From NCBI GenBank assembly GCA_040218145.1, contig JAVJQK010000070.1:124001-188000 (forward strand): DNA of 64,000 bases. The letters run 5' to 3'. This document shows, in pieces, positions 1 through 64,000 of the stretch. A program made the translations under genes and the position numbers. This DNA is from Sandaracinaceae bacterium (GTDB taxonomy: Bacteria > Myxococcota_A > Polyangia > Polyangiales > Sandaracinaceae). How positions within the stretch are numbered: position 1 is the first letter of the stretch; every line of letters begins with the position of its first letter. A model generated the notes under the pieces. That model worked only from the letters and a program-made list of their open reading frames with translations, searched no databases and was not told the DNA's origin.

Positions 1-121
1 CGGAAACTTTGCATACCCGCAACACGGGTCGGCCAGGGATGTACGACGAACACCGACAGGATCGGGGCAGAAGTTAACAACCGAACACCGTCCCCTATCC
101 CCCATTCGGGGACTCAGGCTC

Positions 122-412
122 TCAGACCCAGCTGATCTTCTCGATCACCTGGGCCAGGTCGGTGTCCTTGTCGGTGACGACGTCTCCCGCGTCGTGGGTC
201 TTCAGCGCGATCTCCACCGTGCTGTAGACGTTGCGGATCTCCGGGTGATGCCCGCGCTGCTCGGCCTCGAAGGCGATGCGCGTGATGAAGGAGATGGCCT
301 CCGGGAAGGCGCCGAACTGGTAGGTCTTCTTCAGCGCGCCGTCCTCGTGGGACCAGCCGGGCAGGGTCTTCAGGGCGGCCTCGATGGCCTCGTCGCTCGC
401 GGGTTCGCTCAT
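122..412 (-). CDS. Pterin-4a-carbinolamine dehydratase
   Basis: This 96-residue protein matches the whole length of the 4a-hydroxytetrahydrobiopterin dehydratase family (usually 95-115 residues). The segment HHPEIRNVYSTVEIALKTHD contains the family hallmark: paired His, then Pro-Glu, then the beta strand ending in T-H-D, with a following D-T-D-L-A helix. Known role: it dehydrates the 4a-carbinolamine formed when aromatic amino acid hydroxylases use tetrahydropterin, allowing cofactor recycling in the cytoplasm; some homologues also bind transcription factors. No aromatic hydroxylase gene is in the window, so its partner must lie elsewhere. The ATG at 412 gives a full-length family member. It follows the MoxR-type run on the same strand after about 44 bp and may be the last gene of that transcript. 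Confidence 0.93.
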   Translation of the reverse strand: MSEPASDEAIEAALKTLPGWSHEDGALKKTYQFGAFPEAISFITRIAFEAEQRGHHPEIRNVYSTVEIALKTHDAGDVVTDKDTDLAQVIEKISWV

Positions 413-456
413 GCGCCCGAAGGTACGCGCCCTGGCGCGACCTACAAAGGGCCGCC

Positions 457-879
457 CTACAGGCTACGGACGAGCACGTTGCGGCCGACGCGCTCGAGCG
501 ACACCCGGTGGGCCTCCGCGATCGCGGCGAGCGCCTCGAGCGCAGGCACGCGCCGGAGCGAGACGGTCACCGTTCGCTCGAGGCCCTCGCCGAGCACGAC
601 GCCGTAGCCCGCCGCCTCCGCCACGAAGCGCAGCGCCTCCCCCAGCGGCGCGCGGTGCAGCTCCAGGTCGATCCGTGGGCCGCCGACCCAGCGCACGGGC
701 GCGCTCGAGGCGATACGGGTCGTGCGGCGCGGGGTCCGAGCGAGCGCGCGGCTCTCGGCGCGACCCCCCGCTCCCTCCGACTCCCAGCGGACCAAGGCGT
801 CGCTCACCCCGACCCGCGGAGGCGCGCTCGGGGTCGACGCGCAGCCCACCGTCAGCGCGAGCGCGAGCCAGGGACGCAT
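457..879 (-). CDS. Putative lipoprotein with secretin N-terminal (STN)-like domain
   Basis: This 140-residue protein begins with a short hydrophobic stretch ending in V-G-C near residue 13, a weak lipobox, so it is probably exported and lipidated. A Ser/Arg-rich linker follows. Residues about 70-138 read like one STN/secretin short domain: D-L-E-L-H-R-A-P-L-G-E-A-L-R-F, then G-Y-G-V-V-L-G, then V-T-V-S-L-R-R-V-P-A-L-E-A-L. This fold is usual in PilQ/GspD secretins and TonB-dependent receptors, but there is no secretin or TonB barrel here. It starts 15 bp after the DUF58 gene, so it is likely the distal gene of the MoxR-type operon. The domain call is by pattern and moderate. The function is unknown; it could be a small periplasmic adaptor. 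Confidence 0.6.
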   Translation of the reverse strand: MRPWLALALTVGCASTPSAPPRVGVSDALVRWESEGAGGRAESRALARTPRRTTRIASSAPVRWVGGPRIDLELHRAPLGEALRFVAEAAGYGVVLGEGLERTVTVSLRRVPALEALAAIAEAHRVSLERVGRNVLVRSL

Positions 880-894
880 GCGCTCAGGCTACCC

Positions 895-2247
895 TCAGAG
901 GGCTCGCCGCGCCTTGATCTCCAGGTACCGGTTCACGGTCGCCACTGCGAGCTCTCCTGGCGGCGCCTCCACCAGCGCGACGCCGCTCTTGCGCAGGTGC
1001 GCCTTCACCGCCTCGCGCTCCTGGAGCAGATCCGCCGCCGCGGCTCGGTGATAGGCGCCGCGCGCGTCGTCCACGGGCGCGTCGGCGAGCGTCTCCGCCA
1101 CCGGGTCGTGCATCGTCACGCAGACCGGCAGGTGGCGCCGACGCAGGAGCGCCGCGTGCTCGGCGAGCGGCATCGCGTGCGCCTCGTCGAGGAGATCGGA
1201 GAACATCACGAGGAGCGCGCGCTTGCGGGCCCGCACCTGCACGAACTCCACGAGGCGGCGAAAGTCCACGAAGGTGTCCTCCGCCTCGGTCGCGTACAGC
1301 GCGTCGAGGATCTTGCGGTACTGCCCCGGCCCCCTCCCCGGCTGCACGAACTGATGCACGTGATCGCCGAAGACCACGAGCCCCACGCGGTCTCCCTTGC
1401 GGAGCGCCACCCAGCTGAGGAGGAGCGCGGCGTTGATCGCGTGGTCGAGCTTGGTGATCGCGCCGAGCTTCGTCGCCATCATGCGCCCGGCGTCCAGCGC
1501 GATGAGCACGATCTGCGAGCGCTCCTGCTCGAACACCCGGGTCACCGGCCGCTGTCTCTTCGCGGTCGACTTCCAGTCGAGGTCCCGGTAGGCGTCGCCG
1601 CTGACGTATTCGCGCAGCTGCTCGAACTCGCCGCCGCCGCCGCTGGCCCGGATGCTCCGGAACCCGACGCTCGCGAGGTCGCCGAGCCGCGCCGCCAGCT
1701 CGTAGCGGCGCGGGCCGAGCACGTTGGGGAACACGCGCGCCGCCTCCGTCGCCTCCACGCTCACGATCGACGCGCCCAGCTTCGCCCCGCCCTCGAGCTT
1801 CAGGTGCAGCCGACCGAACTCGAACTTGCCGCGCTTCGGCGGCACGACGACGTAGCTCAGCTCGCGCCGCGCGTACGGCGGGAGCTCCACGCTCAGCTCG
1901 TCCGGCTTCGCCTCCCACCCGGGCGGGAGGTCGTCGCGCACGGTCACCTTCATGGTGCGGCGCGTCGGGTTGTGGAGGCGCACCCGGATGGTGTTCTCCA
2001 CGCCGACCACCAGCCGTGAGTCCATGCGCCGCTCGACCGCGGGCGCGTCCTTCGCGAGCCCCCGCGCCTCGAGCGCCGCGATGCCGAGCAAGACCACGTC
2101 GTACGCGACGGCGGCGCCGAGCCCGAGCCCCGTGCCCATGTCCGCCGCCGCCAGCGGCAGCCCGCCGAGCGCGAACGGCACCAGCCGCGACCCCGGGACG
2201 ATCTTGGCCGTCCGCGCCTCGGGTGGCGCGTCGTCCTCCTCGCTCAA
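895..2247 (-). CDS. DUF58 domain protein (MoxR-associated)
   Basis: The 450-residue protein has a hydrophobic N-terminal region (about residues 25-60) followed by a beta-rich part and the DUF58 signature G-D-A-Y-R-D-L-D-W-K-S-T-A-K-R near residues 220-235. A von Willebrand A-like fold follows (A-L-D-A-G-R-M-M about residue 250), but the MIDAS D-x-S-x-S triad is not intact (D-A-G-R-M), so classical metal binding is doubtful. DUF58 proteins are nearly always encoded next to MoxR AAA+ ATPases and are thought to act with them as chaperone-like assembly factors at the membrane. The moxR-type gene ends 13 bp upstream, consistent with one operon. The substrate cannot be predicted from the sequence. 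Confidence 0.88.
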   Translation of the reverse strand: MSEEDDAPPEARTAKIVPGSRLVPFALGGLPLAAADMGTGLGLGAAVAYDVVLLGIAALEARGLAKDAPAVERRMDSRLVVGVENTIRVRLHNPTRRTMKVTVRDDLPPGWEAKPDELSVELPPYARRELSYVVVPPKRGKFEFGRLHLKLEGGAKLGASIVSVEATEAARVFPNVLGPRRYELAARLGDLASVGFRSIRASGGGGEFEQLREYVSGDAYRDLDWKSTAKRQRPVTRVFEQERSQIVLIALDAGRMMATKLGAITKLDHAINAALLLSWVALRKGDRVGLVVFGDHVHQFVQPGRGPGQYRKILDALYATEAEDTFVDFRRLVEFVQVRARKRALLVMFSDLLDEAHAMPLAEHAALLRRRHLPVCVTMHDPVAETLADAPVDDARGAYHRAAAADLLQEREAVKAHLRKSGVALVEAPPGELAVATVNRYLEIKARRAL

Positions 2248-2260
2248 CGCGGGCCCCCGC

Positions 2261-3220
2261 TCAACGCGGAACCTCGACCGTCGTCGAGACGCGGTCCATC
2301 ACCTCTTCGGGCCCGAGCCCGTCCAGCTCGACCTCGGGCGCGAGCACGAGGCGGTGGCAGATCACCGGGTGGAGCGCGCGCTGCACGTCGTCGGGCGTGA
2401 CGAACATGCGCCCGTCCAGCGCCGCGAACCAGCGCGAGGCGACCATCAAGTGCACGCCCGCGCGCGGCCCCGCGCCGAGCAGGATCATCGGCGTCTCACG
2501 TGTCGCGCGCATCAGCGAGAGAATGTACTGACGCACGCCGTCTTCCACCGTGACGTCACCCGCGAGGCGCCGCACCAGCGCCAGCTGCTCCCGGTCGGCC
2601 ACGGGCACGATGCCCGCCTGCTCCACGTCGACCGAGCCCACCCCGATGCTGGCCTGCGCGAGGATCCGATCCTCCTCGTCCGCGGTCGGGTAGCCGACCT
2701 GGATCTTCACCAGGAAGCGGTCGAGCTGCGCCTCCGGGAGCGGGTAGGTCCCCTCCTGCTCCACCGGGTTCTGCGTGGCGAACACCGTGAAGTCTCCGCT
2801 GAGCGCGTGGCGCTTGCCGTCGATGGAGACCTGTCGCTCCTGCATCGCCTCGAGGAGCGCGCTCTGCGTCTTCGCGGGGGCCCGGTTGATCTCGTCCGAG
2901 AGCAACAGCTCCGTGAAGATGGGCCCCTTCGTCAGCCGGAAGCTGCCTTGCTTGAAGTCGAAGACGTTGGTGCCGAGGATGTCGCTCGGCATCAGATCGG
3001 GCGTGAACTGCACGCGGCCGAACTCGAGATCGAGGGCCGCGGCGAGCGTCCGCACCATCAGCGTCTTCGCCGTGCCCGGCACGCCCTCGAGGAGCACGTG
3101 CCCCTGGGCGAGGAGCGCCACGAGCATCGTCTCGATCGTCTCCTCCTGGCCGACGATCACCTTCCCCACCTCGCCGAAGAGGGCGTCGCGGAGGGTCCTG
3201 AGCTCCTGAATCTGCTCCAT
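2261..3220 (-). CDS. MoxR-family AAA+ ATPase
   Basis: This 319-residue protein is a complete MoxR-type AAA+ ATPase. Walker A is G-V-P-G-T-A-K-T (about residues 41-48), Walker B is L-L-S-D-E-I-N-R-A-P, and the next segment, Q-S-A-L-L-E-A-M-Q-E-R-Q-V, is typical of the family. Sensor 1 lies in F-A-T-Q-N-P and a C-terminal lid domain carries V-T-P-D-D-V-Q. MoxR proteins are cytoplasmic ATP-driven chaperones that, with DUF58/vWA partners, help mature exported or metal-containing complexes. The neighbours here are DUF4129 and DUF4350 upstream and DUF58 downstream, the usual gene set in many Actinobacteria and Myxococcota. The gene begins 38 bp after the DUF4350 stop. Confidence 0.95.
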   Translation of the reverse strand: MEQIQELRTLRDALFGEVGKVIVGQEETIETMLVALLAQGHVLLEGVPGTAKTLMVRTLAAALDLEFGRVQFTPDLMPSDILGTNVFDFKQGSFRLTKGPIFTELLLSDEINRAPAKTQSALLEAMQERQVSIDGKRHALSGDFTVFATQNPVEQEGTYPLPEAQLDRFLVKIQVGYPTADEEDRILAQASIGVGSVDVEQAGIVPVADREQLALVRRLAGDVTVEDGVRQYILSLMRATRETPMILLGAGPRAGVHLMVASRWFAALDGRMFVTPDDVQRALHPVICHRLVLAPEVELDGLGPEEVMDRVSTTVEVPR

Positions 3221-3258
3221 GAATGCCGGCCGGTTCTACAGAGCGTGGGCGTGCTTGT

Positions 3259-4566
3259 CTACGAGATCGCCCTGGCGAGCTCGGCGTCGAGCCGCTCGGT
3301 GAAGCGCGGGAGCCCGTGAGACGCGGCCTCCGACTCGAGCGTGGCGATGGCCCGGACCGCCTCCGCCGCCTCCTTGCGCTTCCGCGCCTCGAGGGTGTCG
3401 GCGAGCGGCGCCGCCCCCTTCGCGTCCACGTGGTGATGGGCGGCGATGCGCTCGAGCGCGCGGCGAACGAGGATGCCCGCCGCGCCCACGGGGTCCTTGG
3501 CCTTCGCGTAGAGCGTCCCGACGCCTTCGACGTAGCTCGCCGTCCCCGCGGGCTCGGGCGGCGCCGGGTCCCGGGGGCTCCCGAAGCGCGCGCCGAAGCG
3601 CCAGACGACGAAGAGGACGAGCAAGAGCAGCTGCACGATGAACGCGCCGAGGCCCGCCTGGCGCAGGTAGCGCATCATGCCGCGGTGCTGTCCGATCCCG
3701 AGGTGATACTCGTCGAAGAGCACCGGACCGCCGCCGGCGTGCTCGCGCACCAGCCGCGCGAAGAGCAGCCCGCCGTTCTGCTGCGACAGATCGCGGTTCT
3801 GGAACATGCTCGCCGAGCCGAGCGCGATCACCGCGCCCTCGCCCACGTCGACGCGCACCCCGACCGGCTCTCCCTCGGGACCGTCGAGCCGGAGGAGCGT
3901 GTGGTGCGAGCGGCTCTCGTCGAAGCGAACCCCTCGAGGCTGCCGCAGGCCAACCCACGGGAGCCCGATCACCGGCTCTCCCGCCGGCCACGCGCCGTGG
4001 GCCATCGGGATGTCTCCGTCGTCGACGACCTCGTCGTAGGCCCGCTCGGGCTCCTCGCGCAGCATGCCCGGCAGGTCCTCGAGCTGCGGCTCGTCGTCGC
4101 CGTCGGACTCCTTGCGCGGCCCGCCCTCGCGCTCCTCGAGCATGCGAATCAGACCGCTCGAGCGCTCACAGCCGCCGTCGATCGCGACGCCGAAGTCCGA
4201 GCGACGCACGTAGTCCGGCGCGCCGGCCACGAGCAGCACGCCGCCCGCCTCGATCCAGGCCTTCAGGTTCTCGCGCTCGAGGCGACCCACGTCGCGGCGC
4301 ATCCACGTCTCACACGCGCCGAGCGCGACGAGCATGCCGCCGCCCTCCGGCAGCCGGCCGAGGTCCTCGGCCCAGCGCTGGGGCCGCGCCCCGATCTGCT
4401 CGGCCAGCAGGTAGAGCCCGCGGGTGCCCTCCGGACCCGAGCCGTAGGTGCTGTAGGCCGCGACGTACCTCCCGCGCGCGCTCACCCGCTGGCACATCAC
4501 GCCGGAGAGACCGAGGCCCAGGATCACCGCGGTCGCGATCGCGGCGCGTCTGGCGAGGCGCCTCAC
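3259..4566 (-). CDS. DUF4350 domain membrane protein
   Basis: I place the start at GTG 4566, because GTG overlaps the TGA stop (4565-4563) of the upstream gene as GTGA and is preceded by AGGAG eight bases away. The 435-residue product begins with a hydrophobic anchor (A-I-A-T-A-V-I-L-G-L-G-L-S-G-V). A DUF4350 domain follows (Y-S-T-Y-G-S-G-P-E-G-T-R-G-L-Y-L-L-A-E, then a segment containing L-L-V-A-G-A-P). A second transmembrane helix (F-I-V-Q-L-L-L-L-V-L-F-V-V-W-R) lies near residue 320, with a cytoplasmic C-terminal helical part. DUF4350 is a GATase-like fold of unknown activity found with MoxR and DUF58. The open frame extends upstream to 4659 but that part lies inside the DUF4129 gene. Confidence 0.85.
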   Translation of the reverse strand: MRRLARRAAIATAVILGLGLSGVMCQRVSARGRYVAAYSTYGSGPEGTRGLYLLAEQIGARPQRWAEDLGRLPEGGGMLVALGACETWMRRDVGRLERENLKAWIEAGGVLLVAGAPDYVRRSDFGVAIDGGCERSSGLIRMLEEREGGPRKESDGDDEPQLEDLPGMLREEPERAYDEVVDDGDIPMAHGAWPAGEPVIGLPWVGLRQPRGVRFDESRSHHTLLRLDGPEGEPVGVRVDVGEGAVIALGSASMFQNRDLSQQNGGLLFARLVREHAGGGPVLFDEYHLGIGQHRGMMRYLRQAGLGAFIVQLLLLVLFVVWRFGARFGSPRDPAPPEPAGTASYVEGVGTLYAKAKDPVGAAGILVRRALERIAAHHHVDAKGAAPLADTLEARKRKEAAEAVRAIATLESEAASHGLPRFTERLDAELARAIS

Positions 4567-6257
4567 GCCGCCCGCTCCTGCGCGCGCCGCACGATGTCCG
4601 TGGCGAGCTCGCGGCACCTCGCGTAGTCGTCTTCGGTGGTCGGCTCGTGGCCATACCACTTGTGATCGAACAGCCTCGTGAACTCGTGGAACGCGGTCCG
4701 CAGGTCGCCCCGCGGCATCTGCCGCAGGTACTGCCAGTTGGTCAGGTGCGGATCGAAGGCGATGAGCCGGCGCCGGTCGAGCGAGACGAGCGTGGCGAGA
4801 TAGAGGGAGCGGAGCGCGGCCCGGTAGGCGCCGTCGGCCGCCAGCTGCGCGGCCTCGTCGAGGAACGAGCCCGGCGGTCGCTCGCGGATGTCCTCACGGG
4901 TCACCGCCGCCCGCTCCAGCGCGCGCGCGCTCTGCTCGCCGCGACGGCGCGTGGCGATGAGGTAGAGCGTCACCGCGAGGAGGAGGAGGACCGCGAACAC
5001 GATGAAGAACGTCGCGCCCGGCAGCGGCACGTCGGGCATGAGCGGCGCCGAGGGCGGCTCGATGTCGATGTCGCGGTCACGGAAGATCCACTCGAAGACG
5101 CGCTCCACCAGATCGGCGAGGCCCTCTCCGCGGCGGTCCTCGAACTCCCGGAATTCGTCCCGCCCGAGGATGTCCTCGACCTGCCCCTGCACCGCGACGT
5201 CGCGATCCTCGAGGCTCACGGTGATCGGCGCGGGCGGCTCCGGCACGGCGGACACCGGCGCGTCGGGTCGGGCCGGCGCGGGGAGCGACTGGGGATCCGG
5301 CGGCGGCGGGAAGTCCTCCTGCGCGAGCGACGACGCGGGCGCGAGCAGCATCGCGAGCGCGAGCGCCGCGGCGCTGCCCATCGCGGTCGCAGCGCCGCCG
5401 GCCCTGGGCGCGCCGCGGCCCCCGGACGCGTGGCTCCGCGCGGCGTCGATGGCGGCGCGCAGATCGAGCCCCTCGGCGCGCACCCGCGCGGAGACCCAGG
5501 CCGAGGCGCTGAGCGCGGCCCGGAGCGGCTCGAACAGGATCAGCGCCACCGCGCCGACGCAGAGCACGACGAACGTGTTGCTCGCGGAGAGGAACGCCTC
5601 GACGGTCGCGACCTCGAAGCCGAGGAAGCTCCGGAGCAGCAGCACCAGCACGCCGCTGACGAAGAGCAGATTCCCGAAGAGCCCGACGATGCCGGCGAGG
5701 ATCATCGCCTCGGTCGCCACGCCGCTGGCTCGCTGCCCGCCGTGGTCCAGGAAGGCCGCGTAGAGCGCGCGGAGCCCCCCCTGGCGCTCGCAAGCGGCCC
5801 GCGCGATCCAGGAGGGCGCGAACGCACCCCGGATCGCGAAGAACGGCGTGAAGAGGAGCACCCCGAACGGCCCGAGCAGGCTCCCCGCGACGAGCAGCCA
5901 GCTCCACGCCCAGATCCCGAGGCCCGTCAGCAGCGACGTGCGCAGCACGGCGAGCGGGCGCCCCGCGTCACCGGGCAGCGGCGCGTCCCACATCGCGCGC
6001 ACGTAAGCGCGGCTCGAGCGCCCCACGAGCAGCGCCCGCACGAACCACGCGAGCACCACCGCGAACGCGAGGAGCGGCCGGAGCGTGCGCACCCCCTCGA
6101 CGCGCTCGAGGTAGTAGACGCCGAGCAGCACCGCGCCGAGCGTCCCGCCGCCCATCAGAGCCGCGCCGGCGCGCGCGAAGCCCCCCTCGCGCACGAGCGT
6201 GAGCGCCCGATCGATGGTGCCGACGGGGCCGACGGGAGCCAGGTCGCGGCCCGTCAA
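4563..6257 (-). CDS. DUF4129 domain multi-spanning membrane protein
   Basis: The C-terminal 90 residues fit DUF4129: A-Y-R-A-A-L-R-S-L-Y-L-A-T-L-V-S-L-D, then P-H-L-T-N-W-Q-Y-L-R, then F-D-H-K-W-Y-G. Upstream are several hydrophobic helices, an Ala-rich possible internal signal-like helix, a Pro-rich linker and one more helix (F-F-I-V-F-A-V-L-L-L-L-A-V-T). The open frame extends to 6521, but residues before about 89 are Arg-rich and overlap the zinc-binding gene in another frame. I therefore choose TTG 6257, which overlaps the upstream stop as TTGA and follows a G-rich stretch resembling a ribosome binding site. That gives about 564 residues. The start is tentative. It belongs to the MoxR/DUF58 module; the molecular function is unknown. 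Confidence 0.82.
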   Translation of the reverse strand: MTGRDLAPVGPVGTIDRALTLVREGGFARAGAALMGGGTLGAVLLGVYYLERVEGVRTLRPLLAFAVVLAWFVRALLVGRSSRAYVRAMWDAPLPGDAGRPLAVLRTSLLTGLGIWAWSWLLVAGSLLGPFGVLLFTPFFAIRGAFAPSWIARAACERQGGLRALYAAFLDHGGQRASGVATEAMILAGIVGLFGNLLFVSGVLVLLLRSFLGFEVATVEAFLSASNTFVVLCVGAVALILFEPLRAALSASAWVSARVRAEGLDLRAAIDAARSHASGGRGAPRAGGAATAMGSAAALALAMLLAPASSLAQEDFPPPPDPQSLPAPARPDAPVSAVPEPPAPITVSLEDRDVAVQGQVEDILGRDEFREFEDRRGEGLADLVERVFEWIFRDRDIDIEPPSAPLMPDVPLPGATFFIVFAVLLLLAVTLYLIATRRRGEQSARALERAAVTREDIRERPPGSFLDEAAQLAADGAYRAALRSLYLATLVSLDRRRLIAFDPHLTNWQYLRQMPRGDLRTAFHEFTRLFDHKWYGHEPTTEDDYARCRELATDIVRRAQERAA

Positions 6258-6580
6258 GAGCCCCCCGGCAGCGCGGCCTCGAGCAGCCCCCACGTCAGGA
6301 GCGTGACGAGCGTGAGGAGCCCGAAGGCGGCGAGCCCCGCGAGCCAGGTCGCGGTGGGTCGCTCCGCGCTCGCCTTCTTTCGCGCGCCCCGCTCGGCCAG
6401 GACGGCGTAGCAGGCGACGCAGTAGTTGATCCCGTCGACCTTCGTGACGCACTCGCTGCAGATGCGCGCGCGGCACTCGACGCAGATCCCGATCGCTTCG
6501 CGCTCCGGGTGGTTCTGGCACGCGGCGGCGGCGGGAGCGGTCACGCCCCTGGTTGTGTCCGTTCGCGCCGCCGTCGTCAA
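6254..6580 (-). CDS. B-box-type zinc-binding membrane protein
   Basis: This 108-residue protein has a compact cluster of zinc ligands at about residues 21-58: C-Q-N-H, C-V-E-C, C-S-E-C and C-V-A-C. This Cys/His spacing is the one seen in small bacterial B-box zinc finger proteins. One transmembrane helix follows (about residues 77-100, L-A-A-F-G-L-L-T-L-V-T-L-L-T-W). It is the first gene of the leftward MoxR-type run and its stop codon overlaps the proposed TTG start of the DUF4129 gene. Only 47 bp separate it from the divergent amidotransferase gene. It is probably an inner-membrane accessory subunit. Bacterial B-box proteins have no defined activity. Confidence 0.8.
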   Translation of the reverse strand: MTTAARTDTTRGVTAPAAAACQNHPEREAIGICVECRARICSECVTKVDGINYCVACYAVLAERGARKKASAERPTATWLAGLAAFGLLTLVTLLTWGLLEAALPGGS

Positions 6581-6627
6581 CGTCGCCGACGCTTTACGTC
6601 CCGCGTCGCCAGCGCCACGCTTCGCCC

Positions 6628-7332
6628 ATGACGCGCCCCGTGTTGATCGTGAAGACCGGCTCCACCATGCCGCACCTCTCCGCCGAGCGCGGCGACTACG
6701 AGGACTGGATCGCCGACGGCCTCTCGGTGCCCGACGTGCGGACCGTCGCCGTCGAGGCCGGAGAGGCCCTCCCCGACCCCGAGACCTTGCGCGGCGTGGT
6801 GGTCACGGGCTCGAGCGCGCTCGTCACCGATCGCCTCGAGTGGAGCGAGCGGACCGGCGCCTGGCTCCGCGCCGCCGTCGACGCCGAGATCCCGATGCTC
6901 TGCATCTGCTACGGCCACCAGCTCCTCGCGGACACCCTGGGGGGCACGGTCGGCGCCAATCGCAAGGGCCGCGAGATCGGCGCGATCGACGTCACGCTCA
7001 ACGAAGCGGGCCGCGCCGACCCGCTGTTCGAGGGCCTCCCCGAGACCCTTCGGGTCAGCTCCTCACACCGGCAGCAGGTGCTCGCGCTGCCCGAGGGCGC
7101 GGTCGCGCTCGGCCACAACGAGATGGACCCGCACCAGGCCTACCGCCTCGGCGCGCGCGTGTGGGGCGTGCAGTTCCACCCCGAGTGGGACGACGGCGTG
7201 ATCCGCGCCTACCTCGAGGCGCGGCGCGAGATCTTGCGTGAGGAGGGCCTCGACCCGGAGGCGCTGCTCGATCGCGTGGCGCCCTCGGCCCACGGCGAGC
7301 GCATCCTCGAGAACTTCGCCCGCGCCCTGTGA
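6628..7332 (+). CDS. Class I glutamine amidotransferase (GMP synthase-like)
   Basis: Start ATG 6628 gives 234 residues beginning M-T-R-P-V-L-I-V-K-T-G. The GATase1 catalytic triad is visible: nucleophile Cys94 in C-I-C-Y-G-H-Q, and His-Glu in V-Q-F-H-P-E-W. Stand-alone proteins of this kind resemble the glutaminase half of GuaA and are often annotated as GMP synthase-like or gamma-glutamyl hydrolase-like amidotransferases. No synthetase partner is adjacent, so the acceptor is unknown. The gene is monocistronic: it diverges from the MoxR-type run and converges on a lipoprotein gene 18 bp downstream. The frame is open further upstream to 6553, but that region overlaps the divergent gene and lacks the family pattern. 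Confidence 0.88.
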   Translation: MTRPVLIVKTGSTMPHLSAERGDYEDWIADGLSVPDVRTVAVEAGEALPDPETLRGVVVTGSSALVTDRLEWSERTGAWLRAAVDAEIPMLCICYGHQLLADTLGGTVGANRKGREIGAIDVTLNEAGRADPLFEGLPETLRVSSSHRQQVLALPEGAVALGHNEMDPHQAYRLGARVWGVQFHPEWDDGVIRAYLEARREILREEGLDPEALLDRVAPSAHGERILENFARAL

Positions 7333-7350
7333 GCTCGGGTCCAGGGGGAC

Positions 7351-8163
7351 TCAGCGCATCCGCGCGGTCATCATGTCGAGCGTGCAGAACCCCGTCCCGG
7401 ACGGGCTGTGCGCCTGCGCCATGCAGCGGCCTTCGGGGCACTCCCCCGCGCCGAGCTCGCAGATCCGCACGCAGCGCTTGCTGCCGACGCCACCGCAGAA
7501 GAAGCCCGACTGGCAGTCCTGCTGCTCCTCGCAGGCCTCGCCCGCGTCGGCGCTCCCGGCGACCCGACACTCCGTCGTGCCCGCGCCGTCGACGATGTAG
7601 CAGCCCTCGCGAGGCTCACAGGTGCCGGCGGGATCCAGCACGTCGCAGGTCCGACGGGCGAGGCAGCGTCCCCAGCTCGTCGAAGAGCCGTCGACCAGCT
7701 CGCCCGAGCCGCCGCAGCTCGCGCCGTCCGAGCACGCCGAGCCGTCCCCGGGGCAGCAGATCCGCGCGCACACTCCGCGCTCTCCGTCGCGGAAGCACGC
7801 CAGCCCCGGCGCGCAGGCGCCCGGCTCCGTGCACTCGCTGCCGAGGCTCTGCGACCCGGGCTCCGACTGACACGCCGCCGCCTCACCCCAGAGGACGCAC
7901 GCCCCCTCGGTGCAGCCGTCGGCCGAGCGAGGATCGCAGACCGCGTCCGCACAGAGCAGAGCCCCCGCGTCCACGTCACCCGCGCCCGAGTCCTGCCCCG
8001 CGTCCCGCGACGCGCCCGCGTCGAGCAGCCCGCCGCCGTCGACCAGCGCCGCGTCGCGCGTCGGTCCGCCATCCGATCCGGGGAGCGGCCCCCCGTCGCA
8101 GGCGACGAGCGCGAGCGCCGCCGCGAGCGGCGCCCAGGTGAAGTGAAACGAACGGGTCGACAT
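7351..8163 (-). CDS. Cys-rich predicted lipoprotein (paralogue of next gene)
   Basis: The start is taken at ATG 8163, giving 270 residues with a signal peptide and lipobox L-V-A-C near residue 22. A low-complexity Asp/Gly/Ala linker follows (about 25-70), then a domain with many Cys in short modules such as C-F-R-D-G-E-R-G-V-C, G-A-C-V-L-W-G and C-E-E-Q-Q-D-C. Disulfide-rich modules behind a flexible lipid-anchored linker indicate an outer-membrane or surface lipoprotein, a class abundant in myxobacteria. It shares Cys spacing and phrases (E-G-A-C-V-L-W-G here versus S-G-M-A-C-V-L-S-G there) with the gene encoded just upstream at 8251-9042, so the two look like a tandem duplication. The function is unknown. 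Confidence 0.78.
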   Translation of the reverse strand: MSTRSFHFTWAPLAAALALVACDGGPLPGSDGGPTRDAALVDGGGLLDAGASRDAGQDSGAGDVDAGALLCADAVCDPRSADGCTEGACVLWGEAAACQSEPGSQSLGSECTEPGACAPGLACFRDGERGVCARICCPGDGSACSDGASCGGSGELVDGSSTSWGRCLARRTCDVLDPAGTCEPREGCYIVDGAGTTECRVAGSADAGEACEEQQDCQSGFFCGGVGSKRCVRICELGAGECPEGRCMAQAHSPSGTGFCTLDMMTARMR

Positions 8164-8250
8164 CGGTACAGCCAAGTCGAAAAGAGATAAGCGCGAAGCG
8201 AGGACGCGCCCGGGCAGTGGAGATTCACCCACCCGAGCGCGAGTCCATCG

Positions 8251-9042
8251 TCACTCCATCGGGACGCACACGCCGACGTCGTCGAAGCCCTCGAGTCCGG
8301 AGCACATGAAGCCCGCGTCACACGGCTCGGTGGCGGTCCGGTCGCAGAAACGCCGACACGCACCAGGGCTGCCGACACATCCCATACCGGGCGCACACGC
8401 GTTGAGCGTCATGCACGCGCTTCCCTCGGTTCCCTCGCCTGCTTCGAAGCAAGACAAGTTTCCGCCGGACGCGGGGTAGCAGCCCTGACAAGTGCCAGGA
8501 CAGCCCGTCTGCGCGATGGGGTCACAGGCCGTGGCGGAGCGGCAGAACCCGGCCTCGGCGCCGGAGATGAGCCCGCAGAACTCGCCCGGTGCGCAGTCGG
8601 TGTTGGCGCAGCAGATCTTGGTGCAGATCCCCGGCTCGCCAGGACACGTCGACGAGCACTGCGAGCCCTCCTGACACTGGCCCTGCATCGTCGGGTCACA
8701 GCTCGCGCCGTCTTCGATGACGCCGGCCATGATGCAGACCGCCTCCCAGCCGGACGCGGTGCTGCCGGAGAGCACGCAGGCCATGCCGGACCCACAGGAG
8801 GACGCGTCGCCCACGTTGCAGTCGCCCATCGTCGGCCCGCACATCCCGGTCCCGCCGCCCGAATCGATGACCCCGGTGTCTCCCGCGACCCCGGTGTCTT
8901 CGTCTCCGCCACCGTCGCCCACGACCCCGCTGTCCATGGTGACGCCGGTGTCGGGATCACCGGCCTCGCCATCGTCGCATCCCACCATCGCCAGGGCCCC
9001 CGTCAGAGCCAGGGAAATACCGAGTCCAAGCCGTCGCATCAT
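8251..9042 (-). CDS. Cys-rich predicted lipoprotein (tandem paralogue)
   Basis: ATG 9042, the first of two adjacent ATGs, is preceded by GGGAGG seven bases away. The 263-residue product has an N-terminal signal with lipobox A-M-V-G-C near residue 20. A linker of repeated Thr/Gly/Asp (D-T-G-V, D-S-G-V) spans about residues 22-65. The Cys-rich body has roughly 25 cysteines, including C-V-L-S-G, C-S-S-T-C-P-G, C-T-K-I-C-C and C-R-R-F-C-D. It is similar in length, linker type and Cys pattern to the neighbouring gene at 7351-8163. It is probably exported and lipid-anchored, with disulfide-stabilised repeats. No enzymatic motif was found. Confidence 0.78.
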   Translation of the reverse strand: MMRRLGLGISLALTGALAMVGCDDGEAGDPDTGVTMDSGVVGDGGGDEDTGVAGDTGVIDSGGGTGMCGPTMGDCNVGDASSCGSGMACVLSGSTASGWEAVCIMAGVIEDGASCDPTMQGQCQEGSQCSSTCPGEPGICTKICCANTDCAPGEFCGLISGAEAGFCRSATACDPIAQTGCPGTCQGCYPASGGNLSCFEAGEGTEGSACMTLNACAPGMGCVGSPGACRRFCDRTATEPCDAGFMCSGLEGFDDVGVCVPME

Positions 9043-9230
9043 TCGTCCGCCTCCCGCGCACCAGGGCGCCTCTCGCCCCCGCGCCTTCGCACGTCGCATC
9101 GCCGCACGCCGGTGTCAAGGATAGCGCAGAGAAGTCAGCACTGCGCGTGCCAGCCCCCGCATCCGGGGGCTTTGCGCTTCCGCGTCTCTCCCGACTGGCC
9201 GCGCCTGACAACCATGTCGCGGTCGCTCGC

Positions 9231-10235
9231 TCAGCGACACTCCTGCAGGCGGATCTCCGATTGGGGCCGGCAGGTCGCGCCGCTGACGCAGGTGCACCAG
9301 TTCCCTTCGCGGCCACACGCGGGGTTGGGCCCCGGCGGGAAGGATTCACACCAGCCGTCGTCGAGGACGCAGCCGCCCGCGACCGACATGCATCCCATCC
9401 CCTGTCGCGTCCATCGCGGCTCGGCCGTCCCGCTGCAGTCGTAGTCGAACGACCGCGTGCCCGAGGGGGTCGTGTAGTGGGTGTCGTGCCAGCCGGTCGC
9501 GCCTGGCCTCACCTCCGGGTTGCCGTCGTGACAGTCGCCGCCGGCGTCGACCCACCCGGAGTCGCACGCACACCGCATGGAGGTCGTCGAGGCGTCCCCG
9601 AAGCCATCGGAGTCCGCGTCACGGTAGCAGAGCACGAGCAGCCCCTCGTCCACCGTGCCGTCGCAGTCGTCGTCGAAGCCGTTGCCGCAGACCTCCGGGT
9701 TGGTGGAGTTGACGCCCGGGCGCATGTCGTCGCAGTCGGTGCCGCAATTGTCGCCGTTGCAGCACGTCGCGTCGGGGTCGCCGTCCATGTCGGCGTCGCG
9801 GAACCCGTAGGTGGAGGGGTCGCAGTCCTCGTCGCGGTCGTCGGGATCGCAGATCTCGGGGGCGCCCGCGAAGCGCAGGGGGTCGTCGTCGTCGCAGTCG
9901 TCGCCGCCGCACGCGATGGAGCGGTGGCGGTCGCCGTCCGCGTCGCCACCGTCCGAGCAGTCGACCGCGGCGCAGCGGTCGGCCTCCTCGTCGCACTCGG
10001 GGGTGTCCCCGTCGCAGGGAGGCGTGCCCGCCGCGCAGACGCCCGCCGCGCATCGCTCGGCGCCCGTGCAGAAGAGCTCGTCGTCGCAATCACTGTCCCG
10101 TTCGCAGAGGCGGGCGCCATCGGGCTCGGGCTCGATCCCCCCGTCCATGCGGGCAGCGTCCGGGGCAGCGGGATCCCCCCCGCACGCGGCGAGCAGAATG
10201 AGCCCGAAGAGCAGGTGCAGTGCGCGTGTCGTCAT
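9231..10235 (-). CDS. MopE-like metal-binding lipoprotein
   Basis: Start ATG 10235 follows GGAGG. The 334-residue product has signal peptide and lipobox L-L-A-A-C near residue 17. The body holds repeated Asp/Cys modules of the type found in the MopE family: D-C-D-D-D-D-P, E-I-C-D-P-D-D-R-D-E-D-C-D, G-N-G-F-D-D-D-C-D-G-T-V-D-E-G and D-A-D-S-D-G-F-G-D. These motifs recall calcium-binding thrombospondin type 3-like and MopE copper-protein repeats, and proteins carrying them are surface or secreted in myxobacteria and methanotrophs. Expected location is the outer membrane or cell surface with bound divalent cations. It diverges from the PEGA/TPR gene across a 122-bp spacer. Confidence 0.85.
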   Translation of the reverse strand: MTTRALHLLFGLILLAACGGDPAAPDAARMDGGIEPEPDGARLCERDSDCDDELFCTGAERCAAGVCAAGTPPCDGDTPECDEEADRCAAVDCSDGGDADGDRHRSIACGGDDCDDDDPLRFAGAPEICDPDDRDEDCDPSTYGFRDADMDGDPDATCCNGDNCGTDCDDMRPGVNSTNPEVCGNGFDDDCDGTVDEGLLVLCYRDADSDGFGDASTTSMRCACDSGWVDAGGDCHDGNPEVRPGATGWHDTHYTTPSGTRSFDYDCSGTAEPRWTRQGMGCMSVAGGCVLDDGWCESFPPGPNPACGREGNWCTCVSGATCRPQSEIRLQECR

Positions 10236-10357
10236 CGTTCCTCCGTGGCGCCTCATCGGGGCCACTCGCTGCTCGTTGCGTCGAACGTGCATTTCGCACG
10301 AAACGTCTGCTCGCTCGCTCCGATGGAATGGTAAAACCGGCCCCGGGGAGATCACAA
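10236..10357. promoter_or_regulatory. Divergent control region between MopE-like and PEGA/TPR genes
   Basis: The only spacer between two divergent genes, so it must hold both promoters if each is transcribed alone. It contains a small inverted repeat, CGTGC-ATTTC-GCACG, at 10286-10300, which could be an operator, and ribosome binding sites at both edges (GGAGG leftward, GGGGAG rightward). I could not pick convincing -35/-10 pairs. Confidence 0.3.
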
Positions 10358-11305
10358 ATGCTTGCTCGACCGCGAACCCTCTTGCTTCTCTCGCTGCTCT
10401 TCGCAGCCGCCTGTCCCCTGCCCGCGATGGCACAAGAAGACGACGCGGCGACGGAGAGCGACCCGCGCATGGAGGAAGCCCAGAGCCGCTTCGCTGAGGC
10501 CACGGCGCTCTTCGACCGCGGCGACTACGAGTCCGCGCTCGCCGAGTTCCAGGAGATCTACGCGCTGATGGAGGGTCACCCGCGGCGCTCGTTCGTCCTG
10601 TTCAACATCGGGCTGACGCAGGAGGAGCTGTTCCGGTACGACGAGGCGCTGGCCACGTACCGCCGCTTCCTGGAGGAGGCGCCCCGCCCGGCGCCCCGCG
10701 AGGACGAGGTTCGAGGCGCGATCGAACGACTCGTGCCGAGGCTCGCCACGCTCACCATCACGACCAACGTGCCAGAGGCCGAGGTCTGGGTGGACGAGCG
10801 TCGGGTCGGCACGGCCCCGGGGTCGGTGTCGGTGACGGGCGGTCGGCACGTGATCGAGCTCCGCGCGCAGGGCTACAACCCGGCGCGCACGGACCTGCAG
10901 GTCGCGGCCCGCACCGAGCCGTCGCTCAATCTCGAGCTGGACCGGAGCTTCGCCGGAGTCAGCCCCGCGTTCTTCGTGACCGGCGCCGGGCTCACCGTGG
11001 CGTCGCTCGGCGTGGCGCTCGGCTTCGCCGCGGCGGCCATCGCGGAGCACGGCAACCTCTCGTCGCAGCTCTCGGACTCGGAGGACCAGTTCGAGGTGAC
11101 CCAGGCGCGCATCGCCGCCATGGAGCAGAACGCGCTGATCGCCGACGTGATGTTCGGCGCCGCGGGCGTGCTCGGCATCGCGACCGTGGTGCTCGCGTTC
11201 GTGACCGACTGGGGCAGCGAGCCACCTCCCGAAGCGGCCTCGCTCCGGGTCACGCCGTTCGGCGGCGCGACGGCGGCCGGCCTCACCCTCGAAGGGAGCT
11301 TCTGA
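10358..11305 (+). CDS. TPR/PEGA domain membrane protein
   Basis: ATG 10358, with GGGGAG upstream, gives 315 residues. A signal peptide ends at P-A-M-A-Q (about residue 27). Tetratricopeptide-like helices follow (A-L-F-D-R-G-D-Y-E-S-A-L-A-E-F, then Y-D-E-A-L-A-T-Y-R-R-F), then a PEGA-type beta domain (T-I-T-T-N-V-P-E-A-E-V-W-V-D, then G-R-H-V-I-E-L-R-A-Q-G-Y). Two hydrophobic segments lie at about residues 210-235 and 265-290. The arrangement signal-TPR-PEGA-membrane helices recurs in myxobacterial envelope proteins near lipoproteins. The stop overlaps the next start as TGATG, so the two are translationally coupled. Probably a periplasm-facing scaffold. Confidence 0.82.
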   Translation: MLARPRTLLLLSLLFAAACPLPAMAQEDDAATESDPRMEEAQSRFAEATALFDRGDYESALAEFQEIYALMEGHPRRSFVLFNIGLTQEELFRYDEALATYRRFLEEAPRPAPREDEVRGAIERLVPRLATLTITTNVPEAEVWVDERRVGTAPGSVSVTGGRHVIELRAQGYNPARTDLQVAARTEPSLNLELDRSFAGVSPAFFVTGAGLTVASLGVALGFAAAAIAEHGNLSSQLSDSEDQFEVTQARIAAMEQNALIADVMFGAAGVLGIATVVLAFVTDWGSEPPPEAASLRVTPFGGATAAGLTLEGSF

Positions 11306-13125
11306 TGAACCGCCTCTCTCTTCTTATCATCGCGTCCCTCCTGGCCCTCGGCGGCTGCTCGCTCGTCGTCTCCGGCCTCGAGCCGCCCGAGTGCACCAGC
11401 AACGATCAATGCGCCGTGCTCAACGAGATGGAGGGCATCTCCAACGACGCGTGCACGCTCTATCAGTGTGACGCCGAGCTCGATCGCTGCGTGCTCGGGA
11501 CCCGCGACGCCGACCGAGACGGCCTCGTCGCCGCGGAGTGCGCCGGCCCCGGCGACGTCGCCGACTGCAACGACGCCGCGATGGGCGGCAGCGAGCGCTG
11601 CAACGGCGTGGACGACGACTGCGACGGCGTCATCGACGAGGCCTTCATGCAGGACGAGATGCTGATCTCGCCGCTGCCCGGCGCCCTCGCCGAGAACCGT
11701 CTCCCGCTGACGGACGCGACCGGGAGCGGCGTCGTCGCCTCCGGCACGGGCGAGACCGGCCTCGCGGTGGCGCACGCGACCGGCGGGCAGGCGACCTTCG
11801 GCCTCTTCGGCGGGGAGTCCGTGATGGGGCCGACGGCCATGAGCTACCAGCGTACGCGCCGGCTGGACATGCTCTCCGCCTGGGATCTCGAGATGGGCTG
11901 CCACGTTCGCTCGACCGACTCCATGTCGTTCACGGCGGGCAGCTGTCGCTTCGACGATCTGGCGTTCGGCCTGAGCGCGCAGTCGGTCTTCGTGGCCACC
12001 GTGAACGGCTCGGGCTGCACCGAAGGACAGCTCCGCGTCGGCTACATGCCCCGCACCGAGGCGGCCCGGGCGCAGGTGATCGAGCGCGGCCCGCTCCGGC
12101 GCAGCAACGCGTTCTTCGGGATCGACACCGACCCGGCCATGACCGGCGGCCGCGCCTGCACCGGCGCCAGCCGCGCGGGCGGATCGCTGGGGGCGACCCG
12201 CCCCGCGATCGGAGCGCTCGCGGACGAGCAGGCCCTGGTGGCGTGGCTGGCCGCGCCCCTCGGACGCGATGCGTGCGGAGGCGCGCCGGTGGACGTCGAG
12301 GCCCTCGCGCTCCACCGCCAGATGGACGCCGGCGGGACCCGCGGCTGGGTCACCGCGTCCAACGAAGCGCAGCCCCAGGTCATCGGCAGCACGTCCGGCG
12401 GCGGCGCCCCGGCCATCGACGACCTGGGCCAAGGCTACGTCGTCGCCTTCCCCAGCGAAGGCGGCATCGCGCTGCGCTGGGTCGCCAGGATGGACACACC
12501 TCCGGCCTTCCCGGGCTCGGGCGATCCGAACGACCGCGCCGGCCTCGAGACCGGCCCTCTCCGGATCGTGGAGCTCGGCACCATCGCCACCGACGGCCCG
12601 GCCGAAGACATCGGCCTCGCCAGCGGCACGATCACCATGGAAGGCACCTTCCTCGGTGTGACGTGGCGCACCGGCTGCGGGAGCACCGACGGCCGCGTGT
12701 GGTTCCGCCAGCTCGTCCTGCCCGCGGCGTCGGACGGCTTCACGCTGGACGAGTCGCTCTCGCGCGCGGCCGTCGAGCTGACGGTCAGCCCCGGCGAGGT
12801 CGGACCACCGGCCATCGTCTTCGAGTTCGACGGCTTCCTCCAGCCCGGCGTCGAAGGCGCCCGCCCTGCGGCGGGGAGCGCCGAAGACGGAGGCTGGGTC
12901 GTGGCCTGGACGCAGGGCGGCGCCGTGCTCGCTCGCCGGCTGAGCGAGATGGACGGCCAGCTCCTGAGCCCCGACGAGGTCATCACCCTCAGCGGCCCGG
13001 AGAGCGCCACCCGCTCCACCCCACTCCTGTACCTCTCCGGCGAGCAGATCCGCTACGCGTTCCTCGAGGTCGGCAGCGCCGAGACGGGCATCTTCGAAGG
13101 CGCCCTCACCTGCGCGCCCGAGTGA
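11305..13125 (+). CDS. Large lipoprotein with one MopE-type motif
   Basis: The ATG overlaps the upstream stop codon, which fixes the start. The 606-residue product has a clear lipoprotein signal (lipobox L-G-G-C at residue 18). Near residues 95-112 is a MopE-type element, C-N-G-V-D-D-D-C-D-G-V-I-D-E-A, and before it a Cys-rich E-C-T-S-N-D-Q-C segment. The remaining 480 residues are Gly/Ala/Asp-rich and beta-strand-like, with patterns such as G-Y-V-V-A-F-P and G-W-V-V-A-W-T-Q-G-G that recall beta-propeller blades. It is probably surface-anchored and, with the coupled TPR/PEGA partner, part of an envelope complex. There is no catalytic motif and the function is unknown. Confidence 0.82.
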   Translation: MNRLSLLIIASLLALGGCSLVVSGLEPPECTSNDQCAVLNEMEGISNDACTLYQCDAELDRCVLGTRDADRDGLVAAECAGPGDVADCNDAAMGGSERCNGVDDDCDGVIDEAFMQDEMLISPLPGALAENRLPLTDATGSGVVASGTGETGLAVAHATGGQATFGLFGGESVMGPTAMSYQRTRRLDMLSAWDLEMGCHVRSTDSMSFTAGSCRFDDLAFGLSAQSVFVATVNGSGCTEGQLRVGYMPRTEAARAQVIERGPLRRSNAFFGIDTDPAMTGGRACTGASRAGGSLGATRPAIGALADEQALVAWLAAPLGRDACGGAPVDVEALALHRQMDAGGTRGWVTASNEAQPQVIGSTSGGGAPAIDDLGQGYVVAFPSEGGIALRWVARMDTPPAFPGSGDPNDRAGLETGPLRIVELGTIATDGPAEDIGLASGTITMEGTFLGVTWRTGCGSTDGRVWFRQLVLPAASDGFTLDESLSRAAVELTVSPGEVGPPAIVFEFDGFLQPGVEGARPAAGSAEDGGWVVAWTQGGAVLARRLSEMDGQLLSPDEVITLSGPESATRSTPLLYLSGEQIRYAFLEVGSAETGIFEGALTCAPE

Positions 13126-13142
13126 GCCCGGTCCGATAGAGA

Positions 13143-15241
<2,099 letters not shown>

Positions 15242-15844
15242 ATGTCGCTGAGCGCAATCGCGGTGGTGGGCGCGGGACCTCAGGGCCTCTCGATCGCGGA
15301 GGCCGCGGCCGAGGCCGAGCTGCCGGTGACCGTGGTCTGCGTGACCGGCTCGAGCCGCAAGCACGCGGCCAAGCGCCTGCGACGCACCCTCCAGCTGCGC
15401 GTCGAGGTGGGCGAGATCGACGAGGCGGAGGCGGAGGCGATCTTCGCCCGCGTCGCCTTCCGCCGCGATCTCTCTTCCGTCACGGAGTGCGATCTCGTCG
15501 TCGAGTCGGCGGTCGGTGACGTGCGCAGCCGCCGCGCGATCCTCGCCACGCTCGAGGGCCACGTCAGCCGGGGCTCGGTGCTCGCGTCGAACACCGCCCG
15601 CGGCCAGCTCCGCGCGATGGCCGAGGTCCTCACCCGGCCCGACCAGTTCATCGGCCTCCGCTTCTTCCACCCCGCGAGCCACACGCCGCTCGTCGAGGTG
15701 GTGCCGCTGCCCGACACCGCGCCCGGCGCCATCATCGCCTGCGAGACCTTCTGCCGCTGGCTGGGCAAGACGCCGGTCGAGCAGGTGGACGGCGACGTCG
15801 CTCCGGTGCTGCGCAGCGAGCGCCCGCGCGAGGCGCTCGGCTGA
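15242..15844 (+). CDS. Truncated 3-hydroxyacyl-CoA dehydrogenase-like NAD-binding protein
   Basis: ATG 15242 follows GGGAGGAGTGAGA. The 200-residue product is the Rossmann domain of the 3-hydroxyacyl-CoA dehydrogenase family: G-A-G-P-Q-G near the N-terminus, an Asp/Glu-rich middle, A-S-N-T-A and then G-L-R-F-F-H-P-A-S-H-T-P-L-V-E-V. Active enzymes have G-L-H-F-F-N-P there, with His and a downstream Glu forming the catalytic pair. Here His is Arg and Asn is His, while the Glu remains. The C-terminal dimerisation/substrate domain (about 90 residues) is absent. Normal dehydrogenase activity is therefore doubtful; a nucleotide-sensing or altered-function role is possible. The gene ends exactly where dinB ends on the other strand, with stop codons abutting in TGATCA. 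Confidence 0.75.
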   Translation: MSLSAIAVVGAGPQGLSIAEAAAEAELPVTVVCVTGSSRKHAAKRLRRTLQLRVEVGEIDEAEAEAIFARVAFRRDLSSVTECDLVVESAVGDVRSRRAILATLEGHVSRGSVLASNTARGQLRAMAEVLTRPDQFIGLRFFHPASHTPLVEVVPLPDTAPGAIIACETFCRWLGKTPVEQVDGDVAPVLRSERPREALG

Positions 15845-17068
15845 TCAGTCTTCGGGCGGCTTCATGCGGCGCGGGATGCCCGGGTCGGTCCGCCCGGGCG
15901 CGTCGAGCAGATCGGCGCGCGTGAGCGACACGTCCTCCCCGAAGCGAGCCCGCAGCTTCGCCATCGCCGACTCGACCGCGCGCCGCTTGTCCTTGCCCTC
16001 GTCGCTGAAGAGGGTGCGCGGCGGCGGCCCCTCGCGGAGATCTCCGGCGCTCACCCCGGTGAGGCGGACCGCGCGCCCGGCGAGCGGGAAGCGGTCCAGC
16101 AGCGACCGCGCCGCCGCGTAGAGCGAGCCGGCGTCGTCGACGGGCTCGCTCAGCCGCAGCTGCCGCGTCTTGAGGGTGAAGTCCGCGTACTTGATCTTCA
16201 CGGTGACCCGACCCGCGCTGATCCCCCCCTCGAGGAGGCGCCGCGCGATCCGCGAGGCGTGCCGGAGCAGCGTCTTCTCGATCTCCGCGCGTGAGGTGAG
16301 ATCTTCGTCGTAGGTCTCCTCGGCGCCCACGCTCTTGGCCTCCCGGTCCGGCTCGACCTCTCGCTCGTCGAGCCCCTGCGCGAGCCGCTTGACCTCCCGC
16401 CCCCAGCTGCCGAGGTGACGCTCGAGGGTCGCCTCGTCGGCCCGCGCGAGATCCCCGAGGGTGTCGTAGCCGAGGTGCCGGAGCCGCTCGGCCGCCTTCG
16501 GGCCCACGCCCCACATGCGCTCGATCGGGAGCGGCTCGAGGAAGGCGAAGACCTCCCCATCGCGCACCACGGTGAGCCCGTCGGGCTTGTCCTGGTCGGA
16601 GGCGATCTTCGCCACGAACTTGTTCGGCGCCACGCCGGCCGACGCGGTCAAGTCCGTCTCGGCGAGGATCTCCTTCCGGATGCGGGCGGCGATGGTCGCC
16701 CCGTCCCCGAAGAGCGAGCGGCTCCCGGTCACGTCCAGGAAGGCCTCGTCCACGCTGAGCCCCTCGACGAGCGGCGTGAAGCGCCGGAAGACGGTGAAGA
16801 TCTGGGCGCTCGCCTCCTCATAGGCGCGGCGGCGCGGCGGGACGACGATGGCCTGCGGGCAGCGCCGCATCGCCTGCGCCATCGGCATCGCGCTGTGGAC
16901 GCCGAACGGACGGGCCTCGTAGGACGCCGCCGCGACCACGCCGCGCCGCTCCCCCCCGCCGACCAGGACGGGCTTGCCGCGGAGCTCCGGCGCGTCGCGC
17001 TGCTCGATGGAGGCGAAGAACGCGTCCATGTCGATGTGGATGATCTGCCGCACCGAATCCGCGGGCAT
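15845..17068 (-). CDS. dinB: DNA polymerase IV (Y-family translesion polymerase)
   Basis: ATG 17068 gives 407 residues. Conserved Y-family motifs: I-H-I-D-M-D-A-F-F-A-S-I-E at the N-terminus (metal-binding Asp, steric-gate Phe region), V-L-V-G-G, A-M-P-M-A-Q-A, L-S-V-D-E-A-F-L-D-V-T-G-S (catalytic Asp-Glu), then S-A-G-V-A-P-N-K-F-V-A-K-I-A-S-D. The helix-hairpin-helix region (M-W-G-V-G-P-K-A-A-E-R-L) and little-finger domain follow. It copies past damaged template in the cytoplasm, with low fidelity. No LexA-type box was obvious in the 40-bp spacer before the divergent dctQ-like gene. The longer open frame to 17311 overlaps that gene and is rejected. Confidence 0.96.
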   Translation of the reverse strand: MPADSVRQIIHIDMDAFFASIEQRDAPELRGKPVLVGGGERRGVVAAASYEARPFGVHSAMPMAQAMRRCPQAIVVPPRRRAYEEASAQIFTVFRRFTPLVEGLSVDEAFLDVTGSRSLFGDGATIAARIRKEILAETDLTASAGVAPNKFVAKIASDQDKPDGLTVVRDGEVFAFLEPLPIERMWGVGPKAAERLRHLGYDTLGDLARADEATLERHLGSWGREVKRLAQGLDEREVEPDREAKSVGAEETYDEDLTSRAEIEKTLLRHASRIARRLLEGGISAGRVTVKIKYADFTLKTRQLRLSEPVDDAGSLYAAARSLLDRFPLAGRAVRLTGVSAGDLREGPPPRTLFSDEGKDKRRAVESAMAKLRARFGEDVSLTRADLLDAPGRTDPGIPRRMKPPED

Positions 17069-17108
17069 TATTGACCTTTTAACCCGGGGCTGCCTACGCT
17101 CGGCGCGC

Positions 17109-18311
17109 ATGTCGGAGGCGAGGGCGGAAACGCGGCGGGGCGCGCTCGGCTGGGTGAGGCGACTGGATGACGCGGTGTTTGCCATCGAGCAAGCCATCGT
17201 CGCCGTGGCGCTCCTCATCATCACGGTCGTCATCTTCATCGATGTCGTCGCGCGGCGCGCGAACGCACCTGACAGCAAAGTCGGGCAGCTGATCGCGCGC
17301 ATCGCCGGCATCGAGGACTACGCGGCGCGGGAGGCGCTCGACGCGAACGTGGCGCCGTACGTCACCGTCGGGTTCTCGTTCGTGCTGCTCTTCTTCGGCG
17401 CCTACACGGCGCGCCGCTTCATTCGCCGCCGGAAGGCCGCGAAGGGAGAGACGGTCCCCAAGCCGAAGATCGCGGTGGAGGCGGGCATCTCGGCCGCGAT
17501 CGCGGTCGTGGGGATCGGCGTCGGCTACCTGATCACGCTGCCCTTCGCGAACCTCGAGTGGTCCTGGATCGTGTACGCGGTGCTGTTCGGCGTGTCGGCC
17601 GCGGCCTACGCCGGCTACCTCCTGATGAACAAGCCGGAGGGCTGGATGCTGGAGGCGATCATCGCGATCGCCGTCGGCGCGGTGCTGATCTGGGTGGCCT
17701 CCGAGTTCCTCCCCATCGGCTACACGTGGTCGAAGAAGATCTCGCTCCAGCTGCTGCTCTGGGTGGGCCTGCTCTCGGCGAGCATCTGCGTGCACGAGGG
17801 CAAGCACATCCGGCTCGAGGCGGCGGCGAAGATCATCCCGGATGGCGCGAAGCCCTACGTGCTCGCCGTCGGCGCGTTCGCGACCGCCGCCTTCTGCGGG
17901 ATCATGACCTACCTGGGCTTCCTCTACGTGTTCGCGCCGACCGCCAGCGACGACGAGTTCATGACCGAGCTCTTCACCTGGGGCGGCACCCGCTACGTGT
18001 ACGGCTTCGAGGGCTCGGTCGGGCGCGGAGGTCTGCTCGAGGGCACGGACATCCCCGACTGGCTCGGCATCCTCGCGGCGCCGGTGGGCTTCGGCGTCGC
18101 GACGCTGCGCTTCGTCGGCGCGGGGGTCTCGGTGCTCCTCGGCGGCGACTACGGCACCCCCCCACCGCAAGAAGGCCTCGAAGAGGCGCAGAAGCTCGCG
18201 ATGAAGACTGGCGCGACTTCGGACCCGGCTACTTCCGCGACGAAGGACGCCACCACCGCGGAGCTCGACGAAGCGATCGAGGCGAAGCGGTCCTCGGGAG
18301 AAGAGGAATGA
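17109..18311 (+). CDS. TRAP transporter small permease (DctQ-type), enlarged
   Basis: ATG 17109 gives 400 residues, about twice the usual DctQ length (160-220). The first helix (A-I-V-A-V-A-L-L-I-I-T-V-V-I-F-I-D-V-V-A-R-R) and a later segment (W-V-G-L-L-S-A-S-I-C-V-H-E-G-K-H-I-R) match the DctQ signature, in which a charged motif follows the third helix. Several extra hydrophobic helices lie between (about residues 80-215), and a Thr/Ala/Glu-rich tail follows residue 360. It is an inner-membrane subunit that works with DctM in sodium- or proton-driven import of organic acids or related solutes. Its stop overlaps the DctM start as ATGA. No DctP binding protein is encoded nearby. Confidence 0.85.
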   Translation: MSEARAETRRGALGWVRRLDDAVFAIEQAIVAVALLIITVVIFIDVVARRANAPDSKVGQLIARIAGIEDYAAREALDANVAPYVTVGFSFVLLFFGAYTARRFIRRRKAAKGETVPKPKIAVEAGISAAIAVVGIGVGYLITLPFANLEWSWIVYAVLFGVSAAAYAGYLLMNKPEGWMLEAIIAIAVGAVLIWVASEFLPIGYTWSKKISLQLLLWVGLLSASICVHEGKHIRLEAAAKIIPDGAKPYVLAVGAFATAAFCGIMTYLGFLYVFAPTASDDEFMTELFTWGGTRYVYGFEGSVGRGGLLEGTDIPDWLGILAAPVGFGVATLRFVGAGVSVLLGGDYGTPPPQEGLEEAQKLAMKTGATSDPATSATKDATTAELDEAIEAKRSSGEEE

Positions 18312-19963
18312 CCGACGAGGCGCAGAAGAGCCGGCGCAAGCGCTCGGCGTTCGTGGTCCTGGTCATCGCCATCCTCGTGATGCCCTGGCTCGGGCCGGGC
18401 CCTCTGCTCGCCGCGCTCGTGCTCGCGGCCGCGCTCATCGGGATGCCGCTGTTCGCGCTCGTCGGCACCGTCACGATCGCTTGCTTCCTCCTCTTCACGC
18501 AGGACAAGGAGGGGCTCGAGGATCTCGTCAACCTCGTCGAGCGCATCAACGAGCTGGGCGACACGGAGAACCTGCTCGCGGTGCCGCTCTTCATGTTGAG
18601 CGGCTCGATCATGGCGCGCGGCGAGATCTCCAGCCGCCTGATCGACTTCTCCAAAGCGATGATCGGGTGGCTGCCCGGTGGCCTCGCGGTCAGCGCGGTG
18701 GTGGCGTGCATGCTCTTCGCCGCGATCAGCGGCTCGAGCCCGGCCACCGTGGTCGCGATCGGCGCGTTCATGGCGCCGACCCTGATCAAGAACGGCTACA
18801 AGGAGGAGTTCGCCCACGGCCTGCTGACCTCGTCCGGGTCTCTTGGCATCCTGATCCCGCCGTCGATCCCGATGATCCTCTACCCGCTGATCAACCAGCG
18901 GGCGGGCATCGAGACGTCGAGGCTCTTCGCGGCCGGCTTCGGCCCGGGCCTCGTCATCGGCGGCATCCTCGCGGGCTACTGCATCTACCGCGGCATCGTC
19001 GGCAACTCGAAGCGGCAGCCCTTCAGCCTGAAGGTGCTCGGCGAGGCCTTCGTCGACGGCTTCTGGTCACTGCTCTTCCCGCTGCTGATCCTGGGCGGCA
19101 TCTACACCGGCTTCTTCACGGTCGTGGAGGCGTCCGGCATCAGCGTCGTCTACGCCATCGCGGTCGAGGTCTACATCCACCGCGCGCTCGAGCTGAAGGA
19201 GATCCCGAAGATCGTCCAGGAGACGGGCGTCATCCTCGGCTCCCTGCTCGTCATCATGGTCGCGGCGCTCGCCTTCAGCGAGTTCCTCCACCTCGAGCGC
19301 ATCCCGGACGTCGCCGTGGAGTGGATCCAGTCGCTGAACCTCTCGCCCATCGCGTTCCTGCTCATCCTGAACCTGCTGCTGCTCGTGGTCGGGACGCTGA
19401 TGGACATCCTCAGCGCGATGTTCCTCTTCGTGCCGCTGCTCGCGCCGATCGCGGAGTCGATGGGCGTCGACCCGATGCACTTCGGGATCATCTTCATCGT
19501 GAACCTCGAGATCGGCTACCTGACCCCGCCGGTCGGCCTGAACCTCTTCGTCGCCTCGACCCTCTTCAACAAGCCGCTCGGGCACATGATCCGCTCGGTG
19601 GGGCCGTTCATCGGCCTCATGTTCATCGGGCTGATGCTCATCACGTACTTCCCGGCGCTCTCGGTCGGGCTCGGCAACATCATCACCGGCGACACCGAGC
19701 CGGAGACCTCCGCGCCGAGCAGCCCGGGCCAGCCGCTGCCCGACCTGCCCGACGATGAGATGCCGAGCATGGACGACATGATGGACGAGGCGGACCTCGA
19801 GGACGGCGACGAAGGCGTGCAGTCCATGGAAGAGATGATGCAAGAGCTCGAGGGCCTGGACGCCGACGGCGAAGAGGACCCTGGCGCCGAAGCCCCCGCC
19901 CCACGCGAGCCCGACCGCGTCATGACCATGGAAGAGATGATGGAGGCCGCGGACGTCGAGTAG
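18308..19963 (+). CDS. TRAP transporter large permease (DctM-type) with acidic Met-rich tail
   Basis: ATG 18308 overlaps the DctQ stop, so the pair is coupled. Of 551 residues, about 1-460 form the typical multi-helix DctM channel: F-A-A-I-S-G-S-S-P-A-T-V-V-A-I-G near residue 140, then S-G-S-L-G-I-L-I-P-P-S-I-P and N-L-E-I-G-Y-L-T-P-P-V-G-L-N-L-F. Residues about 465-551 are an added tail rich in Asp, Glu, Met and Pro with three related units (M-D-D-M-M, M-E-E-M-M, M-E-E-M-M). DctM normally stops at about 425-430 residues. It is an inner-membrane transport subunit; the substrate is unknown because the binding protein is missing. The tail may be a cytoplasmic interaction segment. Confidence 0.9.
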   Translation: MTDEAQKSRRKRSAFVVLVIAILVMPWLGPGPLLAALVLAAALIGMPLFALVGTVTIACFLLFTQDKEGLEDLVNLVERINELGDTENLLAVPLFMLSGSIMARGEISSRLIDFSKAMIGWLPGGLAVSAVVACMLFAAISGSSPATVVAIGAFMAPTLIKNGYKEEFAHGLLTSSGSLGILIPPSIPMILYPLINQRAGIETSRLFAAGFGPGLVIGGILAGYCIYRGIVGNSKRQPFSLKVLGEAFVDGFWSLLFPLLILGGIYTGFFTVVEASGISVVYAIAVEVYIHRALELKEIPKIVQETGVILGSLLVIMVAALAFSEFLHLERIPDVAVEWIQSLNLSPIAFLLILNLLLLVVGTLMDILSAMFLFVPLLAPIAESMGVDPMHFGIIFIVNLEIGYLTPPVGLNLFVASTLFNKPLGHMIRSVGPFIGLMFIGLMLITYFPALSVGLGNIITGDTEPETSAPSSPGQPLPDLPDDEMPSMDDMMDEADLEDGDEGVQSMEEMMQELEGLDADGEEDPGAEAPAPREPDRVMTMEEMMEAADVE

Positions 19964-20000
19964 CGAATCGGCGGTCCCGACCTCATCCTCACGAGGAGCG

Positions 20001-21125
20001 ATGAACCTCGGGACCACGATCGTGCTCTGCCTCTTCGGCGCCTTCGCCACGAGCGTGATCCTGCGCCTGCGGCGGCGGGGTCGCGCCGCCTTCGACGGCC
20101 ACCTGACCCCTCGAGACCGCCGCCTGGTCGGCGCGACCGCGTTCTACCTCGTGGTGCCGTCCCTCGCGCTCCTCGCCCAGGGTGCGCAACTCGGCTTGCT
20201 GCACGCGATGGGCGCGCGCGTCACGCACGCCGAGACCTGGGTCTACTGGGGTTTCATCGAGGCCGACGGGCCGCCAGCCCTGCGCGCGGCCGGGCTCGCC
20301 GCGTCGCCGCTCCTGCTGATCGTCGCCTTGCTCGTCCTCGTCGGCTGGACCCGGCTTCGCCCCTCGCGCGCCGCCGTCAATCACCTGCGCCTCGAGAGCG
20401 CGCGCCTGCTGACGATGATCGTGTTCGGCGTGCAGCCCGTGGTGTCCCTGCTGAGCCGGCGCGGTGCCCACTGGGAGCTCCGCGAGCTCGCGAACGGCTG
20501 GCGCGAGGGGAGCGGAGACGCGGGGCTGCTCGTCTTCGGGGTGATCGCCGCCTTCGCGTTCTGGAGGCTCCGCAGCGCGCGAGGGCTCTGGGCCCTGGCC
20601 AGCCCGCTCCACGACGCCACCGACCGGGCGAAGCGCGCGCTCGAGCGAGACGCGATGGACGCGGACGCGCTGCGGGCCCTCGGGGCGGCCCAGCTCGCCA
20701 TGGGCCATCCCGACGCCGAGGAGACGCTCACGCGCGCCTGGGCGGTGGCGCCCGAGGATCCGCGCGTGGCCTTGTTGCTGGGCCGCGCAGCGGCGATGCG
20801 AGGCGACGCGAGCGAGGCCAGCGAGCACCTGCGGCGCGCAGGGCAGCTCCTCGAGGCCACGGACGATGACCCCGCGCTCTTCTTCGAGATCGCGCTCGCC
20901 CTCGGCGCGGCCCGGCTCCAGCTCGGCGACGCGGAGGGGGCCATCCTGACCGCGGAGGCGGCGCGCGAGGCGGCGCCGCGGGATCTGCGCGCCGCGATCG
21001 TGCTCGCCGACGCGCTCGCGCTCGATGGCCAGAGCGCGGAGGCGCGGCGGACCCTCGAGGCGATCCGAGATCGGGCGGCGGGGGCCCTCAGACGCCAGAT
21101 CGATCGGCGCCTGCGCGGGCTCTGA
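20001..21125 (+). CDS. Membrane protein with TPR-like C-terminal domain
   Basis: ATG 20001 follows GAGGAG. The 374 residues include an N-terminal helix (T-I-V-L-C-L-F-G-A-F-A-T-S-V-I-L), two or three more hydrophobic helices to about residue 200 (including S-P-L-L-L-I-V-A-L-L-V-L-V-G-W), and a soluble C-terminal part of repeated Ala-rich helix pairs resembling tetratricopeptide repeats (A-L-R-A-L-G-A-A-Q-L-A-M-G-H-P-D-A-E-E-T, and A-R-L-Q-L-G-D-A-E-G-A-I-L-T-A-E). It lies 37 bp after the TRAP permease on the same strand and may be in that transcript, but no functional link can be shown. Likely a membrane-anchored scaffold. It converges with the kinase gene. Confidence 0.75.
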   Translation: MNLGTTIVLCLFGAFATSVILRLRRRGRAAFDGHLTPRDRRLVGATAFYLVVPSLALLAQGAQLGLLHAMGARVTHAETWVYWGFIEADGPPALRAAGLAASPLLLIVALLVLVGWTRLRPSRAAVNHLRLESARLLTMIVFGVQPVVSLLSRRGAHWELRELANGWREGSGDAGLLVFGVIAAFAFWRLRSARGLWALASPLHDATDRAKRALERDAMDADALRALGAAQLAMGHPDAEETLTRAWAVAPEDPRVALLLGRAAAMRGDASEASEHLRRAGQLLEATDDDPALFFEIALALGAARLQLGDAEGAILTAEAAREAAPRDLRAAIVLADALALDGQSAEARRTLEAIRDRAAGALRRQIDRRLRGL

Positions 21126-21130
21126 CGCGC

Positions 21131-23020
21131 TCAGCCGGCGACGCGGCGCAGCAGCGCGACGACGCGCTCCGCCTCAAACGGCTTGCGCAGCACGGGCTGC
21201 TTCACCTTGGCGAGGAACCTCTCGACCGAGGGCCGCGCGCTGCCCCCCGTGACGAACACCACGCGGCTCGCCATCTCGGGGCGCTCCCGCCCGAGCCGCT
21301 CGTACAGCTCGATCCCGTTCGTGCCCGGGAGCATCACGTCCAGGAAGATCGCGTCCGGCGACTCTTGCGCGATGAGCGCCAGGCCAGCGTCGGCGTCCAG
21401 CGCGGTGAAGACCTCGTGGTCCGGGACGAGCAGGCGCTCGAGCGCGCGGAGGAACGCCGGCTCGTCGTCGATCACGACTACCTTGCGCGACTCGACCCGG
21501 GACGGCGGGGCGCGACGCGCGGGGCTCGCGGGCGTGAGCGCGCGGCGCATGGTGGGCAGGCGCACCCGGAACACGCTGCCCTCTCCGAGCTCGCTCTCCA
21601 CGGTGATCTCCCCGCCGAGCTCGGTCACGACCGAGTGGCAGATGGAGAGCCCGAGGCCGGTCCCCGTGCCCACGGGCTTGGTCGTGAAGAAGGGATCGAA
21701 GACCTGGGCGAGGTCTGCTTCGGCGATGCCGCCCCCGTCGTCCTCGACCGTGACCTCGACCGCCACCTCCCCGATGGGGCGGGCGCCGAGTCGCACCGTG
21801 CCGGTCTTCTTGATCTCGAGCGCGTGCGCGGCGTTGATGAGGAGGTTGACGAACACCTGCTCGAGCTGCGCGGCGTCGCCGCGGACGGGGAGCAGACCGT
21901 CGGGCACCTCGAGCTCGAGGCGGCCGTACTGACGCACCTCGTGCGAGGTCATGCGCGCGGCGGCCTCGAGCACCTCCGCCATGTCGGCCACCGAGGGGCC
22001 GGTCGCCCCGTCCGCCTTCGAGAAGGCCTTGAGATGTCGGACCGTCGCCGCGACCCGGTCCACGCCGTGCCGGACGTCATCGAGCATGCGGCGGAGCTGC
22101 TCGAGCGACGAGCCTCCCCGCTCCAGCATGCGCTCGATCGCGTCGACGCCGAGCATCATGAACGCGAGCGGGTTGTTGATCTCGTGGGCCACGCCCGCCG
22201 CCATCGTGCCGAGCGCGGCGAGCCGGTCGGCGCGCATCAGCTGCGCTTGCAGCCGCCGGCTCTCGGTCACGTCGCGCGCGAAGCCGACCACCGCGGGCCC
22301 GTTCTCGTCGTCGAAGAGGATCGACGTGACCTCGACCACGAGCGCGCGCCCGTCTTCGGCCCGCGCCCGATACTCGTGAGGCCCCAGCGCCGGCCCGCCG
22401 ATCTCGAGGGTGGCCACGCGCTGGCCCATCGTGCGGTAGTCGTCCGGATGCAGGAACTCGGCGAACGAGCGCCCCACGAGCCGCTCGGGATCCCCGACGC
22501 CGAGCAGCCGCGCGGCGGCCGGGTTCGCGTACACGATCTCGCGCTCGCGGCTCATCACGATCCCGTCGGGCGCGGACGCGATCAGCGCGCGGAGGCGGGT
22601 CTCGCTCCGGCGCAGGTCTTCTTCGGTCTTCCGGCGCTGGCGCAGATCGCGGACGAAGACCACCGACGCGGGCGCGTCCTCGAGCGAGACGGTGGAGAAG
22701 CCGAGCTCGACCGGGACGCGCTCCCCGCTCGGGTCGACGACATGCGTCTGGAGCAGGGTGGGCGTCGCGCTGCCGTCGCGTTGCGCCGCGAGCAGGGCGG
22801 TGAGCTCCTCGACCGCCTCCTCGGGGACCATCGCCATCGGGTCGTGGGCCATCGCCTCGTCGACGGACAAGCCGATGATCTCCGCCGCGCGGCTGGACAC
22901 GTAGACGTTGCGCACCTCGGGGCTCAGACGCGTCACGAAGACGCCGAGCCCCGCGTTCTCCGCGGCCGCCAGCACCGCGTCGCCGAGGCCGGGGACGTCT
23001 CGCGGGGGAGTGCTCGCCAC
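21131..23020 (-). CDS. Hybrid PAS-sensor histidine kinase with C-terminal receiver
   Basis: The domains in order, in about 629 residues, are: PAS (about 15-125), second PAS (about 135-250, with L-I-A-S-A-P-D-G-I-V and P-A-A-A-R-L-L-G), HisKA with phospho-acceptor His in V-A-H-E-I-N-N-P-L-A-F, HATPase (V-T-V-E-D-D-G-G-G-I, then F-F-T-T-K-P-V-G-T-G-T-G-L-G-L) and a receiver with phospho-Asp in F-L-D-V-M-L-P-G-T-N-G. There are no transmembrane helices, so it senses in the cytoplasm. The attached receiver suggests a phosphorelay or self-regulation, and no output regulator is adjacent. The start is uncertain: GTG 23020 is used, and a TTG at 23056 would add 12 residues. It is divergent from dnaX. 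Confidence 0.9.
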   Translation of the reverse strand: MASTPPRDVPGLGDAVLAAAENAGLGVFVTRLSPEVRNVYVSSRAAEIIGLSVDEAMAHDPMAMVPEEAVEELTALLAAQRDGSATPTLLQTHVVDPSGERVPVELGFSTVSLEDAPASVVFVRDLRQRRKTEEDLRRSETRLRALIASAPDGIVMSREREIVYANPAAARLLGVGDPERLVGRSFAEFLHPDDYRTMGQRVATLEIGGPALGPHEYRARAEDGRALVVEVTSILFDDENGPAVVGFARDVTESRRLQAQLMRADRLAALGTMAAGVAHEINNPLAFMMLGVDAIERMLERGGSSLEQLRRMLDDVRHGVDRVAATVRHLKAFSKADGATGPSVADMAEVLEAAARMTSHEVRQYGRLELEVPDGLLPVRGDAAQLEQVFVNLLINAAHALEIKKTGTVRLGARPIGEVAVEVTVEDDGGGIAEADLAQVFDPFFTTKPVGTGTGLGLSICHSVVTELGGEITVESELGEGSVFRVRLPTMRRALTPASPARRAPPSRVESRKVVVIDDEPAFLRALERLLVPDHEVFTALDADAGLALIAQESPDAIFLDVMLPGTNGIELYERLGRERPEMASRVVFVTGGSARPSVERFLAKVKQPVLRKPFEAERVVALLRRVAG

Positions 23021-23097
23021 GCCCCGATTGTCCCCGCCGACGGGGCTGGCGGTCAACGGTCGCGACGCGGCGCGGCTCTGCTACAGTTCCCGGCCTC

Positions 23098-25263
23098 ATG
23101 GCGTACACGGTCCTGGCACGAAAATACCGTCCGCAGACCTTCGCCGACCTCGTCGGCCAGGAGCACGTCACCCGTACGCTCTCCAACGCCATCGCGTCGG
23201 ACCGTGTGGCCCACGCGTTCCTGTTCACGGGCGTGCGCGGCGTCGGCAAGACGACCACCGCGCGCATCCTCGCCAAGGCGCTGTGCTGCGAGAACGGCCC
23301 CACGCCCGAGCCGTGCGGGACCTGCGACGTGTGCGTCGACATCACCGCCGGGCGCGACACCGACGTGCTCGAGATGGACGGCGCCTCGAACAACAGCGTC
23401 GAGGACGTGCGACGACTGCAAGAGTCGCTCCCCTACCGGCCTCAGCGCGACCGCTTCAAGGTGGTGATCGTCGACGAGGTCCACATGCTCTCGACCGGCG
23501 CCTTCAACGCGTTCCTGAAGACGCTCGAGGAGCCCCCGGACCACGTCAAGTTCATCTTCGCGACCACGGAGATCCACAAGGTCCCCGTGACCATCCGGTC
23601 GCGCTGCCAGCGCTATGACTTCCGGCTCATCCCGCAGGCGGTGGTCAGCCGCCGCGTGCGCGAGATCCTCGCCTCGGAGTCGATCACCGCGGACGACGCC
23701 GCGGTCGCCATCGTGGCGCGCGAGGCGGCGGGCTCCATGCGCGACGCGCTCACGCTGCTCGACCAGATCGTGGCCTTCGGCGGCGAGAGCCTGCAGGGCG
23801 AAGAGGTCGCGCGCGTGCTCGGCATCGCGGACCGCGAGGTCGTGCACCGGATCGCGGCCGCGACCCTCGACGGCGACGGCGCGGCCGTGCTCGAGCACGT
23901 CGACCAGCTCGCGTCCAACGGGCTGGACATGCTGCACTTCGCGCGGCAGCTCCTCGAGCTCTATCGAGACATGGTGGTGCTCCAGGTTTCGGGTCTGGAC
24001 ACCGAGCTCGTCTCGATGGTCGACGAGGAGCGCAAGCGCACGGCCGAGGTGGGCGCCTCGGTCGATCTCCAGGAGCTCCAGCGCGCCTTCGCGGGCTTCT
24101 CCAAGGTGGTCGAGGACGTCGCCCAGTCGGGCACGCCGCGGACCACGCTCGAGATGGGGCTCGTGCGCCTCGCCACCCGCCCCCCGCTGCGCCCCCTCGC
24201 GGAGCTGGTCGCGCGGCTCGAGGAGATCGAGCGCCGCAGCGGCGGCGGAGGCGGAGGCGGCGGCGGGGGCAGGGCGCCACGCGGCGGCGGCGCGAGCCGA
24301 GGCGGCCCTCCCCCGGGAGGGGCACGCGCGGCCGGGGCCGACGCCGCGCCCACCGCCCGCGAGAGCGCGCGCACCGGCCCCGCGAGCGAGGCCGCGGCCC
24401 AGCCCAGCGCGGCGACGCACGGCGCGAGACAGGCCAGCGCGGCCCAGTCCAGCGCGGCCCAGACCAGCGCGGCCCAGTCCGGCGCGGCCCAGTCCGGCGC
24501 GGCCCAGCCCAGCGCGGCCCAGTCCGGCGCGGCCCAGTCCGGCGCAGCCCAGTCCAGCGCGACCGGCGCTGGCGCGAGCCAGTCCAGCGCGAACGGCGCT
24601 GGCACGAAGGCCGGGGGGACGCCGGCCGCGCGCGAGACGGCGACCGACTCGGCGGCGCCCGCTCGGACGAACGACGCGAAGCCCCACGCCACGCGCGACG
24701 CGCAGCCCGTCGAATCTCCCGCGGCGAGGCCGGTCGCCACCCCGCGTCAGGCCGCGCCCGGTCGATCCAGCCCGCCGTCCCCCGCCCCGCAGACGCAGTC
24801 TCCGCGCCCCGCGGCCGCGCCGACGCGAGGTGGCCCGAGCGCACCCGCGGACGGGGTCGACCCGCGGCTCTGGGAGAAGGTCGTCAGCGCGCTCATGGAC
24901 GCGAAGCCGGCGCTCGGCGCGCTCCTGAAGCACGGAGTGCCGAAGGTGCTGAACGCGGAGCGGCTGGTCATGGCGTTCCCGCCCGAGTCCTTCTTCGGCC
25001 GGCAGGCGGAGACCCACGACGCCCGGGCCGGCGTCTCGGAGGTGGCGGCGCGCGTTCTGGGCGGCCGCCCCGAGGTGGTGATCACCTACGCGGTCGAAGC
25101 GGTCGAGCAGGGCAAGACCCTCGTTCAGGTCGAACAAGAGAGACGGGACGCGCGCATCGAAGCGACGCGAGAGAAGGCGCTCAGCCATCCGGTGGTGAAG
25201 GAAGCGGCGGCGCTCTTCGCGATCCCGACCGAGAGCCTCCGCGTACACGTGGAGCTGGAGTAG
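23098..25263 (+). CDS. dnaX: DNA polymerase III subunits gamma/tau
   Basis: The 721-residue protein has the clamp-loader AAA+ core at about residues 1-370: Y-R-P-Q-T-F near the start, Walker A G-V-R-G-V-G-K-T-T-T, four Cys of the zinc module (C-C-E-N-G, then C-G-T-C-D-V-C), V-I-V-D-E-V-H-M-L and S-R-C-Q-R-Y-D-F. A Gly-rich stretch and a long Ala/Ser/Gln-rich linker with tandem five-residue units (about 447-486) follow, then a C-terminal domain (about 575-721). It loads the beta clamp and organises the replisome. No A-rich frameshift slippery site typical of E. coli dnaX was seen, so production of a short gamma form is not supported. It heads the conserved dnaX-ybaB-recR operon. Confidence 0.97.
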   Translation: MAYTVLARKYRPQTFADLVGQEHVTRTLSNAIASDRVAHAFLFTGVRGVGKTTTARILAKALCCENGPTPEPCGTCDVCVDITAGRDTDVLEMDGASNNSVEDVRRLQESLPYRPQRDRFKVVIVDEVHMLSTGAFNAFLKTLEEPPDHVKFIFATTEIHKVPVTIRSRCQRYDFRLIPQAVVSRRVREILASESITADDAAVAIVAREAAGSMRDALTLLDQIVAFGGESLQGEEVARVLGIADREVVHRIAAATLDGDGAAVLEHVDQLASNGLDMLHFARQLLELYRDMVVLQVSGLDTELVSMVDEERKRTAEVGASVDLQELQRAFAGFSKVVEDVAQSGTPRTTLEMGLVRLATRPPLRPLAELVARLEEIERRSGGGGGGGGGGRAPRGGGASRGGPPPGGARAAGADAAPTARESARTGPASEAAAQPSAATHGARQASAAQSSAAQTSAAQSGAAQSGAAQPSAAQSGAAQSGAAQSSATGAGASQSSANGAGTKAGGTPAARETATDSAAPARTNDAKPHATRDAQPVESPAARPVATPRQAAPGRSSPPSPAPQTQSPRPAAAPTRGGPSAPADGVDPRLWEKVVSALMDAKPALGALLKHGVPKVLNAERLVMAFPPESFFGRQAETHDARAGVSEVAARVLGGRPEVVITYAVEAVEQGKTLVQVEQERRDARIEATREKALSHPVVKEAAALFAIPTESLRVHVELE
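24436..24555 (+). repeat. Eight tandem 15-bp units inside dnaX
   Basis: Eight consecutive 15-base units of the form (A/G)GCGCGGCCCAGTCC with one or two changes each, encoding [S/G]-A-A-Q-[S/P/T] repeats in the tau linker. All units keep frame, so gain or loss of copies would only change linker length. Confidence 0.9.
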
Positions 25264-25267
25264 ACAC

Positions 25268-25606
25268 ATGGCGAAGAAGAAGGGCTCTCACTTCCGCGGC
25301 GGAATGGGCGAGCTGATGCGCCAGGCGAGCCGCCTGCAGCGCAAGATCGAGGTCCGGAAGAAGGAGCTCGAGAACGAGACGGTCGAGGCCTCGGCGGGCA
25401 ACGACCAGGTCAAGGTCGTGGCGAACGGCGCGGGCGAGCTCGTCCGGGTCGTGATCGATCCCGAGCTGCTGAAGGGCGAGGACCTCGACATGGTCCAGGA
25501 CCTCGTCGTCGCGGCGTCGAACGCGGCGCTGACCAAGGCCAACGAGATGGTCGACGCGGAGATCGAGAAGGTCACCGGCGGGCTGAAGATCCCCGGGCTC
25601 GTGTGA
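25268..25606 (+). CDS. YbaB/EbfC-family nucleoid-associated protein
   Basis: This 112-residue protein fits the family length and pattern: a basic start followed by F-R-G-G-M-G-E-L-M-R-Q-A, a helix rich in Lys/Glu (L-Q-R-K-I-E-V-R-K-K-E-L-E-N-E), then V-E-A-S-A-G-N-D-Q-V-K-V-V-A-N-G, R-V-V-I-D-P-E-L-L and A-A-L-T-K-A-N-E-M. YbaB proteins are dimeric tweezer-shaped DNA-binding proteins of the nucleoid. It sits 4 bp after dnaX and 4 bp before recR, the arrangement conserved across bacteria, so the three are one transcript. Confidence 0.95.
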   Translation: MAKKKGSHFRGGMGELMRQASRLQRKIEVRKKELENETVEASAGNDQVKVVANGAGELVRVVIDPELLKGEDLDMVQDLVVAASNAALTKANEMVDAEIEKVTGGLKIPGLV

Positions 25607-25610
25607 GCGC

Positions 25611-26207
25611 GTGACCGAAGACGACCCCATCGGCGCGCTGGTCACCCTGCTCTCGCGCCTGCCGGGCATCGGCGAGAGGACCGCGACGCGCCTCGCGCAT
25701 CACGTCCTCGCCGGTGACCCGGACTACGCGCACGCGCTGGGGACGAGCCTCGCCGAGATCCACGATCGCGTGCAGCAGTGCGACCGGTGCGGGAACTTCT
25801 GCGCCGGGCCGCTCTGCCGCATCTGCAGGGACCCCAAGCGCGACGAGAGCGTGATCTGCGTCGTCGCGCGCGTGCCCGACCTGAGCGCCATCGAGAAGAG
25901 CGGCTCCTTCCGCGGCCGCTACCACGTGCTGCACGGCCTGCTCGCGCCCCTCGACGGCGTCGGGCCGGACAAGCTCCCCCTCGACGCGCTCGTGGCCCGC
26001 GTCCGCGAGGGCGAGGTGAAGGAGATCGTCGCCGCCACGCCGCTCAGCGTCGAAGGCGAGGCCACCGCCCTCTACCTCGCGCAGGTCATGCGCCCCCACG
26101 GCGTCCGCGTCTCCCGCATCGCGAGCGGCATCCCGCACGGCGGCGAGCTGGAGTACGCCGACCAGGTCACCGTGGGCCGCGCGTTCGAGGGCCGACGCGA
26201 GCTCTGA
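25611..26207 (+). CDS. recR: Recombination mediator RecR
   Basis: GTG 25611 gives 198 residues, the usual RecR length. The helix-hairpin-helix is L-S-R-L-P-G-I-G-E-R-T-A-T-R-L-A. The zinc finger is C-D-R-C-G-N-F-C (residues about 57-64) with C-R-I-C nearby. The Toprim part has G-R-Y-H-V-L-H-G-L-L-A-P-L-D-G-V-G-P and then R-I-A-S-G-I-P-H-G-G-E-L-E-Y-A-D near the end. RecR works with RecF/RecO to load RecA on gapped DNA. It is the third gene of the dnaX cluster, and the spacer after it (26208-26412) has a 7-bp G/C hairpin at 26314-26340 that could weakly end the transcript. Confidence 0.97.
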   Translation: MTEDDPIGALVTLLSRLPGIGERTATRLAHHVLAGDPDYAHALGTSLAEIHDRVQQCDRCGNFCAGPLCRICRDPKRDESVICVVARVPDLSAIEKSGSFRGRYHVLHGLLAPLDGVGPDKLPLDALVARVREGEVKEIVAATPLSVEGEATALYLAQVMRPHGVRVSRIASGIPHGGELEYADQVTVGRAFEGRREL

Positions 26208-26412
26208 GCCGATGGCGCGCCCCAGGATCTCAGGGCCCTTCCCAAGAGCCAGAACGTGTGTGGTATCCTCGCTGGAATGATCCGAGCAACCAGGCCTTTC
26301 GATTGCTGCGGAACGGCGCGCACTCGTGTCCTTCGCGCCGCGATCATTGGGTTGGACTCGTCGAGATAGCGATGGATTTCGCATCTCAGGATGTGATGAG
26401 AAGGAGTGTGGT

Positions 26413-27021
26413 ATGCGAGGAATCTTGTTGGTTTCGTGCTTGGGAATGGCCCTCCTCGGTTGCGATGACGGCGTCGAAGACACCGACAGCGGCACGACCG
26501 AGATGGATGGTGGAACGAGCGGGCTCGACTGCACCGAGGTGTGCGAGGCCAAGTTCATGGAGTGCGGCGCTCCTCCGATGGTCATGGGCGCTCAGTGCCC
26601 GATGGTCTGTGGAACCAGCCCGACTGATGAGCAGCTCACCTGTCTGCAGGGTGAAGAGTGTCCGAGCGTGATGCAGGGCGTATTCAACGGGATGTACCCA
26701 TGTGACATCACCGTCATGCGCCCCGACAGCGGCGTCCCGACGGACAGCGGCACGCCCGACGACGCCGGCACCACGGATGACGCGGGCGCGGACACCGACG
26801 CCGGCACGGACGACGGTGGCATGGGCGTCAACTGCGAAGACCGCTGCGTGGCCAAGCTGCTCGCGTGTGGCGCGCCCAGCGAGACGATGGCGCGGGGCCG
26901 CTGCATGGCGAACTGCTCGGACACGACGATGGAGAGCGACGTGATGTGTCTCGAGATGGCTTCGTGCGACGACATCCGCACGACCGGCATGATGGGCCAG
27001 CCCCTGCCCTGCTTCGAGTGA
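26413..27021 (+). CDS. Cys-rich lipoprotein with two repeated modules
   Basis: ATG 26413 is preceded by AAGGAG seven bases upstream. The 202-residue product has a lipoprotein signal (lipobox A-L-L-G-C near residue 17), then a Thr/Asp/Gly linker. Two similar Cys-rich modules follow: residues about 37-95 (C-T-E-V-C-E-A-K-F-M-E-C-G-A-P, then C-P-M-V-C, C-L-Q-G-E-E-C) and about 138-200 (C-E-D-R-C-V-A-K-L-L-A-C-G-A-P, then C-M-A-N-C, C-L-E-M-A-S-C). They are separated by a Thr/Asp/Ala low-complexity spacer. Internal duplication with six matching Cys per module is evident. It is likely surface-anchored and disulfide-bonded. The function is unknown. A strong terminator follows. Confidence 0.82.
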   Translation: MRGILLVSCLGMALLGCDDGVEDTDSGTTEMDGGTSGLDCTEVCEAKFMECGAPPMVMGAQCPMVCGTSPTDEQLTCLQGEECPSVMQGVFNGMYPCDITVMRPDSGVPTDSGTPDDAGTTDDAGADTDAGTDDGGMGVNCEDRCVAKLLACGAPSETMARGRCMANCSDTTMESDVMCLEMASCDDIRTTGMMGQPLPCFE

Positions 27022-27048
27022 GCCTCGGCTGAGAAGCGCGCGAGCTCA

Positions 27049-27094
27049 AAAGAGAAGAGCCTCGGTTTCAATCGAAACCGGGGCTCTTCTCTTT
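27049..27094. terminator. Strong bidirectional hairpin terminator
   Basis: A 21-bp stem with one G-U pair and a 4-base loop (AATC): the left arm starts AAAGAGAAGAGCC and the right arm ends GGCTCTTCTCTTT. A-rich and T-rich ends give a U tract for transcripts from either side. It lies between the convergent lipoprotein gene (ending 27021) and cupin-like gene (ending 27144), so it can serve both. Confidence 0.92.
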
Positions 27095-27143
27095 CCGTCG
27101 CGCTCCCGCCGGGAGCCGCTCGATCACGGGGCTCAGCTCAGCA

Positions 27144-27935
27144 TCACCAGTAGAGCTCCTGCGCGATGAGTCCGGTCACGGGCGTGAGGTTCAGCGTCGC
27201 GTGCATCAAGCCACCCGGGATGACGAGTAGGTCCCCGGCCCGCTGCTCGAACTCCCAGACCTCCAGACCATCGCGCTGCGCCAGCGAGCCCGCCTGCTCT
27301 TCGAACCAGTCTCGCGCCAAAGAGCCCGCGCCGTAGTCGCGATGCGCCGCGCGCTCCACCTCCGCGGCCGCCTTCGTCACGCTTCGGTAGACGACCCACC
27401 TCTTCGTGCCATGGGTCAACGCGTTGACCGCCAGCTCATGGCGGTGCGGCAGCGCCCCCGTCCCTTCGGGTCCGAGATAGAAGCGAAAGAGCTGAGGCTC
27501 TCGAATGTAGTCCTCGAGGAAATCCAGGTCCTTCGCCATGCACTCCGCGCTGTCGTGAAACGGGAGGTCCGGAACGAAGGCACCCGAGCGCCGGCATCGC
27601 TCGACAGCGGTCTGTACGCGAGCACGGTTCTCCTCGAGGAAGAACGTGTGCATGACATAGCGAGGCTCGCTGTCCGCTCTCTCCAGCCACCGCACGTAGT
27701 CGGCGAGCGTCCGGATCTCGTTGCTGCGTGACCCGTCACGATCCGGCGTGGGCCGCCCATCCAGGGCGACGAAGACGGGCAGCGCGCCGTACTGGCGATC
27801 CAGCTCGGCGAGCGACCAGGACTCCGCCAGCCCTGGCTCGAGCGCACCCTCGATGAGGAGCGGCTCCGCGAGCCGCGTGATCGGGCTAGGAGGCCCCGCC
27901 GTTGCCGCGACTCGCGCAAGATTCATGGACACCAT
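27144..27935 (-). CDS. Cupin-like / JmjC-fold protein, possible 2-oxoglutarate hydroxylase
   Basis: The 263-residue protein resembles the cupin_8/JmjC-like family. The metal-binding region has P-H-R-H-E-L-A-V-N-A-L-T-H-G-T-K-R-W-V-V-Y (about residues 163-183), the equivalent of the H-x-D...G-x-K-R-W motif, and a distal His in I-P-G-G-L-M-H-A-T-L-N-L. In canonical members the first site is H-x-D; here the spacing leaves H-R-H or H-E as ligands, so activity is likely but not certain. Family enzymes hydroxylate proteins or small molecules using Fe(II) and 2-oxoglutarate. It is the first accessory gene after the terminator and lies on the same strand as the binding protein upstream. ATG 27926 is an alternative start. 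Confidence 0.65.
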   Translation of the reverse strand: MVSMNLARVAATAGPPSPITRLAEPLLIEGALEPGLAESWSLAELDRQYGALPVFVALDGRPTPDRDGSRSNEIRTLADYVRWLERADSEPRYVMHTFFLEENRARVQTAVERCRRSGAFVPDLPFHDSAECMAKDLDFLEDYIREPQLFRFYLGPEGTGALPHRHELAVNALTHGTKRWVVYRSVTKAAAEVERAAHRDYGAGSLARDWFEEQAGSLAQRDGLEVWEFEQRAGDLLVIPGGLMHATLNLTPVTGLIAQELYW

Positions 27936-28004
27936 GACCGAGTTTCAATCCCTTCTGCGGCGCTCGACCGCCATGAGCGACGCTCCCGCCGCAGGCGCAC
28001 CCGT

Positions 28005-29264
28005 TCAGTCACGCTCGATGTGGAGGACGCGCCGCTCGCCCGTGCGGATGTCCACGACCTCCATGAACGAGATGGGCGCGTCGTCCATTCGCCCCGTCTC
28101 CGGGTTGAGATCGAAGCTCCCGCTCGGGCCGCGGTAGTCGATGTCCTTGCCCGAACGGATGAAGGACAGCGCCGACGGGATGTCGCTCGCCGCCTTGGGG
28201 ACCTCGACCGACGGAGCGCCACCGTCGAAGCGCGCGACTCGGTAGAGCGCGTCCTCGAAGTTCGAGGTGCTGCCCGCGGACTCGATGGCCAGCAAGGTCA
28301 CCGCCGTGGCGTCGAAGAAATCACTCGTCCACGGCTGCGGGGGCGGCTCTCCGAACAGCGCGGTCTGCGACCGCACGAACCAGTTCCATTCTGCGCTCTC
28401 GGGCTCGTTGCTGAGCTGCGCCACTTCGATGTTCCCGGTGACGATGGCTGGATCGCGAAGCTCCTGGAGAATCCGACTGGCCTCCAGCCGAGTACGCAGC
28501 GAGTAGAACGTCACCGGGGGGCCGCCGATCTCGGCCCAGCCCTCGACCAGCTGCGCCCAGGCGGCGTCGTTCCCAGCGTTGGCGAAGACGCAGTCGGGGT
28601 TGGCGTCCCGGACCGGTCCGAGAATCTCCTCTGCGTCGAAGATGTTCGCGGGCACCATCCCATTCGAGTAGACGAGCTCGGTGGGGGCCTGAAGCTCCTC
28701 CTCGAACGCGACGAGGAGCGCCGACGACGTGCCCTCCATCGGGATGGAGAGCAGCGCGGCGCGCGCACAGAGCCCCTCGGTCGAGACGTGCCGCGCCGCC
28801 ACACGGTAGATCCGCTCGTTCCCGGGGCGGGGGCTGAACGCTCCACCGCCGGCGGTGTCCTGACTCCATCGGTCCCAGCCGCCCGCGTCGATGCCGATGA
28901 CGGGGATGCCGCGCTGCGACGCGTAGTCGTAGACGGAGAAATAGGTCGGCCACGTCAGCGGCCCGATGAGCGCAACGACTCCTTCGTTCTCGATCAGATC
29001 GGCGGCCGCGTCGCGGGCCGTGTCCGGGCGACCGCCGTCGTCGCGCACGAGGATCTCGACTCGGCGCCCGAGAACGCCACCGTGTGAGTTCACGATCAAC
29101 GCGGCGTGCACGGCGCCGCGCGTGTGGGGTCCGAACGCCGCCGACGTTTGAAAGAGCACACCGATGCGGACGGGATCGTCTGGCTGAAGCGCCTCTTCAC
29201 AAGAGAGATTCAGTACGGCAGAGCCGACGATACAACCCATCAGCAAGCAGCGCCGAAAATTCAT
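28005..29264 (-). CDS. Periplasmic binding lipoprotein (Leu/Ile/Val-type ABC substrate-binding fold)
   Basis: The 419-residue protein has a lipoprotein signal (L-N-L-S-C near residue 22) and then a type I periplasmic-binding fold: P-V-R-I-G-V-L-F-Q-T-S-A, then A-A-L-I-V-N-S-H-G-G-V-L-G-R-R-V-E-I-L-V-R-D-D-G, V-V-A-L-I-G-P-L-T-W and I-P-V-I-G-I-D-A-G-G. This is the family of branched-chain amino acid or amide binding proteins. No ABC permease or ATPase genes are adjacent, so it is an orphan: it may bind ligand for a distant transporter or act as a sensor. The gene is divergent from the MATE exporter, with 186 bp between. Confidence 0.85.
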   Translation of the reverse strand: MNFRRCLLMGCIVGSAVLNLSCEEALQPDDPVRIGVLFQTSAAFGPHTRGAVHAALIVNSHGGVLGRRVEILVRDDGGRPDTARDAAADLIENEGVVALIGPLTWPTYFSVYDYASQRGIPVIGIDAGGWDRWSQDTAGGGAFSPRPGNERIYRVAARHVSTEGLCARAALLSIPMEGTSSALLVAFEEELQAPTELVYSNGMVPANIFDAEEILGPVRDANPDCVFANAGNDAAWAQLVEGWAEIGGPPVTFYSLRTRLEASRILQELRDPAIVTGNIEVAQLSNEPESAEWNWFVRSQTALFGEPPPQPWTSDFFDATAVTLLAIESAGSTSNFEDALYRVARFDGGAPSVEVPKAASDIPSALSFIRSGKDIDYRGPSGSFDLNPETGRMDDAPISFMEVVDIRTGERRVLHIERD

Positions 29265-29450
29265 GGCTGGAGTCTACCCGCCGCGAATGCCCGCATCAAC
29301 AGCGCAGGTGCGCCTCGGACAGTGTCGGCGTTGACCTGAACGCACTGACGGGGCAGCCTCTTCCAACTCGACGCACCGCCGCGCACCCGCAGGCGCTCCC
29401 TCACATCACCTCGTCTCCTGAACCACGATCAAAACAGACTGTTCCTGCGA

Positions 29451-30755
29451 TTGGCGCTGCCGCTCGTGGGGCAGGGCATGATGGGCGCGGCGACTTTGGT
29501 CATCGACGCCGCCCTTTGTGGCCGTCTCCCGGACGGATCCCACGCGCTGACGGCGTTCGGCTTCGCGGCCGCCATCCTGATGTGGATGCATCCGGTCGCG
29601 GAGGGCATCGCCGCGGCGACGGTCGCCGCGATCTCTCGCGCGCACGGAGCAGGCAAGTCGCGGGTCGTGAACGGTCTGGCGCGAAACGCGTTCGCGTATT
29701 CGCTCATGGCTGGGCTCGCCTTCGGGGCGGTCGGGAGCGTGTTCGCGGAGCCCGCGCTGCTCGCGATCGGAACCCCCGCCGACCTCGTACCGACGGCCAT
29801 CGCCTACCTGCGACCCAGCTTCGCCTTCTGCGTCTTCAGCTTCATCTTCAGCGGCCTCTCCGCGTCCTTACGGGCCGTCGGGAACACCCGACTGCCGCTC
29901 GTCGTGAGCGTCGTCGAGAACCTGGTGAACGCGCCGATCAGCTACGTCCTGATGTTCGGTCCGCTCGGCTTGCCCGCCATCGGGATCGCGGGCGCGGCGT
30001 ACGGGACGGCGGCCGCAAAAGGGATCGCAGCGCTGCTCCTGATCGCGTTCGTCATGCGCGGGCGGTCGGCAGCCGTCCGGCTCGAGCCGGGCCCCATCTC
30101 GTTCCGCACCATGGGGAAGCTCGCCCGATTCGGCGCGCCGATCACGCTCCACATCACGATCGTGCAAATCTCTCTGCTCGTGAGCGTGATCCTGTTGGGG
30201 CGCCTCGACCCGCTCGCCGTCGGCGCCAACATCATCGCTGGGCGCCTCAACGCACTGGCGCAGATGGTGGGTCTCGCGGCCTCCCGCGCGACGGCTGCGC
30301 TGGTCGGGAACGCGCTCGGGCGGTCGAACGCGAGCAGAGCGTTCGCCGCCATTCGCATGGCGTTGAGGTGGACGACCGGCTCGCTCACCGTGCTCTCGGT
30401 GGTCGGCGTCACGAGCACCAGCGCCATCGTGGCCCTCTTCGGCGTCGAGGACGACTCGGGGCTCGCCAGGTTGACCACGGAATGTGTGCAGATCATCTGC
30501 ATCGGTCTGCCGCTGTTCGGCGGGCAGATCGTGCTGGCGGGCGCGTTCATGGGCGCAGGGTCGCCGAAGGTGCCGCTCTTCGTCACGGTCGTGACCACCC
30601 TGCTCGTCCAGCTCCCGGTCAGCGTGGTCCTCGCCTTCCCCTTGGGTTGGGGGCCCACCGGCATCTGGGTCGCGCTACCGCTCACACTCGCCGCGCGGAT
30701 GGTGCTGTCCTGGATCGTGCTGCAGAGAGGGAAGTGGCGCCGGGTGGGCGCGTAG
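29451..30755 (+). CDS. MATE-family efflux transporter
   Basis: The product from TTG 29451 has 434 residues and about twelve hydrophobic helices in two similar halves, as in MATE exporters: L-A-L-P-L-V-G-Q-G-M-M-G near the start, L-R-P-S-F-A-F-C-V-F-S-F-I-F-S-G-L, R-A-V-G-N-T-R-L-P, then G-A-P-I-T-L-H-I-T-I-V-Q in the second half and F-M-G-A-G-S-P-K-V-P near the end. Such proteins export drugs or natural products using ion gradients. The start is odd: no ATG or GTG lies in frame between the upstream stop at 29346 and M-M-G, only CTG codons and this TTG, yet the sequence upstream (L-N-H-D-Q-N-R-L-F-L-R) looks like the usual MATE N-terminus. Its place near the NRPS cluster makes it a candidate exporter. 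Confidence 0.85.
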   Translation: MALPLVGQGMMGAATLVIDAALCGRLPDGSHALTAFGFAAAILMWMHPVAEGIAAATVAAISRAHGAGKSRVVNGLARNAFAYSLMAGLAFGAVGSVFAEPALLAIGTPADLVPTAIAYLRPSFAFCVFSFIFSGLSASLRAVGNTRLPLVVSVVENLVNAPISYVLMFGPLGLPAIGIAGAAYGTAAAKGIAALLLIAFVMRGRSAAVRLEPGPISFRTMGKLARFGAPITLHITIVQISLLVSVILLGRLDPLAVGANIIAGRLNALAQMVGLAASRATAALVGNALGRSNASRAFAAIRMALRWTTGSLTVLSVVGVTSTSAIVALFGVEDDSGLARLTTECVQIICIGLPLFGGQIVLAGAFMGAGSPKVPLFVTVVTTLLVQLPVSVVLAFPLGWGPTGIWVALPLTLAARMVLSWIVLQRGKWRRVGA

Positions 30756-30779
30756 CCGATCTGCGGCGGAGGGCGAGCG

Positions 30780-31301
30780 CTACGGGGTACCGGGCGTGCA
30801 AGACTCCTGGCAACGCTGCTCGAGCGTGCATCCAGGCGGGAGCGCCGGATAGGTGTTGTCGTAGTGCGACGACGTCCTCAGATCGATGGGGACGACCCGC
30901 TCCTGTACGCGCACGTCCTTCACGGCGCATCCCGAGAGCAGCACGGTCGCGCTGTCACGCTCCAGCGCCACGACCGCGTACGCCTGTGTTCCATCCGGGA
31001 TGCTGTCGACGACCACCTCCCCCGACTGGAACGCGCACGCGTCGAGCGGACCCGAGTCGAAGTACGCGCCCTCGACGGCCCCCGTCTGAAGGTTGTTCAA
31101 CACATCCGCACAGGCGTTCCGGTCCTCCCCATCCACTTCGGTGACGACGAGGCGAATGGTCTCGGAGAAGAGAAAGGTCGTTTCGTTCGGAAACCGGAGC
31201 TGGACCGCGACGTCTTCCTCACGACAACCTGCGAGAGACAGGGTCGAGATGACAATCGCGACCGAGAGGAGAAAAGACGCGCCGTTCTTACGAAAACTCA
31301 T
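30780..31301 (-). CDS. Small predicted lipoprotein
   Basis: The 173-residue product has a signal peptide and lipobox L-A-G-C near residue 26, preceded by an AGGCGG ribosome binding site. The rest is beta-strand-like (V-A-V-Q-L-R-F-P-N-E-T, L-V-V-T-E-V-D-G) with about seven further Cys, and it ends C-T-L-E-Q-R-C-Q-E-S-C. No known domain was recognised. It begins 13 bp after the four-heme DUF1111 gene, so the two are likely co-transcribed and may form a periplasmic pair. It converges with the MATE gene, 24 bp apart. Confidence 0.72.
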   Translation of the reverse strand: MSFRKNGASFLLSVAIVISTLSLAGCREEDVAVQLRFPNETTFLFSETIRLVVTEVDGEDRNACADVLNNLQTGAVEGAYFDSGPLDACAFQSGEVVVDSIPDGTQAYAVVALERDSATVLLSGCAVKDVRVQERVVPIDLRTSSHYDNTYPALPPGCTLEQRCQESCTPGTP

Positions 31302-31314
31302 GACTTGATCCGCC

Positions 31315-33633
31315 TCACAAAGACCTCAAGAAAGCCTCGAGCTGCCGTTGCTCGTCCGCGCCGAGCGCGGTCCATTCATCGCGAGAGCGCGACGCCTCTC
31401 CACCGTGTCGCGACATCACCACGTCGAGGGTGGGAGCGCGGCCATCGTGCATGTAGGGAACGCTCACGGCGTAGCCGCGCAGCCAGGGAGTCCGGTATTC
31501 GGTCTCACTCGCGGCGCCGACGGCGATCCCTTCGCCTCCCGTCGCAGATAGATCATGGAGGAGGAGGTCACTGTAGAGCGAGACCTCGCCGCCGCCGCGA
31601 GCGGCCAGGCTCGGCACGTGACAGCTCGCGCAGCCGATGTTCTCGAACGCCTCTCTCCCGGCCGCGACGTCTCCCGGATCGTCCGTGGGGCCTCCGGGCG
31701 CGGCGAGCGCGTCGAGCAGGAAACCGAGCTGTGACATGGTGTCCGACGAGAGCTCCGGGTCCGCCACGGCGTCCGAGTCGCTTCCGAACTCTGCCCCAGC
31801 ATCTTCCACGGTGAGCCCCATGTGCGAGTAAGCGCAACCGGCGATTGCAGCGGCGAGAGTACCATGACTGGACTTCCAGCCGAACAGGCCGAAGACTCCG
31901 TCGCCCAGATCGGCCAACCGTCCCGACACACCGTCGCCGTCGGAGTCGTCGACGTCCTCGAGGGCGCGGAGGGCGTCGACGTCGACCCTCGAGACGAGCC
32001 CCGCGACGAACAGCGACGGTGGCTGCGCGGCGACCAGCACGGCACCCGTCGGCTCCGGACGCACCAGGCCGAGCGTGTGCTTGGAGAGCACCAACCCCGC
32101 CGCGGGCGCGGTGACGCGTGAGCCATCGTCCTCACCCTGCCAGATGACGTTCACATCGCGACCGCCCGCGCCGCCCATCCCACCGAGCTGGTGGCAGCTC
32201 GCGCAGGCGTCCCCGTCGAAGCTGGGTCCGAGCCCCTGTTCGTCGGTGAACGGACGGCTGAAGACCACGGCCGCCGCCTCGAATTCGGCGGTGTCGACTC
32301 CCTCTCTGGGTCCCCCCAGCTCCCCGACCTCGAACTGGGGCGAGGGAGACGCGTAGCGCCCGCCGAAGCGCTCGAGGAACGCGATCAGCTGCCCCTGCGT
32401 CCCGGAGTCCAGCGCCACGTAGGCGTCTCGCGCGCGCGTCGCTTCCCCCCCGTGGAAGCGGATCGCCTCGTCGATGGTGTCCGCACGCGCGTCGTGTAGG
32501 TAGGGGCCTCCGGCGCCGACGAACCAGAGCGGCGGGGTTCGCATCTCGTTGGGCTCGACGAGCACCCCGCGGAGACCGTCGCCCAGATCCTCTCCCATGT
32601 CGTGCAAGAGGAGGTCCGAGTAGAGCGGAATCAGACCGCTCGGCGCAGCCAGCGTCGGGATGTGGCAGGTCGCGCAGCCGACCTCCTCGAACACTTCCTC
32701 GCCCGCGAGCGTGTCCGGGGTATGCGGATCGGGCTCGGGGATGCCCAGGAGCATGGCCCAGGTCACGAGGTCGACCAGGGCCTCGGGCGCGAGCTCTGGA
32801 TCCATCACCTCGTCGACGTCTCGCGTGGGGACATCCGGGTTGCGGACCTGCGGGGCATCCGTGCGACCGACGTCACCCTCCGCCGCGGCGGGCGCGTTGC
32901 CGGGGAGCATCGCACGCTCGGTCGGAGTCAGAGGCTCGGTCGTCAACCCGATATGCTCGTACAGCTGCCCGCGGAGCATCCGCTCGACCGACGAGGTCTG
33001 CGCCTTGTACCCGATGAAGGCGATGCGGCCGAACTCGATGTTGACCCGGCCGCTCACGCCGTCGCCGTCTGCGTCCATGGGGTCGGCGTTGCTCGCGATC
33101 ACGTTGGGGGCGATGCGGATGAGCGCTCCGGTGCCCACGATGTGGGGCGCGTGTCGTCGGGCCCAGAGCGTGACTTCGCCAGCGGTCGGTTGGCGAGGAG
33201 AGCCCGTGGTTCGGTAGTGCGACTGGGTCCCGTTGGTGCCCAGCGGATCCTGAGAGCCGTCCCGAAAGGTGCGGTAGACGAGGTAGGTGTCCCGGTAGCG
33301 TGAAGCGCGACCACCGACGACGGGGGACTCGTGGCACGTCCTGCAGCCGGTCGTGCTGAAGAGCGGCCCCTGCCCCTCCTCCACCGTCCAGGTCCTGTTG
33401 AAGATCTCGCGGCCCCGCGCGAACACCTCCAGCTGCGCGGCCGTGGCGTCACGGACCGGCTCGCCGGGCTCGGCGAAGATGTTCTCGTCGATCGTCTGGG
33501 GGCCGACGCCGCCGTCGGTGCTGGGCTCTGGCCCATCGCAGCCGAAGACGACCACGCAGGCGGCGAGGAAGGAGTACCTGGCGAACGGAATTATGGAGCT
33601 CCCCAGAACGGATGAGGACGAAGAAGACTGCAT
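31315..33633 (-). CDS. Four-heme DUF1111 (di-heme oxidoreductase) duplicated lipoprotein
   Basis: ATG 33633 gives 772 residues with a Ser-rich start and lipobox V-F-G-C near residue 32. Two homologous halves each carry two c-type heme sites: C-R-T-C-H (97-101) and C-A-T-C-H in the first, C-A-S-C-H twice in the second. Each half also has the family phrases L-Y-S-D-L-L-L-H-D and H-G-G-E-A. DUF1111 proteins are di-heme periplasmic oxidoreductases related to MauG and cytochrome c peroxidase. This one appears to be a tandem fusion. It is lipid-anchored in the periplasm or outer membrane, where it probably transfers electrons. The frame is open to 34410, but that part is antisense to the sulfotransferase gene. 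No good ribosome binding site precedes 33633. Confidence 0.85.
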   Translation of the reverse strand: MQSSSSSSVLGSSIIPFARYSFLAACVVVFGCDGPEPSTDGGVGPQTIDENIFAEPGEPVRDATAAQLEVFARGREIFNRTWTVEEGQGPLFSTTGCRTCHESPVVGGRASRYRDTYLVYRTFRDGSQDPLGTNGTQSHYRTTGSPRQPTAGEVTLWARRHAPHIVGTGALIRIAPNVIASNADPMDADGDGVSGRVNIEFGRIAFIGYKAQTSSVERMLRGQLYEHIGLTTEPLTPTERAMLPGNAPAAAEGDVGRTDAPQVRNPDVPTRDVDEVMDPELAPEALVDLVTWAMLLGIPEPDPHTPDTLAGEEVFEEVGCATCHIPTLAAPSGLIPLYSDLLLHDMGEDLGDGLRGVLVEPNEMRTPPLWFVGAGGPYLHDARADTIDEAIRFHGGEATRARDAYVALDSGTQGQLIAFLERFGGRYASPSPQFEVGELGGPREGVDTAEFEAAAVVFSRPFTDEQGLGPSFDGDACASCHQLGGMGGAGGRDVNVIWQGEDDGSRVTAPAAGLVLSKHTLGLVRPEPTGAVLVAAQPPSLFVAGLVSRVDVDALRALEDVDDSDGDGVSGRLADLGDGVFGLFGWKSSHGTLAAAIAGCAYSHMGLTVEDAGAEFGSDSDAVADPELSSDTMSQLGFLLDALAAPGGPTDDPGDVAAGREAFENIGCASCHVPSLAARGGGEVSLYSDLLLHDLSATGGEGIAVGAASETEYRTPWLRGYAVSVPYMHDGRAPTLDVVMSRHGGEASRSRDEWTALGADEQRQLEAFLRSL

Positions 33634-33795
33634 GACGTCGCTACAAGCCGTGCTGGAGGTGAGGGCAGCGCTGCGCCGCTCTACCTGAACCCAAGGCTCG
33701 ACCGACATACCGTTGCCCAGCCGATTCTCACGGTCAAGGGATATGCACGTCACCAAACGGTTGTGGGTATCCGACATGACTGGCATCATGGTGGG

Positions 33796-34452
33796 ATGAG
33801 CTTGCGTGTGATCGGTGCGGGGTGGGGACGGACGGGAACGACCTCGCTGCGCAAGGCGCTGGAGCTCCTGGGCCTGGGCCCCTGCTATCACTGGAGCTCG
33901 GTCCGCGAGAAGGACGTCGCGCTCTGGCGGCAGGTCACGCTCGAGGAGAGTTTCCCCTGGGAACAGATCTTCGATGGCTTCTCGTCTGCCGTCGACTGGC
34001 CGGCGTCGCACTACTGGCGAGAGCTCGCGACCAGATACCCCGAGGCCAAGGTGATTCTGACTCATCGGGATCCTCACGACTGGTTCAAGAGCGCGAACAG
34101 CACGATCTACGCCATGGTCAGCCACGACCTCGAGACGTTCGACGGGAGCGGCCTCGGGTGGGCGCCGGAGACGGCGAAAGACATGGTGCGGGTCACCCGC
34201 AACATCGCCATCGAGCGCGCGCTGGGGGCGCCGTTCGAGGAGCGGCCCCACGAGAACGAGGCGCTGGTGGTGGAGCGTTTCCAGCAGCACCTGGAGACCG
34301 TGCGAGCGAGCCTGCCCAGCGAGCGCCTTCTGGACTTCCAGGTATCGGAGGGCTGGGGCCCGCTCTGCGAGTTCCTCGAGGTCGACGTTCCCGATGAGCC
34401 TTTCCCGCACGTGAACGCGCGCGCTCGCTTCCGTGACCGAAACAAGCTCTGA
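33796..34452 (+). CDS. PAPS-type sulfotransferase family protein
   Basis: ATG 33796 gives 218 residues. The 5'-phosphosulfate-binding loop is G-A-G-W-G-R-T-G-T-T-S-L near residues 7-18. The 3'-phosphate motif is L-T-H-R-D-P-H-D-W-F-K-S, with Arg and Ser eight residues apart as in known sulfotransferases. It is paralogous to the sulfotransferase at 40664-41326 (same G-A-G-W-G-R-T-G-T, C-Y-H-W, D-W-P-A-S-H and P-D-E-P-F-P blocks). Such enzymes move sulfate from PAPS to hydroxyl groups. The cytoplasmic enzyme could act on the NRPS product. It is divergent from the four-heme gene and followed by a perfect 16-bp palindrome. Confidence 0.85.
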   Translation: MSLRVIGAGWGRTGTTSLRKALELLGLGPCYHWSSVREKDVALWRQVTLEESFPWEQIFDGFSSAVDWPASHYWRELATRYPEAKVILTHRDPHDWFKSANSTIYAMVSHDLETFDGSGLGWAPETAKDMVRVTRNIAIERALGAPFEERPHENEALVVERFQQHLETVRASLPSERLLDFQVSEGWGPLCEFLEVDVPDEPFPHVNARARFRDRNKL

Positions 34453-34464
34453 CCGCTCCCCCGC

Positions 34465-34480
34465 CGCCGACGCGTCGGCG
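34465..34480. repeat. Perfect 16-bp palindrome downstream of the sulfotransferase
   Basis: CGCCGACGCGTCGGCG equals its own reverse complement and starts 13 bases after the sulfotransferase stop. It may be a terminator stem without a U tract or an operator for the cytochrome gene downstream. Confidence 0.5.
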
Positions 34481-34589
34481 CCCGCCGGCCCGGATCAACC
34501 ATGCAACTCCTGCATGACCTGACCCGGCGCGCTCTGCAGGTCTGACACGATCTTCGGCCCAGACTGCAACTCAGCCGCGCTGTACGCGT

Positions 34590-34605
34590 TGGCCCGCATG
34601 TTGCG
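34590..34605 (+). promoter_or_regulatory. Candidate sigma-54 (-24/-12) promoter
   Basis: TGGCCC-GCATG-TTGCG matches the consensus TGGCAC-N5-TTGC(A/T) with GG and GC at the right spacing, differing at one base in each box. It is about 63 bp before the start of the cytochrome c peroxidase-like gene at 34668, giving a leader of about 50 bases. The sigma-54 activator encoded at 37841-39565 is a possible partner. Confidence 0.45.
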
Positions 34606-34667
34606 CAAGTTTGGGACACCAGGCCTCACGGGACCTGGTCGGCACTATCTGCGGACATTGGAGAGGT

Positions 34668-35855
<1,188 letters not shown>

Positions 35856-35882
35856 GCTCGGCCGACGACTCAGATAGCGCCG

Positions 35883-35913
35883 AAGCGCCCAGGTCCACCG
35901 GACCTGGGCGCTT
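35883..35913. terminator. Bidirectional hairpin terminator ending the NRPS-side transcript
   Basis: A perfect 14-bp stem (AAGCGCCCAGGTCC / GGACCTGGGCGCTT) with a 3-base loop, followed by TTCATT. It lies between the convergent cytochrome gene (ending 35855) and the FHA gene (ending 35931) and so can stop both, including the long leftward NRPS transcript. Confidence 0.9.
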
Positions 35914-35930
35914 TCATTCGTCCGTCGCGC

Positions 35931-36458
35931 TCAATCGACCTCGGGTACCATCTTCGAGATGATGTCGTGAATCCGGCGCGTGTCGTAGAAGCGGAGCGCA
36001 CGCGAGCCCAGCTTCACCTCGTCCTTGTGCTGGAGCTCCACCTCCTCTCCAGGGTTCACGAACGCCCCGTTGACCTGGGTGCCGTTGCTCGAGCCCGTGT
36101 CGGAGATGTACACGCCGCCGCGCTTGTCCGTGCGAACCCGCGCGTGCGTCTTCGAGATGCTGTCGTGCGGAATGCAGACGTCGTTCTTGGAGCTCCGACC
36201 GATCGTGATGCCTCGGCCAAAGAGGCTTTGGCGCGTCTGGCGGATCACGAAGGCCTCGTGGCCCCCGAGATCCAGCGGCGCTCGGAGGCTCGGCATGCTG
36301 CCGATCACCGTCGCCACGGTGGTGGACGCATCCTCTGCAGGGCTCGCGTCCGGCGCAGGCCCTGCAAGTAGGTGGCCGCCGACCTCCTCGAAGAACGCCT
36401 CGGGCGTGCATCTCTGGGCGACGGGGATCAGCTCGGCGATTCGCTTCGTGGATGACAT
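35931..36458 (-). CDS. FHA domain protein
   Basis: ATG 36458 gives 175 residues. After an N-terminal helical part and a low-complexity segment, the FHA fold occupies about residues 70-165: F-G-R-G-I-T-I-G-R-S-S-K-N-D-V-C-I, then S-I-S-K-T-H-A-R-V, then D-T-G-S-S-N-G-T-Q-V-N-G, with all key phosphothreonine-binding residues (G-R, S...H, N-G) present. FHA domains bind phosphothreonine peptides. It is probably a cytoplasmic adaptor of Ser/Thr-kinase signalling. It lies 16 bp after the kynurenine monooxygenase-like gene and is the last gene before the terminator. No kinase is in the window. Its presence with an FHA activator two genes away suggests phospho-regulated control of the cluster. Confidence 0.88.
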   Translation of the reverse strand: MSSTKRIAELIPVAQRCTPEAFFEEVGGHLLAGPAPDASPAEDASTTVATVIGSMPSLRAPLDLGGHEAFVIRQTRQSLFGRGITIGRSSKNDVCIPHDSISKTHARVRTDKRGGVYISDTGSSNGTQVNGAFVNPGEEVELQHKDEVKLGSRALRFYDTRRIHDIISKMVPEVD

Positions 36459-36474
36459 GTAGGAGTCCTCGTCC

Positions 36475-37833
36475 TCATTCCGTGTGCACTGAGTCCGCGC
36501 GGTTGGAGTGGCGCAGCGCTTGACGAACGGCCTCTTCCATCGAGCACTCCGCGAGCCGACGCATGACGTCCCGCACGAGCGCTTCGAGATCACTCTCGCG
36601 TCGGAGCGCCTCCGTGTATCGCATGCAGGTGAAGGAGACGTTGTGATAGAGCGGCGCCTTGCTCGGATCCTGCTTCTGCAGCTCGAGCGCGATGGCCGCC
36701 GCGAGCTGGTCATTCGGGTCGGCCACCGCGCGGTTGAGCACGTCGAAGTGAGCGATCGAGAGGTCGGCGATGGCGTCCGCCTCTGGCCTCCGGTCGGCCT
36801 CATAGCGCGACAGGGCCTCCTCCCAGTCCTCTCCCGAGTCGCGAAGGACCGCCCTGAGCGCGATCGCGTCCTCGAAGCTCGAGTTGCATCCCTGACCATA
36901 CGAAGGGAAAATAGCATGACACGCGTCGCCGATGAGGAGGACACGGCCCGCGAGCGCCCAGGGCGAGCAGCGGATCGTGATCATCGTGCCGTTGGGCCGC
37001 TCGAAGTACTCTTCGAGCATCGGCGCCGCGTCGGTCGCGACGTCGGGGAACTGCTCCTCGAACAGGCGGGCGAGCTCGGCGGGGCTCGTCATGGCGGCGT
37101 GGGAGACGGGGCCCTCGCGCGGGATCTGGAGCGAGAGCGTCATGGACCCGTCGAGGTTCGGGAACCCGATCAGCATGTAGCCGCCTCGCGGCCAGATGTG
37201 CACGGCGTGCCGGTTGTCCGCCCAGTCCGCGTCGGCTGACGGCGTCACGATGAACTCCGCGTACTCGAGCCGTGAATAGCGCTGACTGAAATTGAAGAAT
37301 CGCAACCTATGCTGCATCCGATTGCGAATCGTCGAGTAGGCGCCGTCGGCTGCGACGAGCAGCTTCGCGGTCCGCTCCTCCGGCTCGTGACCCGCGCGGC
37401 GGATTCGGACCGACGGCGTCTCGAGATCCACGTCCTGACAGCTCGCGCGGAACACGAACTTGGCCCCCTTCGACTCCGCGACGTCGACCAGGATGGCTGT
37501 CAGCTCGTGCCTCCGGATCGCGTAGATGGCCTCTTCCTGATGACCGTAGGGCGCGAAGTCCCGGTGGCCATCCGCGTAGTGGATGACGCGACCGTAGAGC
37601 GGAACGGCGAGCTGTAGGACGCGCTCCTCCGCGCCGATCGCTCGGAGCGCGGCGAGTCCGCGGGCCGCCATCGTGAGGTTGATGGATCGTCCCGACTGGG
37701 CGTCCTCTTCCCGAGGGTCACGTCGCTTGTCGATGACCTCGACGTCGAAACCGTCCTCGGCGAGGAGGGCCGCGAGCATGGACCCCGCGGGCCCGGCGCC
37801 CACGATCAAGATCGGCTCGGATGTTTCAGTCAT
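36475..37833 (-). CDS. Kynurenine 3-monooxygenase-like FAD enzyme
   Basis: ATG 37833, with GAGGAG ten bases upstream, gives 452 residues, the usual length of kynurenine 3-monooxygenase. FAD site I-V-G-A-G-P-A-G-S-M at residues about 10-19; the signature S-G-R-S-I-N-L-T-M-A-A-R-G; A-P-Y-G and R-R-H-E-L in the middle; and G-D-A-C-H-A-I-F-P-S-Y-G-Q-G-C-N-S-S-F-E-D, matching the family block G-D-A-A-H-x-x-x-P-x-x-G-Q-G-x-N. The family hydroxylates the aromatic ring of kynurenine using NADPH and oxygen. In NRPS clusters such enzymes supply 3-hydroxykynurenine or 3-hydroxyanthranilate units. No tryptophan dioxygenase or kynureninase is in the window, so the true substrate is open. The gap to the regulator upstream is 7 bp. 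Confidence 0.85.
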   Translation of the reverse strand: MTETSEPILIVGAGPAGSMLAALLAEDGFDVEVIDKRRDPREEDAQSGRSINLTMAARGLAALRAIGAEERVLQLAVPLYGRVIHYADGHRDFAPYGHQEEAIYAIRRHELTAILVDVAESKGAKFVFRASCQDVDLETPSVRIRRAGHEPEERTAKLLVAADGAYSTIRNRMQHRLRFFNFSQRYSRLEYAEFIVTPSADADWADNRHAVHIWPRGGYMLIGFPNLDGSMTLSLQIPREGPVSHAAMTSPAELARLFEEQFPDVATDAAPMLEEYFERPNGTMITIRCSPWALAGRVLLIGDACHAIFPSYGQGCNSSFEDAIALRAVLRDSGEDWEEALSRYEADRRPEADAIADLSIAHFDVLNRAVADPNDQLAAAIALELQKQDPSKAPLYHNVSFTCMRYTEALRRESDLEALVRDVMRRLAECSMEEAVRQALRHSNRADSVHTE

Positions 37834-37840
37834 TGGCCTA

Positions 37841-39565
37841 CTACTCCTCGTCACCCAGACCATACGAAGACCACTTGCTCATGAAGGTGCGCAAGGGCAT
37901 GTTGAGCCGCTTGGCCGCGGCGGTCTTGTTGCCGTCCGACTCCTCCATCGCGCGCATCATGAGCGAGGCCTCGAAGCGCCGAACACGATCTCTGAACGGC
38001 ACGTTCAGGTTGGTCTTGGCGCTCTGCTCCTCGACGAAGTGGGCCGGCTGAACGCTCGGCGGCAGCTCGCTGACCTCCACTCGTTCACCGCGCGACATGA
38101 CCACGGCGCGCTCGATGGCGTTTCGGAGCTCGCGAACGTTCCCGGGCCAGTCGTAGGTCTCGAGCGCGAGGACCGTCTCGGGGCTGAGCGCGGAGACGGA
38201 CCTCCCGTGCGCGCGGCTCGCGCGCTCCATGAACTCCTCCGCGAGGGGAACGATCTCGCCGCGCCGTGCGCGCAAGGGCGGCACGGCCACCGTGAACGTG
38301 TTGATGCGGAACATCAGGTCGAGCCGGAAGGTGCCAGCGTCCGTCATCTTTCGCAGATCCCGATGCGTCGCGGCCAGGATCCGCACGTCGACGCTCACCT
38401 CACGCGTCCCACCGACGCGGACCAGAGTCCCCGTCTCGATCGCTCGCAGCAGGGCCGCCTGGGCTGCGAGGCTCAGCTCACCGACCTCATCCAGAAAGAG
38501 CGTCCCGCCGTTCGCGCGCTCGAACAGGCCTTCGTGAGCGCGATCGGCGCCCGTGAACGCGCCGCGCTCGTGCCCGAAAAGCGTGCTCTCCACGAGAGTG
38601 GGCGCGATGGCCCCGCAGTTGACCTTCACGAGCGGGCCGTCAGCACGCCGACTCCGCTGATGAATGAACTCGGCGATGAGCTCTTTTCCGGATCCCGTCT
38701 CTCCCTGGATCAGCGTGGTCGCGTCGCTGCGAGCGATACGCTCGGCCAGCTCGTACACCTCGCGCATCTCCGGTGTGCGGACGACCGCGCCGTCCTGGGG
38801 AGCGACGCTCGCAGCCGAGGGGGAGCCCGCGCGCCTCGCCTCGAGTCGCCTCGCCAGCTCGTCGAGGAGCTCGTCGCCGCGCGCGCACGGGCCCGGGAAC
38901 GGGACGGTCGCGTGGATGACCCTGACCCCCTTTGCAGGCGCCGCGTCGTTCATCGCGCGCGCGAGCCGCGCGCCGTCTTGCTCGCTCACGCCCGGCATCA
39001 AGACGATCAGCGACTCCGTCCCGAACGACGCGATGATGTCCTCGTCGCGCAGCCTCTTCTCGATGCTCGGCAGCCAGACGCTCAGGTGGCGTTCGTGGCC
39101 CGTCGCCTCGAAGAGCGCCAGCGTCAGCTCGCGCCCCGTCTCGCGCGCCTCCGCGAGCTCGGCCTCGATGACGGGCTCGATGTCGTCGTAGGCCACGACC
39201 TGCGAAGCGAAGCGCTCCTGCCCACCTCGCACGATGGCGACGACGTCCCCGATCTCGATCCGGTCTCCCAGGCGGAGCTGGGTTCGCTCGACCTCGCGCA
39301 TGTTCACGAAGGTCCCGTTGCGCGACTCGCAGTCCTCGATCCACAGCGCAGCCCCCTTCCAGCGGATCACGGCGTGGCGACGCGAGACCGAGGGGTCGTG
39401 CAGCGGGATGTCTGCCTCGGCGGCCCGACCGAGGACGATGTCGCCGCCCGGGACCAGGGGAACTCGCCAGGTGCACTCCGGCAGAAACACCTGCAGCGAG
39501 GCGTCTCCCACCGTCGGTGGTCCACCCATCGGCCCACCCGTCGTCAGCGTCGATTCGTCAGGCAC
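37841..39565 (-). CDS. Sigma-54 activator with FHA and degenerate GGDEF-like domain
   Basis: The 574 residues hold an FHA domain (about 25-115: I-V-L-G-R-A-A-E-A-D-I, S-V-S-R-R-H-A-V-I, S-R-N-G-T-F-V-N) and a middle region (about 130-240) that follows the GGDEF fold but reads S-F-G-T-E-S in place of G-G-D-E-F, so no cyclase activity is expected. A complete AAA+ activator core follows (G-E-T-G-S-G-K-E, the sigma-54 contact loop G-A-F-T-G-A, F-L-D-E-V-G-E-L), then a Fis-type helix-turn-helix (about 530-570). It would open sigma-54 promoters in response to a phosphothreonine signal. It sits 19 bp after the flavin monooxygenase and 7 bp before the kynurenine monooxygenase-like gene, so it is embedded in the biosynthetic transcript. 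Confidence 0.93.
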   Translation of the reverse strand: MPDESTLTTGGPMGGPPTVGDASLQVFLPECTWRVPLVPGGDIVLGRAAEADIPLHDPSVSRRHAVIRWKGAALWIEDCESRNGTFVNMREVERTQLRLGDRIEIGDVVAIVRGGQERFASQVVAYDDIEPVIEAELAEARETGRELTLALFEATGHERHLSVWLPSIEKRLRDEDIIASFGTESLIVLMPGVSEQDGARLARAMNDAAPAKGVRVIHATVPFPGPCARGDELLDELARRLEARRAGSPSAASVAPQDGAVVRTPEMREVYELAERIARSDATTLIQGETGSGKELIAEFIHQRSRRADGPLVKVNCGAIAPTLVESTLFGHERGAFTGADRAHEGLFERANGGTLFLDEVGELSLAAQAALLRAIETGTLVRVGGTREVSVDVRILAATHRDLRKMTDAGTFRLDLMFRINTFTVAVPPLRARRGEIVPLAEEFMERASRAHGRSVSALSPETVLALETYDWPGNVRELRNAIERAVVMSRGERVEVSELPPSVQPAHFVEEQSAKTNLNVPFRDRVRRFEASLMMRAMEESDGNKTAAAKRLNMPLRTFMSKWSSYGLGDEE

Positions 39566-39584
39566 TCTTCTCAGTGTAGGCCGG

Positions 39585-40667
39585 TCAAGGTGTGGCGATG
39601 GAGCGGCGAGCGAGGGACTCCATCATTTGCCTGGCTTCCGCCGTGGCGCGCTCGACCGCCTGCGCGTCTCCGGCCTCGTAGTCGCGAAGTACGCGGGCGT
39701 GCCAGTGGTGCCGTGAGAGCGCACGTCGCTGGCGATGGAGCACGTCGGTGCGCCTCTGCGCCTCGAATTCGGAGAGGCCAGCCCCCACGTCGGAGGCGTC
39801 CGCGATCACCCCGGCCAGCGTGATGCCGTCCTCCAAGGCGAGGAGCGTGCCGAAACCTCCGGCGTAGTTGGCGGTGTGAGCCGCGTCACCGATCAGCACG
39901 ATGTGATCGCGGCTCCACCGTGTGAGGGAGAGGTTCTGAAAGCGACTCCAGCGGAGCGTCCCGCCCGGCAGCAGCCCCACCCCGTCGAGGTCCGGCGCGA
40001 AGATCGCTTCGAGCGCCGAGAGCGTCTGCGCCTGGTCCATCTCCGCGAAGCCGCGCCGGGCATGGGTCTCCGCCGTGCATTCCACGATGAAGGTGCTCAG
40101 CGCGGGCGCGTATGGGTAGACGAACGACAGGAAGAGGTCTCCCTCGTGTTCCCGGAAGATGGTCTCCAGTCCGTCGAAGCAACGAGGAGCGGCGAGCCAG
40201 GTGTGGTAGGTCGAGGCCTCGCTGACTTCGACCTCTCGCGCGTCGGCGACGAGCCCTCGGAGTCGACTGTGCACGCCGTCGGCGGCGACGACGACGTCCC
40301 ACTCGCTGCTGTCGAAGTCCTCCGGGCCTCGGACGTCGGTCTCGAACTCGACGATGACGCCCAGCCGTCGACTCTCCCGCTGAAGCCACCTCACGAAGGT
40401 GGTGCGCTCGATGGTCAAGAGATCGATGTCGTGCTGGAGATACCGGTCGCCGCGCCACTGGATGTAGGACGTGTCGACCGACCAGCGCGCGTCGTCGTAG
40501 CCGAGCGCGTCCAGCATGGCCGAGGGCATCGTGACGCCGAAGCCGATCTCGGCGGCCTCGGGGCGGCGCTCTCGCACGACGATCTTCCACGAGGGTGCGC
40601 GCCGCTTCAGCGTCAGCGCGAAGCTCAACCCGGCCGGGCCGCCGCCGATGACGAGCGCCGAGCTCAC
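39585..40667 (-). CDS. FAD-dependent aromatic monooxygenase (VioD/anthraniloyl-CoA monooxygenase-like)
   Basis: GTG 40667 overlaps the sulfotransferase stop as GTGA, giving 360 residues. FAD site V-I-G-G-G-P-A-G-L-S-F-A, then R-R-P-E-A-A-E-I-G-F-G-V-T-M-P and I-E-R-T-T-F-V-R-W-L. The latter two resemble VioD and the monooxygenase part of anthraniloyl- or salicylyl-CoA hydroxylases (where G-W-G-V is usual). The second FAD motif is L-I-G-D-A-A-H-T-A-N. These class A flavoenzymes add a hydroxyl to indole or phenyl rings with NAD(P)H and oxygen. It is translated after the NRPS and sulfotransferase, so it likely makes the phenolic or indolic OH that is then sulfated. The substrate could be a carrier-bound aromatic residue or the released peptide. 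An open extension to 41396 is antisense to the sulfotransferase. Confidence 0.83.
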   Translation of the reverse strand: MSSALVIGGGPAGLSFALTLKRRAPSWKIVVRERRPEAAEIGFGVTMPSAMLDALGYDDARWSVDTSYIQWRGDRYLQHDIDLLTIERTTFVRWLQRESRRLGVIVEFETDVRGPEDFDSSEWDVVVAADGVHSRLRGLVADAREVEVSEASTYHTWLAAPRCFDGLETIFREHEGDLFLSFVYPYAPALSTFIVECTAETHARRGFAEMDQAQTLSALEAIFAPDLDGVGLLPGGTLRWSRFQNLSLTRWSRDHIVLIGDAAHTANYAGGFGTLLALEDGITLAGVIADASDVGAGLSEFEAQRRTDVLHRQRRALSRHHWHARVLRDYEAGDAQAVERATAEARQMMESLARRSIATP

Positions 40668-41326
40668 TCGCTCCCCTCGATGTGCTCGTTGAACTGCTTG
40701 CGCGTGTTCTTCCTGGGAAAAGGCTCGTCGGGGACCGCCACACCGAGGAACGCGCAGAGGGGCTCCCAGCCCTCCGAGACCTCGAAGTGCAGGAGTCGCT
40801 CGGGAGCGATCGCCTCCTTGACGGCCCGCGTGTGCGCTTCGAAGCAGCGCCGAACCAGGTCGGGGTCCTCGTGCGGCCGCTCGTCGAAGGGCGCGCCCAG
40901 CGTCTCCTCGATGATGATGCGGCGCGAGAGCCGGATGAGCGCTCGACTCTCCTCGGCCGTCCAGCCAGGGCGCTCGTCCCCGAACTCCTCGAGCGGACGG
41001 TTCATGAAGCGGTAGATGGTCTGCGTCGCGCTCTCGAACCAGCGTTCGGGGTCGCGCGTGGTCAGCACGACTTTCGACTCGGGGAAGGCTTCGGCGATCT
41101 CCCGATAGAAGTGCGAGGCCGGCCAGTCGATGGCGGCGCCCCATCCCTCGAGCAGCTTCGCCCAGTCCACCGGCTTCCCCGCGAGCGCGTCGAACCAGAC
41201 CGGTACCTCGTGGGGCTTCACCTCTGCCCAGTGATAGCAGCGACCGCAGCCCAGCTTCTCGAGCGCGACCTTGAGGGAGCTGGTGCCGGTTCGCCCCCAG
41301 CCCGCGCCTATGATTCGAAGCGTCAC
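40664..41326 (-). CDS. PAPS-type sulfotransferase family protein (in NRPS operon)
   Basis: GTG 41326 overlaps the NRPS stop as GTGA and is preceded by AGGACGG. The 220-residue product has the phosphosulfate loop G-A-G-W-G-R-T-G-T-S-S-L (about residues 7-18) and the 3'-phosphate motif L-T-T-R-D-P-E-R-W-F-E-S with Arg and Ser eight apart. It is closely similar along its length to the protein at 33796-34452. It is expected to transfer sulfate from PAPS to a hydroxyl, for example a phenol made by the neighbouring monooxygenase or the Ser predicted in the peptide. Coupling on both sides (NRPS stop before, monooxygenase start after) shows that it belongs to the biosynthetic operon. Confidence 0.88.
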   Translation of the reverse strand: MTLRIIGAGWGRTGTSSLKVALEKLGCGRCYHWAEVKPHEVPVWFDALAGKPVDWAKLLEGWGAAIDWPASHFYREIAEAFPESKVVLTTRDPERWFESATQTIYRFMNRPLEEFGDERPGWTAEESRALIRLSRRIIIEETLGAPFDERPHEDPDLVRRCFEAHTRAVKEAIAPERLLHFEVSEGWEPLCAFLGVAVPDEPFPRKNTRKQFNEHIEGSE

Positions 41327-44300
41327 CTTCCGTCCTTTCGCGTCTCGCGCGAAGCCTCGAGCCATCGCTCGATCGACTCCACGACCCGTCCCGCATCAGG
41401 GCCCCTCAACATACCAAAATGCGAGGCCTCGAGCGTCGCTACCTCCAGAGTCGGGAGGGCCAGGCGCCAGCCCGCTGCGGCCGCATCGGTCCCACCGAGG
41501 CCGTTGCCCTCCGACGCGAAGAGCGTCATCGCTCGCACTCCGGGCGCGGCGGTCGAGCTGCCCTCGCGACTGAGGCGCAGCGCCGCGGCGTACGCGTCGA
41601 GTTGGCGCTCCAGCAGCGCACGCTCGGAATCCGTGGAGCCGATCCCCGCCGAGGCGAGCGCCGCGAAGACCGTCTCGCGAGAGGCGCCGTCGGCGAGCGC
41701 ATCGGGACGCTCCCCCGACGCCATCGCCAGCAGCTCGCGCGCCCACTTGAGGCGGACGATCTCATCCGTCAGCGCGCCTACGGGGCCAGTCAGAGGCGGG
41801 GGATCGAGCAAGAACAGGCGGACGTCGCACCCCTCTGCCGACAGCACCCGCGCCGCCGCGAGCGCGAAGAAGGAGCCCGCGGAGTGCGCGAGGAGATGAA
41901 CGGCGTCTCCCTCGGACCTCGCGCGGACGACCGCGGCGTAGCGCTGCGCGAGCGTCTCGAGCGATCCCTCGTCCGACATTCGCGAGTGAGCGAGCCCGAG
42001 CATGGTGGCGCGCCCCTCGAGGCGGTCCGCCAGCTCGACGAAGTGTCCGACGGTCCCGGCGAGCGAGTGCAGCGCGAAGACGGTCGGCGCCGGGCCTCGG
42101 CTGAGCGTCACGACGCGCGTGGAGTCGGCGCGCGAGCCCGCATCGGCGTCGAGCAGCTCGGCCATTCGAGCCACGGTCCGCCGCTCGAACACGTCGAGCA
42201 GGTCGACTCGCCGAGCCAGTCCGTCCTCGAGCTCGGCGACGAGCTTCACCGCGAGCAGGGAGTGGCCGCCGAGCGCAAAGAAGTCTGCGTGTCTGCCGAC
42301 ACTCGAGACGCCGAGGATCCGAGACCAGATCCGCGCGAGCGCGACCTCCGTGGCCGTGACCGGTGGCTCGGTCGGGCCTGTGTCCCAGCTGGGCGCGGGC
42401 AACGCCCTTCGGTCGATCTTGCCGTTCTCGGTCAGAGGGAGGGAGTCCAGGTGCACCCAGGCGCTGGGGATCATGTGTTCGGGCAGACGCGCCCCGAGGT
42501 CGGCCGCCAACCGACGATCGTCGGTCGCGCTCCCGACCACGTACGCCACGAGGTGCAGGCCGCGCTCGTCGTCGCGTCGCGCGAGCACGACCGCGCTGCG
42601 CACGCCGCGGATCGCCCGGACCTGCGCCTCGACCTCGCCGAGCTCCACGCGGTATCCGCGGATCTTCACCTGTCCGTCCGCGCGCCCGAGGAACTCCAGG
42701 CGCCCATCGGGCAGTGACCGCACGTGGTCACCAGTCCGATAGGCGCGCGCGCCAGGGCTGACTCCGGAGGGGTCGGGTACGAAGCGCTCCGCCGTCAACC
42801 GCGGTCGCCCGAGGTAGCCGCGAGACACGCTCGGGCCGGCGATCCAGAGCTCCCCGGGGACGCCGCTCGGGACCTCGTCCGTCAGCGGGTCGACGACCAG
42901 CAGCCGGGCGCCGCCAATCGGCGCGCCGATCGGGACCGACGCGCCACCCGGCCGAGAGACGCGCTCCATGGCGACGGCGACGGTGGTCTCGGAGGGCCCG
43001 TAGCTGTTGAAGGCCTCACACCGGTCCCCGATGGAGTTGGCCAGCGACCAGGGAAAGGTCTCGCCACCGAGCACGACCGCTTCGCGCGGTAGGACACCCT
43101 CTGCCGTGCTCAGCAGCGCCTCCATGTGTGGCGGCACGGTCTTGAGGAAGTCGACACTACGACGCTCCAGGTAGCTCGCCAGGCGGCGCGGCGACTTCGC
43201 GACCTCCGGCGTGAGCAGGTGGAGCACGCCGCCGCTCGTGAGCGCGCCATACACGGCGGTGTTCCCGACGTCGGCGGAGAGCGTCGTCAACACTGCGTGC
43301 GATTTCCCTGGTGCGAGCGCGAGCTTCGAGCCGAGCCCGGTCAGATAGCGGCGCATGCCCGCGTGCTCCACCGCGACCCCCTTGGGCGTGCCCGTCGAGC
43401 CGGAGGTGTAGGTCACGTAGAGCAGCCCCGTCGCGTGGCGACGCAGATCGAGGTCCTGGGAGCCGTCACGGCAGTCTGCGAACGTGGCCGTCGGGATCGG
43501 CGCAGAGAGCGTGAGGGCGTCCAGCTCGTGCGCACCACCCAGGAGGAGCACCGCGCCCGAGTCGGTGAGCTGATGGGCCAGGCGCTCTTGCGGGTGCTCG
43601 GGGTCCAACGCGACGTAGGCCGCGCCCGCGCGCATCACGCCCACCATCGCCACCACGGTGTCGATCGTGCGTGTGGCGAGCAGAGCCACACGATCCTCGT
43701 GGCCGACGCCACGCTCCCGCAGCGCGCCGGCGACGGCACCCGCGCCGCGCCACAGCTCAGCGTAGGAGAGGGTCTCGTCGCCCGCGCAGAGCGCGAGGGC
43801 GTCAGGGGTGTCGAGCGCCCAGCGCCCGATCAGCGCGTCGACCGGTCGTGCGTCGATGGGCGGTGGAGCCGCGTGTCTCGGCGCCGTCTGGTCTCGCGCG
43901 AGCAGCGGCACCTGACCCAGCGGCCGGTCGGGGTCGGACATCACCCGATCGAGCAGGTCCTCGAAGCGGCGGGCCATCCCCTCGACGCTCTGCGGCTCGA
44001 ACAAGCTCGCGTCGAACGCGAGCATGCCGGCGAGCGCGCTCCCGTCGTCAACGAGCGTCAGCGACAGATCGAACTTGCAGGTCACCTCGTCGGGCGACAC
44101 GAGCTGCGCGTCGAGGCCCGGCATACCAGGCGTCGCGGGCGCACCGCTCTGGAGGGAGAACATCACCTGGAACAGGGGGGTGTGGCGCGTGTCCCGCGAG
44201 GGCGCGAGGGCGGCGACCAGTCGTTCGAACGGCACATCCTGGTGCGCATAGGCGTCGAGGGTCGTCTCTCGCACCTGCGCGATCAGCTGCCGGAAGGTGA

Positions 44301-47300
44301 GCTCCGGTCGCACGCGGCCTCGAAGGACGAGCGTGTTCACGAAGAACCCCACCAGCGGCTCGAGCTCAGCGACGCGCCGCCCCGCGATCGGCGTCCCGAC
44401 GCACACGTCGTCCGTGCGCGCGTAGCGCGCGAGGAGGAGCTGCCATGCCGCGAGCAGGACCATGAAGCTCGTCGCCCCGCCCTCGCGCGCCAGCTCGCGC
44501 GCCCGGCGCGCGGCCGAGCCCGTCGCGCGCAGGCGGACCACGCCGCCTCGCTCCCCCTTGAGATGCGGGCGCGGGTGATCGATGGGCAGCTCGAGAGACG
44601 GCGGAGCTCCAGCGAGCTGCGCCCGCCAGTAGGAGAGCTGCCGGTCGAGCTCGTCACCGACCAGCCACCGGCGCTGCCAGAGGGCGTAGTCCGCGTACTG
44701 GATCTCGAGCGGCGCGACCTCCGCCTCCCGCCCTTCCAGCTCCGCGCGATAGAGCGCCGCCAGCTCCGACAGGACCACACCGGACGACCATCCGTCCCCT
44801 GCCACGTGATGGAGCACGATGACCAGCCAGCGCTCCTCCTGCGGGCCTTCGAGGAGGTGCGCGCGGATGGGAGACTCCGCGGCGAGATCGAACGGCCGCC
44901 CGACGATGGCTCCGACCCGCCGCCGCGCGCTCGACTCGCCATCCACCCGCTCCAGCGCCAACGCCAGCGGACTGGGTGGATCGACGACCTGGACGGGAGC
45001 CCCGTCGCGACTGACGATCCGTGTTCGCAAGATCTCATGTCGCTCGACGATGGCGTTCAGCGCACGGCTCAGCGGCGTGAGCGCCAGCCGGCCGCGGAGC
45101 CTGAGCACCAGCGGGATGTTGTAGGAAGCGCTCTCCGGGCGGAGCTGCTGAAGGAACCAGAGCCGCTCCTGGGCGAAAGAGGTCGGCACCTCTCGACTCG
45201 ACGCGTCGCGCGGCGTGATCGGGGGCAGGTCACGCCTCTGCGCCTCGTCGATCCGTGACGCCATCGCGGCCAACGTGGGCCCCTCGAAGACGGATCGGAG
45301 CGACAGCTCCACGCCGAGCTCTTCGCGGACGCGAGACGCGACGCGCGTGGCCACCAGCGAATGTCCACCCAGCGCGAAGAAGTCATCCTCTCGCTTGAGA
45401 TCGACGTCGATCCCGAGGAGGTCCTGCCACAGCGCCGCGAGCCACCGCTCGGACTCCGTCCGCGGCGCCTCGCCGTCCGCGGTCGCGGCCCAGGCCGGCT
45501 CGGGCAAGGCGGCCCGATCGATCTTCCCGTTCGGTGTGAGCGGCAGCGCCGATAGCGACACGAACTGGTTGGGGACCATGTGTCCCGGGAGGCGCTCCGC
45601 GGCCAAACGCTCGAGGCCGCCGAGGTCGCCGTTCTCAGCCACGACGTACGCCACGAGCCGCTCCACACCGCGCGCGTTGCGCCGGACCTCGACGACGGCC
45701 GCCCGGACCCTCGGCTCCGACTCGAGCACCGACTCGATCTCCCCCAGCTCGACGCGCTGACCTCGCAGCTTCACTTGCCGATCGATTCGGCCCAGGAAAG
45801 CGAGCTCTGCGTCCTGGGTCCAGCGGACGAGATCGCCGGTGCGATAGATGCGCTCGCCCGGATCGCCGAAGGGGTCGGGGCGGAAGCGATCCGCCGTCAG
45901 GGAGGGTCGGCCGACGTAGCCCCGCGCGACCTGCCGACCGCCCACGCAGAGCTCTCCGGGGACCCCCTCGAGCGTGGGCTCCAGGGCGCCATCGAGCACG
46001 AGCGCGCTGGTTCCCGGGAGGGGCCGCCCGAGCGTCGGCTCGACGCCGGTGCGCACGAGCCCGTAGGTCGAGACGACCGTATTCTCGGTGGGCCCGTAGT
46101 GATTGACCAGCTCGAACGGGAGCGCCGACACGTCCACGCGATGCAGTCGGTCTCCGCCCGTCAGCAACGTCTTCAACCGCGGCGGCGTCGACGCCTCGCT
46201 GGAGAGCATCGCCTCGGCGAGCGGCGTCGCCATGAACGCGATCTCGACACCGGCCTCAGCGAGGTGGTCCGCCAGCGCGCTCGGGTCTCGCCGCGCGTCC
46301 CCGAGCACGATGGAGACCGTCGCTCCCGCCGCGAGCGCGGGCCAGATCTCCCAGACCGACGCGTCGAACCCGACCCCCGCCAGCTGTGTCACCGTCACGC
46401 CTGGGCCGACGGGGTAGACGTCTCGATGCCACGCGCAGAGCGAGGAGAGCTGCTCGTGTGCGACGGCGACGCCCTTCGGTCGCCCCGTCGTGCCCGACGT
46501 GTAGATGACGTAGGCCTCATCTCGCGCTGTCGGTCGCCGCGGGCTCCCTGCGGCGGCGGAGAGCGCGTCGAGCTCGACGATGGGAGCCGCCACCGCGGTC
46601 AGGCGAGCTCGGGCGGGCGGGTCGGCCACGACCAACGCCGCGTCGCTGTCCTCGACCATGTACGCGATGCGATCGTCGGGGTAGGACGGGTCGATCGAGA
46701 CGTACGCCGCGCCCGACCTCATCACCGCCAGCGCGGCGCAGACGAAGTCCTGCCCGGGCGGGAGGCAGACGGCGACGCGTCGTCCCGGCCCGACGCCTCG
46801 AGAGGCGAGCCCTCCCGCGACGCGGTCGACGCGGTCGATCAACGCTCGATAGGTCGTGCGGACGTCGCCCGAGACGAGCGCCACCGCATCCGGAGACTCT
46901 CCCGCGCGCGCCTCCACGAGCGCGGGAACGGTGCGCGGATCACAGGGCAACTCGGGCCCGTTGGCCCAGCTCGTCGTGAGCCGCGCGTGCTCCGCCTCGT
47001 CGAGGAACGAGCGCCGCGCGAGCTCCTCACGCGGCGCCTCGAGGACGCGATCCAGGACGCGGAGGAAGTGGGTCACGTGCCGCTGGGCCGTCTGGGGCTC
47101 GAACAGCGCCGCGTCGTACTCGAGTCGGCCGATCAGCGAGTCGCCCTTCTGCACGAGCATCAGGGAGAGGTCGAACTTGGCCTCCGCCGGCGCGACCTCC
47201 AGCCGCTCCGCGACGACTCCCAGGAGCTCACCGGTCCGCCCCTCGTCTCGATGAAGGGAGAACATCACCTGGAAGAGAGGTGGGGTCGAGGCTTCGCGCT

Positions 47301-50300
47301 CCACCCCGAGCTCCGCGACGAGCTTCTCGAACGGGACGTCCTGATGGGCCTGCGCTTCCAAGAGCGTGTCGGTCGTGCTGCGCACCAGCGACTCGAAGTC
47401 GAAGGCCTCACCGACCTTCATCCGCAAGACGAGGGTGTTGACGAAGAAGCCCACCAGCTCCTCGAGCTCGGCCGCCCGCCGGCCCGCGACGGGCGTACCG
47501 ATGACGAAGTCGTCCGTGCGCGAGTAGCGAGCGAGCAGGACAGCCCAGGCCGACAGGAGGACGGTGAACGGCGAGCCACCGAGCTGACGCGCGAGGCGAT
47601 GCACGGCCGCCGACGTGGTGGGAGGCATCGAGAACCGGATCGCGTCCGCCGGGCTCCGCTTGATCGCCGGGCGTGGCCTGTCGAGCGGGAGCTCCAGTAC
47701 GGGGGGCGCGCCGTCCAGTCGCTCCCGCCAGTAGGCGAGCTGCGCGTCCAGCGCGTCTCCAAGCAGCCAGCTGCGCTGCCAAGCGGCGTAGTCGCGATAC
47801 TGGACGGGCAGCACCGGCAGGAGCGGCTCTCGCTCCTCGATCTCCGCGCGGTAGAGCTCCGTGAGATCGCGCGAGACCACGCCGTTCGACCAGCCATCAC
47901 CCGCGATGTGGTGAATCACCAGCACGAAGACGTGCTCGGCGGGCGCGATCTCGATCAGCAGCGCGCGCGCGAGCGGGGCGCGAGCGAGGTCGAACGGTCG
48001 ACGCGCGAAGCCCTCGGCCTGACGCCGCGCGTCCTCCCGCCTCGCCTCGAGGGTCGCGCCCTCTGCGGCCAGCTCCGAGTACGCCGCGCGCACTTCGGAC
48101 TCGACCGATTGCAGCGGCGCTCCTTCGCGCTCGACGAACCGCGTTCGCAGCACCTCGTGCCGTTCGAAGAGCTGGTCCAGGGCTCGGAGGAGGGCACCTC
48201 GGTCGAGCTCACCGACCAGCGTGAACGCCTCGGGGATGTTGTAGGCGGCGCTGTCGGGGTCGAGGCGCTGCAGAAACCACAGGCGCTCTTGCGCGAACGA
48301 AGCCGGGACCACTCCCGCCGTCTCCACGCGGGTGAGCGTGGGCAGCGCGCGCCGCGCGGCCCCCTCGACGACCTTCGCGAGCGCGGAGAGTCGGGGGGAG
48401 GCGAAGACGCTACGGAGCTCGACCTCTACGCCGAACCGCTCTCGGGCGCGCGCGATCATCCGGGTGGCGAGCAGCGAGTGGCCGCCGAGCGCGAAGAAGT
48501 CGTCGTTCCGTCCCACGCGCGCCACGTCGAGGAGCGCCGTCCACACCTCGGCCAGCTCGACCTCGGTGGGGGTCGAGGGGGGCTCGTAGACGGCGCTCTC
48601 CCACTCGGGCTCCGGGAGCGTCTTGCGGTCTACCTTGCCGCTGGGCGTCAGCGGGAGCTCCGTGAGCCTCACCAAGGCGGCCGGCACCATGTACTCGGGG
48701 AGCTCGTTCTCGAGGGCGGCGCGGACCGTCTCGGCCGAGGCGTCGCCCAGCAGGTATCCGACGAGGCGCTGCTCCAGCCCCGAGCCGCGGACCGCGGCCA
48801 CCGCGCGACGAACGCCGGGCACGGACTCCATGGCGACCTCGACCTCGCCGAGCTCGATGCGGAACCCGCGCAGCTTGACCTGATGATCGAGCCGCCCAAG
48901 ATAATCGAGTTGTCCATCCGAGCGCCAGCGGCACAGATCGCCGGTTCGGTACAGGCGGTCGCCGGGCGCGCCCTCGTCGTCGGGGCGGAACCGGTCCGCC
49001 GTCAGGGCAGGCCGCGCGTGATAGCCGCGCGAGACCTGCACGCCGCCGATGCACAGCTCGCCGGGAACGCCGATGGGCTGGGTGAGCTGCGCTCCGCTCA
49101 CCACGCGCAATCGGGTGTTGGCGATCGGCGCGCCGATCGGGACGCGCGCGGAGGGGTCGCCCGGGACGCAGCGCCAATGGCTCACGTCCACCGCGGCCTC
49201 GGTCGGGCCGTAGAGGTTCTCGACCGCGACCTTCGGCGCCAGCGAGTGCGTCCTCTCGACGAGCTCCCGACTCAGCGCCTCACCGCTGCAGACGATGCGA
49301 CGCAGCGACGGCGGCGCCCCACCCTCGTCTTCGAGGTGGAACAGGAACGACTCGAGCATCGACGGCACGAAGTGCGCCGTGGACACCCCCGCCTCGCGGA
49401 AGAGGCGCGCGAGATACACGGGGTCCTTGTGCCCCTCCGGCTCGGCCACGACGAGGGTCGCCCCCGCATGCAGAGGCCAGAACAGCTCCCACACAGAGAC
49501 GTCGAAGCTGTAGGGCGTCTTGTGTACGAGGACGTCGCCCGGGCCGATCGGGAAAGCCTCTTGCATCCAATGCAAGCGATTGACGATCCCCTCGTGGGTG
49601 TTCGTCGCCCCCTTCGGCCGACCGGTCGAGCCCGACGTGTAGATCATGTACGCCGCGTCGCGGGGAAGGCACGAGAGGGGCGCCCGAGCGCCGTCTCCGA
49701 GCTCGTCGACGCGCACACGAGTGAGCTGTCCGTCGGGGAGGCGACCCTCGGTGCTCTCATGGACCAACACCACGGCGGCGCCACAGTCCGACGCCATGTA
49801 GGACAGCCGCTCCGCCGGCAGGGTGGGATCCAGAGGGACGTACGCGCAGCCCGCCGCGACCACGCCGTGGACGGCGACGAGGAGATCGAAGGACCGTTCG
49901 AGGCAGACCCCGACGACCGCTCCCGGCCGGGCTCCGCGAGCGCGGAGCGCCGCCGCGACGCCGTTCACGCGTGCCTCGAACGACGCGAACGTCAGCTCCC
50001 CTTCCACCTCGCTCTTCAGCGCGATGGCGAGCGGCTGGGCGTCCACGCGACGTCGCAGCAACGCAGGCAGGGTGGTCGGGGCGCCGTAGCTCCGCGCGGT
50101 GTCGTTCCACGCGCGGAGCTCCTCCGCCTCGGTCTCCGGAAGCAAGCGAAGCTCCGGCAACGGTCGGTCCGGCGAATCCAGGAGGGTCTCGAGGAACGCG
50201 CCGAACTGCGCCGCGAGCCGACGCATCGACGAGGCCGCGAACAGATCGGCGTCGTAGCTGAGCGCCCCCGTGTAGGAGTCCGGCGTCCGAGCCAGCTGCA

Positions 50301-53300
50301 GCGAGACGTCGAACTTCTCGTAGGCGATCTCGCCGCGCAGCGCGCTCGCCTCACCACCGAAGAGCGATCGCTCGCTCCCGACCGACGAGTCGAGGCTGAA
50401 CATGCTCTGGAAGAGAGGCGTGACGCTCGTGTCGCGACGGGGGCTGAGCTCGCTGACGAGACGCTCGAAGGGGACGTCTTGATTGCCGTAGGCCTCGAGG
50501 AGAGTGGCCCGCGCGCGCTCGAGCGCCTCCTGAAAGCTCGGCGCCCCGCTGAAGTTCGCCCGGAGAACGAGCGTGTTGGCGAAGAACCCGATGAGCGGCT
50601 CCAGCTCCGAGACGCGACGACCCGCGATGGGGCTGCCGACGACCACGTCCTCGGTGCGCGCGTAGCGCGAGAGAAGCACCTGCCACGCCGTGAGGAGCAC
50701 CATGAACGGGGTGACGCCGCGCTCTGACGCGAGCTCCGACACGCGTCTCCCCACCGCGGGAGACAGCGAGAGCCCGACCGAGCCGCCGCGGACGCCCTTC
50801 ACGGTCCGGCGTGGAGAGTCGGTCGGGATGTCGAGCGTCGCGGGCGCGTCGCGTAGATGCCGTCGCCAGTAGGCGAGCTGTCGCTCCATCTCGCCGCCCT
50901 CGAGCCAGGCCCGCTGCCAGACCGCGTAGTCGGCGTACTGTACCGGGAGCGTGGGCATTCCGGCCGCGTCCGCCGAGTAGGCAGCGTCCAGCTCTCGGAG
51001 CAGCACGTCGACCGACCAGCCGTCGGAGATCGCGTGGTGCATCACGCACACGAATGCGCTCTCGTCGGGACTCAGCAGCACGAGGCGCGCCCGCATCAGG
51101 GGCGCCTCCTCGAGATCGAACGGCGCGGCCGCGTCCTGGGCGACCAGCGCGGCGAGCGCCGCTTCACGCGCCTCCGCCCCGACCCCCTCGAGTCGACTGA
51201 CCTCGAGAGGGACGCGGACCCCCTCCAGGATCCGCTGGAACGGCCTCCCGTCGATCTCGACGAGGGACGTGCGGAGCGCCTCGTGTCGTGAGACCACGAT
51301 GTCGATCGCGCGCTGCACCTTTCGCGGATCCGGCGTCCCGCGCAGGCGGAGGGCGACGGGGACGTGATACGCGGCCGAGTCCGGCAGGATGCGGTCCAGC
51401 AGCCAGAGCCGCGCTTGGGCGTGCGACGCGGGCAGGGGGCCCTCGCGCGGCGCGCGCTCGATCGGCGGGAGCGCCGCCGCGCTCGCTTCGTCGATGCGAA
51501 GCGACATCTCGCGCAGGGTCCGCGCCTCGAACGCGACGGTCAGCGAGAGCTCGACGTCGGCGCGCTTTCGCAGCCAGGACACGAGGCGCGTGACGAGGAG
51601 GGAGTTGCCGCCGAGGCGAAAGAAATCGTCGTCGCGCTGGACGGCGTCGACTCCGAGCAGCGACACCCAGGCCTCCGCGAGCATGATCTCCGTCGGCGTG
51701 CCCGGAGCCTCGCCTCCCCGCCGGCTCGGCGACGGCAACCGCGCGTGGTCCACCTTGCCGTTCGGCGTCAGAGGGAGGGCGTCGAGCCGGACGATGTCCG
51801 ATGGCATCATGTAACCGGGCAACACCTCCGACGCGCGCGCGCGCTCCCGATCCAGGTCGAGCGCGCCATCGGCGACGACATAGGCGACGAGGCGGCGCGC
51901 GTCGCCCTCACCTCTGACGACGACGACGGCCTGCTGGACGCGCGGCGAGCTCTCGAGCACGGCCTCGATCTCCGCTGGCTCGATCCGGAAGCCTCGCAGC
52001 TTCACCTGCCGGTCGATGCGTCCCAGGTACGCGAGGGCGCCCGACGTCAACCAGCGTCCCAGGTCCCCGGTGAGATACATGCGGTCACCGGGCTGTCCCG
52101 CGGGATCGGGGACGAAGCGCTCCGCGGTCAGCCTCGGCTGCCGCACGTACCCGCGAGCGAGCTGGGCACCACCGAGCGCGATCTCCCCTGCGTCGCCGAC
52201 GCCCAGGGTCTCGCCCATCGCGGCGACCGTCCGCGCGCGGACGTTCGCGAGCGGACGACCGATGGGCGCCTGTGTGTCGTCGGGCGCGCACACGTGCAGC
52301 GTGGCGCAGACCGTGTTCTCGGTCGGGCCGTAGGCGTTGATGAAGCGCCGCCCGGCTCCGAGCCTGCGGAGCTGGGCGACCGAGCACGCCTCGCCCGCCG
52401 AGACGAGCGTCGCGAGCGATGCGAGCCGGTCGTCCGCGGGCAGCGTCGCCTGAACCGACGGCGGGAACGTGGCGACGGTGACGCCCTGCGAAGCGATGAG
52501 CTCTGCCAGTCGCTCCCCGCTCAACTGCTCGGCACGCTCGGGGAGCACGAGCCGCGCCCCGGCGGCCAGGGTGGGAAAGATCTCCTGCACCGTCGCGTCG
52601 AAGCCGAGGGCGGCGAACTGGAGGAGGCGGCTGTCGGGTCCGAGCCCGAGCTCGTGCGACATCGAGCGCACCAGCGCAACCGCGGTGGCGTGGGTCAGCA
52701 CGACCCCCTTGGGTCGGCCCGTCGTCCCGGACGTGTAGATGACGTAGGCGGCGTTCGAGGGCCGCACGAGCGCAGCGGGAGGGCCGCCTCGCGCCGGCTC
52801 ATCGAGGCCGAGCGTCGACGGGTCGAGGAAACGCCGATCACCGCCTTCGAGATGAGTGAGCACGAGGTCCGCGCCGCAGTCGGCGAGGATGTAGCGCACG
52901 CGCTCGGCGGGGTAGTCAGGGTCGATGGGCACGTAGGCGCCACCCGCCTCGAGGACCGCGAGCGCGCACACGACATAGTCAACGTCCCGCGGAAGGAGGA
53001 TCGCGACGCGGCGCTCTGGACCGACGCCACGCGCGCGGAGGGCGTGCGCGACGCGCCAGACGTCCGCAGCCAGCTCGCGATACCGACGGTGGACGGTCCC
53101 GCGCGCCACCGCGATGGCGTCGGGTGTCCTCGCGACGGCCGCTTCGAACAGTTCGTGGGCGCAGCACGATTCGGGCTGCGCCTCCGTGGGCGTGGACCAC
53201 TCTGCGATGAGCGCGCGCTCTTCGTCGGGCAGGCTCGGAGCCCGATCGGTGGGGACGTCGGGTCGTTCGACGATGCCGCGCACGCAGGCCTCGAACCGCG

Positions 53301-56300
53301 CCGCGACCCGCGCCGCCGTCGCGTCCGTGACGCCGTCGCCGAAGTCCAGCTCCGCCGACCGAGCGCGCTCGTCGATCGACACGGCGAGCCGCGGACCGAG
53401 CGCGCGGACGACGTCGCGGTCGGCTTCGGTCGCCGCCACGACGATGGACCTCGCCCGCTCACCCGTCCGCGAAGCGAGCCAGCGCCACGGGATGGGCCGC
53501 GCGTCTCCGCCGCTCAACGACTCGTCCGCGACGTCGAGCAGCTCGCGTCCCGTCGCTCGGCGAACGTGGCGCGCGCGGACCGGGATCCACGCCCCCGCCC
53601 GAACGACACCGACGACCGCGTCCGTCCCGGTCGCGTGGATCGCAGCGATCCGCAGGGTCGCGGCCAGCGCGAGGCGAGCGTCCACCTCCGGGACCGCGAC
53701 GGGCCGCGGACGCGCGCCGGCGTCCTCCGGCGGGAGGTCCAAGGAGACGCCGAGATCGAGGGCGCGCGCGCGTCCTCGCAGCTCGGCCCTCAGCGCGGGG
53801 CCGCCCAGAAAGCCGAGCGGAGACACGTCCGCGACCGAGTCCGAGGCGGAGGCCGCGACGAGCTGGTCGAGGACGCGCTCGAGCTCTCCGAGCACCTGCT
53901 CGCACGCATCCCCGTCGACGCGCTGCGGGTGGAAGAGCGCCTCGAGCGACAGCGCGGCGCCGAAGTGAGCCGCAATGACGAGAGGGTAGTTGACACGACT
54001 CTCGTTGTGAACGGGCGCCATCTCAGCGGGGCCCGCGTCGCCCGCCCCGGTGGGGTGATTCTCCACGACCAGCAGGCTCTGGAAGATCGGCCCTGCGCCC
54101 ATGCCGCTGCAGCGCTCGGCCTCGACGAGCGGCAGGTGCTCGTGGCGGCGCAGCGCGAGCAGCGAGCTCTGGACGTCTCGGAGCCAATCGCGCACGCGGG
54201 CGGGCGGCGTCACCTCCACGCGCAGCGGCAGCGTGTTGATGAAGAGGCCCATCATGCCTTGTGCGCCGTCCAGGCCGTCGGGCCGCCCGGACATCGTGAC
54301 CCCGAAGATCGGGCGGTCGTCCCCCGAGCGCCAGGAGAGCGTGAGTGACCACGCCGCGGCCAGGAACGTCGCGAGCGTGAGCCCTTCGCGCCGCGCCGCG
54401 GCGTGGAGGCGTCGGGCGAGATCGGGCTGGAGGGCCCGACGGATGCGCCGGTGGTCAGCGCTCGCGGCGGAGACGGGCCTTGTGGGCTCGAGCGACAGCG
54501 GCGTCGGCCGCGTCACGTCCCCGAGCGCCTCCGAGAAGTGGCGACGGGCGGGCGCCGCGTCCTGCCTCGCGAGCCAGCGCACGTAGTCCCCGAACGGCCG
54601 CACGGGCGGAAGATCCAGCGACTGGCCGTCCAGCTCCGCGCGGTACAGCGCGCTCAGCTCGCGCGTGAGAATCCCGCCCGACCAGCCGTCGAGCATCATG
54701 TGGTGGGCCGTCTGGATCAGGCGAGCGTCCCCGTCGCCCAGCAGCGCGATCGTGAACCGCGAGACGGGGGCGCGCTCGAGGCGGAGCGGCTCCGCGTGCT
54801 CGGCCGCGCGGAGCTGTTCGAAGCGCGCCTCCGGATCGGCCTCGTCGCGCAGGTCCACGCACGGCAGCTCCACGGGGACGGCGGTTCGCACGAGCTGAAC
54901 TGGAGCCTCGAGGCCCTCCCAGTGGAACTCGGTGCGCAACGCGGCGTGTCGGTCGTGAAGGTGTTGCAGCGCGCGACACAGGGCCTCGGCGTCCACCCTC
55001 CCTCGAATCGCGTGCACGAATTGCTCACGGTAGAGCGGAGAGGCGTCGGCCTCGGCCGCCATGCGGCTGTGAAACAGCATGCCCTCCTGGAGCGGCGTCA
55101 GGGGGAGCACATCCTCGATCTCGCCGCCGGGCCGCAGGCTCTCGAGCGTCGCGTCGTCCAGCTCGACCAGTGGAAAATCCAACGGGCGGGCGCGTCGCCC
55201 CTGCGCGACCTCGAGCTCCCGGGCGACAGCGCGGAGGGCGTCGACGATGGCGCCGGCGAGCGCCTCGACTCGCCCGGCGCGCAGGACGCGAGCCGGATAG
55301 TCGATGACCCACTCCAGGCCTGCGTCGGTCAGGTACGCGACGACGAGCAACATGGCCGGCCGAACGTTGTCGCCAGCCACGGGGAGCCCGAAGGGGTTGA
55401 GCGAAGCGCGACCGAAGCCGGGCCGTACGATGTCCGTCGCGCGGCCCAGAAAGTTGAAAGCGATCTGCGGCCTGGGGTACGGCGCGTCATCCGCTCTCTC
55501 TGCGAGATGGCGATTCAGCCCATACCCGACGCCCCCGTTCGGAACGCGACGCAGCTGGGCACGAACATCCGTGAGCCAGAGCGCCGGATCGTCCTCCTCC
55601 GGCAGCTCGAGGCGAACGGGATGGGCGACCGTGAGCCACCCGACCGTCCGGCTCGTCTCGACCCCCTCCAGCTCGACGTCTCGACCGTGTCCCTCCAGCT
55701 CGAGCCGGACCGCCGAGCGCCCGGACCAGCGGCGGTAGCCGATCGCGAGCGCCGCGATCAGCGCCTCCTCGATCGTGACGAGGCCGCTGGCGTCGACCGC
55801 CTCGGTCAGGCGACGTGAGTCCTCCGCCGGAAAGACGACCTCCACGGAGCGCGCGTCGCGGAAGCGCCCCTCCTCCGGCTCGGCGTCCTCGTCTGCCGAC
55901 CCGGTCTCGTCCACCGGCACCGCGGGTACGGCGCCCCGGCTCATCAGGTCCCAGTGAGGAGCCTCGGCCCGGATGTCTGGCCGGCTGGCGAGCTCGCCGA
56001 GCGCCGCCGCGACCTGCGCAAAGGACGAGGTCCGCGGGAGCGCGGCGCGTCGCGCTTCCACGCTCGCCGTGACGGCCGCCTCGAGATCTTCGACGAGCAC
56101 GCGCCACGAGAAGGCGTCGATCACCAGGTGGTGCGCCGCGAGCCAGAGCACGCCTCGGTGCGCATCGAAGAGCGCGCCGAAGACCGGGCCCACGTCGATC
56201 GACAGGCTCGCCTCGAGCTGCTCCGCGAGGGACCGCTCGTCCACCTCCGACCGCACGACGCGGAGCCGCGCGAGCGACGGCTCGAACGGCTCGACGGTCT

Positions 56301-59300
56301 GTCGGACGACTCCGTCGGCGTCCTCGACATAGCGCGCGCGGAGCATCTCGTGGTGCTCCACGAGCGTCTCGAGCGATTCGCGGAGGGTCGACTCGTCGAC
56401 GCGCCGTTCGAGCTGCATGCGCAGGAGCTGCTGAAAGCGGCTCGGCCGAGGGTTCTCGAGCTCGAAGAACCACCGCTGGATCGGCGTCAGGGGGACGTCC
56501 CCCGTCGCACCGGCGTAGGCCAGCCCGACGACGCCCTCGTCACCCTCCGAAGCCCGGCTGGCGAGCGCCCTGACCACCGGCGCCTCGAAGATGTCTTGCA
56601 CCGACACCCGGAGGCCCGCGCGTTTGATCCGCCACACCACCTGCATGGCGATGATGGAGTCGCCGCCGAGCGCGAAGAAGTCGTCCTCGGGGCCCACCTC
56701 GGTCAGCCCGAGCGCCTCGGCGAAGGCGGTGGCCACCCGAGCCTCGCGTGGATCGGACGGTCGCTCGGCCCGCGCGGCGCGCACCGGCGCCTTTGGCGTG
56801 GGGAGGCTCTTCTTGTCGACTTTGCCGAACTGGGTCCGGGGCAGCACGTCCATCGAGACGTGCTGATTCGGGATCATGTGCGCGGGGAGCTGCTCCGCCA
56901 GGTGCGCGCGGAGGTCGCTCCACTCGAGGGCCCCGTTGGGGACCACGTAGACCACCAGCTGCTTCACGCCGCGACCGTCGGGCGCGATGTGGGCAGCGGC
57001 CTCGTGGACCCCTTCGTGGCGGTGACAGGCGTCCTCGATCTCACCCAGCTCGACGCGGCGTCCGCGCAACTTGACCTGCTGATCGTCACGCCCTACGAAC
57101 TCGAGTTGCTCATCGCCGCGCCAGCGGACGAGATCTCCGGTCCGGTACATGCGGCCACCCGGGTCGGCGGCGTGCGGGTCGGGGACGAATTTCTCGGCGG
57201 TCCTGGCGGGAGCGCCGACGTAGCCACGAGACACCCCCGCGCCGCCGAGGACGAGCTCCCCGACGACGCCGAAGGGGGCGACCTCGAGCGCGTCGTCGAG
57301 CACGTAGGATCTCCCGCCGTCGACCGAACGTCCGACCGGGATCGTCTCGTCCGCGCGGTCCGGGTCCACGACCGCGTGGAGCGCCGTGATCGAGCACTCG
57401 GTCGGGCCGTATTGATTGAACAGCGTGAAGGGCGCGCGGTGAAACCCCTCCCAGCGCATCTGCTCCCCGCCGACCGACAGGAGTCGTGTGGCCTCGAAGC
57501 ACTCTGGACGCTGCTCGAGCATCTGGCGAAGCAACGCAGGGATGACGTGGGCCGACGTGATCCCTTCGGACCTGAACCACTCGGCGAGGCGGGACGCGTC
57601 GGCGCGCACGTCGTCGTCGGCGATGTGAAGGGTCGCCCCCGACGCGAGGACCTCCCAGGTCTCCACCACGGCCGCGTCGAAGCTCGTGTCGACGAGGTGC
57701 GACCCATGGTCGCCGGGACCGAGCCCGCTGACCCTCAGCCTCCACTCGATGGTGTTGGCGAAGCCGCCATGTCGGACCGCGACCCCCTTGGGACGACCGG
57801 TCGAGCCCGAGGTGAAAATAACGTAAGCAACATTGTCGACGGAGAGCTCGACGCTCGGGCGCTTCGGCTGGCCCCCTGCCTCCAGCTCGCCGAAGCGTAG
57901 GACGGTCGCTGCGAGGTCGGTCGCGCGCGGCTCGTCCGTGACGATGATGCGCGCGTCCGCGTCCGCGAGCATCGACGCGACGCGCTCGGATGGCTGGCCG
58001 CCGTCGATGGGGAGATAGGACGCGCCCGCTCGCATGATGCCGAGCGCGGTGACGACCATGTCGACCCGACGGTCGGACCAGATGGCCACGCACGACTCGA
58101 GGGAGACGCCCCGATCGCGCAGCCCCGCGGCCACCGCGGCCGAGCGTCGCTCGAGCTCCGCGTAAGAAACGACCTCGTCGCCGTGCCGGAGGGCGACCGC
58201 GTCGGGCCTCGACGCGGCGTGGGCGCAGACGAGGTCGGGAACCAAGCTCGGAGTGGGCGACGGCGCCGCGCCGACGCCGAGGTCGACCAGCGCGCGCGCG
58301 TCGGACGACGACATCGGGCCCACGAGACCGAGCGGGGTGTCCGGCCCAGCCACCAGCTGTTCGATCACCGTCATCCAGCCGCGGGGCACCCTCTGGGCGA
58401 TGGCGTCGGGGACGCGGCCGCGGTCGTACTGGAGGACGAAGGCGAGCGCCTCTCCATCGCGCAGCGCCATGAGTCCGAGCGGGAAGCCAGGGCTTCGGAA
58501 AGACTTCTTCCGCTCCACGACGAGGTCCCGCCCGAAGTCCGAGCCGTCCTTCACGAACGGCACGCTCTGGTGCAGCACCGTGCTCTCGTAGAGGGGCTCA
58601 CCGGGCGGGACCGCGCTCTGACGGCGAATGTCGGGCAGCGACGCGTACTGGTGCTCTCGAACGGCGAGCACCTCGTCGTGCACCCGACGCAGCCAGTCGA
58701 CGACGCCGATCCGATCGGGCACGCGGATCCGGAGCGGAGGCGTCCCCACGAACATGCCGACCATCTCATTGGCGCCCGACAGACCTTCCGGACGTCCGGA
58801 CATGGTCGCTCCGACGACCACGTCGCGCTGCCCCGCGTATCGCGCCATGAGCAGCGCCCAGCCTCCGACGGTGACCGCCGCTTCGCTGACTCGCTCGGCG
58901 CGACAGAACTCGGCGATCCGGCGCGCGAGGGGCTCCGGCACGTCTTCGTGGAGCTCAGCGAAACGCGGCTCACCGTCCGGGACGCTGCGAGTGACGTCGA
59001 CGCCCAGGGGGGTCGGCCCGCTCACGTCCCGCAGCCGCTCGCGCCAGAACGCGAGGTCGCGCTCGGGGTCGCGAGCCTTCAGCCACGCGATGTACTTCGA
59101 GTAGGGCTGTGGTGCCGCCAGCGACGCTGGAGCCGCGCCACCCGCGTCGTACGTGGCGATGGCTTCATGGAGCAGCTGGGTGTAGCCCCAGCCGTCCAGC
59201 ATGGTGTGATGGAAGCCGACGACCAGCCACCACGCGTCCCGGTCGACACGCAGCAAGGAGAAGTCGATGGGCGGCGGCCTGCGCGGGTCGATGCCCTCGA

Positions 59301-59640
59301 GGCGCCGCTCGCGAAGGAACGCGTCGACGCGCCGCTCGCGGTCGTCGGGGGACAGCGCGAGCAGATCGATCTCGGCCCAGGGGAGCTCGACATCGCGCAG
59401 GACGATCTGCAGCGGAGAGTCGACCTTCTCCCACTTGAGCGCCGAACGCAGGACCTCGTGCCGAGCGACGACCGCCTCGAAGGCCGACCGCAGTCGCCCC
59501 GCGTCCAGCGGCCCGCGGAGCAAGTACGCGTACTGCTCCAGGTGACGCGGCTCCCCGCCCGCCCTGAGGCTCTCGAAGAGCAGCCCCGCCTGACTGGGGC
59601 TGGCGGGATAGACATCTACGACTCGAGATCGGTCGATCAC
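41323..59640 (-). CDS. Five-module nonribosomal peptide synthetase with terminal thioesterase
   Basis: GTG 59640 lies 4 bp after the starter-protein stop; 6,105 residues. Module 1: C (HH 144-145...DG), A1 (about 467-945), PCP (Ser995), epimerase (about 1045-1480). Module 2: C (HH about 1648), condensation-domain remnant (about 1945-2140), A2 (2163-2630), PCP (Ser2680). Module 3: C, A3 (3188-3670), PCP (Ser3722). Module 4: C, A4 (4232-4710), PCP (Ser4761). Module 5: C, A5 (5263-5747), PCP (Ser5794), then thioesterase with Ser5920 in A-H-S-A-G and His near 6071. Specificity residues aligned by eye to GrsA: A1 DAVHSGQIT (unknown), A2 DAQTVAAVC (Phe-like, aromatic), A3 DVWHVSLVD (Ser), A4 DAWFLGHVV (Leu-like), A5 DVTTVGSVA (unknown; its A4 region reads A-D-V-G-N-T). 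With the starter this predicts a hexapeptide with a D residue at position 2, released by the thioesterase as an acid or ring. No MbtH-like protein or phosphopantetheinyl transferase is in the window. Confidence 0.95.
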   Translation of the reverse strand: MIDRSRVVDVYPASPSQAGLLFESLRAGGEPRHLEQYAYLLRGPLDAGRLRSAFEAVVARHEVLRSALKWEKVDSPLQIVLRDVELPWAEIDLLALSPDDRERRVDAFLRERRLEGIDPRRPPPIDFSLLRVDRDAWWLVVGFHHTMLDGWGYTQLLHEAIATYDAGGAAPASLAAPQPYSKYIAWLKARDPERDLAFWRERLRDVSGPTPLGVDVTRSVPDGEPRFAELHEDVPEPLARRIAEFCRAERVSEAAVTVGGWALLMARYAGQRDVVVGATMSGRPEGLSGANEMVGMFVGTPPLRIRVPDRIGVVDWLRRVHDEVLAVREHQYASLPDIRRQSAVPPGEPLYESTVLHQSVPFVKDGSDFGRDLVVERKKSFRSPGFPLGLMALRDGEALAFVLQYDRGRVPDAIAQRVPRGWMTVIEQLVAGPDTPLGLVGPMSSSDARALVDLGVGAAPSPTPSLVPDLVCAHAASRPDAVALRHGDEVVSYAELERRSAAVAAGLRDRGVSLESCVAIWSDRRVDMVVTALGIMRAGASYLPIDGGQPSERVASMLADADARIIVTDEPRATDLAATVLRFGELEAGGQPKRPSVELSVDNVAYVIFTSGSTGRPKGVAVRHGGFANTIEWRLRVSGLGPGDHGSHLVDTSFDAAVVETWEVLASGATLHIADDDVRADASRLAEWFRSEGITSAHVIPALLRQMLEQRPECFEATRLLSVGGEQMRWEGFHRAPFTLFNQYGPTECSITALHAVVDPDRADETIPVGRSVDGGRSYVLDDALEVAPFGVVGELVLGGAGVSRGYVGAPARTAEKFVPDPHAADPGGRMYRTGDLVRWRGDEQLEFVGRDDQQVKLRGRRVELGEIEDACHRHEGVHEAAAHIAPDGRGVKQLVVYVVPNGALEWSDLRAHLAEQLPAHMIPNQHVSMDVLPRTQFGKVDKKSLPTPKAPVRAARAERPSDPREARVATAFAEALGLTEVGPEDDFFALGGDSIIAMQVVWRIKRAGLRVSVQDIFEAPVVRALASRASEGDEGVVGLAYAGATGDVPLTPIQRWFFELENPRPSRFQQLLRMQLERRVDESTLRESLETLVEHHEMLRARYVEDADGVVRQTVEPFEPSLARLRVVRSEVDERSLAEQLEASLSIDVGPVFGALFDAHRGVLWLAAHHLVIDAFSWRVLVEDLEAAVTASVEARRAALPRTSSFAQVAAALGELASRPDIRAEAPHWDLMSRGAVPAVPVDETGSADEDAEPEEGRFRDARSVEVVFPAEDSRRLTEAVDASGLVTIEEALIAALAIGYRRWSGRSAVRLELEGHGRDVELEGVETSRTVGWLTVAHPVRLELPEEDDPALWLTDVRAQLRRVPNGGVGYGLNRHLAERADDAPYPRPQIAFNFLGRATDIVRPGFGRASLNPFGLPVAGDNVRPAMLLVVAYLTDAGLEWVIDYPARVLRAGRVEALAGAIVDALRAVARELEVAQGRRARPLDFPLVELDDATLESLRPGGEIEDVLPLTPLQEGMLFHSRMAAEADASPLYREQFVHAIRGRVDAEALCRALQHLHDRHAALRTEFHWEGLEAPVQLVRTAVPVELPCVDLRDEADPEARFEQLRAAEHAEPLRLERAPVSRFTIALLGDGDARLIQTAHHMMLDGWSGGILTRELSALYRAELDGQSLDLPPVRPFGDYVRWLARQDAAPARRHFSEALGDVTRPTPLSLEPTRPVSAASADHRRIRRALQPDLARRLHAAARREGLTLATFLAAAWSLTLSWRSGDDRPIFGVTMSGRPDGLDGAQGMMGLFINTLPLRVEVTPPARVRDWLRDVQSSLLALRRHEHLPLVEAERCSGMGAGPIFQSLLVVENHPTGAGDAGPAEMAPVHNESRVNYPLVIAAHFGAALSLEALFHPQRVDGDACEQVLGELERVLDQLVAASASDSVADVSPLGFLGGPALRAELRGRARALDLGVSLDLPPEDAGARPRPVAVPEVDARLALAATLRIAAIHATGTDAVVGVVRAGAWIPVRARHVRRATGRELLDVADESLSGGDARPIPWRWLASRTGERARSIVVAATEADRDVVRALGPRLAVSIDERARSAELDFGDGVTDATAARVAARFEACVRGIVERPDVPTDRAPSLPDEERALIAEWSTPTEAQPESCCAHELFEAAVARTPDAIAVARGTVHRRYRELAADVWRVAHALRARGVGPERRVAILLPRDVDYVVCALAVLEAGGAYVPIDPDYPAERVRYILADCGADLVLTHLEGGDRRFLDPSTLGLDEPARGGPPAALVRPSNAAYVIYTSGTTGRPKGVVLTHATAVALVRSMSHELGLGPDSRLLQFAALGFDATVQEIFPTLAAGARLVLPERAEQLSGERLAELIASQGVTVATFPPSVQATLPADDRLASLATLVSAGEACSVAQLRRLGAGRRFINAYGPTENTVCATLHVCAPDDTQAPIGRPLANVRARTVAAMGETLGVGDAGEIALGGAQLARGYVRQPRLTAERFVPDPAGQPGDRMYLTGDLGRWLTSGALAYLGRIDRQVKLRGFRIEPAEIEAVLESSPRVQQAVVVVRGEGDARRLVAYVVADGALDLDRERARASEVLPGYMMPSDIVRLDALPLTPNGKVDHARLPSPSRRGGEAPGTPTEIMLAEAWVSLLGVDAVQRDDDFFRLGGNSLLVTRLVSWLRKRADVELSLTVAFEARTLREMSLRIDEASAAALPPIERAPREGPLPASHAQARLWLLDRILPDSAAYHVPVALRLRGTPDPRKVQRAIDIVVSRHEALRTSLVEIDGRPFQRILEGVRVPLEVSRLEGVGAEAREAALAALVAQDAAAPFDLEEAPLMRARLVLLSPDESAFVCVMHHAISDGWSVDVLLRELDAAYSADAAGMPTLPVQYADYAVWQRAWLEGGEMERQLAYWRRHLRDAPATLDIPTDSPRRTVKGVRGGSVGLSLSPAVGRRVSELASERGVTPFMVLLTAWQVLLSRYARTEDVVVGSPIAGRRVSELEPLIGFFANTLVLRANFSGAPSFQEALERARATLLEAYGNQDVPFERLVSELSPRRDTSVTPLFQSMFSLDSSVGSERSLFGGEASALRGEIAYEKFDVSLQLARTPDSYTGALSYDADLFAASSMRRLAAQFGAFLETLLDSPDRPLPELRLLPETEAEELRAWNDTARSYGAPTTLPALLRRRVDAQPLAIALKSEVEGELTFASFEARVNGVAAALRARGARPGAVVGVCLERSFDLLVAVHGVVAAGCAYVPLDPTLPAERLSYMASDCGAAVVLVHESTEGRLPDGQLTRVRVDELGDGARAPLSCLPRDAAYMIYTSGSTGRPKGATNTHEGIVNRLHWMQEAFPIGPGDVLVHKTPYSFDVSVWELFWPLHAGATLVVAEPEGHKDPVYLARLFREAGVSTAHFVPSMLESFLFHLEDEGGAPPSLRRIVCSGEALSRELVERTHSLAPKVAVENLYGPTEAAVDVSHWRCVPGDPSARVPIGAPIANTRLRVVSGAQLTQPIGVPGELCIGGVQVSRGYHARPALTADRFRPDDEGAPGDRLYRTGDLCRWRSDGQLDYLGRLDHQVKLRGFRIELGEVEVAMESVPGVRRAVAAVRGSGLEQRLVGYLLGDASAETVRAALENELPEYMVPAALVRLTELPLTPSGKVDRKTLPEPEWESAVYEPPSTPTEVELAEVWTALLDVARVGRNDDFFALGGHSLLATRMIARARERFGVEVELRSVFASPRLSALAKVVEGAARRALPTLTRVETAGVVPASFAQERLWFLQRLDPDSAAYNIPEAFTLVGELDRGALLRALDQLFERHEVLRTRFVEREGAPLQSVESEVRAAYSELAAEGATLEARREDARRQAEGFARRPFDLARAPLARALLIEIAPAEHVFVLVIHHIAGDGWSNGVVSRDLTELYRAEIEEREPLLPVLPVQYRDYAAWQRSWLLGDALDAQLAYWRERLDGAPPVLELPLDRPRPAIKRSPADAIRFSMPPTTSAAVHRLARQLGGSPFTVLLSAWAVLLARYSRTDDFVIGTPVAGRRAAELEELVGFFVNTLVLRMKVGEAFDFESLVRSTTDTLLEAQAHQDVPFEKLVAELGVEREASTPPLFQVMFSLHRDEGRTGELLGVVAERLEVAPAEAKFDLSLMLVQKGDSLIGRLEYDAALFEPQTAQRHVTHFLRVLDRVLEAPREELARRSFLDEAEHARLTTSWANGPELPCDPRTVPALVEARAGESPDAVALVSGDVRTTYRALIDRVDRVAGGLASRGVGPGRRVAVCLPPGQDFVCAALAVMRSGAAYVSIDPSYPDDRIAYMVEDSDAALVVADPPARARLTAVAAPIVELDALSAAAGSPRRPTARDEAYVIYTSGTTGRPKGVAVAHEQLSSLCAWHRDVYPVGPGVTVTQLAGVGFDASVWEIWPALAAGATVSIVLGDARRDPSALADHLAEAGVEIAFMATPLAEAMLSSEASTPPRLKTLLTGGDRLHRVDVSALPFELVNHYGPTENTVVSTYGLVRTGVEPTLGRPLPGTSALVLDGALEPTLEGVPGELCVGGRQVARGYVGRPSLTADRFRPDPFGDPGERIYRTGDLVRWTQDAELAFLGRIDRQVKLRGQRVELGEIESVLESEPRVRAAVVEVRRNARGVERLVAYVVAENGDLGGLERLAAERLPGHMVPNQFVSLSALPLTPNGKIDRAALPEPAWAATADGEAPRTESERWLAALWQDLLGIDVDLKREDDFFALGGHSLVATRVASRVREELGVELSLRSVFEGPTLAAMASRIDEAQRRDLPPITPRDASSREVPTSFAQERLWFLQQLRPESASYNIPLVLRLRGRLALTPLSRALNAIVERHEILRTRIVSRDGAPVQVVDPPSPLALALERVDGESSARRRVGAIVGRPFDLAAESPIRAHLLEGPQEERWLVIVLHHVAGDGWSSGVVLSELAALYRAELEGREAEVAPLEIQYADYALWQRRWLVGDELDRQLSYWRAQLAGAPPSLELPIDHPRPHLKGERGGVVRLRATGSAARRARELAREGGATSFMVLLAAWQLLLARYARTDDVCVGTPIAGRRVAELEPLVGFFVNTLVLRGRVRPELTFRQLIAQVRETTLDAYAHQDVPFERLVAALAPSRDTRHTPLFQVMFSLQSGAPATPGMPGLDAQLVSPDEVTCKFDLSLTLVDDGSALAGMLAFDASLFEPQSVEGMARRFEDLLDRVMSDPDRPLGQVPLLARDQTAPRHAAPPPIDARPVDALIGRWALDTPDALALCAGDETLSYAELWRGAGAVAGALRERGVGHEDRVALLATRTIDTVVAMVGVMRAGAAYVALDPEHPQERLAHQLTDSGAVLLLGGAHELDALTLSAPIPTATFADCRDGSQDLDLRRHATGLLYVTYTSGSTGTPKGVAVEHAGMRRYLTGLGSKLALAPGKSHAVLTTLSADVGNTAVYGALTSGGVLHLLTPEVAKSPRRLASYLERRSVDFLKTVPPHMEALLSTAEGVLPREAVVLGGETFPWSLANSIGDRCEAFNSYGPSETTVAVAMERVSRPGGASVPIGAPIGGARLLVVDPLTDEVPSGVPGELWIAGPSVSRGYLGRPRLTAERFVPDPSGVSPGARAYRTGDHVRSLPDGRLEFLGRADGQVKIRGYRVELGEVEAQVRAIRGVRSAVVLARRDDERGLHLVAYVVGSATDDRRLAADLGARLPEHMIPSAWVHLDSLPLTENGKIDRRALPAPSWDTGPTEPPVTATEVALARIWSRILGVSSVGRHADFFALGGHSLLAVKLVAELEDGLARRVDLLDVFERRTVARMAELLDADAGSRADSTRVVTLSRGPAPTVFALHSLAGTVGHFVELADRLEGRATMLGLAHSRMSDEGSLETLAQRYAAVVRARSEGDAVHLLAHSAGSFFALAAARVLSAEGCDVRLFLLDPPPLTGPVGALTDEIVRLKWARELLAMASGERPDALADGASRETVFAALASAGIGSTDSERALLERQLDAYAAALRLSREGSSTAAPGVRAMTLFASEGNGLGGTDAAAAGWRLALPTLEVATLEASHFGMLRGPDAGRVVESIERWLEASRETRKDGR

Positions 59641-59644
59641 GGCG

Positions 59645-61492
59645 TCACTCGTCGTCGAATAGCGCGTCGAGACCTGCCTCGTCCAAGCCGTCCACGAGCG
59701 AGAACCGTTCCGGCGCCTCCTGGCTGGACGCGGGCTCGGCCGGGCTCGCGGCGTCCACGGATTGCGCGAGCTCGCGGATCTCGAGCTCGAACACCTTGCG
59801 GAAGTCGAGCGCCAACCCGGCCTGCTCCGCCTTCCACATGAGGTTCATCACCCGAACCGAGTCGCCTCCGAGGCCGATGAAGTCGTCGTCGGGGCCGACG
59901 GCGGACACGCCCAGGACCTCGGCGTAGAGCGCGCAGAGCAGCTGCTCGGTCGAGCTCGCGGGCGGCGCCGACGCGCGCTCGGGGGCTCGCTCTTGGCGCG
60001 GCGCGGGCAACCTCGCGACGTCGAGCTTGCCGGAGCTCTTTCGCGGGAGCTCCTCGAGCAAGACGATGTGCGTCGGTACCATATGTGCCGGGAGCACGTG
60101 CTCGAGCGCCGCGCGGAGCTTCGTCACGTCGATCTGGGCGGGAACGACATACGCGGCGAGCTGCTTCGAGTCGGGCTCTCCGACCGCCCTGACGGCAGCC
60201 TCCTCGACGTCGGCGACGGCCTCCAAGGCGGCCCGCACCTCGCCCAGCTCCACCCGGTGGCCGCGGATCTTGACCTGCTCGTCGGAGCGCCCCTCGAACA
60301 CGAGCTGACCATCGGCCAGCCTGCGCGCGAGGTCTCCGCTTCGATAGCCACGCAGCCCCACGGACGCGTCATCGGGGTCGGGTCGGAACCGGTCGGCCGT
60401 GAGCCCCGGTCTCCCCGCGTATCCGCGCGCCACGCCCTCTCCCGCGAGGAACATCTCGCCCGTCGGCTCCGAGGGCGCCAGGGCGTCGTCGACCAGCTGG
60501 ACCCGCATCCCGGAGACGGGGCGCCCCAGCGGAGGCATGCCGCTCCCCTCTGGATCGACGGGCGCGGCGAGCACGGTGACCGCACACTCGGTCGGACCGT
60601 AGGCGTTGAACAGGTCGAAGGGGACATCGCGGAAGCCATCCCACCGCATCGCCTCCCCCCCGCACACGAAGGTCTGCACCCCTGCGAGCCGGCCGGGGTC
60701 ACGCTCCACCAGCGGGCGAAGCAGCGCCGGGGTGACGTACGCGACCAGCACGCGCTCGGTCGCGATCCACTCGCCCAGCGCTCTGGGGTCCTGCTTGAGA
60801 GCTTCGTCGAACAGGACGAGCGTGGCGCCGGCGAGGAGGGGCTCCCAGAGCGCCTGGACCGAGGCGTCGAAGCTCCAACCGAGGAGGTTGGCGCAGCGCG
60901 ACTCCGGGGTGACCGAGAAGTACCTTCGGCTCCACTCCAGCGTGTTGAGGAGGCTGCGGTGCGCGACCCCGACGCCCTTGGGATGCCCCGTCGAGCCCGA
61001 GGTGTACACCTGGTAGGCGAGCTGCATGGGGGAGGCGACGCGGGGGAGAGGCGTCGACGCGACGGCGGCGCCCCCGAGGTGCCCCGTCGGGAGAACGGGG
61101 GTCGCTCCCCAGCTGCCGACCGGGACGCGACGCTCGTCGTCCGTGACGCAAAAGCGCGCGCCGGCGTCCGCCTGGATCCACCGAACGCGCTCGGGCGGCT
61201 GGCGCAGGTCGAGCGGCACGTAGACCCCGCCCGCCCGGACGATCCCGAGCATGGCGACGACGAACTCGAGGGGCGACTCGAGCCAGATGGTGACCCGCTC
61301 CTCCCGCCGCAGCCCGTGCTGAATCAGCGCGGACGCCAGCGCCTCGGACGCCCGATCCAGCTCACCGTACGAGAGGCTACGGTCGCCGTGCTTCAGCGCC
61401 TGCTTGGCTCGATCTCTCGCGGCGACCGCCGAGAACGCACGATCCAGCGTCTGCCCGATCGTGCTTCGGATCGGTTCGCTCACTTTCGACAT
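59645..61492 (-). CDS. NRPS starter protein: adenylation and carrier domains
   Basis: ATG 61492, with GGGAG six bases upstream, gives 615 residues: an A domain (about 20-520, with Y-T-S-G-S-T-G-H-P-K-G, Y-G-P-T-E-C, Y-R-S-G-D-L and a final G-K-L) and a carrier domain (F-I-G-L-G-G-D-S, about 560). There is no condensation domain, so it starts the chain. Specificity residues by eye are DAQYVGAVT; Asp at position 235 implies an alpha-amino acid, identity unknown. The segment G-G-E-A-M-R-W-D-G-F is shared, with small changes, with A1 of the large synthetase, suggesting duplication of a common ancestor. The acidic end (G-L-D-E-A-G-L-D-A-L-F-D-D-E) looks like a docking segment for the condensation domain at the start of the next protein, 4 bp downstream. 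Confidence 0.93.
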   Translation of the reverse strand: MSKVSEPIRSTIGQTLDRAFSAVAARDRAKQALKHGDRSLSYGELDRASEALASALIQHGLRREERVTIWLESPLEFVVAMLGIVRAGGVYVPLDLRQPPERVRWIQADAGARFCVTDDERRVPVGSWGATPVLPTGHLGGAAVASTPLPRVASPMQLAYQVYTSGSTGHPKGVGVAHRSLLNTLEWSRRYFSVTPESRCANLLGWSFDASVQALWEPLLAGATLVLFDEALKQDPRALGEWIATERVLVAYVTPALLRPLVERDPGRLAGVQTFVCGGEAMRWDGFRDVPFDLFNAYGPTECAVTVLAAPVDPEGSGMPPLGRPVSGMRVQLVDDALAPSEPTGEMFLAGEGVARGYAGRPGLTADRFRPDPDDASVGLRGYRSGDLARRLADGQLVFEGRSDEQVKIRGHRVELGEVRAALEAVADVEEAAVRAVGEPDSKQLAAYVVPAQIDVTKLRAALEHVLPAHMVPTHIVLLEELPRKSSGKLDVARLPAPRQERAPERASAPPASSTEQLLCALYAEVLGVSAVGPDDDFIGLGGDSVRVMNLMWKAEQAGLALDFRKVFELEIRELAQSVDAASPAEPASSQEAPERFSLVDGLDEAGLDALFDDE

Positions 61493-61505
61493 GATCTCCC
61501 GGCGC

Positions 61506-63101
61506 TCACTCGGCCGGGTAGTCCGCCATCCGGGGCGGCATCGTCTCGAGCTTCGGCGGCTCCTGCATGACCATCTGGCTCTGGAAGAACTCGAAGAGCG
61601 GCCGCACGTGCAGCTCCTCGTCCTCCCACTCTCCGAAGAGGTTCTCGAGGAGATGGATGCGCCGGACCGCCTTGCCACGCGAGTAGCGCCTCACGACAGG
61701 GTGCAGGAAGAAGCTCTGATCGGCCGTCTCCGGGTCAGGGTCACGCGGCACGTTGAAGGGGTCGTCGTGACAGTGCCCGAACTCGAGGCTGATCGTGTAG
61801 TAGTGCTTGCTTCGCCCGATGTCCGACTCGTGGACGTAGTGGAACGGGAGCTCCTCGTAGTACCGGGCTTCGCCGTCTTCTCCCAGCACGATCGCGTCGC
61901 AGAGGAAGCCGAACTGCTGCCACAGCGCGGACGACTTGCGAATCCTTCGGAGCGCCGCGCGGGTGAACTCCACCGCGTCTGGTCGGACGACCTCGTACGG
62001 TAGCGGTCGACCCTCGACCTTGTTGCGCAGGATGTGGAAGAGGGTCTTGGCGTTGTACCGGAAGCCGTGAATGAAGGCCGAGTTGGTCTTCTTGTAGTCA
62101 CGAGACTGGGTGATCACGCCCGCGTAGAACAGATTCGGGACGTTGACCGACTCCCACTCGCTGGTCATCTCGGGGAAGCGATCCGCATGGACGCGCGCCG
62201 GCCTGCATCCCTCGGCGAAGATGGACGGGTCGAACTTGAACCCGGTGCAGACGATCACCCGATCGTACTCGATGTCCTCCACCTCTCCGAGCGCGTGCTC
62301 GTAGCTGAAGGACACGCGGAGCGTCCCGGACTCGGTCTTCTCGATCTTGCGCACCTGCGCGTCGAGGACCGCGTTCTGGGTCTTCAACTGGTAGGTGTCC
62401 AGGAAATTGTTGTTGACAGCCCGCAGGTGCCCGGGGAAGTGCGTCTTCCAGGCGAACTTCACGGGGGTCGGGCTGGCGACGTGGAGGAGCGAGGTGGTCG
62501 GGATGAGCGCGTCAGCCGTCTCGAAGCCGGAGTTCCCCTTGCCGAGCACGAGCACGCGCTGACCGACGAAGTCCTGGGGGTCGACGCTCACGTCGACGTA
62601 GTTCTCGCTGTGCTCGATGCCCGTGATGCGGGGGACATACGGACGACTCACGCCGGTCGCGAGGATCACCGCGCGAGCGTGGTACTTCTGCCCGTTCTTC
62701 GCTTCGACGGTGAACGTCCCGTCGTCGTTCCGCGACGTGCTGACCACCTCGGTGTTCACGTCGATGTTGGGAACGAAACGCCGCTGGAACTCCTCGAGGT
62801 ACTCGACAAGTGCGTCGGCGCTGGGGAAGTACTCCTCGGTGTAGTGCTTGAGGAGGAGCGAGTGGTCGTCGGTGAGGAGCGAGTTCCAGTCGAACCGAAG
62901 GTTGCGCTCGGGATCCGAGTATCCGGTGTGGACCTTGTTGACGGAGATCAGCTTGCGATGCCGAGGGTACTTGCGGAAGAAGTCACCCGCGGTAGGGCCC
63001 TTCTCGAGGACTCGGTAGCTGACGCCGGCTCGCTGCAAGTAGTAGCCCAGCTGAAGACCCGCCGGACCGGCACCGATGACCAGGTAGTCCACTTCATTCA
63101 T
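61506..63101 (-). CDS. FOXRED2-like FAD-dependent oxidoreductase
   Basis: ATG 63101 is chosen because AGAGGAAG lies eight bases upstream; a GTG at 63110 would sit on the ribosome binding site. The 531 residues start with FAD motif V-I-G-A-G-P-A-G-L-Q-L-G-Y, then the striking Y-P-R-H-R-K-L-I-S-V-N-K and L-R-F-D-W-N-S-L-L, which resemble eukaryotic FOXRED2/ERFAD. A second nucleotide site, V-L-G-K-G-N-S-G-F-E-T-A-D-A, follows near residue 190, then A-T-G and C-T-G-F blocks of flavin monooxygenases. It is soluble, without a signal peptide or ER signal. It is the first gene of the NRPS transcript, 13 bp before the starter protein, so it probably oxidises a precursor or the peptide; FOXRED2 chemistry itself is poorly defined. 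Confidence 0.85.
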   Translation of the reverse strand: MNEVDYLVIGAGPAGLQLGYYLQRAGVSYRVLEKGPTAGDFFRKYPRHRKLISVNKVHTGYSDPERNLRFDWNSLLTDDHSLLLKHYTEEYFPSADALVEYLEEFQRRFVPNIDVNTEVVSTSRNDDGTFTVEAKNGQKYHARAVILATGVSRPYVPRITGIEHSENYVDVSVDPQDFVGQRVLVLGKGNSGFETADALIPTTSLLHVASPTPVKFAWKTHFPGHLRAVNNNFLDTYQLKTQNAVLDAQVRKIEKTESGTLRVSFSYEHALGEVEDIEYDRVIVCTGFKFDPSIFAEGCRPARVHADRFPEMTSEWESVNVPNLFYAGVITQSRDYKKTNSAFIHGFRYNAKTLFHILRNKVEGRPLPYEVVRPDAVEFTRAALRRIRKSSALWQQFGFLCDAIVLGEDGEARYYEELPFHYVHESDIGRSKHYYTISLEFGHCHDDPFNVPRDPDPETADQSFFLHPVVRRYSRGKAVRRIHLLENLFGEWEDEELHVRPLFEFFQSQMVMQEPPKLETMPPRMADYPAE

Positions 63102-63141
63102 ACTGCCCACTTCCTCTCGTCCCTCGCAGACGCGAACACGA

Positions 63142-63171
63142 ATGTTACCGCCTGCATGTCTCTCTGTTCAA
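63142..63171 (-). promoter_or_regulatory. Candidate promoter of the NRPS operon
   Basis: Read leftward: TTGAAC (63171-63166), an 18-base spacer and TAACAT (63147-63142), each four of six matches to sigma-70 boxes. It is about 40 bp before the first start of the operon, in the only spacer that separates it from the upstream gene. A run of eight C residues lies just beyond the -35. No sigma-54 -24/-12 pair was seen here. Confidence 0.5.
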
Positions 63172-63200
63172 CCCCCCCCTGAGGTCACCGACCGCCGGAG

Positions 63201-64000
63201 TCAAAGCCCGAAGACGACCTGAGTCTGACCGTTGAGCTGCGGCGGAAGCCCGAAGTAGAGCCCTACTCCAAGGGCGGCTCCCGCCACGACTCCGCCGATG
63301 AGCGACCAGAACCACCACTCTTCCCAGACCTCGGAGCCGCCCTGAACGCTGCCTCCCAAGACGGGCGGCTCGTAGCGAGGGTTCTCGATACGCTGCGGGT
63401 CCATCTCGGTCCCGCGCTGCACCAGGACATTGCTCTGGGCGTCGCGCACCTCGAGGATGTAGTCGACCTCTCGCACGTCCGCGCCGACCTCGAGGGGGAC
63501 GCTGCTCATCAGGCGCCGCTCACCGCTCTGGAGGTCTCGATCTTCGTAGGTCTCGGCGCCCGCCGGCCGCACGCGCAGGCGAACGGAGGCGGCCAGCTGG
63601 AGCGGGTCGTGCATCTCGAGCGCAATTCGAACCGGCTGGGGCGCGCCGGGGTCGGCGACCTCCACAGAGACGCTGAAGCGTTCATTCTGTGCGCTCCACC
63701 AGCCGCGAGCGCGGAGGAACGGCGTGCGCATCGTGGGCGGGAGGCTGCGGTCCATCTCCGCGTCGGGGTTCAAGGCCAGCATGCGCAGGTAGGCGTCGTA
63801 CGCGCGCGAGTCGTCCTCCAGGAACGAGGCGCTGAGGCCGATCAGCTCGTACAGGCGCTGCGTGTCCGACGGGGAGTTCCCGCCCGACTCCAGGGCCTGC
63901 TGCGCTGCCTCGCTCGCCGCCTCGTACTCGAGGTTGACGAAAGCCTCTTCGGCGGCGGCCAGACCCTCAGCGGTTTGGGCGGCCGCGTCGGCGGCGCCAA
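63201..64000 (-). CDS. Membrane-anchored repeat protein, N-terminus outside window
   Basis: The frame is open from the right edge to the stop at 63201, so about 266 C-terminal residues are seen and the start lies beyond 64000. The first part is Ala/Glu-rich helical and TPR-like (A-A-A-E-E-A-F-V-N-L-E-Y-E-A-A, then Y-E-L-I-G-L-S-A-S-F-L-E-D-D-S-R-A-Y-D-A-Y-L). A beta-rich segment follows (V-R-I-A-L-E-M-H-D, R-L-R-V-R-P-A-G) and then one transmembrane helix near the C-terminus (W-F-W-S-L-I-G-G-V-V-A-G-A-A-L-G-V-G-L) with a short tail. It resembles the TPR-then-membrane-helix envelope proteins common in myxobacteria. It is transcribed leftward but separated from the NRPS operon by the candidate promoter, so a role in biosynthesis is not implied. 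Confidence 0.8.
   Translation of the reverse strand, partial: GAADAAAQTAEGLAAAEEAFVNLEYEAASEAAQQALESGGNSPSDTQRLYELIGLSASFLEDDSRAYDAYLRMLALNPDAEMDRSLPPTMRTPFLRARGWWSAQNERFSVSVEVADPGAPQPVRIALEMHDPLQLAASVRLRVRPAGAETYEDRDLQSGERRLMSSVPLEVGADVREVDYILEVRDAQSNVLVQRGTEMDPQRIENPRYEPPVLGGSVQGGSEVWEEWWFWSLIGGVVAGAALGVGLYFGLPPQLNGQTQVVFGL

Follow-up and report, generated by a model that had tools for sequence, protein, structure and literature searches.

Multimodular nonribosomal peptide synthetases (NRPSs), such as those of tyrocidine, surfactin, linear gramicidin and pyoverdine, follow a C-A-PCP logic in which an epimerization (E) domain is succeeded by a DCL-like C domain and the chain ends in a C-terminal thioesterase (TE). 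In myxobacteria, FHA-domain sigma-54 enhancer-binding proteins (EBPs) with partner Ser/Thr kinases occur; they combine an FHA domain, an AAA+ domain with a GAFTGA motif and a Fis-type HTH, and a kinase gene lies nearby. The locus described here, a row of eight co-directional genes (63101..35931, minus strand) in the window, i.e., the whole stretch of 64,000 nucleotides that was analysed, has features of both. It is a real orphan NRPS cluster with machinery of a well-known kind, and very probably the row builds and oxidizes a six-residue nonribosomal peptide. The fuller model of a complete NRPS operon, comprising hexapeptide assembly, tailoring by flavin enzymes and a sulfotransferase, and control by an FHA-sigma-54 protein encoded within the operon, is given a probability of about 0.72. 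The genes of the row and the adjoining features are as follows.

63201..64000, minus strand, running to 64043 past the window: 280-aa protein, no Pfam match for the in-window part
61506..63101, minus strand: FAD/NADPH flavoprotein with two dinucleotide-binding domains, class-B-monooxygenase-like (Pfam Pyr_redox_3, 164 bits)
59645..61492, minus strand: free-standing A-PCP, module 1 (AMP-binding, 236.8 bits; AMP-binding_C; PP-binding), pocket DAQYVGAVTK
41323..59640, minus strand: five-module NRPS, 6105 aa (Pfam and motif positions)
40664..41326, minus strand: Sulfotransfer_4 protein (PF17784, 201 bits, gathering score 22.8)
39585..40667, minus strand: VioD-like flavin monooxygenase (VioD 3c4a, best solved match, 141 bits)
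37841..39565, minus strand: FHA-sigma-54 EBP (FHA, Sigma54_activat, HTH_8)
36475..37833, minus strand: kynurenine-3-monooxygenase (KMO)-like flavin monooxygenase (PfKMO, 248 bits)
35931..36458, minus strand: FHA-only protein, 175 aa (FHA, 74.5 bits)
35883-35913, no strand assigned: hairpin shared with a convergent gene, T-run on the plus strand

Recomputation of coordinates and gaps gave spacings of 13, 4, -4, -4, 19, 7 and 16 bp in the 5' to 3' direction, and the NRPS/sulfotransferase and sulfotransferase/VioD-like junctions are GTGA overlaps. The tight one-directional row of an earlier note on this DNA was thereby confirmed, as were, from Pfam and NCBIfam, its families: A-PCP, NRPS with TE, Sulfotransfer_4, VioD-like, KMO-like, FHA-sigma-54 and FHA. 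None of the eight genes was identified as coding for a transporter or a resistance function, and Rfam and tRNA scans of the whole window returned no match.

The large synthetase has the domain order C-A-PCP-E-C-A-PCP-C-A-PCP-C-A-PCP-C-A-PCP-TE, and its repeated C-A-PCP modules, intact core motifs and release domain identify it as a type I NRPS; the solved chains it matches include LgrA, TycA/B, SrfA-C, McyB and PvdL. Its domains (A-domain limits are approximate) are listed below.

58219..59625, minus strand: C2, grouping with C3, DCL-like (tree and identities)
56761..58218, minus strand: A2, pocket DAVHLVQITK
55141..56547, minus strand: E domain with HHLVIDAFSW (TIGR01720 scores 66.4 bits on that piece, cut-off 74.2)
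53713..55119, minus strand: C3, DCL-like (Pfam, tree)
53191..53808, minus strand: C3-A3 intervening stretch, residues 1945-2150, its first residues overlapping the end given for C3
51721..53193, minus strand: A3, pocket DAQTVAAVCK, aromatic-like
48571..50046, minus strand: A4, pocket DVWHVSLVDK, Ser
45451..46920, minus strand: A5, pocket DAWFLGHVVK, Leu
42346..43818, minus strand: A6, pocket DVTKVGSVAK, Asp/Asn-like
41359..42084, minus strand: TE (Pfam Thioesterase, 47 bits; HSAGS at residue 5919)

Unlike the classical synthetases named above, initiation would here fall to a free A-PCP lacking formylation, acylation or a C domain; the tailoring set is different as well, and pockets 1 and 2 have no assignment. 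Domain order and motifs support the six-residue assembly line previously proposed, and the E domain after module 2 supports a D-configuration at residue 2. The nearest PDB chains of C2 are McyB, PvdL and SrfA-C; since C2 groups with the DCL-like C3, the donor at residue 1 may be something other than an ordinary L-residue.

Pockets were extracted by alignment, and amino acid calls were made by comparison of pocket codes only. The pocket of A3 may be read as aromatic by its likeness to reference codes, including the Tyr code DASTVAAVCK; neither this string nor TVAAVCK together with "Stachelhaus" was found in a word search of one open-access library, and the call for A3 is accordingly tentative. 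The codes of the cluster, searched as literal strings, had no match in one literature search, where modules 1 and 2 were also without a published code. Published codes resemble the others: A4 is close to the PvdJ-M1-Ser code DVWHVSLI (PMC3207962), A5 to the Leu code DAWFLGNVVK (PMC12283262), and A6 to the SrfAB-M2-Asp code DLTKVGHI (PMC3207962) and the Asp/Asn code DLTKVGHVGK (PMC12283262), while A1 shows a weak aromatic likeness to the end of DVSAIGCVTK (PMC12283262). The six pockets may thus be read as possibly aromatic, unassigned (D), aromatic, Ser, Leu and Asp/Asn-like. From the structure proposed in the earlier note, X1 - D-X2 - aromatic - Ser - Leu-like - X6, residues 2-5 are retained, the pocket codes supporting positions 3-5; X6 is changed to Asp/Asn-like, and the donor at residue 1 carries the reservation made for C2.

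Among the flavin enzymes, the KMO-like protein has PfKMO as its best solved match (248 bits over residues 2-422), and its gene is the only one at E<=1e-30 among the matches listed for its own genome. It shares with PfKMO the substrate-carboxylate contacts R84, Y98 and Y404, as residue roles are assigned in PMC6376250, and differs at N369, which is His, as well as by F238->Q and L213->V. Because of the His at N369, it is named KMO-like rather than KMO; together, the three changes imply that its substrate need not be kynurenine. With three of four carboxylate contacts kept, it probably takes a free amino acid. In its relatives, the N369 position is occupied by His in L168, L170 and L171, by Thr in L057 and by Asn in L104 and L169. 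From VioC, the protein is clearly set apart (184.7 bits on NCBIfam NF053548, cut-off 760). The VioD-like protein, of only 360 aa, likewise stays below the curated cut-offs of both VioD, a tryptophan/indole 5-hydroxylase (163.4 bits on NF053547, cut-off 620), and salicylyl-CoA 5-hydroxylase; it matches the monooxygenase part of PRK08255 with 217 bits. Relatives of it above 40% identity were found in this species only, among the genomes of the order that were searched. A tryptophan dioxygenase gene is present elsewhere in the genome.

The AlphaFold model of the flavoprotein (pLDDT 87.2) has YpdA and bacterial FMOs as structural neighbours over residues 1-363, in a comparison largely limited to the first 400 or so of its 531 residues; from about residue 365 the C-terminal part is its own. 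Relatives number at least 540 among candidate stretches of genome contigs. One of 57% identity is encoded immediately after an NRPS-TE in a Gemmatimonadota MAG, and another, in Duganella, has an IDO gene on one side and cupin and KMO-like genes on the other; both loci count in favour of the preferred operon model. NRPS modules were present in the fetched flanks of 10 of 80 loci, and no strong NRPS match in the remaining 70. The idea that the order's other carriers of the flavoprotein share this cluster was rejected: in eight neighbourhoods, two of which are contigs shorter than 7 kb, no NRPS or A-PCP match reached 250 bits, and there was no sulfotransferase, VioD-like or KMO-like match at 1e-8. 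EBP matches occur in two of them (G145 and G147) and an FHA match in G145. The same idea was dismissed for the order's other KMO-like genes, whose four neighbourhoods (one of 5.6 kb) gave no NRPS match at 1e-6; two contain EBP matches, and one of these two FHA matches. Word searches of one open-access library returned nothing for FOXRED2, to which the flavoprotein had been likened, with nonribosomal peptide, or for KMO with nonribosomal peptide and sulfotransferase.

In the proposed pathway, the free A-PCP would load residue 1 and pass it to the five-module synthetase, which would add residues 2 to 6 and epimerize residue 2 to D, before the thioesterase releases a hexapeptide reading roughly aromatic? 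- D-X - aromatic - Ser - Leu - Asp/Asn. Both hydroxylases, KMO-like and VioD-like, would act on an aromatic amino acid or residue, which most likely derives from tryptophan or kynurenine, and the flavoprotein would contribute a further NADPH-dependent oxidation; the hydroxylated product predicted earlier is supported insofar as FAD hydroxylases appear in the row. The Sulfotransfer_4 enzyme would sulfonate a hydroxyl that is introduced into the peptide or already present in it, and the sulfonate would either stay on the product or act as a leaving group; the substrates and the order of these steps are those that we infer.

The sulfotransferase carries GRTGT at residue 11 and RDPERW at 91, and its best solved homologue, 9kf1 (152 bits), bears the plain name sulfotransferase family protein. 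The second, SgdX2 (8y9p, 147.6 bits), is an 'activating sulfotransferase' of sungeidine biosynthesis according to a reference title in PMC11677658, which suggests that in the same operon the sulfonate might serve only to drive dehydration or ring closure, leaving the final product unsulfated; SgdX2 is a relative in sequence, whereas here the gene is coupled by GTGA overlaps to an NRPS gene, and sequence cannot tell the two roles apart. We regard this variant as somewhat improbable. It nevertheless means that sulfation of the final product is not assured, so that, of the sulfated product claimed earlier, the enzyme family stands and the final sulfate is weakened. That the tailoring genes act instead on a tryptophan/kynurenine metabolite separate from the peptide, two neighbouring functions sharing one strand, is unlikely. 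Free small molecules are common substrates of KMO and VioD relatives, the two hydroxylase genes are separated by the EBP gene, and the Duganella locus, which also has a GST gene, gave no NRPS match in the sequence fetched. Weak internal sites of the -24/-12 type point the same way. Three such sites (9/12 positions) precede the NRPS, EBP and FHA genes by 72, 287 and 100 bp, respectively, within the upstream genes, and leave room for separate transcripts; equal sites arose in 0.8% of random draws of six 300-bp stretches, in a test chosen after the sites had been seen, and the scoring took in only sites with GG and GC. Against this, the GTGA overlaps couple the NRPS, sulfotransferase and VioD-like genes, the KMO-like gene follows 7 bp behind the EBP gene, and the layout from the FHA gene into the NRPS recurs on one contig of a second genome of the species.

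In that second genome, most of the locus is present at 99.4-99.6% identity; the flavoprotein, the A-PCP and window positions 48728-52424 were not found in its assembly, which is 84% complete. The comparison also bears on whether the cluster is decaying or silent, the odd C3-A3 stretch marking a damaged module and no functional peptide being made. About 200 residues between C3 and A3 indeed lack a domain match (no Pfam match in 53202-53820). Yet the core motifs are intact in one open frame, and over the covered 4870 of 6106 codons the two NRPS genes differ by no indel and mostly synonymously (45 synonymous, 19 non-synonymous; dN/dS about 0.16), which indicates purifying selection. Decay is therefore judged very improbable. 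The stretch resembles C domains weakly (E 0.015-0.069), ranking best among itself and 999 shuffles; as its profile score barely exceeds shuffled copies and the single-sequence structure model is uninformative (pLDDT 39.9), a proven degenerate C-lobe was rejected. With the VioD-like and A-PCP genes as queries, neither the order (183 genomes) nor a sample of the phylum (377 genomes) yielded a similar cluster; scoring was confined to the top candidates of each genome, about 3 to 11, and several searches had strict E-value limits. Within the searches made, no genomes other than two of a single species showed all or part of the tailoring and regulator set, and the combination that had not been recognized before was met in none of the other genomes or literature searched.

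Under the preferred operon model, a single transcript would be governed by the row's own activator, perhaps once it has been phosphorylated by the Ser/Thr kinase whose gene lies immediately upstream. The activator is a sigma-54 EBP by its GAFTGA loop (residue 335), Walker A motif GETGSGK (residue 288) and C-terminal HTH. Differently from the myxobacterial systems, its gene forms part of the biosynthetic row, the locus is flanked by FHA genes at both ends, and no -24/-12 site was found before the first gene (best match 6/12 positions within 300 bp upstream). The candidate promoter noted there earlier also found no support, with 0 sigma-70-type sites in 63050-63300. At the other end, the stem of the presumed terminator is real (z = -4.08; an equally good fold in 1/200 shuffles); its T-rich tail is on the plus strand and so suits a terminator of the convergent gene 34611-35855 better than one of the operon. 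The row goes on beyond the window, where a Ser/Thr kinase-PEGA gene (64040-65902) overlaps the gene of the 280-aa protein by 4 bp, with an FHA gene (65999-66745) behind it. A kinase-FHA switch may operate locally, but at least 150 such kinases are encoded in the genome; with these matches scored among 295 candidates, adjacency was rejected as strong evidence. Nor are such neighbours special: for the surroundings of the characterized miuraenamide cluster, PMC10051162 likewise lists one FHA and one kinase gene.

Taken jointly, a phospho-switch from kinase to FHA-sigma-54 protein tuned by one or two FHA adaptors, an altered-pocket KMO-like enzyme making a dedicated hydroxylated Trp/kynurenine-type residue, and a sulfotransferase-activated hydroxyl for a hexapeptide ring closure not seen before are distinctly unlikely. 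The kinds of biosynthetic system known are not changed by this locus; the operon model, if right, would provide an orphan cluster that is amenable to study and whose partial structure can be tested, with three flavin oxidases and a sulfotransferase acting on one peptide, as well as a compact setting in which to examine local Ser/Thr kinase-FHA control of secondary metabolism in a kinase-rich bacterium.

The row of eight genes is a real orphan NRPS locus and is apparently functional. Its genes are all carried on the minus strand, from 63101 to 35931, and their recomputed coordinates agree with those of the earlier note; the intergenic spacings, from 5′ to 3′, are 13, 4, -4, -4, 19, 7, and 16 bp. 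Each of the gene families claimed is borne out by a profile match (i.e., a Pyr_redox_3 flavoprotein, an A-PCP protein, the NRPS, a Sulfotransfer_4 protein, two FAD_binding_3 monooxygenases, an activator of FHA-Sigma54_activat-HTH_8 type, and an FHA protein). According to motif positions, Pfam, and comparison of C and E domains, the NRPS has the order C-A-PCP-E-C-A-PCP-C-A-PCP-C-A-PCP-C-A-PCP-TE; counting the free A-PCP protein, A domains and carriers number six each. Around 200 residues without domain match separate C3 from A3 (53191-53808, minus strand), possibly a shrunken second C-lobe of a condensation domain.

The D-configuration proposed for residue 2 is upheld by an E domain with the motif HHLVIDAFSW. 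C2 clusters with C3 (32% identity, support 0.97), separately from C4-C6. Among solved chains, C2 is best matched by McyB, PvdL, surfactin synthetases, bacitracin synthase 3, and TycB, while C4 is best matched by Txo2, Txo1, 5u89, and a domain of tyrocidine synthetase 3; from this grouping and these matches, C2 may be suited to a donor that is D-configured or unusual in some other way.

Pocket codes were obtained by aligning the six A domains and reading the motif positions in PheA numbering, the final Lys being assumed rather than read. Asp235 is kept in all six; this residue makes α-amino acids, not aryl acids, the expected substrates. The best non-self match of A1 is A2 of the same cluster (44%). 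A3 is tentatively called aromatic by likeness to Phe and Tyr codes, and A2 receives no assignment.

Pocket codes of the aligned A domains
A1: DAQYVGAVTK
A2: DAVHLVQITK
A3: DAQTVAAVCK
A4: DVWHVSLVDK
A5: DAWFLGHVVK
A6: DVTKVGSVAK

By their likeness to codes published in PMC3207962 (PvdJ-M1-Ser, DVWHVSLI; SrfAB-M2-Asp, DLTKVGHI) and PMC12283262 (Leu, DAWFLGNVVK; Asp/Asn, DLTKVGHVGK), A4 and A5 are strongly predicted to take Ser and Leu, respectively, and A6 is predicted, with moderate strength, to be Asp/Asn-like. A1 shares its final positions with DVSAIGCVTK, given in PMC12283262 for Tyr, Phe, and Trp domains, which weakly suggests an aromatic-like residue. In the residue order predicted earlier, Ser 4 and Leu 5 stand, residue 6 is sharpened from an open position to Asp/Asn-like, and residue 1 is now worded more cautiously.

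The KMO-like protein matches the solved kynurenine 3-monooxygenase PfKMO with 248 bits over residues 2-422. In PfKMO, the substrate carboxylate is contacted by Arg84, Tyr98, Tyr404, and Asn369 (PMC6376250); equivalents of the first three are kept, and Asn369 is replaced by His. On the ring side, F238 is changed to Gln, L213 to Val, L226 to Phe, and M373 to Leu, with I224 unchanged. Among the matches listed at E<=1e-30, the gene is the only one of the host genome, and 6 of the 183 genomes of the order have one, the two of the host species included. Kynurenine supply would be possible, since a tryptophan dioxygenase gene is present elsewhere in the host genome. The VioD-like protein matches VioD at 141 bits, yet far under the VioD cut-off. 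It is matched at 1e-20 in 96 of the 183 genomes; leaving aside the orthologues in the host species, matches listed share 30-40% identity with it and lie mostly in frames of about 750 amino acids or longer, a size expected of salicylyl-CoA 5-hydroxylase.

Best solved matches of the sulfotransferase are 9kf1 and SgdX2. The latter is described as "activating" by the title of a work cited in PMC11677658, and sulfate on the final peptide is therefore treated more cautiously, as a possibility.

Relatives of the flavoprotein are widespread, with at least 540 confirmed among 587 candidate stretches (genome_contigs). Among the best 80 of these (47-57% identical), NRPS modules (>=190 bits) occur inside the fetched flanks of 10 loci, Sulfotransfer_4-type genes in seven (most or all from related actinobacteria), and a clear KMO-like gene in two (L057, L104). 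In a Gemmatimonadota MAG, a 57% relative directly follows an NRPS-TE; in Duganella, one has an IDO gene on one side and, on the other, a cupin gene and then a KMO-like gene. The predicted model (pLDDT 87.2) matches, over residues 1-363, both YpdA (Z 27.1, rmsd 3.0, 318 aligned) and bacterial flavin monooxygenases (4a9w, Z 25.7, rmsd 3.0, 319 aligned), and such a fold match would not fix the reaction. L095:7600-14051 and similar loci display a recurring neighbourhood of AMP-ligase, flavoprotein, FMN_dh protein (observed in L095), and P450; with L095 genes as probes, P450 was found in 44/80 loci, AMP-ligase (>=200 bits) in 30/80, and both in 29/80. Tandem pairs of flavoprotein genes occur at L006 (G161:C29:20352-23607) and L010 (G102:C52:30276-33421).

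The cluster is flanked by the following genes, L143 being the flank beyond position 64000:
31315-34410, minus: long frame with di-haem oxidoreductase (DHOR) domains, adjoining the cluster
34611-35855, plus: di-haem cytochrome c peroxidase-like protein with 21 aspartates at its end, convergent with the operon
63201-64043, minus: 280-amino acid protein, crossing the window edge
64040-65902, minus: Ser/Thr kinase with PEGA, directly upstream of the cluster, beyond the window (L143)
65999-66745, minus: FHA protein, beyond the window (within L143:40-2745 = 64040-66745)
69207-71162 (L143:5207-7162), divergent from the kinase and FHA genes: FHIPEP family (type III export apparatus)

The 31315-34410 gene probably starts well inside its frame. 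For the 34611-35855 protein, nothing beyond short weak matches was found in the family outside the host species.

Besides its FHA domain, the activator of the row carries GAFTGA and Walker A, and a switch from the upstream kinase to this activator is plausible; one adjacent kinase is weak evidence for it, because the host genome holds at least 150. The characterised miuraenamide cluster likewise has one FHA gene and one kinase gene listed around it (PMC10051162). The candidate promoter of the earlier note gains no support, as neither a sigma-70-type nor a good -24/-12 site was found ahead of gene 1. Within the row, the NRPS, activator, and FHA genes are preceded, at 72, 287, and 100 bp, respectively, by three weak -24/-12-like sites (9/12); six randomly drawn 300-bp stretches did equally well in 0.8% of trials, in a test chosen post hoc. 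Were these sites genuine, transcription would also start inside the row, which was named beforehand as grounds for rejecting the single-transcript reading. The 3′ hairpin is real; it suits the convergent 34611-35855 gene better than the operon, the T-run being on the plus strand, where that gene ends. Across the window, the best two -24/-12-like sites are 34590-34605 (plus) and 9152-9137 (minus), with 10 and 11 of 12 positions. The first is some 60 bp ahead of where the di-haem peroxidase-like gene probably starts, and the second some 40 bp ahead of the frame 8251-9099 on the minus strand; they are possible targets of sigma-54 activators.

In another genome of the host species (84% complete, 720 contigs), 24683-48727 is present at 99.64% and 52425-59636 at 99.43%. 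The flavoprotein and A-PCP genes were not found in it; a contig ends there, and loss and poor assembly are indistinguishable. Between the two genomes, the NRPS has 45 synonymous and 19 non-synonymous differences over 4870 of 6106 codons (dN/dS ~0.16), the VioD-like gene three of each, and the activator gene three and none; the sulfotransferase, KMO-like, and FHA genes are free of differences, and no covered gene has an indel.

No similar cluster was met with the VioD-like and A-PCP genes as queries in the 183 genomes of the order or in 377 sampled genomes of the phylum (partly overlapping the former), nor among the best 80 flavoprotein loci, in keeping with the earlier note, which did not recognise the combination. 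Summarizing, the machine is of an ordinary type, and its combination of genes was not encountered elsewhere in the genomes and loci searched. The regulatory picture now reaches past the window edge, to a kinase gene and a further FHA gene upstream.

What the first reader, a model, noticed from the sequence alone, without database searches (positions are those of the whole stretch)
61506..63101. Bacterial FOXRED2-like flavoprotein heading a biosynthetic operon
The blocks Y-P-R-H-R-K-L-I-S and L-R-F-D-W-N-S-L-L strongly recall FOXRED2/ERFAD, a eukaryotic ER protein of unclear chemistry. A soluble bacterial form as first gene of an NRPS operon could define a tailoring reaction and hint at the ancestral function.
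Basis: partly seen in the sequence, partly recalled or inferred. Interest (0 to 1): 0.6.

Follow-up and report, generated by a model that had tools for sequence, protein, structure and literature searches.

The report
Bacterial cousin of human FOXRED2 flavoprotein
A bacterium that makes a peptide natural product starts the gene cluster with an enzyme that looks like a soluble version of human FOXRED2, a protein whose chemistry is unknown; rare relatives in other bacteria mostly sit beside genes that activate acids or amino acids, so bacterial pathways may offer a way to find out what this enzyme family does.

Summary
It starts a tight five-gene operon: ERFAD-like flavoprotein, stand-alone A-T loading didomain, five-module NRPS with a thioesterase, sulfotransferase, and a VioD-like flavin hydroxylase. 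Its core is an FAD/NAD(P)H oxidoreductase fold closest to small flavin monooxygenases and YpdA. Its C-terminal domain has no Pfam hit and no clear PDB match. It lacks the disulfide-reductase CxxC, the Baeyer-Villiger/FMO fingerprint and the halogenase WxWxI.

Full-length relatives (42-56% identity) are rare (under 1-2% of sampled genomes) but span six phyla. Most sit in NRPS clusters or in an actinobacterial acyl-ligase/FMN-dehydrogenase/P450 cassette. A human FOXRED2 sequence that I recalled from memory aligns end to end (37%; 43% to the best bacterial member), keeps 82 of 98 family-conserved positions (unrelated FMOs keep 27-35 of 97), and nests inside the bacterial tree. That recalled sequence is a lead, not a database record. 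A sponge relative, OroF, was published in 2026 as a pyrrole brominase.

Best explanation: an ERFAD-like NADPH/FAD oxygenase tailoring a carrier-bound or peptide-bound residue, either hydroxylating or halogenating it. The substrate is unknown.

The parts
61506..63101 (-). ERFAD/FOXRED2-like FAD/NAD(P)H flavoprotein, 531 aa (residues 1-~363 two-dinucleotide-binding core; ~364-515 C-terminal domain without Pfam hit)
63057..63080 (-). FAD-binding motif VIGAGPAG (residues 8-15)
   Evidence: alignment; invariant G10, G12, G15
62508..62561 (-). NAD(P)H-binding motif RVLVLGKGNSGFETADAL (residues 181-198)
62382..62450 (-). family-specific, largely near-invariant loop WKTHFPGHLRAVNNNFLDTYQLK (residues 218-240), mostly low model confidence, proposed active-site lid
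   Evidence: role inferred
59645..61492 (-). stand-alone A-T (adenylation-carrier) loading didomain, code DAQYVGAVTK
41323..59640 (-). NRPS of 6105 aa: C-A-T-E, C-A-T, C-A-T, C-A-T, C-A-T-TE (codes DAVHSGQITK, DAQTVAAVCK, DVWHVSLVDK, DAWFLGHVVK, DVTKVGSVAK)
   Evidence: E domain from the extra Condensation-family match and its motif
40664..41365 (-). Sulfotransferase (PF17784), overlaps the NRPS end
39585..40667 (-). FAD_binding_3 aromatic hydroxylase, VioD/salicylyl-CoA 5-hydroxylase-like; overlaps the sulfotransferase gene by 4 bases
36475..37833 (-). VioC-like FAD_binding_3 monooxygenase, possibly the same pathway, separated by a sigma-54/FHA regulator gene
   Evidence: membership in the pathway inferred

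Best explanation
The gene encodes a cytosolic ERFAD-like flavoprotein: an FAD enzyme reduced by NAD(P)H, with the two-dinucleotide-binding core of small class-B-type monooxygenases plus a family-specific C-terminal domain. It most likely forms a flavin-(hydro)peroxide and uses it to oxygenate one residue of the nonribosomal peptide, or to halogenate it as sponge OroF does. The preferred candidate is the starter amino acid loaded by the adjacent A-T didomain; the sulfotransferase and VioD-like hydroxylase would then decorate the product further. Shown here: gene, operon layout, cofactor motifs, core fold prediction, absence of redox CxxC, family and recurrent biosynthetic context. Inferred: oxygen activation, the substrate, its carrier-bound state, and whether oxygen or halogen is installed.
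For: FAD and NAD(P)H motifs are invariant or nearly so. The predicted core matches flavin monooxygenase SMFMO 4a9w (Z 25.4, 2.7 A, 309 residues), tied with YpdA 7a76 (Z 25.0), then 3d1c (23.2). No member has a CxxC. All bacterial members form one family apart from FMO/BVMO/ArsO outgroups. Seven of ten loci of the window's branch sit beside NRPS genes, in four lineages: window; Aliikangiella L006; Saprospiraceae L007, L008, L012; Kordia L009, L036. Actinobacterial and Granulicella members sit with an AMP-forming ligase, FMN_dh, P450 and a CPA2 antiporter in varying completeness, often with two paralogues per cluster. OroF, reported as 43% identical to human ERFAD, brominates pyrrole carboxamides with FAD, NADPH and KBr (PMC12833800).
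Against: No activity data exist for any bacterial member. The fold match to monooxygenases is tied with disulfide-reductase folds, so fold alone does not show oxygen activation. The FxGxxxHxxxW fingerprint of class B oxygenases is absent. Adjacent A-domain codes share no substrate across clusters. Three cyanobacterial relatives have no NRPS within the sampled stretch. OroF did not act on the CoA thioester, so action on a carrier thioester is uncertain; action after amide formation is equally possible.
Confidence: 0.55

Rival explanations
1. It is a halogenase like OroF: NADPH-reduced FAD makes a peroxyflavin that oxidises bromide or chloride, and the hypohalite halogenates an aromatic side chain of the peptide. 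(This is a sub-case of the best explanation, stated apart because it is testable apart.)
For: The only ERFAD-like enzyme with a published biosynthetic reaction, OroF, is a pyrrole dibrominase without known halide motifs. WxWxI is absent here as well. Relatives occur in genera I know to be marine (Kordia, Aliikangiella). The nearby VioC/VioD-like hydroxylases hint at an aromatic, perhaps indole, substrate.
Against: The paper itself derives the halogenase from a duplication inside oroidin-producing sponges, so bromination may be a local novelty. No halide-site residues are known to test. Several other carriers are actinobacteria, where bromide chemistry is less expected.
Confidence: 0.22
2. It is a dehydrogenase or reductase (electron transfer to or from the residue, or to a partner such as the FMN_dh or P450 next door), not an oxygenase.
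For: The core fold fits YpdA (Z 25.0) and ferredoxin-NADP reductases as well as monooxygenases. Human ERFAD reduces a prodrug (PMC5751730). A P450 is adjacent in actinobacterial clusters.
Against: No redox cysteines. No P450 neighbour was seen in the NRPS clusters. The reported OroF reaction needs oxygen-type chemistry.
Confidence: 0.17
3. It is an N-hydroxylating or Baeyer-Villiger monooxygenase whose FOXRED2 similarity is superficial.
For: Pfam Lys_Orn_oxgnase, 34.9 bits over residues 89-200 only, and FMO-like at 17.1 bits.
Against: FMO/BVMO-type outgroups keep 27-35 of 97 family-conserved positions against 81 for recalled FOXRED2. The tree separates them. The fingerprint FxGxxxHxxxW is absent.
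Confidence: 0.06

Closest known systems
FOXRED2/ERFAD (human ER flavoprotein; physiological reaction unknown)
   Same: Same length-wise architecture: FAD/NAD(P)H core without redox cysteines plus a shared C-terminal domain. Recalled sequence 37% identical to the window protein over 562 columns and 43% to the Nonomuraea member; 82 of 98 family-conserved positions kept (sequence from memory).
   Different: The bacterial protein begins at the FAD motif, with no room for an ER signal peptide, and has no KEEL-type tail (translation); it lies in a peptide biosynthesis operon rather than in ER-associated degradation.
OroF, sponge ERFAD-like pyrrole brominase (PMC12833800)
   Same: ERFAD-like family, FAD/NADPH, no known halogenase motifs, part of a biosynthetic gene bundle that also holds ligation enzymes.
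   Different: Animal protein with an ER signal peptide. Whether the bacterial enzyme halogenates is unknown.
Small flavin monooxygenases such as SMFMO (PDB 4a9w)
   Same: Best structural match of the core, Z 25.4 over 309 residues.
   Different: About 22% identity, about 350 aa, so too short to hold the C-terminal domain.
YpdA/Bdr bacillithiol disulfide reductase (PDB 7a76)
   Same: Core fold Z 25.0.
   Different: About 325 aa, lacks the C-terminal domain; identity about 23%.
Baeyer-Villiger monooxygenases, ornithine N-hydroxylases, Trp-type flavin halogenases
   Same: Same broad flavoprotein superfamily.
   Different: BVMO and halogenase fingerprints are absent, and the FMO/BVMO-type outgroups tested fall outside the family.

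Membership tests
ERFAD/FOXRED2-like family | FAD-binding GxGxxG and NAD(P)H-binding motif in one core | tested here: met
   GAGPAG 10-15 and GKGNSGFE 187-194, invariant or nearly so
ERFAD/FOXRED2-like family | No cysteines at the disulfide-reductase active site (stated for ERFAD in PMC5751730) | tested here: met
   No CxxC in the window protein or any relative; paper passage
ERFAD/FOXRED2-like family | Full-length homology to FOXRED2 including the C-terminal domain | tested here: inconclusive
   Strong (37%, E 2e-112; 22 of 26 C-domain positions kept) but against a sequence recalled from memory; no ERFAD is in the PDB set
ERFAD/FOXRED2-like family | Groups with FOXRED2 rather than with FMO/BVMO/ArsO | tested here: inconclusive
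   Tree supports it (family split 0.885, core 0.995), with the recalled sequence as the only animal row and six outgroups
Animal ERFAD proper | ER signal peptide and KEEL/KDEL retention tail | tested here: not met
   FAD motif starts at residue 8; C-terminus is ...RMADYPAE; so it is not an ER protein
OroF-type brominase | FAD/NADPH-dependent bromination of an aromatic substrate | not testable with these tools
   Needs enzyme assay
Baeyer-Villiger/class B FMO | Fingerprint FxGxxxHxxxW | tested here: not met
   Absent from all members; present in two own-genome FMO controls
Trp-type flavin-dependent halogenase | WxWxI motif | tested here: not met
   W.W.I absent; motif definition in PMC12871659
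Thioredoxin/disulfide reductase | Redox-active CxxC | tested here: not met
NRPS operon tailoring enzyme | Co-directional, tightly spaced with NRPS genes, recurrent in other genomes | tested here: met
   13-base and 4-base gaps; NRPS beside 7 of 10 loci of this branch; a tailoring activity itself is not tested

The most novel reading that the evidence does not exclude
Bacterial ERFAD-like enzymes are an unrecognised class of single-component flavin halogenases or oxygenases of assembly-line peptides, and animal FOXRED2/ERFAD descends from such biosynthetic enzymes. The unknown ER reaction would then be oxidation or halogenation of a small molecule or side chain, not disulfide reduction.
Probability: 0.25. 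Interest if true: 0.8.

Novelty: new variant of a known kind. Interest (0 to 1): 0.55.

Why it matters
FOXRED2/ERFAD has no assigned physiological reaction; the JACS paper says no enzymatic reaction has been characterised for ERFAD. A soluble bacterial relative tied to a predictable six-residue peptide gives a direct genetic test: delete the gene and look at what the peptide loses. The family may also be a source of new oxygenases or halogenases. I found no paper that describes bacterial ERFAD-like proteins in biosynthetic clusters, but only open-access papers were searched.

Tried and rejected
Reading the gene on the plus strand: a stop lies inside. Ornithine hydroxylase or Baeyer-Villiger kinship: rejected by motif, conserved-position count and tree. 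A first tree with two own-genome FMOs in the wrong frame was discarded and redone. Contamination of the recalled FOXRED2 by the window sequence: where the window departs from the family majority, the recalled sequence agrees with the majority 43 times and with the window 8 times, so it is not a copy of the window. Substrate from A-domain codes: no code is shared across clusters, and the A-T code DAQYVGAVTK was not found in the paper searched. I first took the fused N-terminal part of L037/L038 for a ligase; its sequence reads as an MFS transporter (by eye). C-terminal domain fold: no Foldseek match with E below 0.2 and best Z 4.6, which leaves the fold open rather than proving it new. Viral collection: only one distant contig. 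A database copy of human FOXRED2 or OroF could not be reached.

Full report
Observation. The ORF is at the stated coordinates but on the minus strand; the plus strand is broken there. ATG 63101 has a GAGGAAG element upstream. The 531-aa product scores 164 bits with Pfam Pyr_redox_3 over residues 7-328; the last 200 residues have no Pfam match.

Operon. On the minus strand follow, at 13 bases, an A-T didomain (59645-61492) and, at 4 bases, a 6105-aa NRPS (41323-59640). The NRPS has five A domains, five carrier motifs, one epimerisation-type Condensation match and a terminal thioesterase. A PF17784 sulfotransferase overlaps the end of the NRPS, and a VioD/salicylyl-CoA-hydroxylase-like FAD_binding_3 protein overlaps the sulfotransferase by 4 bases; a VioC-like protein lies beyond a sigma-54/FHA regulator. 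Upstream, a co-directional gene without a Pfam match, next to a Pkinase-PEGA gene, ends 99 bases before the ATG. An A-T module without a C domain is the usual form of a loading module, so the predicted product is a hexapeptide (inference). Codes read by PheA numbering (a reference segment from memory) are DAQYVGAVTK for the loading module, then DAVHSGQITK, DAQTVAAVCK, DVWHVSLVDK (Ser-like), DAWFLGHVVK (Leu-like) and DVTKVGSVAK (Asx-like); the amino-acid names are my reading and not tested.

Family. One 100% match exists in the own genome, plus weak partial FMO matches. They are rare: 3 of 282 in the own phylum, 7 of 396 in that of Labedaea, 1 of 345 (Kordia), 3 of 292 (Leptolyngbya), 1 of 349 (Aliikangiella) and 1 of 277 (Granulicella). 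These counts include the seed genome (in the own phylum, the window's genome), and one of the seven is a divergent 36% member. Several genomes carry two or three copies.

Context. Six other loci of the window's branch have NRPS genes near the flavoprotein: L006 (with an MFS gene between), L007, L008, L009, L012 and L036 (the last with a CmlA-type hydroxylase and a PPTase). The three cyanobacterial loci do not; they share a conserved 245-aa neighbour, and the one scanned has no Pfam match. Actinobacterial and Granulicella members share a cassette of AMP-forming ligase, FMN_dh, P450 and CPA2 antiporter with two-component regulators, in varying completeness; L039-L041 hold two flavoprotein paralogues within one cluster. 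In L037 and L038 an MFS-like segment is fused to the N-terminus. A PF17784 sulfotransferase also recurs in L015 and, by similarity, L037.

FOXRED2. No database FOXRED2 was reachable, and none has a solved structure in the set searched. I therefore compared a human sequence recalled from memory, as a lead. It aligns with the window protein at 37% over 562 columns and at 43% with the Nonomuraea member. It keeps 82 of 98 conserved positions, 22 of 26 in the C-terminal domain, whereas ArsO-, FMO- and BVMO-like proteins keep 27-35 of 97. In the tree it falls inside the bacterial family (family split 0.885; core bacterial group 0.995), and the exact branching around it is weakly supported. It is not a copy of the window sequence.

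Mechanism. The predicted core (pLDDT 83, pTM 0.86) matches SMFMO 4a9w at Z 25.4 and YpdA at 25.0, so the fold does not decide between oxygenase and reductase. No member has CxxC, FxGxxxHxxxW or WxWxI. A nearly invariant stretch, AWxTHxxGHLRAxNNxxLDTYQLK (217-240), is mostly low-confidence in the model (pLDDT below 50 for 222-241), which fits a mobile lid (inference). The C-terminal domain folds confidently alone (pLDDT 87) but has no clear PDB match. The published relative OroF uses FAD and NADPH with bromide on pyrrole carboxamides, and not on pyrrolyl-CoA; ERFAD lacks active-site cysteines and reduces a prodrug. Together these favour a flavin-peroxide tailoring enzyme. Whether oxygen or halogen is transferred, and whether the substrate is carrier-bound or a released or elongated peptide, is not settled.

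Verdict. A bacterial ERFAD-like protein in an NRPS operon is real and belongs to a rare family found mostly beside natural-product genes. It is a new variant of a known kind, useful because it makes the open question of ERFAD chemistry testable.

Noticed in passing
L037:9440-11539 and L038:8770-11700: ERFAD-like protein fused in frame behind an MFS-like transporter segment in two closely related actinobacterial genomes; a separate MFS gene also precedes the gene in L006.
   Followed up: partly
L039, L040, L041 (about 5.7-15.7 kb of each locus): Two ERFAD-like paralogues in one cluster, one next to an AMP-forming ligase, the other next to FMN_dh, P450 and a CPA2 antiporter.
   Followed up: partly
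L005:673-1416, L044:10506-11234, L045:10835-11548: Conserved ~245-aa neighbour of cyanobacterial ERFAD-like genes with an HDDHHW-type motif in L005 and no Pfam match at 1e-5; could be a haem-oxygenase-like diiron protein (guess).
   Followed up: no
window 33808-34452 (+) and 40664-41365 (-): Two related sulfotransferase-cluster genes about 6 kb apart; the family recurs near ERFAD-like genes in L015 and L037.
   Followed up: partly
window 31315-33555 (-) and 34668-35855 (+): Di-haem peroxidase-like genes (DHOR and CCP_MauG) close together.
   Followed up: no
L043:9094-10596 and L063:5001-6377: Divergent relatives at 31-36% identity, L063 from a contig in the viral collection; possible sister subfamily.
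   Followed up: no
window 37841-39511 and 35931-36458 (-): Sigma-54 activator with FHA domain, and an FHA protein, on either side of the VioC-like gene; possible cluster regulators.
   Followed up: no
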